Shown here: piece after piece, positions 1 to 64,000 of the stretch | How positions within the stretch are numbered: position 1 is the first letter of the stretch | How the letters are laid out: each line of letters opens with the position of its first letter | Assembly: GCF_002878395.1 (NCBI RefSeq) | Contig: NC_061111.1 | Location: 29,187,789 to 29,251,788 of the forward strand | DNA length: 64,000 nucleotides | Direction: 5' to 3' | Origin: Capsicum annuum | Taxonomy: Eukaryota > Streptophyta > Magnoliopsida > Solanales > Solanaceae | The notes under the pieces: model-generated | What the model was told of the DNA's origin: nothing | The model's database searches: none | Seen by the model: the letters and a program-made list of their open reading frames with translations, nothing else | Translations under genes and position numbers: made by a program

Positions 1-8
1 AACTTACA

Positions 9-594
9 AGCTTCCACTCGGTTGTTGAGGCAAGTCATCTTCAACTAAAACATCAAACATATTTGAGGATTCTTTGTCTTTGTATCTTGGATGGTTTTGA
101 AGATCAATTCCTTTCTTAACATAGAAATCACAAGCTTGGAGACACAATGGAATAATCATTGCTATTTTCTCGATCTCAGCAAGAACAAGCGTATAATGAC
201 CACTGGATTCATATGAATTATACAAGAATGTACACCTTTCTGAAAATGATAAAACCGCGAGAACCCAGTGATATTTTTCCTTTATATTGACCGGAATAAA
301 AATATCTTCCACTGTATGCCATGGCACTGCAACATGCATACAAAACCCATTGATGTATTCAATAAGATGGTGCTCCTGTCCTCCAGCATTAAGGTTTTGA
401 TGATCCATAGAATATACATCATTCAAAGATCTAATTACGTTCATAAAGTTACAGTCAAGTGTACTGTATTTGTATGATTTGTTTGGCTCATATTTGTATG
501 AAGTGTGCGGATCATACTTCGACTTCTTCCTCAAGTAGTATAAGCAGACATCACTATGTTGCATTAGGAATACCACAAAATTTAGAGCATTCAA
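9..594 (-). pseudogene. Ulp1/C48 peptidase exon of copy A
   Basis: Exon encoding the first part of a Ulp1-type cysteine peptidase domain. The catalytic His lies in the motif YHWVLAVL; the motif that should hold the catalytic Asp (usually VYDS) reads LYNSY, so Asp appears replaced by Asn. The upstream stretch with LYYLRKKSKYDP is typical of solanaceous family members. The exon ends with residues PSGSL followed at once by GTAAGT on the minus strand, a good splice donor. The apparent stop at 4-6 is therefore intronic, and the catalytic Cys (DCG motif) would lie on the next exon outside the window. Copy C1 has a donor at exactly the same place. Confidence 0.75.
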
Positions 595-831
595 AAAAAT
601 TGTATTCTAAATATTAAAGTGTATGCAAGAAAAAAATACATATGTATTTTTTTATATTAATGTAGAAGACTTGTGTATCTAAAATTGCATTCTTAAAGTT
701 CAGTTACATGTAGACAATGTTATCTAATAGTATATGCAACAGTATATGATATAGTATACTATATCATACTTTGAATACTTTGAATACTTAAAAATACATA
801 TATGTTAATCCATATGTATTTTCAATGTAAC

Positions 832-1254
832 CTAATATGTATTTTTAAGTATTGTTACAGATGAAATGAATTTTTTTTTAAAATGATATACTAACCGAGT
901 CTGTACGTGTCTGATCTTCAAACCCCATTGTATAGAATCAATTTTTGTCTTCAATAGTCTCACCACCAAAATGCATCTTTGAAATTTCTGATTTTCCCCT
1001 CTTGAAATGATCCACTTTTCCTTTCCTAGGTATTTTAAGGAGATGGTAAACCATGAAAACATCTATTGATACAAAAAAATAATTTGAAGCAATTCAAAAG
1101 AACTACCTCTTGGCAGTAGCTTTTAATAGGTCGGCAGAAATCCAGTCGTTGAAGTTCTTGATAATCTTCGTATCTATTATCCCATCAATTGGGTGATATA
1201 AAAATAGATGTTTCTGGGAGAATATGCGTATTAGCCCTGCTGATCTCCCTATAT
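832..1254 (-). pseudogene. Linker and Ulp1 upstream exons of copy A
   Basis: Two small exons upstream of the peptidase exon. The first (about 1254-1106) encodes KNFNDWISADLLKATAKR followed by GTAGTT and corresponds to the short segment before Ulp1 that family members share (compare NDYSEWITDGLLKYYASK in copy C1). The second (about 1062-890) contains KN-stop-FYTMGFEDQ, where relatives have a Trp (TGG to TGA). A single G-to-A change explains the stop. No function can be assigned beyond being part of the Ulp1-like protein. Confidence 0.5.
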
Positions 1255-1256
1255 AA

Positions 1257-2204
1257 TTATAGAATACAAAAACTTAATAAATACATGTGTATTTGCAAGA
1301 CATGTGTATTTGCAAGACATATTACATAAAAAATTATATATATCTTATTGTACTTACCAGCTGTTGAACTAAATTTTTTGGTGTATGGCGATTCCTTGAA
1401 TTTTGATGGTCGCCTAATCCTTAACTTTGGTATGGGAGTGTTAACTTCACGATTGGCGGATGGATAAATCATGATGGTTTTTTGATCGTAGACATTCAAG
1501 CTAGGTAGAAACTCATCCGAGATTGTATTTTGTGAATCAGGCCACAATTGTTCATCCCTCTGTTCATCATTGGTTACTTCTTGTATATTAGGAGGTGTCC
1601 TAACTTGCTCCTCTTTAGCAAGTTCGACTTCTGTATTCACCAGTGAATTTGAACTCAAATTAGTGATCCCTCTGTTCATCTAAAAAAAAATTAAAAAAGA
1701 ATATTACTTTTTTTCTATCAAATTGAACCTAAATAAACTCTAAATATATTATAGTAAGATACATACTTGAGCATGATCTTCAGTAACAGTCTAGAAGTTT
1801 TTGCATCCAAAATTTTATGTTCTTCTTGATGGTTTGCCGATGAATGTATGATGATGCTTTGTATTTGATAGGCATTTAGGCTAGGTAACATCTCATCAGG
1901 GATTGTGAATTGCGAATCAGACAAAATTATTTTATCAATTTTCTCATCGCTGATCTGCAAAAAAATAAAATAAAAAATTAATTTTCCTCTGGATTATCAC
2001 ATGACATGAAGACAAAGTTAACATCACTATACGTACTCGACAATCATGTTGAACAACCTTCTCAGAATGTAAGTAATTCAAATTTATACTTTGGAGAAGC
2101 TCATCAGGGATTAATTGTTGAGAATCAATTTCAACATTCATTTTTTTGGAATGCAAATCAGTGCACCCCTTGAAAACAAGTAAAAAAATCAAAACATCAA
2201 GCAA
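1257..2204 (-). pseudogene. Three tandem related exons in copy A
   Basis: Three successive open stretches (about 1679-1360, 1960-1780 and 2180-2030) share the pattern DSQ-x(2)-I-x-DE-x-LPS-L/I-N and a following SANxE/Q segment: NTISDEFLPSLN, FTIPDEMLPSLN and QLIPDELLQSIN. Each is bounded by short AT-rich spacers. This looks like one exon duplicated twice in tandem within the linker between DUF1985 and Ulp1. The function of the module is unknown; its acidic, Ser/Ile-rich character gives no clear fold. Confidence 0.5.
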
Positions 2205-2241
2205 AGATGTACTTGTATCTGTTTATATATGTGAATTCAAA

Positions 2242-2244
<3 letters not shown>

Positions 2245-2294
<50 letters not shown>
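2245..2294. repeat. (AT)n microsatellite
   Basis: About 25 uninterrupted AT dinucleotides in an intron of copy A. Confidence 0.95.
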
Positions 2295-2301
<7 letters not shown>

Positions 2302-2539
2302 AATCATTTACCTTTTTACCAAGCAAATTTGTCTTCAATTCCTGATCAACCTTCGAACTTAATCGTTGTGGTGATCTTTCGGTACCAACATAATCCATAT
2401 TCTGGAGGTCAGGATCTTTATCTGCATATTGTTTCTACAAATACATATACAAATTCAAATAACATATTAATACTTGAGTCCAACAAAATATGTTTTTTTT
2501 TTATGAAAATGAATATATGTATAGACAAATACACTTAAA

Positions 2540-2900
2540 TACATATTTATATATAACATCAAACTCAAAAATACATATTAAAGAACATAACAAAAAAAAA
2601 CACTCTTTGTTAAAATACATATGAAGTGTTAAAAAATACATATGAGTAAAATAAAAATACATATGCAGTGTATAGAACACATTAAAAATACATATTGATA
2701 TATAACATAAAACTCAAAAATACATATTTATGAATATAACAAAAAAAACACTCAGTGTTAAAATACATATACGCAGTGTTAAAAAAAATACATATGAGTA
2801 AAACTAAAAACTGCATTTGCAGTGTGTAGAACACATTAAAAATACATATTGATATATAACATCAAATTGAAATATATATATATAGTTGAACAAAACTAAA
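2540..2900. repeat. Array of AATACATAT-type palindromic motif in copy A intron
   Basis: The words AAATACATAT, ACATATG and ATACATATTGATATATAACAT recur many times here. They are half-sites or variants of the palindrome AATACATATGTATT, which occurs exactly at 635-648 and 4126-4139. More copies lie at 780-840, 4100-4140 and 5080-5540. They fall between coding exons. Confidence 0.75.
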
Positions 2901-3539
2901 AACACACTGTGTTGCATGTTATAGTATTTTTAATAAACGAAATCATATGTATTGTTATGTGAGCATCATCAAAAATGTATATATAAACTACATGTGATGT
3001 AAAAAATAATTATATTTAATGAACAATGCATATGTATTTAATAAGTAAACAACACATAAAAAAATAAAACTTTCATATCATACTAAAGTCAATCTTCAAT
3101 TCAATTCCAAATTTGAAAGTTCTATAAATTTTAAAAGTACAACTAAATCTGTATTTGAACTTTAATATTTATCTTTGTACCGTTAGAAATATTATCCGAA
3201 GATTGAACAACATCAGGACTGAAATGTTGTCTAGATTGCTCTAACCCTCCCTCATCAACATTTGATTTATTAGCTTCTATATCTATAACCTGATCCTGAA
3301 AAAATTAAGTCCAATAACATAATGAGTTATTATACTGTATTTGTATAAAAAAGTCCAATAAATATACATATTCAAATCAACTAAGATTTTCAAAGAAAAA
3401 ATTTACCTTACTTTGAGCAAATGCTTTCTTCATCTTTTTGAATTTTCTTCTCATTAGTCCACGAATTCCTTTAAACTCGCGACGAACCTGTTTTGATACA
3501 AAATCAATAAACAAATTTTTTTTCATGTAAAACAAATAT

Positions 3540-4025
3540 TTACCAAAAAACAATTACCTCATTGCGGAATGCGTCAAAATCTTTCTTAGAAATAAAGGCT
3601 TCTTTCTCAACATGACTCTCAGGCTTTGAGACGGCTGCTTCCTCTACATGAATATCTGACTTGTACTGTACCTGAAAAAAAATAACCCGAGCTTTTTGCT
3701 TTTCTTTCTTCATTTTTGAAGAAGATGCTTGTCGTGTTGGAATTAGCTTGAAAACTGGTGTCTTCACTCCATCACCCTTTGCAGCACGAGGAGCTGGTGT
3801 CCTCGTTTGGGTATGCTCGTTTACTTGCTTTTTTCTTAAAGGTTTCTTCGCTACTGGTGTTGATGAATCAACCTTGTGTTTCTTCTTTGAATGTACGTTG
3901 ATCTTTCTTGGTAGTGGATCCTGGAAGTCATCATCGGAATCAACAGAACGTTCATGTTGTCTTGCACCTTCTTTGGTATTTGCAATTTTGCCAGCTTCTT
4001 TTTCGTTGGCTGTATGTTCTTAAAG
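3540..4025 (-). pseudogene. Lys-rich linker exons of copy A
   Basis: Open stretches rich in Lys, Arg, Ser and Thr, for example SKKKHKVDSSTPVAKKPLRK and TPAPRAAKGDGVKTPVFKL, lie between DUF1985 and the Ulp1 part. Basic, low-complexity linkers of this kind are common in DUF1985/Ulp1 proteins and would suit nuclear location. A further short exon near 3400-3490 contains MRRKFKKMKKAFAQSK. No domain is recognised. Confidence 0.45.
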
Positions 4026-4365
4026 ACAACCTAGAATAATAGGTAAATAATATATGTTAAAGAATTAGTTAAGCAATTGAAAATGAAAATGTAAATGTAT
4101 ATATGTATACTGTAAATTACATATGAATACATATGTATTTAGTAACAACAAACCTTGCCATTGTCATTGAACATAGCATTCATCAAAAACTCAAAGCGTG
4201 GACGAGGTGCAATCGTTTTCCAATTTAATAATCGGAGAATTCGATTATCAACCTTCGATGCAATATTTGGTAGGACATTAGAACAACACTCATAAAGTCA
4301 CACATGAATAGCCAGTGGTATTCTCTGAATCAAATAAAATTGACCACCAGCTTTCAATCAGTCGT

Positions 4366-4985
4366 TCAAACTTCTAGCCAGATCTTCAAAAGATAAAGAA
4401 CCCCATGGAAAATTCTTATGTCTTCCACTATCAACCAAATCGAAATGAAGACGAGGTATAACCATAGTTTTAACATTAGATAACACAAATGAATGTAGGA
4501 AATACAGGATTGCAAATTTCTCAGAATCCTCATCATTGTTCTCCTCCCCATACTTTCTCCGTGAATGCTAGAAATAGTTGCCTTTTCTGTATAATTTCTG
4601 CCCCATTGAAATACTTCTCAACGATCCTATTTGGTACACCCTTGTCAAAAATAAAGTCATATCTATTTGACACACAATTCAATCCAGTCATGATGGCAAA
4701 TTTTCTGGGAGTAAAATTAAGAAAGATGTCATTAGCACAAATCAGAATCCCAGAAGAAGAACTACCCTTCACCTCAAGCGTCATAACGCATCTGCACAAC
4801 TGTGCTTGCACTACACATTGCTGCTTCTTCATAAAATAACCAAAAATATTATTGTCGCAAAAGTTTTTAAACTGTTCCTTGTTTAAAATTGTGCGTATGC
4901 TTCCGTAAATATCTTTGTCACTGTATGAGCACATGTGTGGTGCAAATCTTGGAAGTTTTATGACTATGAATATTTCGTCCCGCAT
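4366..4985 (-). pseudogene. DUF1985 domain of copy A
   Basis: About 200 residues matching DUF1985, a plant domain found mainly in transposon proteins with Ulp1. Visible hallmarks are the segment FGYFMKKQQ, the motif FTPRKFAIMTGLNC (relatives have F.W.EFSIVTGL.C) and, after a 1-nt frameshift near 4545, KFAILYFLHSFVLSN, then FPWGSLSFEDLARSLND. The frameshift sits in TATGGGGAGGAG, where the frame changes from WGGEQ-stop to GEENNDEDSE. The biochemical role of DUF1985 is not known to me. Confidence 0.75.
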
Positions 4986-5561
4986 AACCTATACAAAGTA
5001 AAACTACCACTTCTTAATTTGTAAACAAAATTCAAGCATACAACAAAAAATATAACATGCAACCAACACTGAAAAAAATATATCACATATAATTAAAATT
5101 ACAAGCAACACTAAAAAATACAAATCAAGTATGCTAAAAATACAACCAACACTGAAAAATATAAATCAATTATGGTAAAAATACAACCAAGACTGAAAAA
5201 AACATATCAAGTAAGCCAAAAATACATATAGCCAATGGCATACCCTATAGCGAATATACTGATATGGTAGTTAAACTAAAAGTAACATGCATATGTATTT
5301 TATCAGTGCAAAATATAACAAATTCTTAAAAAAATCCATATTAAATATATAAAAATACATATAGCAAAAAAAATTTGTTCATGAGTATTAACCTATTTAT
5401 TAACAGTATATTTTCACAATTATCCTATCATCTTCACAAATATGTTTTCTACTAAATTTGCCCCTCCACATATCATCAAAAACATAAAATACATATTCAT
5501 ATTTTGAAAAATACATATAACTTACAACTTTAGTAACATCTAAACTTATAGCAAAATACAT

Positions 5562-5971
5562 CTACTTAAAAAATACATTTACACCAAAGAAAAATACCTC
5601 TTCATCACTATATTCTTGAGAATCGCCAGGAAAAGAATTCTGCACTTCCTCATCAACCTTACTACTCAAAACTTCAATTTCTTGATCTTTTCTTTTCTTC
5701 TCTGTCCCTTTATAAATTTTTGTTTCCTTTAGAGAATGCTTTTTCTGCAACCTTTTTTTTTCATAATTTCTATAATCTTAACCGGATCGTTGCAAAATTT
5801 TGACCTAATCTCCTTCGATCTGTGAGATTTCTTAAACTGTAAAGAAGATGAAACAACTTTAACAACTTCTTGAGTTACGCCGATACTAAAAGACGGTCCA
5901 CAATCTGAAACCAAATTTAAATTTCGTATGCCAGTAGTTTTATTTTGTGATTCTAGTGTTTGTTCATCCAA
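5562..5971 (-). pseudogene. N-terminal exon of copy A, frameshifted at an A run
   Basis: Starts with MDEQTLESQNKTTGIRN. The frame ends shortly after MKKKGCRKSIL, but the +1 frame continues as KKHSLKETKIYKGTEKK and on to an acidic stretch with SQEYSDEE. The switch happens at nine A/T residues (about 5753-5761), so a one-base slip, real or a sequencing error, splits the reading frame. The region is rich in Lys and Glu with no known domain. Confidence 0.5.
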
Positions 5972-6030
5972 TAAAATAAAAAGAAAAAAAAATTAAAATA
6001 TGATTTTGAGATGTGTTAGAGTCGAAAAAT

Positions 6031-6054
6031 CCCCCCCCCCCCCAAAAAAAAAAA
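6031..6054. repeat. C13A11 homopolymer tract
   Basis: Thirteen C followed by eleven A just upstream of copy A. Similar C-to-A tracts occur near 7107-7130 and a long C tract at 30061-30082. Confidence 0.9.
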
Positions 6055-6371
6055 GCAATAGCTAATTAAGTGTTACCTGAAATATATGAAGATTTGATAT
6101 AGCTAAAATCGTGCAAAAGAAAGTAAAAGTGAAGCTGGAAGTTTTTGTTAATGGAGGAAAAAATGAAAAAATATCTTTCAAAAATGGAGAGAGAAGAAAT
6201 AGTGGTATGAAAACAGGGGTAACTGAAGGTTACTTTTCCAATGCGGTAAAAAAAAGAGAAACACAATAAAAATATGCCATAAATGCTATGAAATGTAATT
6301 TCATAAAACTAGTGTTATTTTTTATAATTTAATACATAGATATGTTACTTTATGTATTTTGCCCTAAATAA

Positions 6372-6640
6372 TACTTCCTTGTTCCCAATTTGCATATCAA
6401 AATATGAATTTTGAAAGTCAAACAGTTTAATTTTTATTGTGAATTCAGACATGAAATCTTAAAGTTTTTCAATTTTTATTTATATATTTTAAAACTAGTA
6501 AAAAATACTATAAGTTACAATAATTAATAACGAAATTTAAGATATTTAAAAAATATATGAAAAAATACGACCAAAAAAAGTCTCAATTTGAATTTCGAAA
6601 TCTCACAGATGCCACATAAATTGAGCCTTGACGGAGAGTA
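6372..6640. mobile_element. Stowaway-like MITE (about 270 bp), degenerate
   Basis: The left end TACTTCCTTGTTCCCAATTT and the inverted right end (CTCAATTTATGTGGCATC on the minus strand, followed by a TCCGTC-like end) resemble the widespread CTCCCTCCGTCCCAATTT termini of plant Stowaway-like MITEs. The interior is AT-rich and non-coding. Mutations in both ends blur the TA target duplication. Confidence 0.6.
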
Positions 6641-6852
6641 AAAGTTTTAAATTTATAAAAACTGACATTCAATTGACCACTTTAATATTGTATATTGCTA
6701 CTACTAATTTAATTAATTTACACATTACTACTTCTATGGCTTGTTCATTGGCTTTGTGAGATACCTTTTATCATCATCCATCACATCTTTATGTCCACAC
6801 AAAGAATAAGACCAACAATACCATGAGATTTTTTCATGACTATTTTGTTATA

Positions 6853-8087
6853 GGTCAAATACATTGTCAGATTCCTTAATTTGACACCTTAAGTGAGCGT
6901 TATTCACTTTAGGTACCTCAACTAACTTACGTGTGTGTTATTTTAACACTTTTTACATAATTCGTAAAAATATATTCTATGCGTGTGTTACACACGGTAT
7001 GACATGTAAAGTGATTAATAGGACTATAAAGTAACCAATAATAATATTTGTCATTTTCTATTCAAATAATTAATTTCAATACAAAAATCAACACCCTCCA
7101 CCCAATCCCCTCCCCCCCCCCCAAAAAAAAAATAAAAAAAAAATAAATCATCTTCCCCAACCCCCTCCCCCTCCCCCCTCCAACATCCAACCACCCAAAA
7201 CATCTTCTCCAAACACCTCAGCTCCCACCCACCCACCCACGCGAATCACCTTCTCCAAACACCCCAATCCCCCACCCCCGAATCATTTTCTCCAAAACAC
7301 CCCAGCGCCCCCAACCCTCCTCTCCCCCCTCTCCCATTTTTGTACACCATTACTAATACTTCTTTTCAAGAAAATAATAATGTCAAGCATTAATGATTGA
7401 CAAAAATGGTGAAAACTTTTCTTGAAAAAAATAAGCTTAAGATTGAAAAAAATGGTGGAAAAACTTTCTTGATTTTTTTTTTTCTGTTAATTCGATCAAA
7501 GAAGGAAAACCATTTTAAGAAACAAGAATGGTTAAAATCAACACAAGAAAAAACCAACCATTATTGTTTCTTAAAATCAACCATTCTTTTTTCTTAAAGA
7601 AGGAAAATTTTTAATTTATGTTAAAATCAACCATTCTTGTTTCTTAAAATCAAGCAAATAATGATTAACGTCATTTTTGATTTTCTCTTTCTTTTCTGTT
7701 AATTTGATCCTATATTTTTTATATGTTGATTTTAATTGGTTAATTCGTATCGGTAAATGTCTCTCATAAATCCAATGTGTCCATAATTTTCACCATTAGA
7801 TAAGCTTAAGATTGATAAAAATAGTGGATAAAAGTAAGGAAGAAAGTATAAATTAATGAAGATGAATTAATATACTATTTGTGGGTTAACTTGGATACCA
7901 CATCAGCCGAAAAAGAGCATCCACGTGCCTTTGGGTAAATGAAACACATGCACCATGCCAACTCTACAAAAGGTGTCAAAATGACACACTCGTACACTGG
8001 TTGAGGTAACTAAAGTGAACAACGTCCACTTGAGCTGTCAAAGTGAAAGATGATGTCAAGTTGAGGTGTCTGTCGATGTGTTTGACC
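6853..8087. mobile_element. Non-autonomous Mutator-like element, 1235 bp
   Basis: Left terminal inverted repeat 6853-6957 and right repeat about 7968-8087 are imperfect inverted copies of each other over about 110 bp: GGTCAAATACATTGTCAG at the left against GGTCAAACACATCGACAG read from the right. Both sides are flanked by the perfect 9-bp direct repeat TTTGTTATA (6844-6852 and 8088-8096). Long TIRs plus a 9-bp duplication are the hallmark of MULEs. The interior holds C-rich low-complexity DNA (7107-7345) and a direct repeat around CAACCATTCTTGTTTCTTA (about 7525-7650). No transposase is encoded. Confidence 0.9.
7107..7345. repeat. C-rich low-complexity tract inside the MULE
   Basis: Plus strand is almost free of G and rich in CCCC/CCCA runs, including CCCCCCCCCC followed by A runs. 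It makes a strong polypurine/polypyrimidine strand asymmetry. No coding potential is supported. Confidence 0.85.
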
Positions 8088-8100
8088 TTTGTTATATATA

Positions 8101-8150
8101 CTAGATAATGAAGGACCCATTTTACGGGCCCAATATTAATATTTTAAATA
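8101..8150 (-). mobile_element. Probable Helitron 3' end (minus orientation)
   Basis: On the minus strand the sequence reads GGGCCCGTAAAATGGGTCC, able to form a 6-bp stem with one G-U pair, then about ten bases, then CTAG followed by T. Hairpin plus CTRR-T is the Helitron 3' terminus. It abuts the MULE target duplication. The 5' TC end, which should lie to the right, was not found, so the element's extent is unknown. Confidence 0.45.
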
Positions 8151-8744
8151 TATTTATGGGTATTTAATTAGTTTTTTTAAATGATCATCAATATTTCTAA
8201 ATTAGCACAATAAAAAATGATGATAGAGATACACATTATAATAAAGTGTCAATTATATTAATGTTTTTTTTATTGAATCATACAAAACAAGTAAAAAATA
8301 AAATAAAAAATTCATCTATAAATTTATTTTGAAGGGGTTTAGCGAATGAAATTCAACCTATTTGATGAAAGTTAAAATTAATCATATCATTCTTTACAAA
8401 GTGATCAAAATGAAAAAAGTTATGGTTTCACATCTTGTTTTATATACTATAAAATCAAGAGAATAATTTAGTATATAATTTATTTTAGAAAAATGATTTA
8501 TATACATGATAAGAGAATATACTACCTCAAAATAATATATTTTATTTTAAAAATTGTAAATATGTTGTAAAAAGATATATGTAGTTATGTGTACAAATCA
8601 TAATGTCTTGATATAATATGAACAAACATACCAATTAAATTAAATAAATTATAGTTTTAGAATTATCTTTAGTATTTATAGTTTTGAAACTAAATGACTA
8701 CTTTTTCACCATTTATCAGTATCTTTTTTTTTTTTAAATTTTTT

Positions 8745-8990
8745 ATAGTACTCCATCCATTTTGATCCATTTAAAAGGAGAACGTCTCTTTATTTTTGAT
8801 AACTTTTTAATCAATTCTGCAAAATTAAAGAGTATTTTGATACATTATACATATCTTTAACCTATTAATATAAGATTCAAAATCTTTTTTTAATTTGTTA
8901 AAATTCAATATCAAATCAAAATCGGATAAATAAATAACACTAACTAATTAAACTCTTTTCTCTGAGTATGAACTAAACTTGTCAATTGTT
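8745..8990. mobile_element. One-ended Stowaway-like MITE fragment
   Basis: GTACTCCATCCATTTTGATC at 8749 matches a degraded CTCCCTCC-type MITE end, followed by AT-rich DNA. A convincing second end is not seen. Confidence 0.35.
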
Positions 8991-10220
8991 TTCATATTAG
9001 TTCAATCCCATTGTAACTTATTATTTCATTGCAACATCTTAATTAAAAGTAATCTCAAGCCATAGTTTAAAACTTTACTCATCAATAATCTTATATTATA
9101 TAACGGATTAAATTTTAAATAAGGAATTCAACTTTGGTATGACATAATATCTGTAATAGTTTATAAATTAATTTTAATAAATTTTATAAGTTTGTTATAA
9201 TTATTAGAAGCTTATGAAAATAACCTTTGGCTAAAACCTAATCTTAGAAGCTTTGAATTTTGAAAATACATATATACATATTCAGAAGCACAATTTAGCA
9301 TCTACAAGTTTTGTATTTTTTTTCTTAGAAATGCACAATTCTGTTAATACACTATCTGTTCAAGTTTGTTTGGTCTATTTTAATTTGGTACGAAATTTTA
9401 AAAAGTAAAGTTTTTTTTATGAATATTATGATATTAAATAAAAAATATGTCAAATATATTAAAATATTCTTTAATCTTATAATCTTGAATGTAACATGTG
9501 GAAAGTTAAAATTACAAATGTTGCTAAAAAATAAAAAAGATTTAAAAAAAATAAAGAAGAAATAAATCAAACGAATTGAACCAAAGAATATACTAAATAA
9601 TGAAACACAAGACTTCCACAAAAAATAAAAAAATAAAATGTGAAAAGAATAGAACATGAAAGAAAGTTGATGATAATTGAGCATTTTGATTTTTTATAAT
9701 AAACAATAGATTTGAATAAATTTGTGCAGGAATAAAGAGAATGGGCTCTAGTAATACATGTGGTTGAAGATAATTGGTGATGAAATAAAACAAGGTAAAG
9801 TACATAGTACGATTTGTATTGCATAGTTTACAATTTTTTTATAGCCATGGTCGTCCATCCTTGGCTTTTCTATATAAATAATATAATAAAATACTAGTTC
9901 TAAGTGGCCCGTGCTCCAAACTCAGATATAATATTTTATAATTATCAAAAACATCTATTTATAGAGAAATAAAATTAGTAAATATGAAAGGGCACAAGTG
10001 ATTTAACAACAATATGTCAAATGTGATTTGATAAGTAAAATTTGGAGAAGATAAAGAGTGTGCATATGTTACTCGGGGGTTTGGGCTGTAGGTGACAAAA
10101 GAGTTTTAAAATGAGGTGTAGGTGATACAAGCCTTAATTATTGAGTGGAGGTGAAAATTACTTTATTATGGATTAAGAAAGTTGAAAAAGTTTGAAAATA
10201 GCCCAGAAGTTTTTAAATTT
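8990..10220. other. AT-rich intergenic DNA without recognised features
   Basis: About 1.2 kb of AT-rich sequence. Open stretches on the minus strand (9352-9824) are overlapping, rich in Phe/Leu/Ser/Tyr and without domain, as expected from composition. A segment near 9894-9915 (ACTAGTTCTAAGTGGCCCGT) resembles half of a Helitron 3' hairpin but lacks the pairing arm. Confidence 0.6.
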
Positions 10221-10225
10221 ATATT

Positions 10226-10620
10226 TTGATCCAAATGTTAGTTAATATAACAAAAAATGGAGGGAAAAAAGGGTACGTTTTTCTCTCTTCTCATCCGTTG
10301 TTGTTTTGTCTCTCTTCACGATTATTGTTGTTCATTCTTGCTTCTGCTTTATTCATCATCTTCTACTTCATTATCATCATCTTCTACTTCATTATCATCT
10401 TCATCTTCTTCTTGTCGACCATTGTTGTTGTTGTTGTTACCGCTAGTGCTGCTATCTGACCAATTTCTTAGGTCAAATTTTGTTTCCTACATCACTTTCC
10501 ACTTTAGCATTACTTCATATGTGACTTTGATAAGTAAAATTATGATTTTTATTCGAATTTGTCATCTGGGTACACCGGTTACTGCTGTTTTTTCAACAAT
10601 GGATAGAACCCGATCGTGAA
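10226..10620. repeat. Simple-sequence stretch with TCATCT/CTTCTT and GTTGTT repeats
   Basis: Degenerate trinucleotide repeats such as CTACTTCATTATCATCATCT and GTTGTTGTTGTTGTTAC. The two overlapping plus-strand open frames encode runs of Ser or of Ile/Phe/Val and are products of the repeat, not credible genes. The stretch resembles the CT-rich leaders of the B and C genes, so it may be a decayed 5' leader. Confidence 0.5.
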
Positions 10621-10639
10621 TCCAATATAAGTGCCCACA

Positions 10640-10800
10640 ATTTAAACAGATAACTTATCTGATGCATCAGATAAGTAATTTGTTGCAATAGAGTATTTAT
10701 CTGTTGCATTGGACTGATTATCTGTTGCACCAGATTGATTATCTGTTGCATCAAACTTCATATCTGTTGCAACAGATGATTAATCTATTTGGAACAACAC
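10640..10800. repeat. ATCTGTTGCAACAGAT palindrome array 1
   Basis: At least seven full, half or variant sites in 160 bp (TTATCTGATGCATCAGATAA, TATCTGTTGCATTGGAC and similar). The exact 16-bp palindrome is at 10762-10777. Spacing is irregular, about 20-25 bp. Confidence 0.85.
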
Positions 10801-11342
10801 AAATCAGCCCCTGCCACAAACCCAATAGATTACCAATATGTTTCAACTCTTGTTATTGCTACTGGATTCAAAATTATTCCTTACGTCCAATTACCCATCC
10901 CAATATTCCTAATTTGATTTCTCATTTTACTTGTCTCTTTTCATTAATCAAGAACAGATAAAAAAATTCATGTTTTACCCTTTGCCTTAATCACTTTTTC
11001 TTTAAATTAAAATGTAAACATCATTCGATAGGGAGACTATACGCCGACCCACGTTAAAAGCTTTCTTCTCTTATGAAATTTCGATTGAGTAGCAAACAAT
11101 GGTTATTTCAAACACCGTCTACAGTCCCACCAACTGATCAACCCCTGCCACAAACCCAACAGATAAATCTTGCTATTGCTACTGGATTCTAAATTATTCC
11201 TTTTTACGTCTAATTGTCGACATGTTTGTTGAGAAGATAATAGACAGAATGAAATTAAATATGAATTAAAACGTCAAAGTTGTTCAAACATAATTTTTTT
11301 ATTAAAAAAAATACATATACATAGACTAAAAGAAAAAATAAT

Positions 11343-11552
11343 TTAGTTATTATTATTATTATTATTATCATCATCATCATTGTCAGCCGACCAACCTTCA
11401 ACCGTAAGTAGCAAGGCCCTCCTCAGCCTGCGGATCTCACGGAGCATTCTTGTTTTAACTGCTCTCAGTTCCCATTGCAGGTCACGAATCTGATTCCGAA
11501 GTTCATTCATGATGTCTTACAGAAAAGCAACATTCTACACTGGATCAGCCAT
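11343..11552 (-). pseudogene. Small Asn-tailed coiled-coil gene, copy 1, with stops
   Basis: From ATG at 11508-11510 the frame gives 55 residues: a basic amphipathic helix (NELRNQIRDLQWELRAVKTR, then REIRRLRRALL) and a tail of four Asp and seven Asn encoded by a trinucleotide repeat. The same frame continues upstream to ATG at 11550-11552 as MADPV-stop-NVAFL-stop-DI, which aligns with the MIDPCSYKKIHIDSL start of copy 2. Two stops therefore separate the original start from the helix. Minus-strand AAG/GTAAGT at about 11661 suggests a 5'UTR intron. Family unknown. Confidence 0.55.
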
Positions 11553-11767
11553 AATCTAGAACACATATGAATTGATAAAAAACTTAAAAATAAAAGTAAA
11601 GATCTTAAGACTATCCAAATATAATACAACGTATACTACAAATTGGAAAGAAAAAACTTACCTTAGTCAGGGGAGAGAAAGTGGTGGAAGTCCAAGTGTA
11701 ATATGAAAAACGAGATGCAATAAATAAATAGAGTGTAATTGAATGAACGATTGAGTAAGGAGGGACT

Positions 11768-11775
11768 TATTTATA
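11768..11775 (-). promoter_or_regulatory. TATA box upstream of copy 1
   Basis: TATAAATA on the minus strand, about 215 bp upstream of the original ATG with a putative 5'UTR intron between. An identical box precedes copy 2. Confidence 0.5.
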
Positions 11776-11810
11776 GAGGATTGAATTTGAATGAGAGGCA
11801 AAAAGGCGCG

Positions 11811-12295
11811 ACTGTTCACCTCCATTTATTAATTATATTTTTGATTTTGATTACTGTGAATAGTTATGACTTAATTAATTTAATAAAAGAAATATTGTGA
11901 TAAGTCATGACTTTTCAGATTATTATTATTAATTAGTTCTTTTCAAGAACCATTTTTATTGAGTTGTGACAACAGATTCTATATCTGTTGCATCAGATAA
12001 TTCATCTGTGACAACAGATATTTCATCTGTTGCAACAAATATAAAACCTGTTGCATCAGATAACCTATTTGTTTCAACATATAATCTAACTGTTCACCTC
12101 CATTTATTAATTACATTTTTGATTACTGTAAAAAGTCATGACTTAATTAAATTAAAAAATATTGTGATAAGTCATGACTTTTCAGATTATTATTATTAAT
12201 TAGTTCTTTCCAAGAACCATTTTTATTGAGTTGTGACAAAAGATTCTATATCTGTTGCATCAGATAATATATCTGTTGCAACATATAATCTATCT
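11811..12295. repeat. Two tandem 278-bp units containing palindrome motifs
   Basis: Unit 1 starts at ACTGTTCACC (11811) and unit 2 at the same word (12089). Both share CTCCATTTATTAATTA, ATTGTGATAAGTCATGACTT, TTTTATTGAGTTGTGACAA and a short ATCTGTTGCATCAGATA array. The palindrome array was duplicated together with its flank. Confidence 0.85.
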
Positions 12296-12324
12296 TTTTT
12301 ATAAAAAAAACTATTATCATATCA

Positions 12325-12588
12325 TTAATCCAAATTTACTGACTTTTTTATTATATGAATTATAAAAAACACCTTTTCAATAATCGTTTCTTTAATAAAA
12401 TAATAACTATTTTTATTTTCTGGCAACAAATATAATGGACGGTCTATTTTAATAGCTTTTTTGATTTCTTCTAACAGCTGATACATCAGTCGCAACAAAT
12501 GGGGAATTTGATGCATCAGCAACATTGTTGAATGTATGTGTTTTTGTTTTAGACAAAAAGTCACGACTCTTCTCCTTCTTCTTAACAA
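12325..12588 (-). other. Unrecognised open stretch of 87 codons
   Basis: Open frame starting MLRRRRRVVTFCLKQ, between the two Asn-tailed genes. It runs through palindrome-type sequence (TGATGCATCAGC), has no recognised domain and may be chance. Low support as a gene. Confidence 0.15.
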
Positions 12589-12948
12589 TCATCATATAAC
12601 TTAATTAATCCAATGTTGCGACTTTTTTAAATTAATTAATCTTTCTTTTAAGGTTATAAATTGTGTATATCATTTAGTTCCTTATTATTTATTAACGAAC
12701 CGGTTTTAGGAGAATCATGACTTTTCACCACCCTCTGTTGCCACAAGTGCACAATCCCTACCTCCAACCGTCGACATATTCAGAACAGGAAATAAATAGA
12801 ATGATAATTAGATATTAAATAAGTATTAAAAATGCAGAGTCGACCAAACAAAACCAAACAAAACATATACATAGATTGTTTAATCCCTTATAGGTAGATC
12901 CGATATAAAAAAGAAAATACATACGCTAAAAGAAAGAAAAAACATAAC

Positions 12949-12983
12949 TTAATTATTATTACTACTATTATTATTATCATTAC

Positions 12984-13038
<55 letters not shown>

Positions 13039-13203
13039 TCTATTATTATTGTCAACCGGACAATTTTCATCCGGCAGCATCAGGGTCGCCCTCCTCAGCC
13101 TTGCTCCGAAGTCGGCCAAATCTCTCTGGAATTTATCAAACTGCCTTTGAAGTTCCCGTAAGGAATCGATATGAATCTTCTTGTACGAACATGGATCAAT
13201 CAT
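12949..13203 (-). CDS. Small Asn-tailed coiled-coil protein, copy 2 (84 aa)
   Basis: Uninterrupted ORF from ATG at 13203: MIDPCSYKKIHIDSLRELQR, a helical segment QFDKFQRDLADFGARLRRAT, then a poly-Asn tail with a few Asp, Arg and Ser from an ATT/AAT microsatellite. A TATAAATA box (13266-13273) sits about 63 bp upstream of the ATG, a sensible distance. It is the intact relative of copy 1, 1.6 kb away on the same strand. No known domain. The helix is too short to name a family. The Asn tail length equals the microsatellite length and should vary between individuals. Confidence 0.5.
12953..13051. repeat. (ATT)n microsatellite inside the coding end
   Basis: Nearly uninterrupted ATT triplets in frame with the small gene, encoding its poly-Asn tail. 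A shorter version is at 11346-11381. Confidence 0.95.
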
Positions 13204-13265
13204 ATTTGTACTGTAAGTGTAGTAGAATGAACGAGTGAGAGTAAGGAAAGGAGGCCGAAGGAACC

Positions 13266-13273
13266 TATTTATA
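13266..13273 (-). promoter_or_regulatory. TATA box for the 84-aa gene
   Basis: TATAAATAGG on the minus strand, followed downstream by a short leader and the ATG at 13203. Confidence 0.55.
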
Positions 13274-13449
13274 AATGATTAAATTGGAAGGGGTAGGCAA
13301 ACAAAAAGCCACGACTGTTCATGTATCCCTTAATTAAATGAAATTGATGACTTTTCGAATATGTAAATTAAAAAAAAGGGATCTAAATACAACATTTTAT
13401 TTTTTTATTGTATTTTAGAAAGAAAAGAAAATTACTTTAAAATAAATCT

Positions 13450-13580
13450 AACAGATGGGTAATCTGTTACAAAATATATTTCATCTGTCAGATAACTTAC
13501 AAAATATTGACAATCTGTTGCAACAGATGGATATATCAGTTTGTTTTTTCAATAGATATGGCGTCTATTGCAACTTGCTA
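13450..13580. repeat. Palindrome array 2
   Basis: Several ATCTGTT/AACAGAT sites, with the exact 16-bp palindrome at 13513-13528. It lies just outside the left arm of the large inverted repeat. A similar array (16840-17010) lies just outside the right arm. Confidence 0.8.
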
Positions 13581-14659
13581 GTCATCTATTTATTCAATTT
13601 AAGTCATAGATGGTCTAGTAAGAATAAGGTGTGTGCAGATGGATCCACTATCATATGTGTGCGAGTTAAGAAGTATTACTGATAAGGTCACCGGGACAAC
13701 ACACATAAAGTACAATGTTTTGGTGAATGTAATTTTTAACTGATTAGGCAATGATCATTCAAGCAAGATCCTGCATTGTACAGTTAAGTTTGATGGGTTT
13801 GAATTGACAAGGTTGAGGGCCTCATGAATATGGTGTAGATACCCTGTTACGAATTACTGACGGCTGTTGCTCGTGTTTATACGTGTCAAATTTTAAGAAT
13901 GGATCAATATTTAGTGTCATTGCAGAGAACCAATAACAATTGGACTTAACTTTAAGTGTGTATTAGACTCTGAGAACACCTTCGAAACCTCGAAATGCAT
14001 CAAACAAGAATGAAAAACCAATAGAAATCCCCCTGGCCCAAATTTATATAAAGGGTTGATCAAGAAGATGATTATACGCCAGAAGGAGCCGAAGGAGAAT
14101 GCCTGTGAGGAAAAGGGGATTTGATGAAAGACTATATCATGTGAGAGCTAATTGAAAAGGAGACATAGGGTAGAAAGTAACTTCTAGCGAATCTAGCCGA
14201 TGAAATTATCTTAAAACAACATCAGAAATCTAAATCAAGTGCAAATATGAAAGTGCATTCGGCTATGTAAATTCGTCTGTTGTCAGTCTGAAAGAAAAAT
14301 AATGTAGATGGACACTTTTCTAGGGAGCTGCAACTAGGTAGCGTAGTCGGGATTATCACCCAGATAGAAAATAATAGAAGACCAAGAAAGCAGCCTTACG
14401 GGCATCGAGGGTTGAAATAATGTATAGTAAGTCTATAAAACTTGCACCAAAATCAACTGTAGTTAAAGTAAGGAATCTAAGCGAAGGCGGCAATTTCTAA
14501 ATTTTAAATTTCATCCCATGCTTTCTTGTTTATGGTTTCGATTAGGTCCACTACTGTTGACCTGATTGGAACTACAAATGAGATTGAAAGACAGATTGAT
14601 GTCATTACTTCCTTAACAATATGGATTAATTGATTGTGTTTTCTTGCCTTAACATACTT

Positions 14660-14960
14660 TCAACATTTCTTGGAGAAGATTGAAGGTTTGCTCTATTTTG
14701 TGAATTTCGATAATTTTCAACCTTGCCTCCAGCTTGCTGATTCTATATTCAAGCTGGTTGTTGCCGTCTTCAAAGTTGGTATAGAGTTCCTGATATCTTG
14801 TGAGCTCGATCAAGAACACTACCTTTAAAGTTGTGGCATTGAAGAAGGCCTTCAGAACACTTTCTTTAGAAGCCTTGAAAGATACACAGAGGGTCGCTGT
14901 GTTTGTTTTAGGTCAAAATGTGTTGATGCACACTCAAGATGTGGTCCCAACCATTGAATA
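14660..14960 (-). pseudogene. Coiled-coil gene fragment, left arm
   Basis: Minus-strand frame with FLIELTRYQELYTNFEDGNN and QLEYRISKLEARLKIIEIHK, ending EQTFNLLQEML and a stop. It is a strong heptad-like, charged helix. The matching fragment on the plus strand of the right arm (15573-15833) reads RDQELYLNFEVGNDPLEYRI. The parent gene is not recognised. It looks like part of a longer protein, since both ends run into non-coding sequence. Confidence 0.45.
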
Positions 14961-15572
14961 ACTCACTTTTATCTAGAGTTGCTCAATGAAGCTTGCTCAA
15001 CCAATTTGATAAATTAATAAGCAAGGAGTTATGTAGCATATAATCTAAACCGGCTCTACCAAGCCTATCAAACGTTACGTAACTCCAGACTCATTACACT
15101 ATCAAAAAAAAATTGACAGAGTTGGTGCACAAATCAAACGAGCTAAATCTCTCAGCCTTTTTGCTGATCGCTCTTCTCCAATTATAGATGATAAGATATC
15201 TGCTATGCAATAGTCTACATCGTAATCTCTCGATATCACTTGGTATTGATAGATTACTAATGATGCCTTCAGAAGACCTTTCTCCCTGGCAAGTATTTCT
15301 GGAGACGGTGTAGACTTTTGCATAACAGATATCTTGTTATCTATATTAGAGAAGAGCGATCAACAGACATGCTAAGAGATTTAGCTCTGATTTGTGCATC
15401 AACTTTGTCAAAATTTTTTAATAGTGTAATGAGCCTGAAGTTACGTAATATTTGATAGGCTTAGCAGAGTTGGTTTAGATCACACACTACATAACTCCTT
15501 ACTTATTAATTTATCAAATTGGTTAAGCAAGCTGCATGGAGCAATGCTCGATAAAAGTGAGTTGTTCAACGG

Positions 15573-15833
15573 TTGGGACCACATCTTGAGTGTGCATCAA
15601 CACCTTTTGACCTAAGACAAACACAACGACCCTCTGTGTCCTTTAAGACTTCTGAAGAAAGTGTTCTGAAGGCCTTCTTCAATGCCACAACTTTGAAGGT
15701 AGTGTTCCTGATCAAGATCACAAGAGATCAGGAACTCTATTTAAACTTCGAAGTTGGCAATGACCCGCTTGAATATAGAATCAGCAAGCTGAAGGCAAGG
15801 TTTAAAATTATCAAAATTCACAAACTAGAGTAA
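15573..15833 (+). pseudogene. Coiled-coil gene fragment, right arm
   Basis: Right-arm partner of the fragment at 14660-14960, here still open for 86 codons from a chance ATG. It contains ESVLKAFFNATTLKVVFLIK and the QELYxNFE...LEYRISKLKAR helix. The two copies differ at many codons (for example TRYQ against TRDQ), so the inverted duplication is not recent. Confidence 0.45.
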
Positions 15834-16369
15834 GCCTCTGATCTTCTCTAAGAAATGTTAAAACCATGCTAAGGCAAGAAAACACAATCAATTAATCCAT
15901 ATTGCTAAGAAAGTAATGACACTCAATCTGTCTTTCAATCACGTTTGTAGTTTTGATCAAGTAAATAACAGTGTACCTAATTGGAACCACAAACAAAAAG
16001 GCATGGGATGAAATTTAAAATTCAAAAATTGCCGCCTTCGCTTAGATTCCTTATTTTAACTGCAGTTGCTGTTGGCGGAAGTTTTCTAGACTTACTATAC
16101 GTCATTTCAACCCTTGATGCCCATCAGGTGTCTTTCTCGGTCTTCTGTTATTTTCTATCTAGGTGATAATCCCGACCACACTACCTAGTCGCAGCTCCTT
16201 AGCAAAGTGTTCATCTGTACTATTTTTCTTTTAGAGAGGCAATAGATGAATTTACATTGCCGAATACACTTTCATACTTGATTCAGATTTCTCATGATGT
16301 TTTAAGATAATTCCATCGGCCAGATTCGCTAGGAGTTACTTTCTACCCTATGTCTCCTCTTTAATTAGC

Positions 16370-16530
16370 GCTCAGATGATATAGTCTTTCATCAACCATC
16401 TATTTTCCCTCAAAGGCATTCTCCTAACGCACTTACTGGAATATAATCATCACCCCGAGCAACCCAACCATATAAATTTGGACCTACCAACATTAAATCT
16501 TAATAGGGTATCAGGACCACATTCATGGTC
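16370..16530 (-). pseudogene. XS-domain-like fragment (SGS3/FDM/IDN2 type)
   Basis: Minus-strand translation contains GPNLYGWVARGDDYIPVSAL followed by GECL-stop-GKIDG-stop-stop-KTIS. Plant XS-domain proteins of the RNA-directed DNA methylation pathway end this domain with an LYGWxARxDDYN segment, then GExLRKxGDLKT. The spacing and residues match, and the stops sit where relatives have Arg or similar codons. The left arm carries the same stretch (GPNLY near 14040), more damaged. The match covers only about 40 residues, so the family call is tentative. Confidence 0.5.
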
Positions 16531-16584
16531 CCTCAATCTTATCTGTTTGGACTTACCAAACTTAACTGTAAAATTGCAGATCTC

Positions 16585-16790
16585 TTATTTGCATGATCTA
16601 TGACTAATCTGTAAAAAAACATTCACAAAATCAGTGTACTTTATGTGTGTTTCCACAATTACATTATTAGTAATACATACCTCCCATATATGAAGTGGTT
16701 CCATCTGCATGCAACTTATTTCTCCGAACTCATCTTTACTGCAGCCTCTTGTGATGGTCGGACAAAAGTTGATCAAATGTTAGTTCCTTA
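16585..16790 (-). pseudogene. Upstream exon of the inverted-repeat gene fragment
   Basis: Frame with CPTITRGCSKDEFGEISCMQ and MEPLHIWE followed by GTATGT, a good donor. The next segment after TTTTTTACAG (about 16612) would be the acceptor leading toward the XS-like piece. A left-arm counterpart exists at about 13600-13640. Not recognised further. Confidence 0.35.
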
Positions 16791-16839
16791 TATCTACAAA
16801 GAAGAGGAATAAAATAATGTCACAGAAAGAACATTATTC

Positions 16840-17010
16840 ATTTGTTCAACAGATGTCGAATCTATTGCATCAGATGTAGAGTCTGTTGCAAAATATGTGG
16901 AGTCTATTACAATAGATATGGAGTCTGTTGCAACAGCTTTGGAGTCTGTTGGAATACATCAAACCAGCCTTGTGGTTTGATTTGTTCCAATAGTTGCTCC
17001 GTCTATTGCA
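16840..17010. repeat. Palindrome array 3
   Basis: Five or six sites of the form TCTGTTGCAA/TCTATTGCAA, with half-sites pointing both ways, immediately outside the right arm. Confidence 0.8.
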
Positions 17011-17757
17011 ACATCAACAACAACATAAACTACAAAGAAATAACAAATAAAAAAATATCAACAACAAAGAAACAACAACATTTGTTCCAACATCATCAAC
17101 AATAAAGAATCAACATTCTTTGTTCCAACATCATCAACAATACCACACCACAACTTCCAACAACGCCAATCCCACCAACAATATCAATAACAACATAAAC
17201 AATAAAGAAACAATCAAAATACATACCAAAAAATGATACTGCCAACAAGGCTTTTAAGCTTCTCCCAATAGAATACTTTTTTCACATATTTTAATAAAAA
17301 TTCTTAGTTCATTTATTCAACACTAAAAAGTTTCTTCAAAAATTCTAAATAAATATCATATGGGTAAATGGTAATTATATAAAAAAAATAGATGTAAATA
17401 ACTTACAAAGAATAAGACGAGAATAAAAGATCAATAGTGAACCATACCTTAACATCAAAATGGGATCAAAACAATAATTTTAGTCGAGAAAAGATATAGA
17501 TCGGTTTTGATCCAAAAGGATCTTTATGAAAAAGAGAATAGAAAAGAGAGAAGAGAGAAAAAAGATTATGATAACCCTAAGCTAAAGAGAAGAGAAAGAA
17601 AAAGATTAGAGATGAATAAAATAATTTTAAGGCTGAAGCTGAGGAGAGATAAGATAATTCTAGATGTATCCTGTACGTAAACGTGGGTTTCAATATTCAT
17701 TAATTAATATAATTAATATTCATTAATAATTTGAGGGGAACGATGAAGACTAGTTAA
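17010..17757 (-). other. Possible 5' leader of a minus-strand gene; otherwise non-coding
   Basis: Plus strand is CAACAA-rich (17010-17220), then AG-rich (17520-17600). Read on the minus strand it is a CT-rich leader with CTTAGGGTTATC and later AAG/GTATGG, a donor. This resembles the leaders of the B and C genes and would fit the start of the gene whose fragments form the right arm. No long ORF. Confidence 0.35.
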
Positions 17758-18715
17758 CATTAAAAAGACAAAATAAGACTACACAATGAACACATTTTTG
17801 AGTTATCCAAGAAAAAGAAACTCTTCATTTTTTACCGCATTTTGTAGTACTTACTACTTTATCTACTCGGACAAAATCTTGCTTTAAAATTGAAAGAAAA
17901 AAAGATTTTCAAAGAGATATGTCATCTGTTGCAACAGATAGCAATATCTGTTTACAAATCCCAATAGCACAGTCATCTATTACAACAGATACAAATATCT
18001 GTTTAATAAACCTTTTCCATTTGATAATTAAATATATCAACTGTTACAATATATATCAATATCTATTTAAATATCCCAATATCTCAGTAATATGTGACGA
18101 CAGATACAAATATCCATTTGATAATTAAATATCTATTGGTATCTGTTGTAACAGATGACTAGTGACATTGAAAAGACAAGATAAGACTACTCAATGAACA
18201 CATTTTTGAGTTATCCAAGAAAAAAAAGCTCTTTATTTTTTACCGCATTTTGTAGTACTTACTACTTTATCTACTCGAACGAAAACTTTCTTTAAAATTG
18301 AAAGGAAAAAAAGATTTTCAAATAGATATGTCATCTGTTGCAACAGATTACAATATCTGTTTAAAAATTCCAACAACACAATCATCTGTTACAACAGATA
18401 CAAATATATGTTTAAAAAACCCTTTCTATTTGATAATTAAATGTGTCAACTTTTACAACAGATATCAATATCTGTTTAAATATCCCAACAGCTCAGTCAT
18501 CTATGACAACAGATGCAAATGTCCATTTAATAGTTAAATCAGATATATCATCTGTTACAACATATACCAATATCTGTTTGAAAATTTCCAACAGCTCAGT
18601 CATCTGTCATAACAGATTTAAATATCTATTTGTTAATTAAATTAGATATGTCATCTGTTGCAACAGATGTGAATATCTGTTAGAATTTCCACCACCACAG
18701 TCATTTGTTCTAACA
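17757..18715. repeat. Two tandem about 409-bp units with palindrome arrays 4 and 5
   Basis: Unit 1 begins ACATTAAAAAGACAAAATAA (17757) and unit 2 ACATTGAAAAGACAAGATAA (18166). Each has a non-motif half (TTTTTACCGCATTTTGTAGT shared) followed by an array of ATCTGTTGCAACAGAT, ATATCTGTTTAAA and CATCTGTTACAACAGAT. Exact palindromes at 17924-17939, 18333-18348 and 18653-18668. Chance reading frames in the array (for example 17919-18128, 18298-18537) are repeat products. Confidence 0.85.
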
Positions 18716-18730
18716 TATTTTATTGTAATT

Positions 18731-19582
18731 GATTTAGGTGGAACTAGGGATGAATAAATGAGATCATAGGGTCAACTACAACTTCAATTGAATCTTTGTA
18801 ATTGGCATTGGTATTGCGTTCATCCCAACCTGAGTCGTCGATCGATCACTCTGAGTTGAAATGAGCTCTCATTAACTTAATGTTAGAATCAATATTACCT
18901 AAATTGATTTAGGTGAAACTAGGGATGAATGAATAATCTTATAGGGTCAACTACAACTTCAATTGAGTCTTTGCAATTGGCATTGGTATAACGTTCATCC
19001 CAACCCTGGTCGTCGATCGATCACTCTGAGTTGAAATGAGCTCTCATTAACTTAATGTTAGGATTAATATTACCTAAATTGATTTAAGTGGAACTAGGGA
19101 AGAATGAATGAGCTCATAGGGTCAACTACAACTTTAATTTAGTCTTTCCAATTGGCGTTTTTATTGGTTTCATCCCGACCTGGGTCGTCGATCGATTACT
19201 CTGAGTTGAAATAAGCTCTCATTAACTTAATATTAGGATTAGTATTACCTAAATGGATTTAGGTAGAACTAGGGATAAATGAATGAGATCATTGGGTCAA
19301 CTGCAACTTCAATTGTGTCTTTGCAATTGGCGTTCGTATTGCATTCATCCCGACCCGGGTCGTCGATTGATCACTCTGAGTTGAAATGAGCTCTCATTAA
19401 CTTAATGTTTGGATTAATATTACCTAAATTGATTTATGTGGTACTAGGGATGAATGAATGAGCTCATAGGGTCAACTATAACTTCAATTGAGTCTTTGCA
19501 ATTTGCGTTGGTATTGCGTTCATCTCGACCCGGGTCGTCGATCGATCACTTTGAGATGAAATGAGATCTCATTAACTTAATA
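18731..19582. repeat. Satellite: five tandem 175-bp units
   Basis: Units start at 18731, 18906, 19081, 19256 and 19431, exactly 175 bp apart. Each holds GATTTAGGTGGAACTAGGGA, CATAGGGTCAACTACAACTT, GTCGTCGATCGATCACTCTG and GAGCTCTCATTAACTTAAT. The same family reappears inverted at 63240-64000. The array directly precedes the leader of gene B1, as the inverted array does for B2, so it belongs to the composite element and not to the neighbouring DNA. Confidence 0.95.
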
Positions 19583-20479
19583 TTTTAAAAACTAGTATAT
19601 CTTTTGAAATTTTAAAAATTAATTAAGATCAATTCAGACTAAATTAATAATTTCAAAACTTGTCATATTTTTCCAAAATTACAAATCAACCCATATAAAT
19701 CATTCATTTATGAAAAAACTTTTTATCATTTCGAATATTAAGTTCTCACTCCTATCTCTCTTTCTCTCTCTTAACAATACAGACAACAACTACAACATAT
19801 TGCTCAACCCTTTAAAACAGATCGATTTTCTTCCCATTTTGACCACATAATTGTTATTTTTGACTTTATTCTCGCTTGTATCTGTCGTTTTCTCTGTATT
19901 CACATGTAACGGAGTTTGATAAGAGTTCTACATTTTTTTTATTCTAAAAATTAGGGATTTTTAGTTAATGATGAAAAATAAGACTTTTAGTTGTATTATC
20001 TGCGAGAGTGAGTTAACAATTTTATGGTTTGGTGCTAAAAAGTAGGAAGCACCCGAAAAAACCCTATTTTTTGTCTCAATATTTTGTTGACTGTCGTGGT
20101 ATTGTTGGATGGTGTTTGTGGTGTTGTTGGTGGATGTTGTTGTTGGTGTCGGTATTTGTGTTTTTTATGGTAGTATCGGTGGTCTTGGTGTTGATCCTGG
20201 TGGCATTGGTGGTGGTCTTGGTGGCATTGGTGGTGGCATTGGTTGTGGTGTTGGTGGTCTATCTATTTCAATAGGTGGAATATCTGTTGGGAGATATTAA
20301 ATAGGTCTTCAAACAGAGTCCCTATCTGTTCCAACTAATGGCTTATCCGTTGGAGTATTTTTTTTGGTAATGTGGTGTAGAATAATTTATTGAAATTTCT
20401 CTTACCTTTTATTTTTTAAAAATTATGCAGACGTCAAATGCAATGTATTTTTTATTTTTCTATTATTTGTAGTTAAAAT
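19583..20479 (+). other. Leader region of gene B1
   Basis: Contains CTCTCTTTCTCTCTCTTAAC (about 19754), a G/T-rich stretch (20090-20280, repeats of GGTGGT and TGGCATTGG) and a few palindrome half-sites (20265-20360). The same features in reverse complement precede B2 (62520-63170, CCACCA-rich). Open frames of Gly or Val/Leu here come from the GGT repeat and are not credible proteins. Confidence 0.55.
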
Positions 20480-21679
20480 ATGTCTCCTAAAATAAAGGAA
20501 ACTAAAAGGGATCAACTTTTGACCACCCAACAAAAATGGCTAGAGTACAGATAGTTTCAGAGAAACTTCCTGAACAATCTCAATTGAGGAAAAATAAAGC
20601 CGAGGAAAGTGAAAAATCCTTCTCACCAATGGGACATGAAATAATATCAAAATCCTAGTATGATTCTGTCAAAACCATTAGTATCGACAAATTTTGAGTT
20701 ATGATGCTGATGAATAACCCTGATAAAGTAACCGGTGATCATGTTCTTAAATGTCAGTTGGGGAAACATTTTGATGAACTAAGGAGAATTACAAAGAATG
20801 AAAACATAGAAAGACTTTTTAACAAGAGCTTCTTTGCATACTTTCTCGAGCTGCCTAAGGACTGTACTCTGTGTTTCCCAATGAGCATGGTATATGGTCT
20901 TCTCATGCGTAGGATCAAGTATGCGGATCAACTACTATGGCATGCCAGTTTGTTTTGGGTTAAAAGAGTTTGCCATAGTGATGGGCTTGAGATGTGATTG
21001 TATAGAAGAACCTCTCATCAAGGAAAACCCCCATAAAGGGTCCAACAAATGCAAGGGAAAAAATATAAGTTGTTGGGCATTGTTGGACATAGTAGCTACA
21101 AAGCGGCAGATTTGATGGCAGATCTCGAGGCTAAAAACATACCAAAGCACTGCAGGGAGAAGTTGTTCTTAGTTTGGTTTGTTCATTCTATTTTATTGGC
21201 AAGAGATGTCAAAAAATTCATAGAAGATGCTTTGTTGGCGCTTGCTGATGATTTTGACAAATTTAACGATTATCCCTGGGGATATGATAGTTACCAGTTG
21301 ACTGTCCACTATTTACTGAAAAAGCTATCCACAGGGACGATCACATTATACGACTTTCCCTGGGATTTCATGGTAAAATTGATCACCATTGTCACTCATC
21401 CATTAATTTATAATGAATATACTTATTATGACTTTTTTGCTTGCTTCCTATTTCTATTTTTTTAGGCTTAGGAATGTGAAGCCATTCCTCCCCTCCGAAA
21501 GCAGTTCAAGGATTACCCAGATGAGGTTTCTCATCCAATGATCCTTAGGTGGTTGGTTGCTGCAAAGGGCAGCAAAAAAAATATTATTAAGCAGGATGCT
21601 GATCTATTTAACCCTCCGGATGATGCAGTTCGTCTTCTTTCAACTAAAATAATTTACCTCAAAGAAAGATATTGAAATA

Positions 21680-21960
21680 AATATTCCACCTGTTGCGACA
21701 AATAGGTCATCTGTTGTAACAGATTACCCATCAACTGCAACTGGTGCAACAGATGGGTAATATGTTACGATAGATGATCCATATTTCACAACAGATTAAC
21801 CATCTGTTGCTTTAGTTCTCTGAACTCAAATGAAAAGATTACCCATCTGATGAAAATTATACAATAAATGTGTAATTTGATGCAATATATTGTTAATCTA
21901 TTATAACATACGGATCAACTGTTGTGGCAGCTAGGTCGTCTGTTACATAAGTTGGCTGTG
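21680..21960. repeat. Palindrome array in B1 intron
   Basis: About ten sites (GGTCATCTGTTGTAACAGAT, CATCTGTTGCTTTAG and variants) between the short exon and the middle exon. The matching intron of B2 (60600-61090) carries the same kind of array. Confidence 0.85.
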
Positions 21961-22033
21961 TTAAAATCCATGTGACCCAAATGACTACAAATTATTATTA
22001 TATGATTTAAATACCTATTATCTTTTTTTATAG

Positions 22034-22762
22034 GTCGTGCATTCTTAGATCGTGCCTATCGATGATGAGATAGGGATGACTTATTTTCTTACTTTGGCTC
22101 TTGTTGATACAAAAGAAGACCCAACAGTGGAGTTAATAAAGAAGGAATTGGTTGGAGCAACATCCATAAAAAGAGCAATTAGGCAAGGTTAGCCTAATCT
22201 TGAAGCTCTTCACGACCAACTTCAAACTGCAACAGATCTGAGTGCTTCTTCTGGGGGTATTGCTGGTGGAGTTTTTTGTGATGGTGGCAGCCATCCTGAT
22301 GCTGTTGCTATTGCCAGTTGTGATTATGAGCATGTTAGTGCTCAGCAAAAAATACATACTTTTGAAAACATCCCTTGCACAGCTCCCTCTCACCTCTACA
22401 CCGGTCCCTCCTACCCTTATAGTGGTCCTCATCACCCCTCCCCACCCTCATGTTCTCATTAAAAATGCAAAGTGTGCAAGGACAAAGATGATAAACTCCT
22501 TGAAAAGCTAGAGGCTATTGCTAAAGCTTCCAAGAAATTAAAATCCAGGAGGGGTGTCATACCATCCAACGAGGTTAGGGAGCCATGTACTCCTCCAGTG
22601 GAGGTTAGGAGGAAGCAAAGAAAAATTAGACAAATTCACTCCGTTTTGAAAACTGTAAAAACTTCAGCTCCTCCTGCTCCAAGAGTTGTTGAAGTTCAGG
22701 GGACACTGAAGAAGGTGGAAATATTCGTGGAACTTGGCAAGGAGAAGAAGAAGAAACTGTAA
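22034..22762 (+). pseudogene. Middle exon of B1 (Cys/Lys-rich linker)
   Basis: Frame runs VPIDDEIGMTYFLTLALVDT, VELIKKELVGATSIKRAIRQ, G-stop-PNLEALHDQL, later CKVCKDKDDKLLEKLEAIAK and KLKSRRGVIPSNEVREPCTP. The TAG at 22190-22192 is shared with B2 (60390-60392). Helical, basic linker between DUF1985 and Ulp1; the same pieces occur in C1 (KAKHDRVINDIDSLTTSVKE, FKRGIIPSKR). Confidence 0.6.
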
Positions 22763-23116
22763 GAAATCATGAATGGCAGGACGAAGGTTCAAAAAGAATA
22801 CACCATGCATTCATTTTCCACCAAAGACTTCACAAATTTGACAAATATGAGTGTGTGGTATGAGGACAATGTATTTACTTTTGCTAACCTAGATTTCCAA
22901 TCTAATCCATGAAGAAGAATCTATGCAGCAGATGTGTAATCTGTTGCAACAATTTGGTATTTTGTTGCAACATAATACACATCTGTTGCATAAGTTGCAT
23001 TGGCTGGGTAATTTGTGAACTGATTTAGAGAACCCTCTGCATCAAATTCTTTTCACTGTATTTTTATTCTTTACAATTACTAACCTATTTAAAAATTATC
23101 TTCTTATACCTAGTAT

Positions 23117-23813
23117 GTTGATGAAATTCTCTTCCTCATGAGGGGCAGGCAATTAGCGTACCTGGATGTTTATGATGTTGCTGATAGGATAATGGACCTC
23201 AACTTCTACAAAACTTTCAAGGATAGGTACGCTGATCTCCATAAGCTAGCTGATTCCGGTGATCCAAGATTTGATAAGTTAGTTTCTACGTTCCAATGGG
23301 ATGAAGAAACAATTAAATATGTTAGAGGGAAGAGGCCATATACACACGGCAAGAGCTAGACCAAGGCAAAGAGAATCCTTGCAGTCATAAACATGGAGGT
23401 CAAAAATTTTCTCGTTGTTGAGATATTACTCTACGAGGGAAAGATTATGGTTTATGACTGCAACTTACCTATCTTCAGCGAGGACATGATTTTTTACCTA
23501 CATGCAACCACTCTTGAAGTTGTTGCCCAAGTTGTTCACGTAGAGTAAGCTGATGGATTATTTGCCGACTGAAGTCTTGACGAAGGAATCATGGGATTTT
23601 GAAGGTCGAAATAAGAATATCGAGCTCCTAAAAAATAAAACTGATGCAACGTGTTGGCGATACTCGCTTGTATACATCGAGTGTTTTCTGATTGGCATAG
23701 AAATGACCGGTATGTGCGACGCCATTGTAGGAAAGATGAAATGGATTTGGGCTTATGGGGTACTAACTAAATGGTTGGATCCCGTGTGTAAAAAAGAATA
23801 TATACAAAGATAG
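23117..23813 (+). pseudogene. Ulp1-like C-terminal exon of B1
   Basis: Matches the last exon of B2 residue for residue in many places (DVYDVADRIMDLNFYKTFKD, KYVRGKRPYTHGKS, KAKRILAVIN, VYDCN, WAYGVLTKWLDPV). In Ulp1 terms the His position is changed (VKNFLVVEIL where B2 has IHYRVVEIL) and stops interrupt it at 23357, 23547 and 23568. Where a catalytic DCG-x-F motif is expected it reads DATCWRYSLVYIECF. No activity expected. Confidence 0.6.
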
Positions 23814-23879
23814 AAACAAACACGATAATAATTTTTTTTTCAAGCCACTTCACTTTACACGTGGCAATAAATTTTAGGT

Positions 23880-24245
23880 CTAACCAAGTTGAATTTTTAT
23901 GATGCAACAAATTTTATATATGTTGTAACAAATATAATGCCTGTTATGACAAATTGATTATCTGTTGGAATAGGTTGGTCATCTATTACATTAGTAAATA
24001 TTTCCTAGTCTATCTGTTGCAACAGATGTCCAATCTGTTGTAATATATATAATCTATCTATTACAACTGATAGGTAATCTGTTGGAAAAAATCCAGAAAG
24101 TAGGAAGACCTGTTATATAAATTTCAGCAGATGATCTTCGTATTGCATCTCAGGTTGCAACATATGTCTAAATCTATTTGTTAAGATATGTCATCTGTTG
24201 CAGCAGATGTATTATTTGTTGCGATATTTGAATCTAGTATTCCAT
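23880..24245. repeat. Palindrome array between the 3' ends of B1 and C1
   Basis: Dense array, exact 16-bp palindrome at 24012-24027, many variants (CATCTGTTGCAGCAGATG). It lies in the space between two convergent genes. The equivalent space between C2 and B2 (57000-57280 and 58490-58700) also carries arrays. Confidence 0.85.
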
Positions 24246-24619
24246 TTCAATTAACATGTTCAAAACTAAGGATTAAATTATATTCATAGACAACATAAAA
24301 TAAGTTGAAGCCTTTAGAAATTACATGAAATAACTCAACAAATAAATGAAATGTATAAAAAATCATTATGGGTACCAATGATCTACTCTACAAATAAATC
24401 AACAAGTTAAACCAAGGAGTATAGGTTATTACATTGATGGACTCAAGCTATAAATATCTAATCAATATGGATAAGTTGTTCTTCATACGGTGTTATGAAA
24501 TTCGGCGTTGGTCGTCGTGGATCTTTAATGTCGCTTATGTACGGCTACTGAGCTTTCGTTTCTTTGTATTTTCATAAAAGAGAAACATATATTTTGTGGA
24601 GTAATTTAGCATCAAGTCC

Positions 24620-25130
24620 ATTATTTAGTACTTATAATCCATCATTCAAATACTCGGTGTAAGCGGCAATAAAAGGATCGCAATTTCCACGTTTTAAAAA
24701 ATAGATAATCCATATCTTACAGTTCATGTAAGCGTTGTGAAATTTATGCAGTGAAACTAAATCATGACACTTATACTTACAGGATACCAATGGTTTATTG
24801 AGCAATTCCTTCAACATATTGTACATCAAATGGATTACCCAATTTATCTCGGTATGCTTCAATTGTTGATCAATCAGTACAAACCTTTTAGTCCAAAAAA
24901 TCACTCATATCAAGGTAAGTAGGCATTATTTTGGCCAACTTTTGTATCTCAGACGAAGGCTCGGAATGTCTCCTTCACAACATCGAGTCATAAACTCGGA
25001 TGTGCCTCTTTTTTAGAACAACGATAGCCAACATCCAATGGAATTCATCACCACAATTGATTGGGATGTATACTTCGTCGACCAAATGCTAAGGTAAGCC
25101 ATCCAGAATGCTAAAACCTTTGATGATGTT
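24620..25130 (-). pseudogene. Ulp1/C48 catalytic region of C1
   Basis: Reading from VDEVYIPINCGDEFHWMLAI through VYDSM, EIQKLAKIMPTYLDMSDFLD, TIEAYRDKLGNPFDVQYVEG, a donor GTAAGT at 24780, then the Cys exon with NCDPFIAAYTEYLNDG. Known family chemistry: His, Asp, Gln and Cys cleave SUMO-type isopeptide bonds. Here His, Asp and Cys codons remain but four nonsense codons break the frame (after DSM, FLD, CTD and AQ). The intron before the Cys exon is in the same place as in copy A. Confidence 0.75.
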
Positions 25131-25879
25131 GATTAAGCATTCCTCATTTCAGAAAACTTTTGGCTATTGTTGACAATACCTATCATAGGCATTATTGATG
25201 TAAACTTTGTACAAACAATTGCCTATCGTGTATCTGTATTGTTTTTGTGTTTGCAATTTGGCATTCTTTCGGAGGTAGTAAAAATTGACATCGATATGCT
25301 GCACATATTATCAAACATTTCAGATTACGTGATAAAAAAATTAATATGCAGATGTAATTAAATAAAGTATTAATTAATAGTAATATATATGACATTTAAA
25401 CCTCATCATTCCAGCAAGTTTGAGGCTATTACATCAAATAGAACCAATTTTTCATTCTGGAATGTGCAACAACAAAGTTGAATATATCAAAATCAAAACT
25501 CGATTCATTCAATTTGTAGTATTCATCATTTTTTTTCTACATGATGATTTATATGTGTTAATGTCACGTTCTTACAACAAGAATAGTATAAACCAAAATC
25601 TTTAAAAATTGATTTATGTACTTGCTGGCATAATACTTTAATAGCCCATCGGTAATCCATTCTGAATAGTCGTTGATCAATTGTGTTAGTCTTTTGGAGC
25701 CTCTTCCGAGATGTTGAACCCTTCAAATGGGTAATTCTTCCATTCTCCCGAACTGACAGGCTCCACTTTTTCTTCTTCTTTGTAAAACATTAATGGATTA
25801 TCAACTGTGATATTATTCTCTTCAGTTGTGGCTTCTACTGTGAAATCCACTTGGAAATCCAAAATTATCAATGCTAATT

Positions 25880-26200
25880 CCAGCTATATAACAAATTGTC
25901 ATCTATTGCAACAAAAGAGCCTTATGTTGCAATAGATGGATCATCTGTTGGGATGAATTCGAACAGGTAAATCAAAGAAGTACGATAATTTTGAACAGAT
26001 GACCCATTTATTGCAACATAAGACTCTTCTATTGCAACAGATAACACATATGATGTAATAGGTTAGACAACAGTTGAAACAGATGTATATATCTGTTTGA
26101 TAATTTTTAGCAGATGCATGATCTGTTGAAACAGATATATGCCTGTTTATTTGTTGGAACAGGTGATGTACATTCAACTTCTTGGGCTCATACTGCTCTT
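25880..26200. repeat. Palindrome array in C1 intron
   Basis: About twelve sites between the middle exon and the Ulp1 exons, such as GGATCATCTGTTGGGATG, CATGATCTGTTGAAACAGAT and TATTGCAACAGATAAC. The open frame of the middle exon runs on into this array by chance, giving a Cys/Ile-rich tail that should not be counted as protein. Confidence 0.8.
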
Positions 26201-26770
26201 CTATGGCCCTTGCATACTGAACATCTGTACAAGACAAAGATAGAGACGTTGTAATTATTTTTTTTTTTATGCTTAATGATGCCTTGGAAGTATCTTTCCT
26301 TCTTCTCTTAGCTGCCTTGATCTCTAGTGGAGTGTATTGATATGAAATTCTCTTTGATGGAATGATACCCCTCTTAAATGCGATTTCCTTTACAGAAGTA
26401 GTTAGTGAATCGATATCATTAATTACTCTATCGTGTTTTGCCTTGTAGTCTTGACATTTGCATGTAGAACATTCTCTAGATGTGGCAAAATTTGAAGAAA
26501 AATCTATACAACGAGTATAATCATAATCATAATGGCTTGTTGTTTCAAAAATGGTAAGAGGAACATCATTAGCCCCAACAGTAGCACCACTACTACTACC
26601 ACTACGACAACCGTCGTCAACAACAACAAGTCCACCCTCTAAAATTATTTTTCTTGTGATGACTGTTGCTCCAAACAATTCTATTTTTATTCCATCAATG
26701 ACCTTAGGGTCCGGTAAAGTTTGCATAGATCGTAAAGTAAGAAAAAAAGGCATCTTCAACTCTCGGTTGG
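26200..26770 (-). pseudogene. Middle exon of C1
   Basis: Longest open stretch of this gene: MKMPFFLTLRSMQTLPDPKV, ELFGATVITRKIILEGGLVV, then a Gly/Ser/Asp-rich stretch, CSTCKCQDYKAKHDRVINDI (a CxxCxC cluster), a helical segment and KAAKRRRKDTSKAS, a likely nuclear-localisation cluster. It is equivalent to the middle exons of B1, B2 and C2. Confidence 0.6.
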
Positions 26771-28149
26771 TCAGAACAAGACATAGATGGACAATCTAAA
26801 ATAAATTGGTACATATATTAGAATGATGATAAAATTATTTAAAATAATCACTAATTAAAATAAAAACTTGACTAGAATTGGACTTACTGCTTTCTTAGGG
26901 GGTTGAAAAGATAAAAAAATTTTGCATTTCTATCGGTTTTGGCCGACAACCATCTTAGGATTCTTGGACAGAAAACTTCTTCCTGGTAATTCACTTATTG
27001 TCTTAAATAAGGAATGACTTCAAATGCCTAAGCCTATAACATAACGTCAATAAATCAAAAGCATTATTGAATAAAAAAATAATGAATCATATCATGATAA
27101 AAAAGAAATATTTACCATGAAGGCCCATGGAAAGCCATATAAGTTGACTATCTTTGGCGTTAATGGAGTCAACAAATATTGGTCAGTCATTTTGAAGCTT
27201 TCATAACCCCAAGGATAGTTGTTAAATGCCTCAAGATCCTCGGAGAGCTTTATTAAACCAACACTTATGTTGTTGTTAACGTCTCTCGCTGAAAGAATAT
27301 TATGTACAAACCAAACCAAGCACAATGATTGGTTATTCTTCTTTGAGAGTCCTTTACCTTTCAACACTTCTATCAAATTTTTGTTTTTGAAGCTTGAACC
27401 AACAATCGACACCAGGTCATCACATCACTCAACTTTTCTTTACCTTTTTTGGGTATGCGGGGTGCTTTTTTTGGGTCAGAGTAGGTGTAACTCCAGAAGG
27501 AGAAGGAAGATAATATTTTAGTCCAATAACTATGGAAAACTCCTTCCAACCAAAACAAATAGGTATGCCACAATAATTTATCCATACCTCATCCATCTTG
27601 TCTTTGTTTTCATACATAAACCTACGTTTGAAAAGATCGTATACCATTTTCATCTGGAAACGAGCATTACTGTCCTCAGACAAATCAAGATATTGCCCAA
27701 AGCAGCTTTTCCTGAAATAAGCATCCAATTTTTGTTCTCAAAGTATTTTTCTGAAGGCGTCGAAAGATTTTCCCATGGCTGACTTAACCACGAAATCACC
27801 CGTTAAATCTGTGGCACCATCGCACTGTATTCTCACAGGATAATAATCAGTGCTGAAGGTTTTGACCAACTCTTTGATAGAAGGGTTATTAATATTTGGA
27901 TCATCTCTTTTGAGACATTCCTCCTCCCCACGTTCATTATCTTTTGCTCTTGATCAAGATAACACTTGTAAAGCAAGTTCATAGAGTGGTGGATGTAGCT
28001 GAGCTGCTGCACTTGTTCCTTTACTTGGACTTGATTCGGTTTCTTTTCTTTTGAGAGCCATATTATCTTAAATTAACTGGAACATAAAATAGATTATAAT
28101 TGATTAATGAATCGTTATAAAGGAATAACAGTAAATCTAATATGCATAA

Positions 28150-28965
28150 TGGTAAGGTAAAATAACAGTTCCAATAGACCACATATCTGTTGCACTAAGT
28201 ATGTTATCTGTTGCAATATATAACCGATCTGTTGAAAAGGATGAGTAAATCGTTGGAAATAATAAAAATAGATCTCTAATCTGTTGCGACAGGTAGTTTA
28301 TTTTTTGCAACATATAACCAACCTGTTGCAAGGATGAGTAATCCATTGTAAATAGTAAAAACAGATCCCTAATCTATTGCACCAGGTAGTTTATCTATTG
28401 TAACATATAACCAACTTGTTGCAATAGATGAGTAATTTGTTGGAAACAGTAAAAATAGATCATACATCTGTTGCCCAGGTATGTTATATGTTACAACATA
28501 TAACCGACCTGTTGCAACGGATGAGTAAGCTATTGGAAATAATAAAAATAGATCACTAATCTTTTGCACCAGGTAGTTATCTATTGCAACATATAACCAA
28601 TCTGTTGCAATGGATGAGTAATCAATTAGAAACCATAAAAATAGATCACTAATCTGTTGCACTAGGTATGTTATCTGTTGCAACATATAACTGAACTATT
28701 GCAACAGATGAGTAAATCGTTAGAAATAATAAAAATAGATCACTGATCTGTTGAAACATATCATTCATCTGTTGCAAAATGAGTTATCTGTTAGATTAAT
28801 ATTGTTTAGATTTCTTCCAAACAGAAGAGTCGTCTGTCGCAACAGATGAATGATCTGCTAGATTGTTCATCTGTTGCATCAGATTTTAATCTGGTGCATC
28901 AGATATTTTCATCTGCTGCATCAGATGTATTCATATGTTGCAGTAGATATTTCATCTATTGCAAT
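28150..28965. repeat. Palindrome array in the 5' region of C1
   Basis: About 800 bp of repeats with a higher-order unit of about 115 bp, about five copies: GATCACTAATCTGTTGCACC, AGGTATGTTATCTGTTGCAA, CATATAACCGACCTGTTGCA, GATGAGTAATCxxTTGGAAA. By comparison with C2 this is the intron between a non-coding leader exon and the ATG exon. Confidence 0.9.
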
Positions 28966-29610
28966 ACCATTTTTACCAAGACAAACAACAAATAACCCAG
29001 CAACAGCAACACATCATAAACACACACACACACACTAAGAAGGGGTCTCCACTAAGAACATCAACTATGAATAAAAATAACCAATAAATCCGAATCAACA
29101 GTACGAAAACAAGAAGAATAAATGTCAGAAATTAGGATTTTATTCAATTCACATTTCAATACTAGAAGAGTCGTTGACTCAAGTTCCTCTATTTCTTCAT
29201 AATTTTTTACCTGTAAAAAAAATGGGATGACGAAGAACTCAAAGTTGTTGTCGCCGGAGAAGTATTCACATCAATTGATGGTTGAAAGTCAAAGAAAACT
29301 CACTCGACTATTTTCCACTAGAGGTTGAAGTCGTCGGGGATTGAAGGGAGAATTTCACAGAACTGTTGGTTGGGAGAGAGTTTAGAGAAGTTGTCAAGAG
29401 AGAGAGAGGAGAGTTTGGATTGAAGAGGGGTGTGCGTTGATTTGTATTTTTGAAAAGATTAGAAAGTTTTAAAAATATTAATCAAGTTCATACTTAACTT
29501 AATCAAGTTTTCTAATGATGTTTGATCCTTTGAGTTGGTCAATGTCACCAATTCTCCATTCAAGACTTAAAAGACACCTTTCCTTCAATTTTCTCATGTT
29601 ACTCCTACCT
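28965..29610 (-). other. Leader and outer end of element C1
   Basis: Minus-strand leader with CTCTCCTCTCTCTCTC (29396-29412), a (CA)n run at 29017-29034 and the donor segment TTTTTTACAG/GTAAAA-like near 29210. Its outer edge, near 29605, matches the outer edge of C2 near 52350 (CATGAGAAAATTGAAxGAAA). Beyond it the two flanks differ, so this marks the boundary of the duplicated composite. Confidence 0.6.
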
Positions 29611-29970
29611 CATTGAGGTAAGGAAATTGCTTCTAAATGACCCAAGAGACTCAAGTGATTCATATTATAGTAACTAAAATGATAAAAATATAATAATTAC
29701 AATTTGATGAAGATCATAAATTAAAAAATATTTTTGTATTTTGCAAAATGTCAGCATGTAATTCTATTCAATGAAATTTGAAAATTTGAATTTTTAAAAT
29801 TATGTTTTTTTTTTTAAATTTAAAGATGTGTTTGGACATGCGTCTTACTTAGAATTTTTTAAAGCTTTATGAATGAATTTGGAGAATTTGATCAAATATC
29901 ACGGACAAATAGATATTTGAAAATAAATTTTTGAAAACTACTCCCGATATTCATGACCAAAAAGCTAGCT

Positions 29971-31017
29971 ATACTCCCTCCCTTTCATTTTACTTGACCT
30001 CTATATAAAAAATAAATATTTATTTTACTCGTCCATTTTAGCAAATTAAGAGATTAGTACCCCCCCACCCCCCCCCCCCCCCCTTCCTTCTCCCATTTTT
30101 TTTTAATTTGTTTCATTTAAAATCTTCTTATTATGCACTTGCTCCTTTAATCTTTCAAGAATAGTTTGAACCAAATTTTCTTATTATTTCCTTGTCCAAT
30201 AAATGTGATTATTATTAATTTGAAAAATAATATTAAGATTTAATTAAAAATATATTAATAAAATTACTTTTAATTTAATAGGAGTAAGTGATTTATTAAA
30301 GAGTGTGCTCAATTTAAATGAAGTAAATAAAAAGATAAAAAAGATAATAAATACTATAATTGAAAAGATAATTAATAAAATTAATTTAATAAAATAGATC
30401 TTTAAAACTTTTGTATGATTAATATTAATTTGTAAAATAATATAAGATTAAATTAGAAATAGATTAATAAAATTACATTTAATTTCATAGGAGTAAGTGA
30501 TTTATTAAAGAGTGTGCTAAATTTAAATAAAGTAAATAAAAATTGAAAGGATAATTAATAAAATTAATTTAATAAAATATATCTTTAAAACTTTTGTATG
30601 ATTGATATTAATTTGTAAAATAATATAAGATTTAATTAGAAATAGATTAATAAAATTACATTTAATTTCATAGGAGTAAGTGATTTATTAAAGAGTGTGC
30701 TCAATTTAAATAAAGTAAATAAAAAATAAAAAAGATAATAATTAAATACTATAATTTTAAAAAAAGTAATAAAATTAATTTAATAAAATATACCTTTAAA
30801 ACTTTTTTCTAAACATGTACCAAATTCACAAAAGTCAAACAATATACAGGGGGAAATATAAGGCAAAGAAAAGTAGAATTGAAAGTAGGACCACTCAAAG
30901 AAGAGATACCAAACAAATTACTTTTTATGTGAGGCCTATCCTTTTAGCCACATGTGAAATTCTCATTAGCCCTTGGGAGGATGTGAGGACGACCAAAATG
31001 AAACATCCTCCCTTATA
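29971..31017. mobile_element. MITE-like unit with internal tandem repeats
   Basis: Left end ATACTCCCTCCCTTTCATTT and right end, read on the minus strand, GGGAGGATGTTTCATTTTGG are similar terminal inverted sequences of the CTCCCTCC class. The interior holds a C tract (30061-30082) and three tandem AT-rich units (30211-30808). It encodes nothing; the open frame at 30815-31018 has no recognisable domain. Confidence 0.45.
30211..30808. repeat. Three tandem AT-rich units of about 183-210 bp
   Basis: Units begin at ATTAATTTGAAAAATAA (30214), ATTAATTTGTAAAATAA (30424) and again at 30607, each with GGAGTAAGTGATTTATTAAA and GAGTGTGCTxAATTTAAAT. The first unit is longer by about 27 bp. Confidence 0.9.
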
Positions 31018-31055
31018 ATAAGTAGTAATATAATAAATAATAAAAATAATCTATA

Positions 31056-31730
31056 TCTATAATATATTAAAAGTGTGAAGATTCTTAGAAAAGTGATTTG
31101 AAATTTTTGCCCTTCATTAAAAGATTCCGCAATAGATAAAATTATCTTTTTACAATTTTATTTTAATTTATAATATTGAATATTAACTATAATAAATATA
31201 TAAGAAAATTAAATTGAGAAGATTTTCTACTTTTAGTTAAATTCCTATATTTATTGCAATATTTTGTTAAAGAAATCCAACTTCAAAGAAATTATTATGT
31301 ACATTTATTTTATTAAGGTAAAATTCTAAATATTTTAGAAAAATTGTTGAAACTATTTTATATAAAATAGATTTAGATTCCTAAAAGAAGAAGAAAAAAA
31401 ATTCTTGCAAAAACTATACACAATGCATGATTTTTTCCAATTTAAAAAGGGTATTTGGACTTTCCAAAACAAGAAAAAAAGGTTCTGTATTTTAAGGTTA
31501 GGACTTTATTCCTTTCTTATAATATTTTAATTTAGGAGTTATTATATTTTATTTTATTTTTCAATTTTAAATATAGTTCAAACTTCAACTTATATGTCAA
31601 GTACGCTAAATGTATCATATATGTCTAATTTTGAAAAAGAAAAAATCATAGAAATATAACCAAATGTTTCACATATATTTCAGTTGTATCACATAGTAAT
31701 CCTCCGCCGTCACTTTCCTTTCACTATCAG
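31056..31730 (+). mobile_element. Possible Helitron 5' end and AT-rich DNA
   Basis: A/TCTATAATATATTAAAAGTG at 31056 looks like a Helitron 5' terminus (TC start, A before it). No hairpin plus CTRR 3' end was found before the LINE at about 31740, so it may be truncated. The rest is AT-rich without genes. Confidence 0.3.
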
Positions 31731-31739
31731 CTAGTTTAA

Positions 31740-34460
31740 TCATGCCTAAAGATTACCTGCAACCTAGGTGTAAGCATGATGACCTTTCTTGACTCAATCA
31801 CTTTTCTTACAACTCAAATGGAATTTTTTGGGTTGCAACATTCCTCAACAAATGCATCTTTGATATAGTAGGCATAAACCCATTTTATCCACATACTGTC
31901 AGCCTTTGTAGCTATAGCCCATAATTTCTTACCAACAACAAGTTTATTCTAGTTGCATATATTCAAAATATTATGCCCTCCTAATACCTTGGGCATACAG
32001 AGCTTCTCTCAAAAGACTAAAGCTTTCTTTGAAGGGCAAGTTTGACCTGTCCATAGGAAGATCCTGCAATGAGAGTTTATAAGCTTCATAATTTTCTTTG
32101 GAGTAATAAATATTTATGCTCAGTATTTTTGTATGCCAAAAACAATAGACTTGATTAACTGGAGTTTACCTGTATAGGCTAGTAATATTGTTGACCAGCA
32201 GTGCATTCTCTCAAGAATTTTCTCTATCAAGGGGTAGCATTGGTCTACTGTCAATTTCCTAGAAAATAAAGGTACAATCAAGTACTTCAAAAGTAGAGTC
32301 CCTTTACTGTAACCCAGTGTCTGCAATATTTGTTGTTTAACTGTGTCCTTAACACCTGACATGTAGATTGAGCTCTTATCTTGGTTAGCTTGAAGCTTGA
32401 AGCTGTAGAAAACCTACTAAAAGCTTGTTGTAGAAGCTCTATGGATGCAGCTTCTGCTTTACAAAACATCAACAGTTTATCTACAAAGCAAATATGGACT
32501 AGACCAAGATTTTTGCACCTAGGATGAAATTAAAACCTGGGATGTGAAGTGATCAAGGCTAATTCTCTATGTAAATACTCCATAACAATCACAAAAAGGT
32601 AAGGTGACATAGGGTCTCTTGCCTTATTCCCCTTTTACCTTGAAAAGGTTTGGTGAGTCCACCATTAAGTACTACAGAATAAGAAATAGTTGTAATACAC
32701 TCCATAACCCAACCTATAAATTTCTGAGGGAAGCCTAATTCTTTAAGAATTCTTTTAAGAATACACCAATCAACGTTATCATAGGCTTTTATTAAATCAA
32801 ACTTCAATACACACCTGGATTACAGGCCTTTCCTTGCGTACAACTTTAACAATTCATGACTAAATAACGCATTATCAATGATAGATCTTCCCTTTATAAA
32901 GGCTGACTGTGAGGGGCTTATAATAGTGTTCAGTACTCCTTTGTGATGATCTTATAAAAAGTATCATAACATGCTATAGGCCTATAATCTTTGACTATTG
33001 TAGGAGCAAGTATCTTTGGTACAAGTGTAACAGTAGTGCAACTAAATATTTTAAACATTTACCTGAGTGGAAGAATTCTTGAACAGCTAGTATTACATCT
33101 GACTTCACAATGTTCCATTGACTAGTGTAGAATTCAATTGGGATGCCATCCACTTCTGGTGATTTCTCAATGGCCATATCTTTTATAGCATTCATAATCT
33201 CTTTCTCTGTAACCTGCTGTATGAGATCAATCTTTTATGAAGCAGTTAAACAAAGACCTCTTCTGATGACTTCTAAGTTTGGCAAAGGAACCTCAACAAC
33301 TGTTGTCCCTAATAAGCTGGTGAAAAAGAAAACAAACTCTTATTCAACTAAAGATGGATCTACAACCTTTAGTCCTTTATCAGTATCGATGGAAGTAATA
33401 ATATTTCTACTTGCTCTAATCCTACATATCCAGGTGGCCCTATATTTTTGTCTTAGTGTTTTCTCTTCCACTAGGCTCCATTGATGCAGTTTCTGAACAA
33501 GTAGATTTTCCTCCTCTATCAAAGTCTAGTTCAATAAATCAATGGCCAATTTATCTTGAACAACTACAAGTTATTGCCTGGTAGTATTCAAATGAGTCTC
33601 ATAAGAAGTTAGGTAAGAGTTAGGACTCTTTAGATTAGCTTTTAGAGCTTTAAAATTTTGAGCCAGTTGATATATTCTAGTTTTAGTGTAGTTGTGTGAC
33701 CAGGTTCTTGCAATAATTTCAGGGAACTGGTGGTGTTGCATGACTGTGGAGAATAACTTGAATGGATTTGGTCTATTACTCAATGTAGGGTTACAGTGTA
33801 ATAGAATTGGGGAGTGGCTAGAAATTCCTGATAATGGATAATCAGCCGCTACTACTCCATATCTTTGCAATCAGTGATAATTGGTCATAGCCCAATCTAT
33901 TTTGGAATATACTCTGTGATTTTTCTCTTGCTTATTCCAAAAGGAGTAATAGCAGCCTCTAGATCCTAAAGAAGTAAGTTACAGGGCATCCATAAAGTCC
34001 CTAAGTCTTGTGTTTCAAAAAATTTAATAGGAGATCCTAATCTATCATCAGGACTCAGTATAACATTAAAGTCTCCACTCAGGATCCAAGGCTCCTGAAT
34101 GGTTACACTCATTCCCCTCAAGGCATTCCATAATGCAACTTTTCAGCAACTATACTTTTTACATATATAATAGTAACATATGCAACAAAAGATTCTACAG
34201 GGTACTCAATATAATAATATAGAAATTGTTTACGCATTATCAATACCTGCACCTTCACATAGGATCTCTAAAGTAACTAAATTTAACCATTTGGAGCTAT
34301 TGAGCAGTTGCATCTAGCATTGCATCCTAGTGTAATTTTTTCTAGTATGTTGGAGCTTTTGTGCTGCTTTACTCTTGTTTTTAAACATCCCATTACATCT
34401 ATCTTAGGCATAACTAGAAAGAGCTTTAACTCTTTCTGCTTGAGGGGTTGGTTCAAGCCC
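31740..34460 (-). pseudogene. LINE ORF2: endonuclease and reverse transcriptase remnants
   Basis: Endonuclease start: LKGLNQPLKQKELKLFLVMP and IDVMGCLKTRVKQHKSSNI. Plant L1 relatives have Glu in the ETRV motif; here it is Lys, so the nuclease site is lost. RT pieces: KSPEVDGIPIEFYTSQWNIV, KFDLIKAYDNVDWCILKRIL, GFPQKFIGWVMECITTISYS, VVLNGGLTKPFQGKRGIRQ. Downstream thumb and zf-RVT: TYTGKLQLIKSIVFGIQ-like and KLWAIATKADSMWIKWVYAY. In life the protein would nick DNA and copy its own RNA at the nick. Confidence 0.8.
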
Positions 34461-34849
34461 TTTAAGATCCATGTTGTTAGATTATGTAATGTTGGGTGGC
34501 TTGCCAGTATCACCTGGATCATCCTCATGGTCACCTATGATCTCTCAAGCTGAAAATCTGTTATCACCCCTAGAGGTGCTAGAAAATCCTTCTAAGGAAA
34601 GCCCATCAATCTTAGGTTCATGCTGGGTGGGCATACTCTACATAAGTGGCTCAGGTTCACCATTCAAAGAATCTCTTGACCATCTAGTGGTTGGGGGTTG
34701 ATAATTTCCTCATTTATAACATTTTTTGCTTTTTTTGTTGCCAATCTTTCCATATAGGTATTCTCTTCTTTCTATTGATTTTTCTCCTTTTTAGTTTCTC
34801 TTGGAAGGTATTCTCTTGATCTGTACTCTTGTCATTGATTCGATAATCA

Positions 34850-35705
34850 TCAGTAGAGTGCCCAAATCAAAGATAATAACTACAGAATCTGGGATTCCAA
34901 TCATACTCGATAAGTTGATGAAATGTACCAGTTGGAGTCACTATTTCTCTGGAATAAATTAGAGGCTTGAAGAATCCACTTCAACATATACATAAGCATA
35001 AGATATACATTTCATACTAGCAATGAACTAATCTGTGTGAAGTGGTCACATAATTCCACTCGCTATCTTACTCAATAATTCACTAGACCAATATCTAATA
35101 GGCAATACCGACAACGTAATCCAAAGAGAAATGGTTGTAATACTGTTAAGGTAGAATTCAAAATCAATCTCTCATTGTTAAACTATAAACGATTTATTGT
35201 GAAATGTATAAGGGCCATTAAGGAGAACCTTATCCCTATCTACAATAAAATTGAATCGAAAAATATAGTATCTAGCATTATGACCCAGGGTTTGTGGCTT
35301 ATCTATAAAGCACCACACATTTTTCATAAAATTCTCCATGGATTTTTGATATGGAATGTCCACTATCACAAATCTAATTACAAAATTTTACCAGTAGTTT
35401 GATTATTCTTTTAAATTATCCTCAATAATAATTACAAAGATTTTTCCAACTCTAGCAGTTGGAGGAATGTCGGAAAGGGTTTTATCGGTATCAGCTATGC
35501 GATCCTCAGAGTGTTTCTTCTTCACTGGCTGCTGAGGTGGAGGTGCTCGCTCTGAAAATTCCAACCTCCTATTTGGGTAAGTGGAGCCAAAATTGTAAAG
35601 GTGAATCAAATTCAGTGAGTTCGAGTCTAAGCTGGGTGCCTCAACCTCCTCAAGAATAGGATGGTACCTAAGAGGGAGAAAGCTCCCAAATGTTAGTGAA
35701 GACAA
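34850..35705 (-). pseudogene. LINE ORF1 remnant with DUF4283
   Basis: N-terminal Pro-rich stretch SERAPPPQQPVKKKHSEDRI, then IPYQKSMENFMKNVWCFIDK, RFNFIVDRDKVLLNGPYTFH and, after a frame change, ISLWITLSVLPIRYW. These match the DUF4283 region of plant L1 ORF1 (RNA-binding). The zinc knuckle is reduced to WNPRFCSYYLRFGHS with only one Cys and the GH pair left. Confidence 0.7.
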
Positions 35706-35829
35706 TGAACAACTATTCTGTCTTTTGGGATAACCAATTTCATCGACGACCCCATGGTTTTTCTGGTGGAATCCATGGGAGTTACAAAAGGTGCACGTTA
35801 GCAGCTTTGCTAATGTGTGCCGAGAGCAT

Positions 35830-37888
35830 CAAATTTTGATGATTTTTATGTGTTTTTCTCGTGGAATTATTATCTATCAATTTAGAACTCTATTTTTGTC
35901 ATTTCCCAAGCAGTTCTATTTTATTTTTCATAATTTTTACCCAAGTTGAGAATCGAAACCCTAGTTTTATTATTTTTGATGCTTTGAAGCTCGAATTTGG
36001 ATGATACCAAAGAGGTTTTTGAGATTTCTTACATGGGTAAGTTTGTTATCTTATAATTATTATTTTGGGTAAGTTTGTTATCTTATAATTATTATTTTCT
36101 CTCAATTTCGTCTTCAAAATTACTTCAAATTCTTGATTTTTAGAAATAAATTTTGGAAAATTTTGCCGATAAAGCTTGAAAATAATTTTTTGTATTTGAA
36201 CCTCGTTTTACCTCATTTTTATGTGTGTTTTTAGTAGAGACTCCTATGAATATGGAGAACATGTTTCTAAATAAAATTTTGTTTTACCTTATTTTTTCTA
36301 AAATTCTTTTGAGGAGTCTATTTTGACTCGGACTAAAAAATAGGCAATATGGGTATTGTTTGCTTTCTTTTGAAGCGTAGATTTTATTTTTTGTATATGA
36401 TAGTTGATTATGGGTCCATTTGTGAGGATAAAGGTTTGTATTGAAGGCTTTTTGGACTAGTTTTTTGTATTTGAGGTAGGTTATGACTTAACTCTATTCA
36501 GACTGGGTTGGATAATTAATAATAAAATAAAAGCATGTTATGGGTATGAGTTTGAATTATGAAAATATGTTCAGGTGATTTATATGTTCATGTGGGAGCC
36601 TATGTGGATAATATTTAGTGGTTTTTGAGACATTATTTACTTTGTGTAATCGTATGAGGTCTCATATAATGTTATGCCTGATATTGATATATGTATGTTT
36701 GGTTGCACTCTTTTTGGTGGAAAACAGCCTAGATTTGGGGATTTATATGGAATTAATGACATTTTTCTTGCATGTTTCACTTAATGGTTTTTGGATTATT
36801 GTAGATCATGGATGGTTGGTTGACTTGATAGATTCTTGGCTTATATGGTTCGTAAGTTGGTTTGATATTGGATATTCTTATTTTAATTGGTTGTGAGCAT
36901 TACACACTTATATCATATTCATTCATGAATCATTGGTACTATCGAGAAAATACTGGGATCACTAGCTTATGTTGACAAAAAATATGACTTCTTTAAAATC
37001 CATTATCAATGTATGTGTTAAAGAGGAGTTATAGATATTGCTATTAGATATTGATTATATATGGGTTGACGAATCCCCCATGGGTCCTACCTTAGGAGCA
37101 CAACTCGCTAGGTGTATACGGAGGTTGTGCAACGACCTCGTACATTACATCATCATCATCTTTATTACATTCCATATGTTATGCTTATTTTGTGATTGTA
37201 TTTATGTCCTTGACTTGATATCTGTCCATTTATTCTATTTCCTTATACTTATATTTGGTGTACGTGTATATTTGTGTCTCTTTCCCTACCTATTTTTGTT
37301 AAATGTGTATATAGTAGAACTGTTAGTACAGAGGGTGTAGGCTACCATTTGGAGCATTTTTCAATTGTAGGTGATGTGATCATATTTTGTGTTTATATGC
37401 TTTATTTTCTACTTTACTCAGTCTTTCTATGATACCTACTGAGTACAAGTGGACCGTACTCATCTATGCTACGCCCTTTCAGTGTAGATTCAGGTATGAG
37501 TGCACCAGATGAATACCTAATTCGGGTGGCATTTGAAGTATTTTTGACATAGTAGACATCTTATGATTCAGGAGTTGGCCTACTACATCTTTCTATCTAT
37601 TTCATGTATTATTTAGTATTCTGAGATAGATTTTGATTCTTTTTGGACTATTATTATGTCATTGACATTCGAGATATATTTAGTAGCTCTTACACTGTGA
37701 CACCATGTTTTGGGATTTGGTTTGGTATCTTTGATTATATTTCTGCTATTATCATATTTGTGTGGCTCGGCTTTTATCTTGGGTTTTGGTATTGCTTTTC
37801 CTTATTATATTAGTTTGGGTGATAGGCTTACTTATCAAGGACTACCGTGATAAGTTCCATCATGATTCATGGTTTTTGTATCGTCACA
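35830..37888 (+). repeat. 5' LTR region of a Ty3/gypsy element
   Basis: About 2 kb of AT-rich DNA that ends ...CGTCACA three bases before the tRNA-Met primer-binding site, as an LTR should. It includes ATACCTACTGAGTACAAGTG, typical of solanaceous gypsy LTRs, and a 32-bp tandem duplication (GGGTAAGTTTGTTATCTTAT, about 36035 and 36067). The left edge is uncertain because the LINE abuts it. It is not similar to the LTR at 46692-50025. Confidence 0.5.
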
Positions 37889-37891
37889 TAT

Positions 37892-37903
37892 TGGTATCAG
37901 AGC
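37892..37903 (+). promoter_or_regulatory. Primer-binding site (initiator tRNA-Met)
   Basis: TGGTATCAGAGC, complementary to the 3' end of initiator tRNA-Met, where minus-strand DNA synthesis starts in plant LTR retrotransposons. Confidence 0.9.
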
Positions 37904-40713
37904 AACCCTATTCATTAGCCTCAATAGTGTAAAAATGGGATGTCTAATAAAGTCTCGCGAATTGGTATGTAAATATCTGTATATATCTTCGAGAGGTTAT
38001 AAGATGTCTTTAGAAAACTTTTATTATTTTGTTCCTCATCGAGTGGATCTTTTATACCTTGTGTTTGAAATAGTGTTTCACTTTTTTCTTTGTCTGTATT
38101 CGAGTATGGTATTTTGAGATTAGAAGTTCAGCCTTCGTCTATGTTACCTCTTCAGGTAGGGTTTTATCCAGCCAGATTTACTATGCCTCTCCTTATTGCG
38201 TGTATAGTTATTTCTTTTAAGGATCACAAGAGGTTTGAGAGATTCATTCGCTTGGGTCCTCCTAGGGTCAATGGTGTTGTAGGCGAGGATGCCTATGATT
38301 CCTGAATGGATTTTTGTGAGAAATTGCATAACCTTGGTTTGCTCGAGCTGCATGGGTTTGTGTATACTACTTATCAGTTGTGAGATACAATGAGTGATTG
38401 GTGGAGGTCACTTGTTGGTTGCTGGCCTCTTGGTTTGCCAGAGATAACTTGGGAACTGAGGCATTCTTGGACAGGTTTATGCTTTTCAGTTAAAGGGATC
38501 AGATGAGAGACAAGTTTAATCACTTGGACCATGGCTCCTTAACTATTGTAGAGTATGAGGTACATTTCTATACCTTGTCTAGATATTTTTATGCTAGTAT
38601 TGCCTTCAGGTTTGAGAAGATTCTAAAATTCATAAAAAGATTGGATGTTTATCTTCAACTAAATATGACTCAGTTGGTAGTTTCTGGGGTATTATTTTAG
38701 AGTATAGTGGATCTTGCTACGATGACTAAGTCTATTCTTCGAACATCTCCAGGAGGTTCCAAGAAGGTATGCCGTCAAAGTGAGTTCATAGGTCATACTT
38801 CTTGAGGTAGAGATTTTAGAGGCTTCTATGGTATCATGGTAGACCATTGCAGGCAGTCTTGTAGAGTTAAGTCAATGGGTAATTTATTTCAGCAGCTTTG
38901 GGTGGTCGTCTTAGTATAATTGTACCTTTATCTATTGAGTCGGGCCGCTGGGTTTGCTATGAGTGTGATGAGATTGTCCATTTGGCCGAAGAATGTCCTC
39001 ATCATGTTTTCAAAGCTACTCTTATATTGATTGTGAGAGATAGAGGTTCTTCTAAAGATGTGAGGGGCAGAGGTAGTGGAGCCCATGGTGGTGGTCGCAG
39101 GACTACTCAGTCAGGTGGTAGACGTGGTTAGTATCATGCTATACCTTCCAAGCTAGAGGTAGAGGCCTTCAATGCTGTTATCACATGTATCGGCCCCATT
39201 TGTTTAAGATCTACATCTGTGTTATTTGATCCAGAATCGACTTTTTCATATATGTCTGCATATTTTGCTTTGGGTTTTGATTCTACTTATGAGCCTCTTT
39301 ATATGTCTATCCGTGTATCTACCCCCATAGAAGATTCTTTAGTGGTGGATCGGGTGTACCGATCTTGTGTTGTGACTTCTGTTGGGCATGACACTTAGCT
39401 AGATTTGATTATCCTTGATATGGAAGATTTTGATGTCATGTTAGGTATGGATTGGTCAGATTATTGTTATGCTAAGTTCATGACTTTAGCTTCATCGAGT
39501 GTGCCAAGAATAGCTTGAAAGGGTGTGCTTCATTCAAGTCCCAAAAGAGTTATATCTTTCCTTTAGGATCATCATTTGATAGAGAGGGAATGTTTATTTT
39601 ATTTGTATCATATTCGGGATACTAGTGTTGCTTCACCTCCTTCTTTGGATTCTATTCGTGTTGTCCATGAGTTTGTGGATGTTTTCCTTATGAAATTTGT
39701 TTGGTATGGCTCCGGATTGTAATATTGACTTTACTATTGATGTTGAGCTGGGGAACCAATCCTATTTCTATTACCCCATATAGGATGACCCTAATAGAGT
39801 TAATGAAATTGAAAGATCAGTTGCAGGAGATATGGGATAAGGGATTTATTTGACCTAGTGTATCACCTTGGGGTGCGTTTGTCTTGTTCGTGAAAAAAAA
39901 TATTGGGTCGATGAGTATGTGTATTAATTATTGATAATTGAACAAGTTGACAGTTAAGAACAAGTATCCACTTTCTCGTATTAATGATTTGTTTGACCGC
40001 TTCATGGTTTTTTGGTGTTTTTAATGATTGATTTGAGGTTCGGGTATCACTAGTTTAGGATTAGAGCTTCAGATATTCCACAAACAACTTTCAGATTTGA
40101 TACGACCATTATGAGTTTTTGGTCATGACCTTTGGGATAACCAATGCCCTAACTGCATTCATGGAATTTATGAATCAGGTATTTTAATTGTATCTCGACT
40201 CTTTTATTATTGTATTTATAGATGACATCTTGGTTTATTCAAGGAGTGAGGCTGATTATGAAGAGTATTTGTGGATTGTGCTTCAGAGATTGAGGGATGA
40301 GAAGTTGTATGTTAAGCTCTCAGAGTGCGAGTTTTGGTTGGAGTCTATCTCTTTCTAGAGTCATGTGGTGACCAAAGATGGTATTATGGTTGATCCAAAC
40401 AAGATTCTAGCGGTTTGTGATTGGGCTAGGCCCACTTCTCCAATCGAGATATGGAGTTTTGTTAGTATAGAAGTCTACTATTATCATTTTGTCAATGTTT
40501 TTTTATCTATTACAACTCCATTAAACAAATTTACCTAGAAGAAGATTTTCTTTCAGTAGTCTGATGCTTGTGAGGTGATCTTTCTAAAGCTCAAGGATTT
40601 GTTGACTTCTGATCTTTCTAAAGCTCAAGGATTTGTTGACTTCAACGCCTATCTTGACTTTTCCCAAGGAGGGGGTGGGTTTTACCATCATTTGTGATGC
40701 TTTTGTTGTTGGG
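37904..40713 (+). pseudogene. Ty3/gypsy gag-pol, 5' part (gag, protease, RT), dead
   Basis: Gag: DHKRFERFIRLGPPRVNGVV, then, after stops, RDKFNHLDHGSLTIVEYEVH (retrotransposon gag) and the zinc knuckle CYECDEIVHLAEEC (CX2CX4HX4C, about 38956). Protease region: LFDPESTFSYMSAYFALGFD-like, where the active-site Asp-Ser/Thr-Gly is not intact. [39 protein letters not shown] with the catalytic FIDDI (about 40200), [18 protein letters not shown]. RNase H starts FTIICDAFVVG, where the other element is inserted. Many stops. The FIDDI motif and the gag type fit a Tekay/Del-like chromovirus. Confidence 0.8.
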
Positions 40714-41494
40714 TGATACTAAACGATATCTACAACACCAAAACAGTCCGCAAATAGTCACAACAACACACCTAAACCCGTAACAACAACATAACAATAT
40801 GATACAAGGAGCAAACACAAACTAAAAACAATAAAAGGATAGGTAACTTGACACAAAAGGAACTCATTAGGTATAACAAAAGAGTGTATCAAACTTTAAA
40901 ACCTCTACAAAACAAGATAACAAGCACCAAGTTCTTACGGTGACCGCCAAGGGAATCAACTCACCTCAAGATCCACTATTTCCAAACAAAGAACAATATT
41001 GGCTTTTCCAAGCCCTAAACTACAATGGCTAATCCAAGCCCTAACTAAGAACTACACTAAGGTGGTCTACTCTCAAGAGAGAGGATTTTCAATGTTTCAT
41101 ACATTCATCATTCATAAACTAAAGAGCAAATGACCTAATAGAAGACTATATATAAGCTAGCTTATTGCATAACAAAAATGACCACAATACCCTTAATGAA
41201 AGGGGTAGGCATAAAGTGTCTTTCCAACAAGTGTAATCCCCAAAATATCCTTAATGAAGGGTACTTCTTCAATGCTACACAATTTCGGGGTCATGCTTCA
41301 ACACTTGTGCTCTTGGATTGTCATCAAAGGTAAGCCCCCACGTAATCTTCTACATACGGGTTTGCCTTATGTCATGCTCAAAACGGGTCATCCATGCATG
41401 TTCTTGTGTCCTCGAGGTGACCAAGTCTTGGGTATTAACGTATTGGTATCCAATGATGTCTTTAAAAGCATAGATGGCCATTTGGGTCGTATCA
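40714..41494 (-). repeat. Left LTR (3' LTR of the minus-strand element)
   Basis: TGATACTAAACGATATCTAC ... GGTCGTATCA. Near-identical blocks with the right LTR, including ACAACACCAAAACAGTCCxC, AAGGGAATCAACTCACCTCA and GAGAGGATTTTxAATxTTTC, with scattered point differences showing that the insertion is not very recent. Confidence 0.9.
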
Positions 41495-44400
41495 TCCTCT
41501 CCTTCTTGAAAAGGATTCGACCTCGAATCTATATCTTGCAAAATAAAAAAAGGACAAAAAAGCACAACTTCCTCATGGCATGAGGGTTAGGGTTAGTACA
41601 ATAAATAACATCATCATGCCAAGGTGGTACATACTTGATATATAACTATGAATCCTTTATCTTAGTTATGAAAATTTTAGTAAGAATGTTACAAAGGAAA
41701 TAGTTATTTCAAGTATCAAGAGATAAAGAAACTACAAAGGTCTTAATGGTATCACTAAGTCCAAAAGATAAGGCTACCCTTGTCTTAGGAACTATAAATC
41801 ACAATTGTATCATTACCTCTTCAACTGGCCTCATCAAATGTGGTGCCACTATTGGTCTCAAAGTCCACCAATCCCATATAGCATTGCCATTCAAATAAGT
41901 GGACCAATCGACAAGACCTCTACCTCTACTTAATGCAAACCCGAAACTAGCATGGATGTCATCATAGGAAAAGAGGTAGTATAGGAAAGAGTCAAGTGTA
42001 AAGACATGCACAGGTGAAGACAAAGCTTTAAAGCACTTACACTCTCTTTCCTTCAAGCAAATAAATAACTTGGTATCCACAAATTGGGATTCATGCAATT
42101 TAAGCACAAGTGTGTCAAGCAAGGATGCACATTTAGAAACATTACCCCAAGGAGTCAATGACACCTTTGCCCTTGGGTTGTCAAGAAGGACTACACATTC
42201 TTTACCTTTAAGAGTACTCTTATTTTTCAAAGAGATTTCTATCTTTAGGAGGAATATTGTCACACCATAGTGGGTTAGCATATAGGATATAGCCTTCAAG
42301 ATAAGTTATACCATCATTCTCATAACTAGGTTCATCGGGAGTGATTATACCATTTTCAAATAGAACATTATACCAAAGAGAGCATAATCTACCCCGCGGG
42401 CAGATTTGGAACAAGTAAGTTCACTCTCTAAAAGTTCATTATCAAGTTTTAAAGATGTTTCAAGCACATGATTATCCCTATGAGCCAAGCAAATATTAGA
42501 ATCAAAGGGCTGGCTCACGAGTTCACTCCTATTCCTTAGATCAACATTTTCAACATCATCACACACTTGAGATTCATTAATTATCACACACATCCTCAAG
42601 TGGTGGAAAATTTTCACACATAAGTTGATCAACACAAGTTTCATAAGACGATGTACTTTTATTCAACACAATGGTTTCAACACTAGGTGGACATAAATTG
42701 ATCTTACAATAAGAGTCAATTCGATCATCAATAGGATCAACTAGTGTATCCACACTCATAATATATACATCATCATCAAGTGGCAAGGAAAAAATAGACT
42801 TATATATAGGAAAGATACAACTCATACTCAATGGGATACTAGCCACACATATCATTCACATGCACAAAAGTGTAAGAGTTAACTCTTTTACCTTGAAGTT
42901 CGTGAGTGAATTCTTCTTTGCTGTGATGTGAGGTTCCCAACATGCTTTGGTAGCAACTTCTCTTTGGCCTTGTGCTACTCCACTTTCCATGTTGGTACCT
43001 AAATAAATGTTCTTAGAAATAGAAGGACAAACATAGTTAGCTCGGTTTGGTGGCAATCCCCTCACTTTACTCCTCACAACCTCTCCTTTTTCCACTCTCA
43101 GATTTCCATCTTGTACACCCTTACCCCTCTCAATCTTTTGTCTTTCATAGTCATTTGGATTGAAGTAGGTGACCACTGATCTGAGCGATTTGGGTAAAAT
43201 AGACATAATGAGATGATTTCCTCACCGGTCTCTTACAATATTAGGCCAATTTTGCACATTTGAAACTTCATGTTGTGCAAACCAATCGGCACCCAAGCTT
43301 TCATGTTTGTATGCCAAGGGAAAAATATCGAAAATACCTCCACATGGTATTCAAATTGGGAGAATAAAACCTTTATCATCTCGGTAACCTTGAACCCATT
43401 CAAGGAATATGGAACATGTAAAGGCTCTCGAAATAACCTCAAATAATCAACCATGGATGGAAGGATATATTTTCTATAGTACCTATCATCCAGCATAATG
43501 AGACAGCCCGATACCCCATAAATGAGCACCTTTCCGGAGTGAACATTCCTTCTTGGATCAACATGTAAGGCACATGATCACCCTCCGGCTTTAGAGATGC
43601 ATACCCTCTTCTTCTCATGGGAAAACCTCCACTATAACTATTATAACCATTCAAACCATGTCAACCTTGATAAGAAATGCTACAAGTTGAAGGATATGAA
43701 TTTTTACACTCCACATGTGCACTCTCACCATAGATCTCATAAGCTTTGCAAATAAAAGGGTTATACCTTACACCAATTCTAGTTTTGGTTTGGGAAGTGT
43801 AAGAACCCCCTTACGTCCCAACTTTATTATAAGGACCATCACAAGGCTCTTCATCATCTCCATGTTCACCATAAGCATTAGGCACTTCATTCACCTCATT
43901 TCCCCCTTAAATCTGTAACCTTTAAATCTGTCCAAGTTTTGGTCACGGCTATTTTCATAGCCTCCACAATCTCCCTCAACTTCGTAACTATAAAACCCCT
44001 CACTACAATCATAGTCTCTCATGTTGTAGTCACAATTATCCCCGACTATCGAAGACATGTTTCCCTTATATCACCTTTGTACCTACACAATGAATAGAAA
44101 AGATTAGTAGTAAAGCTGCTCACCAACACTCGTATACACTCACCTTTGTGATTCTCACAATTGGAGCGGCGAATATTTAAAGTTGCTTATACTTCGGTAG
44201 TCAATAGGATGTCAATTCTACTTAAAGGCCGGAATGGATTCTTGTTTGATCGACTCAATACAAAAAAATAAAATTTACTTACGAACTTGAAACAAATAAG
44301 TTACTACAATTTAAAAATGAGAAAAACACAAAACAACGCTAACACGAAGAACGTACTCAAAAAACTAATTTACAACTTAGTAGGTATTTACTAGTTACCA

Positions 44401-45229
44401 ATTAGTATAAGAATAAAAAAATTGAACTAAGAATCAACAACAAAGAAATTAAGAATCCAAGATTTTAAGCCCTAAATTTTGGTATTGTACAAAAATTGGT
44501 GATGTGGCGGTCTAGGATTGGTTGTGGTTTTTGGAAGGTTCTTATTTTTTCAACTTTAAAATTTTGGTTCAATTTTCAATTCTTGAAGAATACCAAGTCC
44601 TTTGTAGATATTTTTGTCCCCTTTCCTTTTTGGTAGGTCTTTGGGATTTGTTTTCAAGACTAACAAAGGCCTCACTTCTTTCTACTTGACTTTTGGATCA
44701 AACAACACTATTGAAGAGCCTTTTTGCAACTACACATGAAGATAGTCTAGAACACCAAGAACTTTCAATCAAAGTTTGAAAACCTAGCCTCACGTTGAAC
44801 CTCCAACAATCAACAAAAAAATTTTCATACTTAAAAACCAAAACAAAATACCAACAACACAAGATCAAACCATAACTTCAAGTTTCGGTCCACACAACAA
44901 CACCAACAATGTTCAAGTTCTTGAGACCGTAACAACAATACCAACAACAATGTGTAAGCTCAACTTGGATCTAGACTCAAGGGTGCCAGTGAAGACAAAA
45001 CTAACACTTAGAAACAACTAAGACAAGAAAAACACACCTAGATATAGACACAAGTCTCGGCCAAAACAACAACAACAAGAAGAACACAATTTCGGCCAAG
45101 AACACAAAAAATGGACAGATTTGCCTCTTTTTGATTTTTCAGTTTTCTAACACTTTTTTTTTATTTTCAAGTTTACGAGCCCAAGATTGATCTTGTTGAA
45201 ACAATATCAAGCCATGATCTGATACCAAA
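41495..45229 (-). pseudogene. Internal region of the non-autonomous LTR element
   Basis: Gag-like start at 44058: MSSIVGDNCDYNMRDYDCSE followed by a Tyr/Gly/Asp-rich stretch (SYEVEGDCGGYENS) that shifts frame, then FPMRRRGYASLKPEGDHVPY, WMIGTIENISFHPWL, ESGVAQGQREVATKACWEPH and others down to a 166-residue frame at 42299-41799 (KGKECVVLLDNPRAKVSLTP, FLYYLFSYDDIHASFGFALS). None matches a pol domain known to me. It is conserved enough in reading frames to suggest it once coded, but now carries frameshifts. Confidence 0.55.
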
Positions 45230-46009
45230 TGATACCAAATAGTATTTACAACACCAAAACAGTCCACAAACAGTCATAACAACACACCTAAACCTATAAT
45301 AACAAGACAATAATACGATACAAGAAGCGAACACAAACTTAAAAAAACTAAAGGATAGGAAACTTGACATAAATAGAACTCATTAGATAGCAACTAAAGC
45401 GTGTATCAAACTCTAAAACCTCTACAAAATAAGTTAACAAGCACCAAGTTCTTACGGTAACCGCCAAGGGAATCAACTCACCTCAAGATCCACCATTTCC
45501 AAGCAAAGAACAATATTGGATTTTCCAAGCCCTAACTACAATGGATAATCCAAGCCCTAAATAAGAACTACACTAAGGTGGTCTACTCTCAAGAGAGAGG
45601 ATTTTTAATATTTCATACATTCATTATTCATAAACTAAAGAGTAAATGACCTAATAGAAGACTATATATAGGCTAGCTTATTACTTAAAAAAAATAACCA
45701 CAATACCCTTAATGAAAGGGGTGGCCATGGAGTGTCTTTCCCACAATTGTAATCCTAAAAATATCCTCAATGAAGGGTGATTCTTCAATGCTCCACAACT
45801 GTGGGATCATGCTTCAACACTTATGGTCTTGGGTTGGCATTAAAGGTAAGTCCCCACACAATCTTCCATACATAGGTTTGCCTTATGCCATTCTCAAATG
45901 GGTCATCCATACATGTTTTTGTGTCCTCGACGTGATCAAGTCTTGATTCTAAATGCATTGGCATCCAATGATGTCTTTAAAAATACAGATGGACATTTGG
46001 CTTGTATCA
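45230..46009 (-). repeat. Right LTR (5' LTR of the minus-strand element)
   Basis: TGATACCAAATAGTATTTAC ... TGGCTTGTATCA, followed by the TTGGG target duplication. Confidence 0.9.
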
Positions 46010-46691
46010 TTGGGTTAGGTGTTGTATTGATGCAGGACGGTAAGGTAATTACTTAGGCTTTTCATTAGTTAAAGCCCCATGATAGGAATTATCTTACCCA
46101 TGATTTGGAGTTGTGCACAGTTGTATTTGCTTTGAAGTTATAGAGGCACTACTTTTATGGAGTCCATTGTGAGATTTTCTTGGATCATCATACCCTTCAG
46201 TACTTCTTCACCCAGCTAGATCTTAATATGAGACAGTGACAATGTCTAGGGTTGCTTAAAGATTATGACTTGACTGTTCTCTATCATTCGAATAAAGATA
46301 TTGTGGTTGCAGATGCCTGGAGACCAAACTCAACTATCTTGGGTAACTTATCCCATCTTTTGGCCCAGGAGAGGCCTTTGGCCTTAGAGGTTCAGTCTAT
46401 GGATGTAATACCTTGAGTTTTTATGTCATAAACCTCCCATCTTTTCTCACAAAATTAGATCCAGCTAAAATTAAAGATTACTCATAAGTTGATGCTCCTA
46501 TTTCTATCTCAACCATATAGTTATTTTCATGAGAATTCATACACTCACATATTAGTTCAGTAGCTCACTATGTTGAGATTCAGTCATATAGTTTATTTCA
46601 TTTGTGCATGATATCCTATTGCCTTAGATTCCTCAGTATTTTTAGCTTAATTAGCCACATTTAAGAATGAATATTCCCAAAAGGGAGATAT
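46010..46691 (+). pseudogene. Ty3/gypsy RNase H continuation, truncated integrase and polypurine tract
   Basis: Continues the frame broken at 40713: VG + LGVVLMQDGKVIT, then HDLELCTVVFALKL, GVHCEIFLDHHTLQYFFTQL, LLKDYDLTVLYHSNKDIVVA (RNase H end). About 150 bases later LALEVQSMDV recalls the link before integrase, but the integrase core is missing. The region ends with a polypurine tract AAAAGGGAGATAT directly before the LTR at 46692. Confidence 0.75.
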
Positions 46692-49600
46692 TGTAACTCC
46701 CCGCACTTTTTCTAGCTTAAAATCGTCCCTAGAATGTCAAAGATTTGCTTTAAAGATGAATAAATTCTATTTTATGTTGTATTTTCTAGATTTAGACTAT
46801 CTATTGTGTGGAAAATTGAATTAGCTTTCCATCGGTACCAAATTCGTCCAAATACGATACTCGGTTGAGGAGTTAGGGCATTTTTAAGTAGACAGTGTCC
46901 CACCTGAGCAACCACCGCGTCGTGGTGAAGGATAATTTCATATTTGTTAATTCCAGTAGACCTCCACAATATTGGCACATCATAAAGAAGTCTAAAATTG
47001 TCAAAATCCAGTAGCCCAACGCGATGCTTACGCGTTGCGCCATTGGCCATAATGGCATTCCAAAGGGGCACAACGATTGTGGCGCATCGCGGAGTCCGCC
47101 CAGTTCCCACTAGTCCACTTTCCAGTAAGCCACTGCGACAGTGGCGCGTCACAGTGGCCACTCAGTTCAGAAAAATGTTACATTTTCCAGTTCTATTTAG
47201 AAGTTTAAAGAGGGTATTTCGGTCAATTCCCAAGCCCCTAATACGTCCAAACACAAGATTTAAGCCTATTCTAAGCACTTTATGCCCAATTTCATCCATT
47301 CTCTCTCAAAGAAAAACCCTAAAGCTCCAAAGCTTCTTCTCCAAGAAATAAAAAAATCCTCCATAAATTCTTAAAGAAAGCTCCAAATTGAGGATTCCCA
47401 AGGCAAGATAATCAAGAATCCATCTTCAAGAATTCAAATAGGAATCAATAGATCAAGTTTCTTTATCTAATATTCAATCAAGGTATGTGGGGTTTATGAA
47501 CAAGGATCTTCTTCCATCCTTGTGCCCAAAACCAAGCTTTTATATTAAATTCATATGATTTTGAATGATATTACATGAGTTTTGATTTAGGGTTCATACC
47601 CATTATTGCTATTTACAAAGTTATGAGTTTTTGAGATATTTTGACGATGAATTGCATGTCTATTTTCATAACCCTAACTAATAAACTTAGCTACTCATGA
47701 ATAAAACGAAAATCACAATAGAACTTTCATCATACCAAAAACTAGAAGATGATCTTGGTGTGCAAATTGTGAGAACAAGAGAAAAACATTTTTTATCTCT
47801 CTCCAAGCTAAGCCGTCAGTCTCCTCTCTCCAAAATAATACAGAATAATTCAATAATGAATAAAAATTCAGCATTAAGTCTTTAATAATCTCTTCTCTCA
47901 TAATTACCTTCTAAGTCCCTGAACTAATTATAAATGATAAATTAGTCTTGGACATAGTTTTTAGGCGTCATCTTTGGTCCAGACTGCTACTCTCTCTTGT
48001 GTCATATGCCATCCGTATTCCATAATCTCATTATGTCTTCATCTAGCTCATTAATACCTGAAATCATACTAATCACATCGGTTAGCTCCATTACATAGAA
48101 GTAGAGTAAAAACATAAGAAACTAAAAATTTTGTTCTCTAAACTTAGCTAAAACATGGATAAATTATGGTGCTTAGATGTATAAATACACCCAAGATCAT
48201 TATGTAATTATTCTATGCTTCTATGTTTAAGATATTCCCATGTCCAAGTTCATGATCCTCATGTGTTTGGTGAATTGTTCCATGTTAAAGTATTAATCTC
48301 TATGTTCTTGATAAAATTCCCAAGTGATGGGTTTCTTTAAATAATGGTTACTTATTATGATCTCAAATGCTCTTATTTGTCCTTATTATCTATGTTATCG
48401 AGTTCTGGGGGTATTGAATACCCAAAATTTAGCTGTTTATCTGGTCTCCAGTTGAAATAGAATGATTTTATAGTATCTCGAATAGTAGTATTTGGTCAGT
48501 CAACAGAATCGGTGTGAGTTCAATCAAGCCTAGTACAGTCTAGTGATCAGTTCAGTGTCGATTCGGTTAGGAGTAGGATTCAGCACTGAGCGAACCCAGG
48601 GATGGGGGAATTCCTGCTAGTAGAGGGTTTGACCCTTAGTAACAGTCCCTGAGTTACAAAACTACGTAGCCAGCATAGGGTAAATCGTCTTCCTGCCAGA
48701 CTAGGGTTGACGTAACCATATACATATCATGAGTCTTCCTGCCATATTAGGGTTGACCCAGCTAATGTTAGTAACCTGTGGCATGGTGCTAACACCCTTC
48801 CAACTAGGGTTACAGGTTGGACCCTAAATCAGTGTATAATCGGGGTATATCGATTAGATGATAACTCCCATAGTTTCAGTTTCAGTACTCAGTTCAGAAC
48901 TCAGTTCAGTTTCAAGTTCGCTTGACCATAGCATACAGTTAACAGTTATTCAGTTATCAGTATTTTAGTATCTCAGTTTACAGACTATTTTAGAATCATG
49001 TTATACGCTTGGTCTTGCATTCTCAGATAATACAGTTTACATGCATTCATGTTTGGTCATATCATATTGTTTAGTTAGTCCTTGTCTCATATGCATAGTA
49101 CTCCGCAGTTTTAGTCCAGTCTTAAATGACCAGTATTCAACTATCATTCATTCAATTAATCAGATAAGCTTAGTATATGTTACGTTTGGTTCTGTATGTT
49201 TGGGTATTTGTGCTCAGTATAATTGTATATTCAGATCCTTGATGTGATGTCAGTTTTCATCACGTAGTTTCAGACTCAATATTCATACAGTATTTACATT
49301 TTATCGTATCCCAACTTCAGTTTTACTTATATCATTAAAGTAAAGTTTTACAGAAACTAAGTGTAGAGATTCACCATCTTATCAAAGTATGTTTGTCACC
49401 CATGTTTTAAGATGTTTTCAGCTTTGAGTTTATTCCAGCCTATTAGTGAGACTACTTACACTTAGTATGCATGTTTTAAGATTACGTATGAAATTCGTTT
49501 TACTTATTGCATTCACCCCTGCATACTCAGTACATTCCAGAAGTACTGATCCATATATACGTCTGTGTGGCTACATTGTTTCATAATGTAGGTACTATTT

Positions 49601-50025
49601 AGAGCCTGCACATCACGATTAGACAGTTGCAGATTCTAGCCAGCAAGTGATGAGTTCTCCTACGTTGAGAACTCCAGACAGTTTTAGTTCATGTATAGTT
49701 TATTTATTTTCATATGTATTGATTAATGGTAGTTGGAGACATGTCCCAGCTGTCTATAGTTAGTAAAGTAGAGGTTTCATAGATGTCAGTTAGAGTCAGT
49801 CATGTAAATTTTAGTTTCTTCCTTCAGTTTTAATTAGATTGTAAACTTTATCAGTAATGTATTTATTCAGATTATGCCATGATTATGTTTTCCGCACAAC
49901 AGAACTTGTTATTTATTTTACTATAATTCATTTGCTTAACAGTATGCCAGTTCATGGGTTAACTTGAGATCACTTGTGGTTTCGAACACCGTGTGACGTT
50001 CAGGGTGTACTCTCGGAATATTACA
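46692..50025 (+). repeat. Large gypsy-type LTR (about 3.3 kb)
   Basis: Begins TGTAACTCCCCGCAC and ends ATATTACA, with TGTAA/TTACA termini, preceded by a polypurine tract. Contains direct repeats of CAGTTCAG-type sequence (48900-48960) and GC-rich words such as GTGGCGCGTCAC. Small open frames in it (46772-47351) are on both strands and look like chance. It does not resemble the 5' LTR region at 35830-37888. It carries a 446-bp insertion at 47693-48138. Confidence 0.7.
47693..48138. mobile_element. 446-bp insertion in the LTR with an 11-bp target duplication
   Basis: Flanked by direct repeats TAAACTTAGCT (47682-47692 and 48139-48149). No clear terminal inverted repeats or poly-A tail. The minus strand includes open frames (FFSQFAHQDHLLVFGMMKVL) and words such as CAAGAGAGAGTAGCAGTCTG that resemble cellular exon sequence. 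The element type is undetermined. Confidence 0.5.
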
Positions 50026-50324
50026 TTAATTAATAAATTCAATTTAAGTATATGGTGTCAAATATATAATTGACAAATAAAAGTAAATGAAAAAGTAGTG
50101 GAGGAACAATCTGTGAGATCAATTTAACTATGCAACTGCATGTTGTCAAGGGTAGGAATGGTAGGTCGGCTAAAGTTTAATCATTTTACCCACCAAATCT
50201 GTCGCGAGGTAAAAGTAAGGTGCATGGTACAATAATGATATTGTCCAAAGCAACGTATATTAGTGCATTATATACTTTTGTAATTACAGTTATGAGATTC
50301 TTTAATATTATTTTATATAGAAAA
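50026..50324. other. Short intergenic stretch without features
   Basis: AT-rich flank between the large LTR and the Helitron; nothing recognised. Confidence 0.5.
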
Positions 50325-52075
50325 CTAGATATGAAAACCGCACTTCACACGGTCATATATCCTTTTATCTATTTTATTGATATAAAAGAAATAAAAAAGT
50401 TACATCATCAAAAATAAAAAATATGCATATGTAATTAAGATGCTCTAATTAGTTGATATAAAAGAAATAAAAAAATTACAATACCAAAAATAAAAAATAT
50501 GCGCACGTAATATCAGAAACTCATATGAGAAAAAAATTAAATTCTTATATATGGAAAGATATACTCCACAATAAAAAACCCAGATAGAATTGCAAAATTA
50601 GTAAATAAATAATTTAATATTTTCTTATAATTTCATAATTATAAAGATCTCGAATAACACCTTTCTTAATTTTAAGGGAGGAATCAAAAACTCATAGTTT
50701 TATACAGAAAACTTTATTATGTACTCAATAAGTATCAATGATTTTTTTTTATTCTATAAAATAATTGTTTATAATTTAAATTATTAATTATATTAGAGGT
50801 GGAATAAATTGTTAAATTTATTACAGTTAAACGTTTCTATAAAATCAAGAGGCAGTTTGTAGTTGTTACTTTGTTAATTTTTTGGTTAAGATGAGAAAAA
50901 TTAGCTAATAAAGTCCACAAATATCTTGTGATTAAAAATTGAAGGCCTAAAACAAGTGCTATTCGGCAACACAATTGATTGAATTGATCAAAAGAATATA
51001 CTCTAAAAAAGATGGTATGTAATTAATGACATTTCAATTTTCTTGTAACTTCATACGTTAGCCTCCAAATATTAAAAAACATTATAAGCAAACAAATATA
51101 TCATCATACCATAATAATTGTTCTTGTGCCTATCGAAAGACATCAAGACTCTTGCCAAAGAGGATAAATACAATACCGCTTTGCTGAATAACATATGACT
51201 TTTAAAAATCAATATATCTCTTGTTAATTCATGGCATTAAAATAATTAGCAAATAATTGATCGAAAAATGATTAACTTATTTTTTCCTAACAAAAAGTAA
51301 TAAATACATTTCTTTTGGTACATAAAATCAATGAATACACAAGTCGAGCTCAAATACTACCAAATTTATATAAAAAATGAATACACTATGTAATCTAAAT
51401 ACTACAAAAACATGAAGAGCTCACAAAAAAAAAATTGGAACATATATCGCAACATTCGTATCTCCTTTCATCACAAAAATTATCATGATAAATACACTTT
51501 TTTTGGTACATAAAATCAATGAATACACAAGTCGAGCTCAAATACTACCAATTTTATATAGAAAATGAATACACTACGTAATTCAAATACTACAAAAATA
51601 TGAAAAGCTCACGAAATAATTTTTTTGAAAAATTTATAGCAACATTATCCGCATGTCTTTTCATCACAAAAATTACGGTAAACAACAAAATGAAAGCCCT
51701 TATAATATGTAAAAAATATGTTGGAGAAAAAGTCATGGATTATTTGAAGAGAAAATTTACCATTTATATATATTTTTTATATGGGCAGGTACATTTTTTT
51801 GCCCTTTATTTTTTGCAATTAATGTGAGCTTTAAGGGACCATTAATAGAAAATATTAATGGTATCATAAATCAGTACATGCATGAGTTCTGATATTAACT
51901 AAAGAATATGAAATATTGGGATGATAAAAGTGACTTTATTCTTAACAAATAGTAAGATAAATGATAAAAATTGAAACAAAATTGATAAAAATGAGAAAAA
52001 AGATAAATATAAATGGAGGTCGTAGAGAGGTGTCACATCACCTTCTCTATAACCTTTCTTTATATTATATATAGA
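50325..52075 (-). mobile_element. Non-autonomous Helitron, 1751 bp
   Basis: On the minus strand it starts TCTATATATAATATAAAG (after an A, at 52075) and ends with ACCGTGTGAAGTGCGGT, a short hairpin, then TTTCATATCTAG and a T outside (50325). TC start, hairpin plus CTAG end and A/T insertion site with no target duplication are the Helitron rules. The interior is AT-rich and non-coding, with a 188-bp tandem duplication at 51295-51670. Confidence 0.7.
51295..51670. repeat. 188-bp tandem duplication inside the Helitron
   Basis: GGTACATAAAATCAATGAAT, ACACAAGTCGAGCTCAAATA and GAATACACTAxGTAAT recur 188 bp apart (51317 and 51505). Confidence 0.9.
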
Positions 52076-52349
52076 TATTGATTTTTGATGAATTCATTTG
52101 ATATAAAGTACTTCGCACCTCTGCAATTATCCATTTTTAGATTTACTAGAAGTTCACTGTAATTGTGCTCGTTGAGTACCAAATGGGAGGTTGCAAGTCA
52201 ATGTAAAACATTAAAAAGTAGATAGCAAAATTCATAATTGAAGTATTTAATGTAAAATTTTGAATAAATATCTAGATGAGAAAAGCTATATTTGGAAGTG
52301 ATACTTATAATTCATAAATGAGATATGGCGCCACTGATTCTAGGAGGTT

Positions 52350-54355
52350 GTTGAAACATGAGAAAATTGAAAGAAAGGTGTCTTTTAAGTCTTGAATGAA
52401 GGATTGGTGACATTGACAACTTAAAAGGTCAAACATAATTAGGAAACTTGATTAAGTTAATTGTAGACTTGATTAATATTTTTAAAAATTTCTAATCTTT
52501 ACAAAAATACAAATCAACCCAACCCAGACCCCTTTTCAATCCAAATCATTGACCGTCTCTCAATAGCTTCTCTCAACCAACAGTTCTGCAAATTTCTCCT
52601 TTCAATTCCCGACAACTTCAACCTCCGATGACAAATAGTTGGGCTTCGAGTTCTTTTTCAACTTCAACCTTCAATCGAGGTGACATCCTTACTCTCCGGC
52701 CACAACAGCTTCAAATTCTTCATTGTTCTTTTTCTTCTTTCACAGGTAAAAAATTATGGCCTTTTTAGTTTTGAAGAAAACGAGGAACTTGAGCCAACTT
52801 CTCTTATAGTATTGGTTAATAATTTCAATATTTATTGGTTTAATTTGAAATACGGTCTGAATAAAATCCTAATTTCTAGTATTTCTTCTCTCCTCTTTTC
52901 GAAGTGAATTATGATTCGATATTTTTCGTGTTGTGCCCGTTGTTGGGTTGATTTGTTCTTTTCTTGTTCTTGATAAAAATGGTGATATTGCTATTTTTCT
53001 ATTGAACAAAATTATGCTACTATTTTTTTCTCCAACAAATTATCCATCTGGTGCAATATATTAACCATCAAACGCAACAGATTTATCATATGATGCAACA
53101 AATCAACCATCTGATGCAATAGAAAAACCACCAGCTTAAAATTCTGATGCAACAAATTAAACAACTGATGCAACTAATTCACCATCTGATGCAATAGATT
53201 AATCTTCTGATACAATAGAGAAACCATCGAATAAAAAATTTGATGCAACAGATTTAGCATGTGAGGCAATAGTTTAACTATCTGATGCAACTAATTAACC
53301 ATATATTGCAACAAATTAACCATATTTTGCAACAGATTAACCATATGTTACAACAGATTAACCATCTGATGTAATAAATTTACTATCAGATGCAACAGAG
53401 GAACCATCAGATTAAAAATCTGATGCAACAGATTAATCATCTGATGCAATAGAGGAACCATTAGATTAAAGATCTGATGCAACAGATGAACCTCCTATTG
53501 GATAAAATCCTATCACCTCTTCCAACAGGACATGTCCAAGACTTGATTTTCCAACTGATCATTTATCTGCCGCGATAGACGACCCTTCTATTGGAAGAAA
53601 TCTAAACAATATTGATCGTTGATAACTTTTCTAATATATCATTCATATTTTGCAATAGATGTGTGACCTATTGTACAAACTATTGATCTGTCTCAACAGA
53701 TAAGTGATATGTTTTGTATTGTCACAATAGATTACTCAGCGCCGTTACTGCAAGTTAGTTAACTATTCTGACAAATCACTCATATGTTACAACAAATGTG
53801 TGATATGTTGCACAGGCCATTCATCTTTCTCAATAGATGAGTGATATATTTTGTATTATCACAACAGATTACTCAGCCATTGCTACAGATTATTTAACTA
53901 TTCTAACAAATCACTCATATATTGCAACAGATAATTTTGTAACAGATGTGTGATCTGCTGCACAAACATTCACTTTTCTCAATAGATCAGTGATATATTT
54001 TGTATTATTACAACAGATTATTCATCCATTGTAATAGGTTATTTAACTATTCTAACAGATCACTCATATATTGCAATAGATGTGTGATCCATTGCACAAA
54101 CCATTCATCTATCTTAAAATATGAGTGATACATTTTGTATTATTACAATAGATTACTCAATCGCTGCAACAAGTTGGTTATATGCTACAACAGATTAGTT
54201 ATATGCGCAATAGATATACAACCTAGTGCAATAGATCAGTGATTTGTTGGAATTTTTATTTTACTATTTTCCTTGTTAAATTTACTGTTATCCTTTTTAA
54301 TGATGCATTAATAAACTATAATATATTTTTTATATTCCTATTAATTTTAGATAAT
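52350..54355 (+). other. Leader, 5'UTR intron and array of gene C2
   Basis: The outer edge (52350) matches the outer edge of C1. A CT-rich leader (52560-52745) ends TTTCACAG/GTAAAA (donor). The acceptor TTAATTTTAG sits at 54350, six bases before ATG. The 1.6-kb intron holds a palindrome array (53035-54245). The open frame at 52680-52907 crosses the donor and is not supported. Confidence 0.6.
53035..54245. repeat. Largest palindrome array (about 1.2 kb)
   Basis: First half: AACCATCTGATGCAACAGAT-type units about 22 bp long, mostly the GATGCA variant. Second half: a higher-order unit of about 125-150 bp, repeated about four times, with CACTCATATATTGCAACAGA, TGTGTGATCTGTTGCACAAA and ATGTTTTGTATTATCACAACAG. 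It sits in the 5'UTR intron of C2. Confidence 0.9.
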
Positions 54356-57000
54356 ATGGATCCCAAAATAATAGAAACTGAATCAAGTCCAAGTAAAGGA
54401 ACAAGTGAAGCAACTAGGCTACATCACTACTCTATAAACTTGCTTTACAAGCGTTATCTCAATCAGGAGCAGAATCTGATAAACACGGGGAGGAAGAATG
54501 TTTTAAAAAAGATGATCCAAATGCTAATAGCCCTTCCACCAAAGATTTGGTCAAAACCTTTAGCATTGATCGTCATCCTGTGAGAATGCAGTGTGATGGT
54601 GCCACAGATTTATGAGTGATTTCGTGGTTAAGTCAGTCATGAAAAAATCTTTTGACGCCCTTAGAAAAATACTTCGAGAACAGAAGTTGGATGCTTATTT
54701 CAAGGACAGGTGCTTTGGGAAATATCTTGATTTGTCGGAGGACAACAATGCTCATTTCCAAAAGAAAATGGTATATGAACTTCTCACGCGTAGATTTATG
54801 TATAAAAATAAAGATAAGATGGATGAGGTGTGGATAAATTACTGTGGCAGGCCTGTTTGTTTTGGTTGGAAGGAGTTTTCCATATTTACTGGACTAAAAT
54901 GTTAACCTCCTTCTCCTTCTCAAGTTATACCTATTCTAACCCCAAAAATGCACCCCCGCACACTCAAAAAAGGCAAAGAAAAGTCATGCGATCATGATGA
55001 ACTGGTGTCCATTTTTCGCCAAAGCTTGAAAAATAAAAATTTAATAGAAGCGTTGAAAGGTAAAGGACTTTCAAAGAAGCACAAGCAATCATTGTGCTTG
55101 GTTTGGTTTGTACATAATATTTTTTGGGCGAGAGACGTTAACAATAATATAAGTGTTGGTTTAATAAAGCTCTCCGAGGATCTTGAGGCACTTAATAGCT
55201 ATCCTTGGGGTTATGAAAGCTTCAAAATGACTGCCAAATATTTGTTGACTCTATTAGCGCCAAAGACAGTCAACTTATATGGATTTCCATGGACTTTCAT
55301 GATAAATGTTTCTTTCTTTTATTATGATATCATTTATTTTTTTTACACAATAATGGTTTTGATTTATTAGCGTTATTTTATAGGCTTGGGCATTAGAAGC
55401 CATTTCTTATTTGAGACAACAAGTGAACTACTAGGAAGAAGTTTTCTGTCTAAGAATTTTGAGATGGTTGTTGGCCAAAACTGATAATAATGTAAAATTT
55501 CTTGGTCTCTTCAACCCCCGAAGGATGTAGTAAGTATAATTATAATTAAGTTTTTATTTTAATTAATGATTTTTTTGAATGATCTAATCATCATTCTAAA
55601 ATATGTAATGATTTATGTTAGATTGTGCATCCGTCGCTAGTTCTGACTAATCGAGAGTTGAAGATGCCATTTTTTTCTTACTTTACGATCTGTACAAACT
55701 TTATCAAACCCTAAGGTCATTGACAGAATAAAAATAGAATTTTTTGGAGCAACAACTATTACAAGAAAAATAATTTTGGAGGGTGGGCTTGTTGTTGTTG
55801 ATGGTCTTAGTGGTGATGGAGCTGTTGGTAGTGGTAGAGGTGCTGATGTTGGTGCTAATGATGCTCCTCTTATAGTATTTAAAAGCAAATCTATATGAGT
55901 ATGATCATACTGGTTATACAGATTTTACCTCTCCCAGCGAATGTTTTGCATGCAAATGTCAAGACTGCAAGGTGAAACATGATGTAGTGATTAATGTTAT
56001 TAATGTATTAACTGCTTTTATAAATGAATTGACATCTAAGAGGAGTGTGAATCCATCAAAGAAGATTTTATATTCATCCACTCCATTAGAGATTAAGGCT
56101 AAGAGGAGAAGAAAAGTGATTTCCAAGGCATTATCAAGGATCTAAAAAAGCAAAATTGCAACTCCTCTGTCTGTGTGTTGCACTGAGCAATGTACAATAT
56201 CCAAAGGAGAGTAGCACGAGCTGAAGAAGGTTAATATATATGTCTATTCCAACTAACAAATAGACACATATCTGTTTCAATACATGACACATCTACTGAA
56301 AATTATCAAACAGATATATACATTTATTGCAATAATTGACTAACTTGTTGCACCAAATAAAGTATATGTTACAACATATGTCTCATCTATTTTAGCAAAT
56401 GAAACAGCTCTTCATACCATTTTTATTTGTACCTACAAATGACCTATCTGCTGTAACAGATGAGTCATATATTGCAACAGATGGTTCATTCGTTGGAAAT
56501 TATCATACAGGTCTTCCTCATGTAGAAATTTGTCCCAACAGTTGATTTATTATTGCAGAAGAAATATAATCTATTTGGGATAATTTAAAATATGAGGAAA
56601 ACCTGTTTGATTTTCTAGAGCAGATGAGTTATCCTTTTCTATTTTTTTATATCTCAGTGATTAGCATTGACCAATTCTGGCTTTCCAGGTGGATATAGAA
56701 GCTACTGCTGAACAACATTGACAATATGCTACTCTTTTTATGAAAATACAGAGAACAAAAAGTATAGAAACCGTATTCAGTACATCTTTATAGCTTGAGT
56801 TTGTCAAATTAATAACCTCACCCCTCCTTAGGAATCGTTGGCATCAATATTTAAATTGTTGAGATCTGCACCCATAACAATTTTTTTACATTTCATTTAT
56901 TCCTTGATTTATTTCAGCTAATTTCTGAAGGCTTCAATTTATTTTATTTTGTCTATGAATTTTATTTTTTCCTTAGATTTGAACTTATTAATTAAAATGG
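54356..57000 (+). pseudogene. DUF1985/Ulp1-like gene C2, Ulp1 exons deleted
   Basis: Starts [20 protein letters not shown], shifts frame by one base near 54425 relative to C1, has TGA at 54613 (C1 reads DLTGDFVVK there), then DUF1985: CFGKYLDLSEDNNAHFQKKM, FGWKEFSIFTGLKC, LCLVWFVHNIFWARDVNN, YPWGYESFKMTAKYLL. The intron donor after FPWTFM reads ATAAAT instead of GTAAAT (G-to-A at 55302). The middle exon (about 55640-56160) is equivalent to C1. Then VDIEATAEQH joins almost directly to 3'UTR-like sequence (about 56750-57000) that matches C1 24250-24400, so the whole peptidase part is lost. Confidence 0.75.
56230..56560. repeat. Palindrome array in C2 intron
   Basis: Same intron as the C1 array at 25880-26200, with variants of ATCTGTTGCAACAGAT and CATATGTTACAACATATG. 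Confidence 0.8.
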
Positions 57001-57009
57001 AATATTAGA

Positions 57010-57345
57010 TTCAAATATTACAATAGATAATGTATCAATTACAACAGACGATACATCTGTTGGAAAATATCAAACAAATTTAGACATATATTGCAACAGG
57101 TAGGTAATCTGTTGAAATTTATCAAACAAGTCTTCCCACTATTGCAATAGAGACTTAGATAGAAATATTGACATAATGCAACAGATGATCAACCTATTGC
57201 AACAGATAAATTATATGTCAGAACAGGTAGAATATCTGTCACAATGGATGGAGAATTTATTGCATTATAAAAATTCAACTTTCATTGGACATACAAAATT
57301 ACCACTACATGTAAAAAAGTGAAAGTGAATTGAAATAAAAAACGC
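57010..57345. repeat. Direct repeat, left copy, with palindrome array
   Basis: Shares ATCAAACAAATTTAGxCATA, TTGACATAATGCAACAGATG, GAACAGGTAGAATATCTGTC and TTGCATTATAAAAATTCAAC with 58490-58795. The pair flanks the GRF-zinc-finger pseudogene, and the right copy continues into the 3' end of gene B2. Confidence 0.8.
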
Positions 57346-58485
57346 GAAACTCTTCGACAGTGTTTAGTTCAAACACCTAAAATAAAATAGGCATCAAGTA
57401 GACGGTGTTCATTTTAAACAAGTAAAATAAAACAGCCATCAAATGTGTCAGTTTGGCATTTTTGCCCTGTTGGATGCTTGCGTGTAATTCACACTGCCAA
57501 GCTAGCTGAACCCCTATTTTTTCTGACTTGACATCTGATTTGGCCCCTAACGGTGATTTTTTCCTCCATTGTCTTATATATTCATGTTCTTCCTAAATTT
57601 TAACCCTAAATCCCCAAATCTTCTTCTTTATTATCATCTTTTTTATCTATCCAAATTCTTCAACTTATTTGCATTTGGTATTTCTTTTCTTTCTTCATCT
57701 TGTTTTCATTTTTTTCAACCAAGCTTAACAATGTCGAGCGCATCTTCCACTGTTTTTTATGATAAAGATTTTCGATATTATAAGTGCTGTCATGAAGCTC
57801 TATTAAAGACTTTTTGAACTCAACAAAATCCAGGTCGTAGGTCTTTTTACTTTTAAGATTTCAAAGGTAATATTTTCTTTATTTAATTAGTTGATTAATT
57901 ATTGACTTGTAATTATTTTGTAATTGTGTTCTTGTTTTTATAGAAATTGGGTGGATGCGATTACTTTGATTGGTATAAAGAATGATACCCTTCACAAGAA
58001 AATCGTGTAATCTAGGGTTTGTTGAGGAAAGTCNNNNNNNNNNNNNNNNNNNNNNNNNNNNNNNNNNNNNNNNNNNNNNNNNNNNNNNNNNNNNNNNNNN
58101 NNNNNNNNNNNNNNNNNNNNNNNNNNNNNNNNNAAGATTTCAAAGGTAATTTTTTTTTATTTAATTAGTTGATTAATTATGACTTGTAATTATTTTGTAA
58201 TTGTGTTCTTGTTTTTATAGAAATTGGGTGGATGCGATTACTTTGATTGGTATAAAGAATGATACCCTTCACAAGAAAATCGTGTAATCTAGGGTTTGTT
58301 GAGGAAAGTCAAGGCTTCTGAAGAGAAACAAAATCGAGCAAGAAGATACTACATTGTTGTCGTTATTGCTGCTGGTTTGGTGTTGTTGGGCACATGGATA
58401 TTCAAGCCTAATTGCTGAAATTTTCATGGTGGTGTATGTGCTACTGGTTTGGTGTTGTCAAGCACATGGATATTCAAGCATAATT
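57346..58485 (+). pseudogene. GRF-type zinc-finger gene remnant
   Basis: From ATG at 57731: MSSASSTVFYDKDFRYYKCC, HEALLKTF-stop-TQQNPGRRS, a donor in AAAG/GTAAT, an intron, then (after TTTTTATAG) KLGGCDYFDWYKE. That is the plant GRF zinc-finger layout (CxCG, NPGRRF, C, GCxxFxW). Downstream follow LLRKVKASEEKQNRARRYYI and VVVIAAGLVLLGTWIFKPNC, a membrane-anchor tail. Stops in both finger exons kill it. The duplicated second exon and the 100-N gap fall inside it. The upstream part (57360-57600) with GATGGCTGTTTTATTTTAC-like text is a promoter or leader. Confidence 0.65.
58034..58133. other. Assembly gap of exactly 100 N
   Basis: Placeholder gap. The 179 bases before it (57855-58033) and the 177 bases after it (58134-58310) are the same sequence apart from small indels in T runs, so the two contig ends overlap. 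Confidence 0.98.
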
Positions 58486-58489
58486 ATTA

Positions 58490-58795
58490 AAAAATATCAA
58501 ACAAATTTAGGCATATGTTGTAAAATTTAGGTCATCTGTTGGAAATTATCAAATAGGTCTACCAACAATTACAACAGATTAGACTTAATCAGATAGAAAT
58601 AACATCGACATAATGCAATAGATGACCAACCTATTGCAACAAATAAAGTATCTACCAGAACAGATAGAATATATATTACAATAGATTGACAAAACTATTG
58701 CATTATAAAAAACTCAATTTTCATTAGAAAAAAATTATTGCCTCTACATGTACATGTAATTTAAAGTAAAGTGAAGTGTGACTTGAAATAAAAAA
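58490..58795. repeat. Direct repeat, right copy, with palindrome array
   Basis: Partner of 57010-57345. It lies immediately downstream of the B2 stop codon, matching the B1/C1 space at 23820-24245. Confidence 0.8.
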
Positions 58796-58798
58796 TTG

Positions 58799-59485
58799 TT
58801 ATTTCACAGGCTCTTCTATATATACAGGATCCAAGCGTCCAGTTAGTACCTCATAAGCCCAGGCCTCTTGTAGGTTTGCCATAACGTTGTCGCACAAAAA
58901 GGTCATTGGCTCAGCCATTTCTGTAACGATTAGAAAATATTCAATGTGTGCAAGAGCGGACGAGTCGTACGTGAAACTTGTATTATTTTTTGAAAGGTTC
59001 ATGCCCTTTCTTAGACCTTTAAAATCCCATGATTTCTTCATCAATACTTTTTCTAGAAAATGATTCATCATTTTACTCTCCCTCAATAAGATGGGAAACA
59101 TCTCCATCAGTGGTTGCATGTGGATAAAAAGAACAACCTCATCGATGACAGGTTTGTTGTAGTCATAAACTTTGATCTTTCCCTTCTCGTGTAGTATCTC
59201 AACAACCCGATAATGTATGTCGTCCACACTCATGACTGCAAGAATCCTCTTTGCCTTCGTCCAGCTCTTGCAGTGTAGATTTGGCCTCTCCCCTCTAACA
59301 TATTTTATCATTTCTTCTTCAGCACAGTCCAACATAGAAACTAACAAATAAAATCCCATGCCATAGGCTAACGTTTGATTATTAAGTTGGTCATACTTAT
59401 CCTTGAGCTTCTTGCGGAAGTTGAGTTCTATTATCCTATAGGCAGCGTCATAAGCTTCTGGGTACACTATTTTCCTTTTCCTCAT
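58799..59485 (-). CDS. Ulp1-like C-terminal exon of B2 (228 codons open)
   Basis: Open from MRKRKIVYPEAYDAAYRIIE to EEPVK-stop. Contains KYVRGERPNLHCKSWTKAKR, then IHYRVVEIL (His of a C48-like fold) and KVYDYN (Asp), but where DCG-x-F is expected it reads YDSSALAHIEYFLIV, with Ser where the nucleophilic Cys should be. A peptidase-like fold without the Cys would be a binding domain at best. The preceding intron ends near 59510 (TTGCCAACATACTATGAT). It is the longest uninterrupted coding stretch in the window. The whole gene is still broken upstream. Confidence 0.6.
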   Translation of the reverse strand: MRKRKIVYPEAYDAAYRIIELNFRKKLKDKYDQLNNQTLAYGMGFYLLVSMLDCAEEEMIKYVRGERPNLHCKSWTKAKRILAVMSVDDIHYRVVEILHEKGKIKVYDYNKPVIDEVVLFIHMQPLMEMFPILLRESKMMNHFLEKVLMKKSWDFKGLRKGMNLSKNNTSFTYDSSALAHIEYFLIVTEMAEPMTFLCDNVMANLQEAWAYEVLTGRLDPVYIEEPVK

Positions 59486-59559
59486 GAGGCAGAGAATTTT
59501 GCCAACATACTATGATATAAGAAGGTAACTTTTAAATAAGTTAGCAATTGTAAAGATTC

Positions 59560-59720
59560 AATGGATGATCCATCTGTTGCATAGGGTTCTCTGAATCAGT
59601 AATCCAATGCAACTTATGTAATAGATGGATAATAAGTTGTAACAGAACCACTACCAGTTGCACCTGAATACCCAGCTATTGTAACAGATTTTACATCTGT
59701 TGTATAACTTCTTCTTCATG
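59560..59720. repeat. Palindrome array in B2 intron (small)
   Basis: ATGGATGATCCATCTGTTGC, GTTGTAACAGAACC, ATTTTACATCTGTTGTATAA, in the intron before the Ulp1 exon, matching B1 22920-23010. Confidence 0.75.
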
Positions 59721-60599
59721 GAGTAGATTAGAAGGTTAGGTTAGGAAAAGTAAACTTACCTTATCCTCGTACCGCATACGCATATCTATCATAGTCTGGA
59801 AGTCTTAGGGAGAATGGAGACATAGGGTAATCTGGTGTGCCTCGTTTGTCATTCTTAGCCCACCGTAGATCTCTCTTCTCTTTGGCGCCAAGTTTCCCAT
59901 ATATGTCCAACTTTTTGAATGGATCATGAACTTTAATAGCTTTTAGAGAGGGAGAAGTTGTAATTTTTTTTATTTTCAACTGGAGAGTACGTCGCTAATT
60001 GCTCTTTTCTTCATCCTAACCGCCGATGTAGTAGTGTATGGCTCCCTCACCTTCTTGGATGGTATTATACCCCTCTTTGATTTGAATTCCTCAACAGCTT
60101 TAGAGATAGCCTCTACATTTTCAAAGAGTTTATCCTGGCTGCCCTTGCACTCTTTGTATTTGCAACGAGAACACGATGGTGAAGAGGGGTGAGATAAACC
60201 TATGTAAGGGTGAGAGGGACCTGCGAAAGGGGTGTTTTCAAACATATTTATTTTTTCTTGAGTATCAACATGCTCATCATCCTGAGTGGTAGAAGCATCA
60301 GCATGTCTGCCACCATCACCAACAACTCCACCAAAAGAAACATTCGGATCTGCCTCAGTAGGTTGGTCATGAAGAGCCTCAACATTAGGCTAACCTTGTC
60401 TAACTGCTCTTCTTATGGCTGTTGCTCCAGCCAATTCCTTCTTTATTAACTCCACCATTAGATCTACTATAGTATCAATATGACCTAGAGTAATAAAAGA
60501 AGTCATCACCAACTCCTGCTCAGTAGGCATGATCCATGGAAGCACAACCTATAAAAATATGACAGATACATTTAAATCATATAATATAATAATTTTTAC

Positions 60600-61090
60600 A
60601 GTTGGGTTACATGTTAACACAGTCAACTTCTGCAACAGCTTAACAATATGTTGCATCAGATTACCCATCTGTTGCATAGTTTGTAGTAGATGGTTAAAAT
60701 TTGTTTGAGTCGAGTTCAGATAACCAGAGCAACACATGGATAATTTGATGCAAAATATCAATCATTTGTCGCAATAGATTACCAATATGTTGCACTAGTT
60801 GCACAAGATGGGTAATCTGTTGGGTTACATATTATGCAACAGATGATTTGTATGTTGCAATAGGTTAATAATATGTCACATCAGATTACCCATCTGTTGC
60901 ATAATTTGCAATAGATGGTTAATCTATTAGGAGTCAGGTTCAGAGAACCAAAGAAAAAGATGGGTAATCTGATGTAATGTATTAATCATTTGTAGTAACA
61001 GATCATCCATCTGTTATATTGGTTGGCACAAAACAGGTAATATATCGCAACAGATGTACTATCTGGTGCATTAGATATAGCATCTATTCA
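60600..61090. repeat. Palindrome array in B2 intron (large)
   Basis: About 490 bp of sites such as CAGATTACCCATCTGTTGCA and GATGTACTATCTGGTGCATT, in the same intron as B1 21680-21960. Confidence 0.85.
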
Positions 61091-61881
61091 ATATCTTTCA
61101 TTGAGTAAAATTATTTTACTTGAAGAAGATGTACTGCATCATTCAGAGGGTTAAAGAGATCAACCTCCATAATTTTTGAATTGTTCTTTGCAACCAACCA
61201 CCTAAACATCCTTGGATGAGAAACCTCATCTGAGTAATCCATTACCTACTTTTAAAGGGGAGGAATGACTTCAAATGCCCAAGCCTAAAAAATGTAAATA
61301 GGAAGCAAGCAAAAATAAAAGTCATACTCTAATAACTATATTCAATATAAATTAATGGATGGGTAAAAATAGTGATTAATTTTACCATGAAAATCGTATA
61401 ATGTGGTCGTCCCTGAGGATGACTTTGTCAGTAAATATTGGACAGTCAAGTAAAAGTTATTGTATTCCCGAGGATAATTGTTGAATTTATTAAAGTCCTC
61501 AGCATGTGCCAATAAATCATCTTCTATGACCTTGCTGACGTCTCTTGTCAATATAACTGAATGACCAAACCAAACTAAGCAGAATTGCTCCCTGTACTAC
61601 TTCGGTATGGTTTTATCCCTAAGATCTATCAACAAATTCGATGCTTTGAATCCACGTCGAGCAATGTCCAACAACCCATCTATTTTTTCCTTGCGTTTAT
61701 TGGTTTTGCTGCTTGCCTTGGATCTTTTGCAGGGTGTTTTTTTGGAAATAGGTGGTTTTTCTGGATGGTTGCATCTCAAGTCCATCACTATGGCAAACTC
61801 TTGCAAGCTAAAACAAACCGGTATGCCACAGTAGTTGATTCAGAATTTATCCATCTTTTTACCCCCTCCTTCGAATCTTTA

Positions 61882-62463
61882 TCATCCCTTATGTACTTGA
61901 TTATGCGCTTGAGAAGACCATATACCATCCTTATTTGGATACGGGCATGGGGTTGGGGGGTCCTCAGGCTTCTCAAGAAACCATCCAAAGAAGCTCCTTT
62001 GAAAAAGTTCGTCTATGTTTTCTATCTTTATAATAATCCTAAAATAATTAAAAGGTTTTCCCAACTGATATTTAAGTGTAATTTCACCAGTTAGTTTTTG
62101 TTTATTTGCAGGGTCATCTATCGGCATCACAGCTTTAAACTTGTCAATACTAAAAGTTTTGACAGGATGATGCTGGCATGTCGATATTAATTCCCGCCCG
62201 ATTGGTGATCCATTATCATCCTGTTGATGATCATCTTCTTTCTCACTCTCTAATTCCTCCTCTTTCTCACTTTCATTTTTTTCATCACCATCTACAGACC
62301 CTTGTCCACCTCCCTCAATGTTGTTTTCATATCTCTCCTTAGCTTCACTTTTTTCTGACTGAGATTTTTCAGGAAGCTCCTCCGAATCCCTCTGTACAGT
62401 AGCCTTTTTTGTTGGGTGGTTAGATATTGACTCACTTTCACTTTCTTTTATTTTAGGAGACAT
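61882..62463 (-). pseudogene. N-terminal exon of B2
   Basis: 193 codons open. The first 100 residues are rich in Glu, Ser and Lys (KNESEKEEELESEKEDDHQQ). The DUF1985 start follows. The frame is lost after PPTPCPYP, where the next frame gives RIQIRMVYGLLKRII, a 1-nt frameshift near 61930. The same start (MSPKIKE) in B1 supports this ATG. Confidence 0.65.
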
Positions 62464-63239
62464 ATTTTACCTACAAACAATAGAAAAATAAAAATTACAT
62501 TACAATTAATGTATGCATAAATTTCAAAAAATACGTTACAAACGCCACCAATACGACACACCAACAACCACTACCACAAACACCACCAACCAATGCCACA
62601 AACACCACGAATACCAACACCGCCAACAGCTACCATAAACACCACCAACCAATGCACCACAAACACCACCAATCAATGCCACCATCAGCCACCACCAGTG
62701 CCACCATGACGGCCACCAACACTATCCAATAATACTACGATAGTCAACAGAACACTACGATAAAAACTAGGATTTTCTTGAGTTCTTTCTGCGACTTTAC
62801 CATCAAAACTCAAAACTGTAAACCCATTCTCGAAGATAATACAACTAAATATTTTATTTTTCATCATTAACTTAAAAGCCCTTATTTTTTAGAAAAAAAA
62901 AAATATAGAACTCTTCTCAAACTCTGTTACCTACAAAGATAGAGAAAACGACTAATACAAGCAATAATGAAGTCAAAAATAACACCTATATGGTCAAAAA
63001 TGAGAAGAAAATTGATCTGTTGTGAAGGATTGAGCAATTTGTTGAGTAGTTATTATCTGTACTGTATTGTTGAGAGAGAGAAAAGAGCGAGAAATCGAGA
63101 TTTGAAATGATGAAGTGTTTTTCTCGCAAAAGGAAAATTTGTATTTTGGAAAAGAATGACAAGTTTTGAAAATATTAATTTGGTTCGAATTGATCTTAAT
63201 TATTTTTAAAATTATAAAAGATATACATAATTTTTAACC
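62464..63239 (-). other. Leader of gene B2
   Basis: CCACCA/ACCACAAACACC-rich stretch (62530-62720), then a leader with CTCTCTCTCAACAATACAG on the minus strand (about 63070-63090), the same layout as the B1 leader at 19583-20479. The open frame 62685-62867 is in the leader and unsupported. Confidence 0.55.
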
Positions 63240-64000
63240 CTCTCATCATGCAATTATCAAAAGACTCAATTGAAGTTGTAGTTGACCCTATAAAAACTCA
63301 CCCCTAGTACTAGATTAATCAATTAAGGTATTAGTCTAACATATAAACTCAATTAAAATTGTATAAAAATAAATGCTCAACCTATTACAATTGATAAACT
63401 ATCTGTTGTAAATTATCAATCAGATTAAGTCATTTGTTACAACAAATTACCCATCTATTGTAAATTATCAAACAAATAGTCATTTGTTATGATATATTAC
63501 TAATTTTTTCTAAATTATCAAATAAATTAAGTCATCTATTGCAACAGATTATCCATCTGTTATAAATTATCAAATAAGCGCTGCTATCTATTGTAGTTGA
63601 CCCTATGAGAACTCACCCCTAGTCCTGGATTAATCAATTAAGGTATTAGTTGAACATATGAGGTAATAAGAATCCGTTTAGCTCAGAGTGATCGATCAAT
63701 AACTCTGATCGGGAGGAACGCAATACCGTCTCATCATGCAATTTCCAAAGGACTCAATTGAATTTATAGTTGACCATATGATAACTCACCCCTAGTCCTA
63801 GATTAATCAATTAAGGTATTATTTGAACACATGAGATAATAAAAATTGGTTCAGCTCAGAGTGATCGATCGATAACTCTGGTCGGGAGAAACACAATACC
63901 GTCTAATCATGCAATTTCTAAAAGACGCAATTAAAGTTTTAGTTGACCTTATGAGAACTCATCCCCGGTCTGAGATTAATCAATTAAGGTATTATGTGAA
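63240..64000. repeat. Inverted copy of the 175-bp satellite, with palindrome array
   Basis: Read on the minus strand it gives the units of 18731-19582: GTGAGTTxTCATAGGGTCAA, CGATCGATCACTCTGAG, CAATTGAGTC. Partial unit 63240-63345, then a palindrome array (63370-63590), then more than two units to the window end. Relative to the first array the unit has diverged (for example GCTGAACCAATTTTTAT in place of the GAGCTCTCATTAAC stretch). Confidence 0.9.

What the first reader, a model, noticed from the sequence alone, without database searches (positions are those of the whole stretch)
10640..63590. Dispersed 16-bp palindrome ATCTGTTGCAACAGAT packed into introns and spacers of the Ulp1-type elements
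Seen: more than 15 arrays of this motif, full palindrome exact at 10762, 13513, 17924, 18333, 18653 and 24012, plus a great many half or variant sites (ATCTGATGCATCAGAT, TCTATTGCAA). In the B and C genes the arrays lie in the 5'UTR intron, the intron after DUF1985, the intron before Ulp1 and the space between the convergent genes, at matching places in both copies, while exons are nearly free of sites. Inference: the motif is either a self-spreading palindrome tolerated only outside exons, a binding site for an element or host protein, or an RNA hairpin in introns. I know of no named plant repeat with this word.
Basis: partly seen in the sequence, partly recalled or inferred. Interest (0 to 1): 0.88.

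Follow-up and report, generated by a model that had tools for sequence, protein, structure and literature searches.

The report
Pepper transposon's arrayed anti-silencing landing sites
The repeated 16-letter palindrome is the private address tag of a large family of jumping genes in a pepper genome, most likely the docking site by which the element's own proteins keep it from being switched off by the plant, as is known for VANDAL elements of Arabidopsis.

Summary
In detail: 106 sites within three mismatches against 0.68 expected, all six exact positions correct, and 8,836 exact copies genome-wide against 0 for the reversed word. The motif marks one transposon family. The window holds two insertions with 9-bp target-site duplications: B (10075-29595) and C (52360 to 78568, beyond the window). 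In nine further loci with a mapped end, 208 sites lie inside the element and 1 outside. The ends share no inverted repeat. The elements carry two DUF1985 genes with Ulp1-like parts; copy C and locus L010 keep a MULE transposase. Sites are about tenfold rarer in exon-like sequence and mostly spaced by multiples of about 10.5 bp. A neighbouring DUF1985/Ulp1-like/MULE element (A) has a different word, AAATACATATG, with no overlap. This is the anatomy of VANDAL elements, whose VANC (DUF1985) proteins bind family-specific noncoding motif arrays and remove silencing marks. Best explanation: a VANC-type anti-silencing system of Capsicum with a palindromic target. Anatomy is shown; binding and demethylation are inferred. 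New member of a known kind, notable for the 16-bp palindrome and copy number.

The parts
10075..29595 (+). Element B, complete 19,521-bp non-TIR MULE-like insertion carrying the motif arrays (68 sites within 3 mismatches)
   Evidence: 9-bp direct repeat ATGTTACTC occurs only at 10066-10074 and 29596-29604 in the window; all 20 sampled motif loci align to it; 68 sites
10066..10074 (.). Target-site duplication, left
29596..29604 (.). Target-site duplication, right
52360..64000 (-). Element C, second copy in inverse orientation; only this part lies in the window, it runs to 78568 in window coordinates
   Evidence: TSD TTGAAACAT at 52351-52359 and at 78569-78577; left-end sequence found beside the latter
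52351..52359 (.). Target-site duplication of element C (window side)
10657..10777 (.). Motif array, left subterminal; steps of 21 bp and multiples
11983..12500 (.). Motif arrays
13462..13528 (.). Motif sites incl. exact 13513
16860..16938 (.). Motif array
17924..18668 (.). Motif array with many 51/52-bp steps, exact sites 17924, 18333, 18653
18727..19581 (.). About 175-bp tandem repeats upstream of gene 1 (related repeat in C at 63594-64000)
20668..23810 (+). Gene 1: DUF1985 followed by Ulp1/C48-like part (block 23114-23810); degenerate
   Evidence: Pfam DUF1985 in 21037-21462, 39.6 bits, above cut-off (the piece 20698-20994 alone has no Pfam match); tblastn with Capsicum proteins, plus strand
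21688..21754 (.). Motif array between exon-like blocks after DUF1985
22939..22996 (.). Motif sites before the Ulp1-like exon block
23918..24208 (.). Motif array between the convergent genes, exact 24012
24461..28067 (-). Gene 2: DUF1985 exon block 28061-27113, further exon-like blocks to 24461 matching Capsicum proteins with DUF1985 and C48 domains; degenerate (in-frame stop, frame break)
   Evidence: Pfam DUF1985 in 27095-27424, 51.2 bits; minus strand in every block. Pfam was not run on the Ulp1-like blocks of this copy
25901..26164 (.). Motif array in gene 2, at and beyond the end of the exon-like block 26088-26801
28206..28948 (.). Motif arrays upstream of gene 2
53046..54195 (.). Motif arrays upstream of gene 2 in C, with ATCTGATGCAACAGAT variant
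54356..56370 (+). Gene 2 of element C (DUF1985 pieces 54597-55367 and following exon-like blocks)
56270..57207 (.). Motif sites between the convergent genes of C
58763..62217 (-). Gene 1 of element C (Ulp1/C48-like part at 58802-59509; exon-like blocks 59812-60629 and 61117-62217)
   Evidence: Peptidase_C48 only 17.4 bits, below Pfam's 20.7, but homologues P0122 and P0127 pass it
60646..61076 (.). Motif array between exon-like blocks of gene 1 in C
63432..63549 (.). Motif sites in C
2439..5509 (.). Neighbouring element A: arrays of a different word AAATACATAT(G); 25 exact AAATACATATG in window coordinates -9999..10066, no ATCTGTTGCAACAGAT site within three mismatches
4536..4988 (-). DUF1985 piece of element A (separate clade; further Ulp1-like exons from about 460 leftwards beyond the window start, MULE/SWIM transposase left of the window)
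   Evidence: 23.1 bits, below Pfam's 35.1, but homologues P0202 and P0211 pass it

Best explanation
The palindrome is the target motif of a transposon-encoded, VANC-type anti-silencing system in a VANDAL-like (non-TIR) MULE family of Capsicum. SHOWN: the motif is confined, in the loci examined, to one element family, lies mainly in its noncoding parts, is arrayed in helical register, and the elements carry DUF1985 genes with Ulp1-like parts plus, in fuller copies, a MULE transposase; a second family beside it has its own word. INFERRED: one or both DUF1985(-Ulp1) proteins bind ATCTGTTG|CAACAGAT, probably as a dimer because the site is two-fold symmetric. Many dimers on one face of the DNA give cooperative, density-dependent occupancy of introns, spacers and subterminal DNA. 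Binding there removes DNA methylation and other silent marks from the whole element, including gene-less derivatives that keep the arrays, so the transposase genes can be expressed and the family can move without unsilencing the rest of the genome. The arrays grow and change by tandem duplication, so each family drifts to its own word together with its protein.
For: Family-limited motif: 8,836 exact sites, 0 for the reversed control; 20 of 20 sampled sites lie in DNA that aligns to this family; 208 sites inside and 1 outside mapped element ends in 9 loci. MULE hallmarks: 9-bp TSDs on three copies (B, C, L013), no inverted repeat between the two ends of B above shuffles, PF10551 MULE plus SWIM zinc finger in copy L010 with a homologous transposase in copy C. 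DUF1985 above Pfam cut-off in both genes, DUF1985 and Ulp1/C48 domains in Capsicum homologues. Noncoding placement, about tenfold. Helical phase: 56 spacings not multiples of 21, R=0.61 at 10.5 bp, p~7e-10; 199 in the 20 loci, R=0.61, p~3e-33. Motif positions alike between arrays (identity 0.448), linkers near chance (0.293; chance 0.276). A second family has an exclusive word: A side 25 A-words and 0 B-sites; B 0 and 68; C side 0 and 56. Precedent: VANC proteins (DUF1985) of Arabidopsis act through different short words arrayed in introns, spacers and ends of their own VANDAL families; for VANC21 by ChIP-seq and EMSA, for VANC6 from hypomethylated regions and in vitro binding to a motif-dense region (PMC5735166). 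A review says that Ulp1-bearing VANC genes do so too (passages of PMC13317346).
Against: No binding, methylation or expression data exist here. Which of the two DUF1985 genes, or the transposase, binds is unknown. The copies in the window are degenerate. The C48 match in the window and the DUF1985 match of element A are each below Pfam's cut-off on their own. A predicted structure was too poor to test for a DNA-binding fold (pTM 0.30; no PDB match at E<=0.001). For element A the 16-bp palindrome is not the consensus (the right half is weak) and helical phasing is marginal (p~0.001 with exact words, n=24; p~0.14 with one mismatch, n=52). The genome-wide DUF1985 survey that would test protein-motif pairing across many clades did not complete. 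Spacings are not independent, because arrays share ancestry.
Confidence: 0.8

Rival explanations
1. The arrays are binding sites of the element's transposase (as with subterminal sites of other plant DNA transposons) and serve excision or transposase-driven activation.
For: Sites occur in subterminal DNA, e.g. 10657-10777, and fuller copies encode a transposase. PMC10398659 (passages) notes that Spm TnpA activation correlates with demethylation and that maize MURA causes hypomethylation.
Against: Many sites lie kilobases inside a 19-26 kb element, between exon-like blocks and between genes, where they are of no obvious use for end recognition; the closest precedent (VANC) shows the same placement.
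Confidence: 0.09
2. Passive minisatellite: a 21-bp unit that expanded by slippage in a high-copy transposon and is tolerated outside exons, with no function.
For: TRF finds tandem arrays with periods such as 21, 42, 51 and 93 bp; copy-specific variant enriched in C.
Against: Linkers are hardly more alike between arrays than chance while motif positions are; several spacing classes share one helical phase; the neighbouring family has an analogous array of another word.
Confidence: 0.06
3. Host transcription-factor sites captured by the element (the half-site holds CTGTTG, which resembles an R2R3-MYB core; this resemblance is recalled, not tested).
For: Short plant-TF-like half-sites, palindromic symmetry (inspection only).
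Against: Exact word found in this family in 20 of 20 sampled loci, different word in the neighbouring family; a host factor would not be expected to change from family to family.
Confidence: 0.03
4. An RNA hairpin in introns (processing signal or small-RNA source).
For: Any palindrome can fold as RNA; some sites lie within transcription units.
Against: No excess of compensatory changes: 19 symmetric double changes against 32 expected in 197 sites of B and C, 97 against 134 in 476 loosely chosen neighbours; both selections bias against compensation, so this is absence of support rather than exclusion. Sites also lie in subterminal and upstream DNA; DNA-helix phasing has no meaning for RNA. No folding run was made.
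Confidence: 0.02

Closest known systems
VANDAL21/Hiun and VANC21 of Arabidopsis (PMC5735166; parts 1-3 of 6 of the text read)
   Same: MULE-type element with transposase and a DUF1985 gene; short family-specific word arrayed densely in introns, spacers and ends; arrays evolve by tandem repetition with copy-specific variants
   Different: Arabidopsis words are 8-9 bp (YAGTATTAY; AGTTGTCC/AGTTGTAC); here a 16-bp perfect palindrome. Here two DUF1985 genes with Ulp1-like parts per element, elements of 19-26 kb, 8,836 exact sites in a 3.2-Gb genome. Binding (VANC21) and demethylation shown there, not here.
Ulp1-bearing VANC genes (KIU/Kaonashi) in non-TIR MULEs (passages of review PMC13317346; Sasaki 2022 not held, Hoen 2006 not looked up)
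   Same: VANC-type gene carrying an Ulp1/C48 domain in a MULE without terminal inverted repeats; motif-directed anti-silencing reported for them
   Different: Species and motif; membership of the same protein clade was not tested here
MULE-Solanaceae_1 (table row in PMC6446971, passages read)
   Same: 9-bp TSD, no TIR, SWIM domain, extra ORFs
   Different: Phylogenetic placement of this transposase not tested

Membership tests
Mutator-like DNA transposons (MULEs) | 9-bp target-site duplication | tested here: met
   Three copies: ATGTTACTC (B), TTGAAACAT (C), CACTAACTT (L013)
Mutator-like DNA transposons (MULEs) | MULE transposase (PF10551, SWIM) | tested here: met
   L010 frame read with stops as X: PF10551 1.8e-11, SWIM 8.9e-8; homologue in copy C outside the window. 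Copy B lacks this region relative to L010
VANDAL (non-TIR MULEs) | no or degenerate terminal inverted repeats | tested here: met
   Local alignment of the left end of B with the reverse complement of its right end scores no better than shuffles at 50, 100, 200 and 400 bp; aligned ends of other copies
VANDAL (non-TIR MULEs) | transposase falls in the VANDAL clade | not tested
   no tree made
VANC anti-silencing system | element encodes a DUF1985 protein | tested here: met
   PF09331 above cut-off in gene 1 (39.6 bits) and gene 2 (51.2 bits) of B and in gene 2 of C (49.7 bits); element A 23.1 bits, below cut-off, with homologues above it. The window copies are degenerate
VANC anti-silencing system | protein is a VANC orthologue | not tested
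   no Arabidopsis VANC sequence was compared
VANC anti-silencing system | dense arrays of a short word in noncoding regions, specific to the family | tested here: met
VANC anti-silencing system | related families use different words | tested here: met
   element A: AAATACATATG, no overlap; same pairing at one further locus (L038); two families only
VANC anti-silencing system | helical periodicity of motifs (recalled from Sasaki 2022, not held) | tested here: met
   for this motif; inconclusive for element A
VANC anti-silencing system | protein binds the word and causes demethylation | not testable with these tools
   needs EMSA/DAP-seq and bisulfite sequencing

The most novel reading that the evidence does not exclude
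This Capsicum family uses an operator-like, two-fold symmetric 16-bp site bound by a DUF1985 dimer, perhaps a heterodimer of the two convergent DUF1985-Ulp1 genes, stacked on one DNA face every 21 bp to form a long filament-like array, an architecture beyond the short words of Arabidopsis; and a large part of the pepper genome's DUF1985/Ulp1 'genes' together with their gene-less derivatives form one motif-addressed anti-silencing network.
Probability: 0.3. Interest if true: 0.68.

Novelty: new member of a known kind. Interest (0 to 1): 0.5.

Why it matters
It would extend experimentally known, sequence-specific transposon anti-silencing from Arabidopsis to a 3.2-Gb Solanaceae crop genome with thousands of ready-made target sites, and it gives a precise word, a spacing rule and candidate proteins, so that 'what does DUF1985 recognise, and does a change of protein change the word' becomes directly testable with two families lying side by side. 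It may also explain many Ulp1-type gene models annotated in pepper.

Tried and rejected
Structure: AlphaFold2 on an alignment of 31 homologous proteins (30 named Capsicum, one unnamed) gave pTM 0.30 and no PDB match at E<=0.001; nothing is drawn from it. RNA hairpin: no compensatory signal, with the bias stated. Element A was first taken to have an equally palindromic motif; its consensus is an asymmetric 10-12-mer with a weak right half, and the exact 16-bp palindromic form is only modestly enriched genome-wide (172 against 14 for the reversed control). A first exon count with a lax definition (two proteins' support) gave 43 of 239 sites in 'coding'; that set included predicted proteins that translate the arrays themselves, so a stricter definition was used (thresholds 5, 10 and 20 proteins, ratio 11.2, 10.5 and 8.7). 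In the count of sites inside and outside mapped ends I used nine loci; L017 (end at base 25, almost no flank) and L011 (only a 41-46-bp end match) were left out. The control stretches gave no hit to the element proteins, but L033 has a 111-bp match (74%) to element B at 10903-11009. Note entry 3 says 8 of 20 loci with DUF1985/Ulp1 homology; the table shows 7 of 20. Literature searches: (the word itself: 0 papers).
Full report
WHAT WAS CHECKED. The word ATCTGTTGCAACAGAT occurs 6 times exactly and 106 times within three mismatches in the window, where 100 dinucleotide shuffles gave a mean of 0.68 and a maximum of 3. In the whole assembly (3,211,630,282 bases, 80,840 contigs, unnamed) there are 8,836 exact copies, and none of the reversed, non-complemented control word.

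WHERE THE WORD LIVES. I fetched 10-kb stretches around 20 exact sites, chosen from the head of the list on contig 1, so not a random sample of the genome. All 20 hold arrays (8 to 46 sites within three mismatches), and all 20 align to parts of window 10.06-29.6 kb. 7 of 20 carry DUF1985 or Ulp1-type homology and two others a MULE transposase (L010 by Pfam; L011 by tblastn). Ten 3-kb control stretches at arbitrary places on the same contig held one weak site in 30 kb and no hit to the element proteins; one of them has a 111-bp match to element B.

THE ELEMENT. A 9-bp repeat, ATGTTACTC, occurs exactly twice in the window, at 10066-10074 and 29596-29604, and brackets the region to which the loci align: element B, 10075-29595, 19,521 bp. 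Copy C lies in inverse orientation, with TTGAAACAT at 52351-52359 and again at 78569-78577 next to the family's left end: 26,209 bp including stretches that read N. L013 is a third copy: 8,265 bp between two CACTAACTT, with no detectable DUF1985, Ulp1-type or transposase homology, yet all 41 sites lie inside it. In nine loci with a mapped end, 208 sites are inside and 1 is outside (55.1 kb against 35.0 kb; two further loci with an end left out, as told under Tried and rejected). The two ends of B share no inverted repeat above shuffles. Three 9-bp duplications and a MULE transposase domain (PF10551, 1.8e-11, plus SWIM) make it a non-TIR MULE. B lacks the transposase region relative to L010; C keeps a homologue at about 72.5-74 kb.

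THE GENES. Two convergent genes each have a DUF1985 block above Pfam's cut-off (strands). The Ulp1/C48 match of gene 1 in C is below the cut-off on its own (17.4 against 20.7 bits); homologues of both genes pass it. Capsicum homologues: 552 proteins for gene 2 (120 listed) and 78 for the gene-1 Ulp1-like part; every listed protein that bears a species name is from Capsicum. With the genome size this places the window in Capsicum (inference). The window's copies are degenerate.

PLACEMENT AND SPACING. Taking as exon-like what at least ten homologous proteins cover, 11 of 276 sites lie in exon-like DNA, 0.41 against 4.31 per kb; at thresholds of 5 and 20 proteins the ratio is 11.2 and 8.7. Neighbouring sites are 21 bp apart in 61 of 151 consecutive pairs (sites within four mismatches). 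Many of the other distances cluster near 31, 42, 52, 63, 73 and 84, with some out of register (28, 36, 37). Among spacings that are not multiples of 21, R at 10.5 bp is 0.61 (n=56, p~7e-10) and 0.61 in the 20 loci (n=199, best period 10.2; with one count per locus and spacing n=134, R=0.55). These p-values overstate independence, since arrays share ancestry. Stretches 21 bp away from strong sites (138, B and C) agree between different arrays at motif positions (0.448) but hardly more than chance at linkers (0.293 against 0.276): the word is what recurs, not the repeat unit.

THE CONTROL NEXT DOOR. Left of B lies another element, A, with its own DUF1985 clade (the window piece alone is below Pfam's cut-off), Ulp1-like exons and a MULE/SWIM transposase. 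From -9999 to 10066 in window coordinates it has 25 exact AAATACATATG and no B-type site; B has 0 and 68, the space between 0 and 1, the C side (to 74000) 0 and 56. A distant exact A-palindrome (L038) lies beside A-type DUF1985 and A-type transposase pieces and has no B-type site (1 of 1 examined). Two DUF1985 families thus carry two exclusive array words. A's phasing is only suggestive, and its ends were not mapped.

WHAT IS KNOWN. In Arabidopsis, VANC proteins (DUF1985) of VANDAL elements act through short words (YAGTATTAY, bound by VANC21 in ChIP-seq and EMSA; AGTTGTCC and AGTTGTAC, inferred for VANC6) that form dense arrays in introns, spacers and ends of their own family, evolve by tandem repetition, and direct loss of methylation (PMC5735166, parts 1-3 of 6 read). 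VANDALs lack or have short degenerate TIRs, though some relatives contain TIRs, and have 9-bp TSDs where indicated (PMC6446971, passages). A 2026 review says that Ulp1-bearing VANC genes also direct motif-specific hypomethylation and that Ulp1 capture dates to about the monocot-eudicot split, citing Sasaki et al. 2022 (PMC13317346, passages). That paper is not held; I recall from its abstract that sequence, density and helical periodicity of motifs set specificity, which would make the phasing found here expected rather than new. No held paper contains the word.

VERDICT. The finding is real and its most likely meaning is a VANC-type target array. What is new, as far as these searches reach, is the word, its 16-bp two-fold symmetry, the scale in pepper, and two families with exclusive words side by side. 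Binding and demethylation remain to be shown.

Noticed in passing
window 13609-16810: An inverted repeat (13623-13859 against 16491-16720, 75%) brackets a stretch found in other copies of the family (L011, L020, C side); it looks like a nested or internal sub-element within B.
   Followed up: partly
window 57855-58310: A 100-N gap at 58034-58133 is flanked by 179-bp stretches 98% identical in direct orientation, perhaps an assembly overlap rather than a biological duplication.
   Followed up: no
window 40714-41495 and 45230-46010: 785-bp direct repeats, 87.5% identical, about 4.5 kb apart in the space between B and C, possibly a degenerate LTR-type element.
   Followed up: no
P0085 and other Capsicum proteins: Some annotated pepper proteins look like gene-model artefacts: P0085 starts with what reads like a translated motif array (SSVATG), and homologues bear names such as EIN4-like, glycerol-3-phosphate 2-O-acyltransferase-like or 12-oxophytodienoate reductase.
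   Followed up: no
window 53046-53487: Copy C has a local variant ATCTGATGCAACAGAT (sixth base A in 10 of 20 sites at 52.4-54.3 kb), like the C- and T-type variants described for VANDAL21.
   Followed up: partly
window 17924-18668: In the 51/52-bp array the consensus unit shows a wider-spaced inverted pair of half-sites between the palindromes; it may be a second binding geometry.
   Followed up: no
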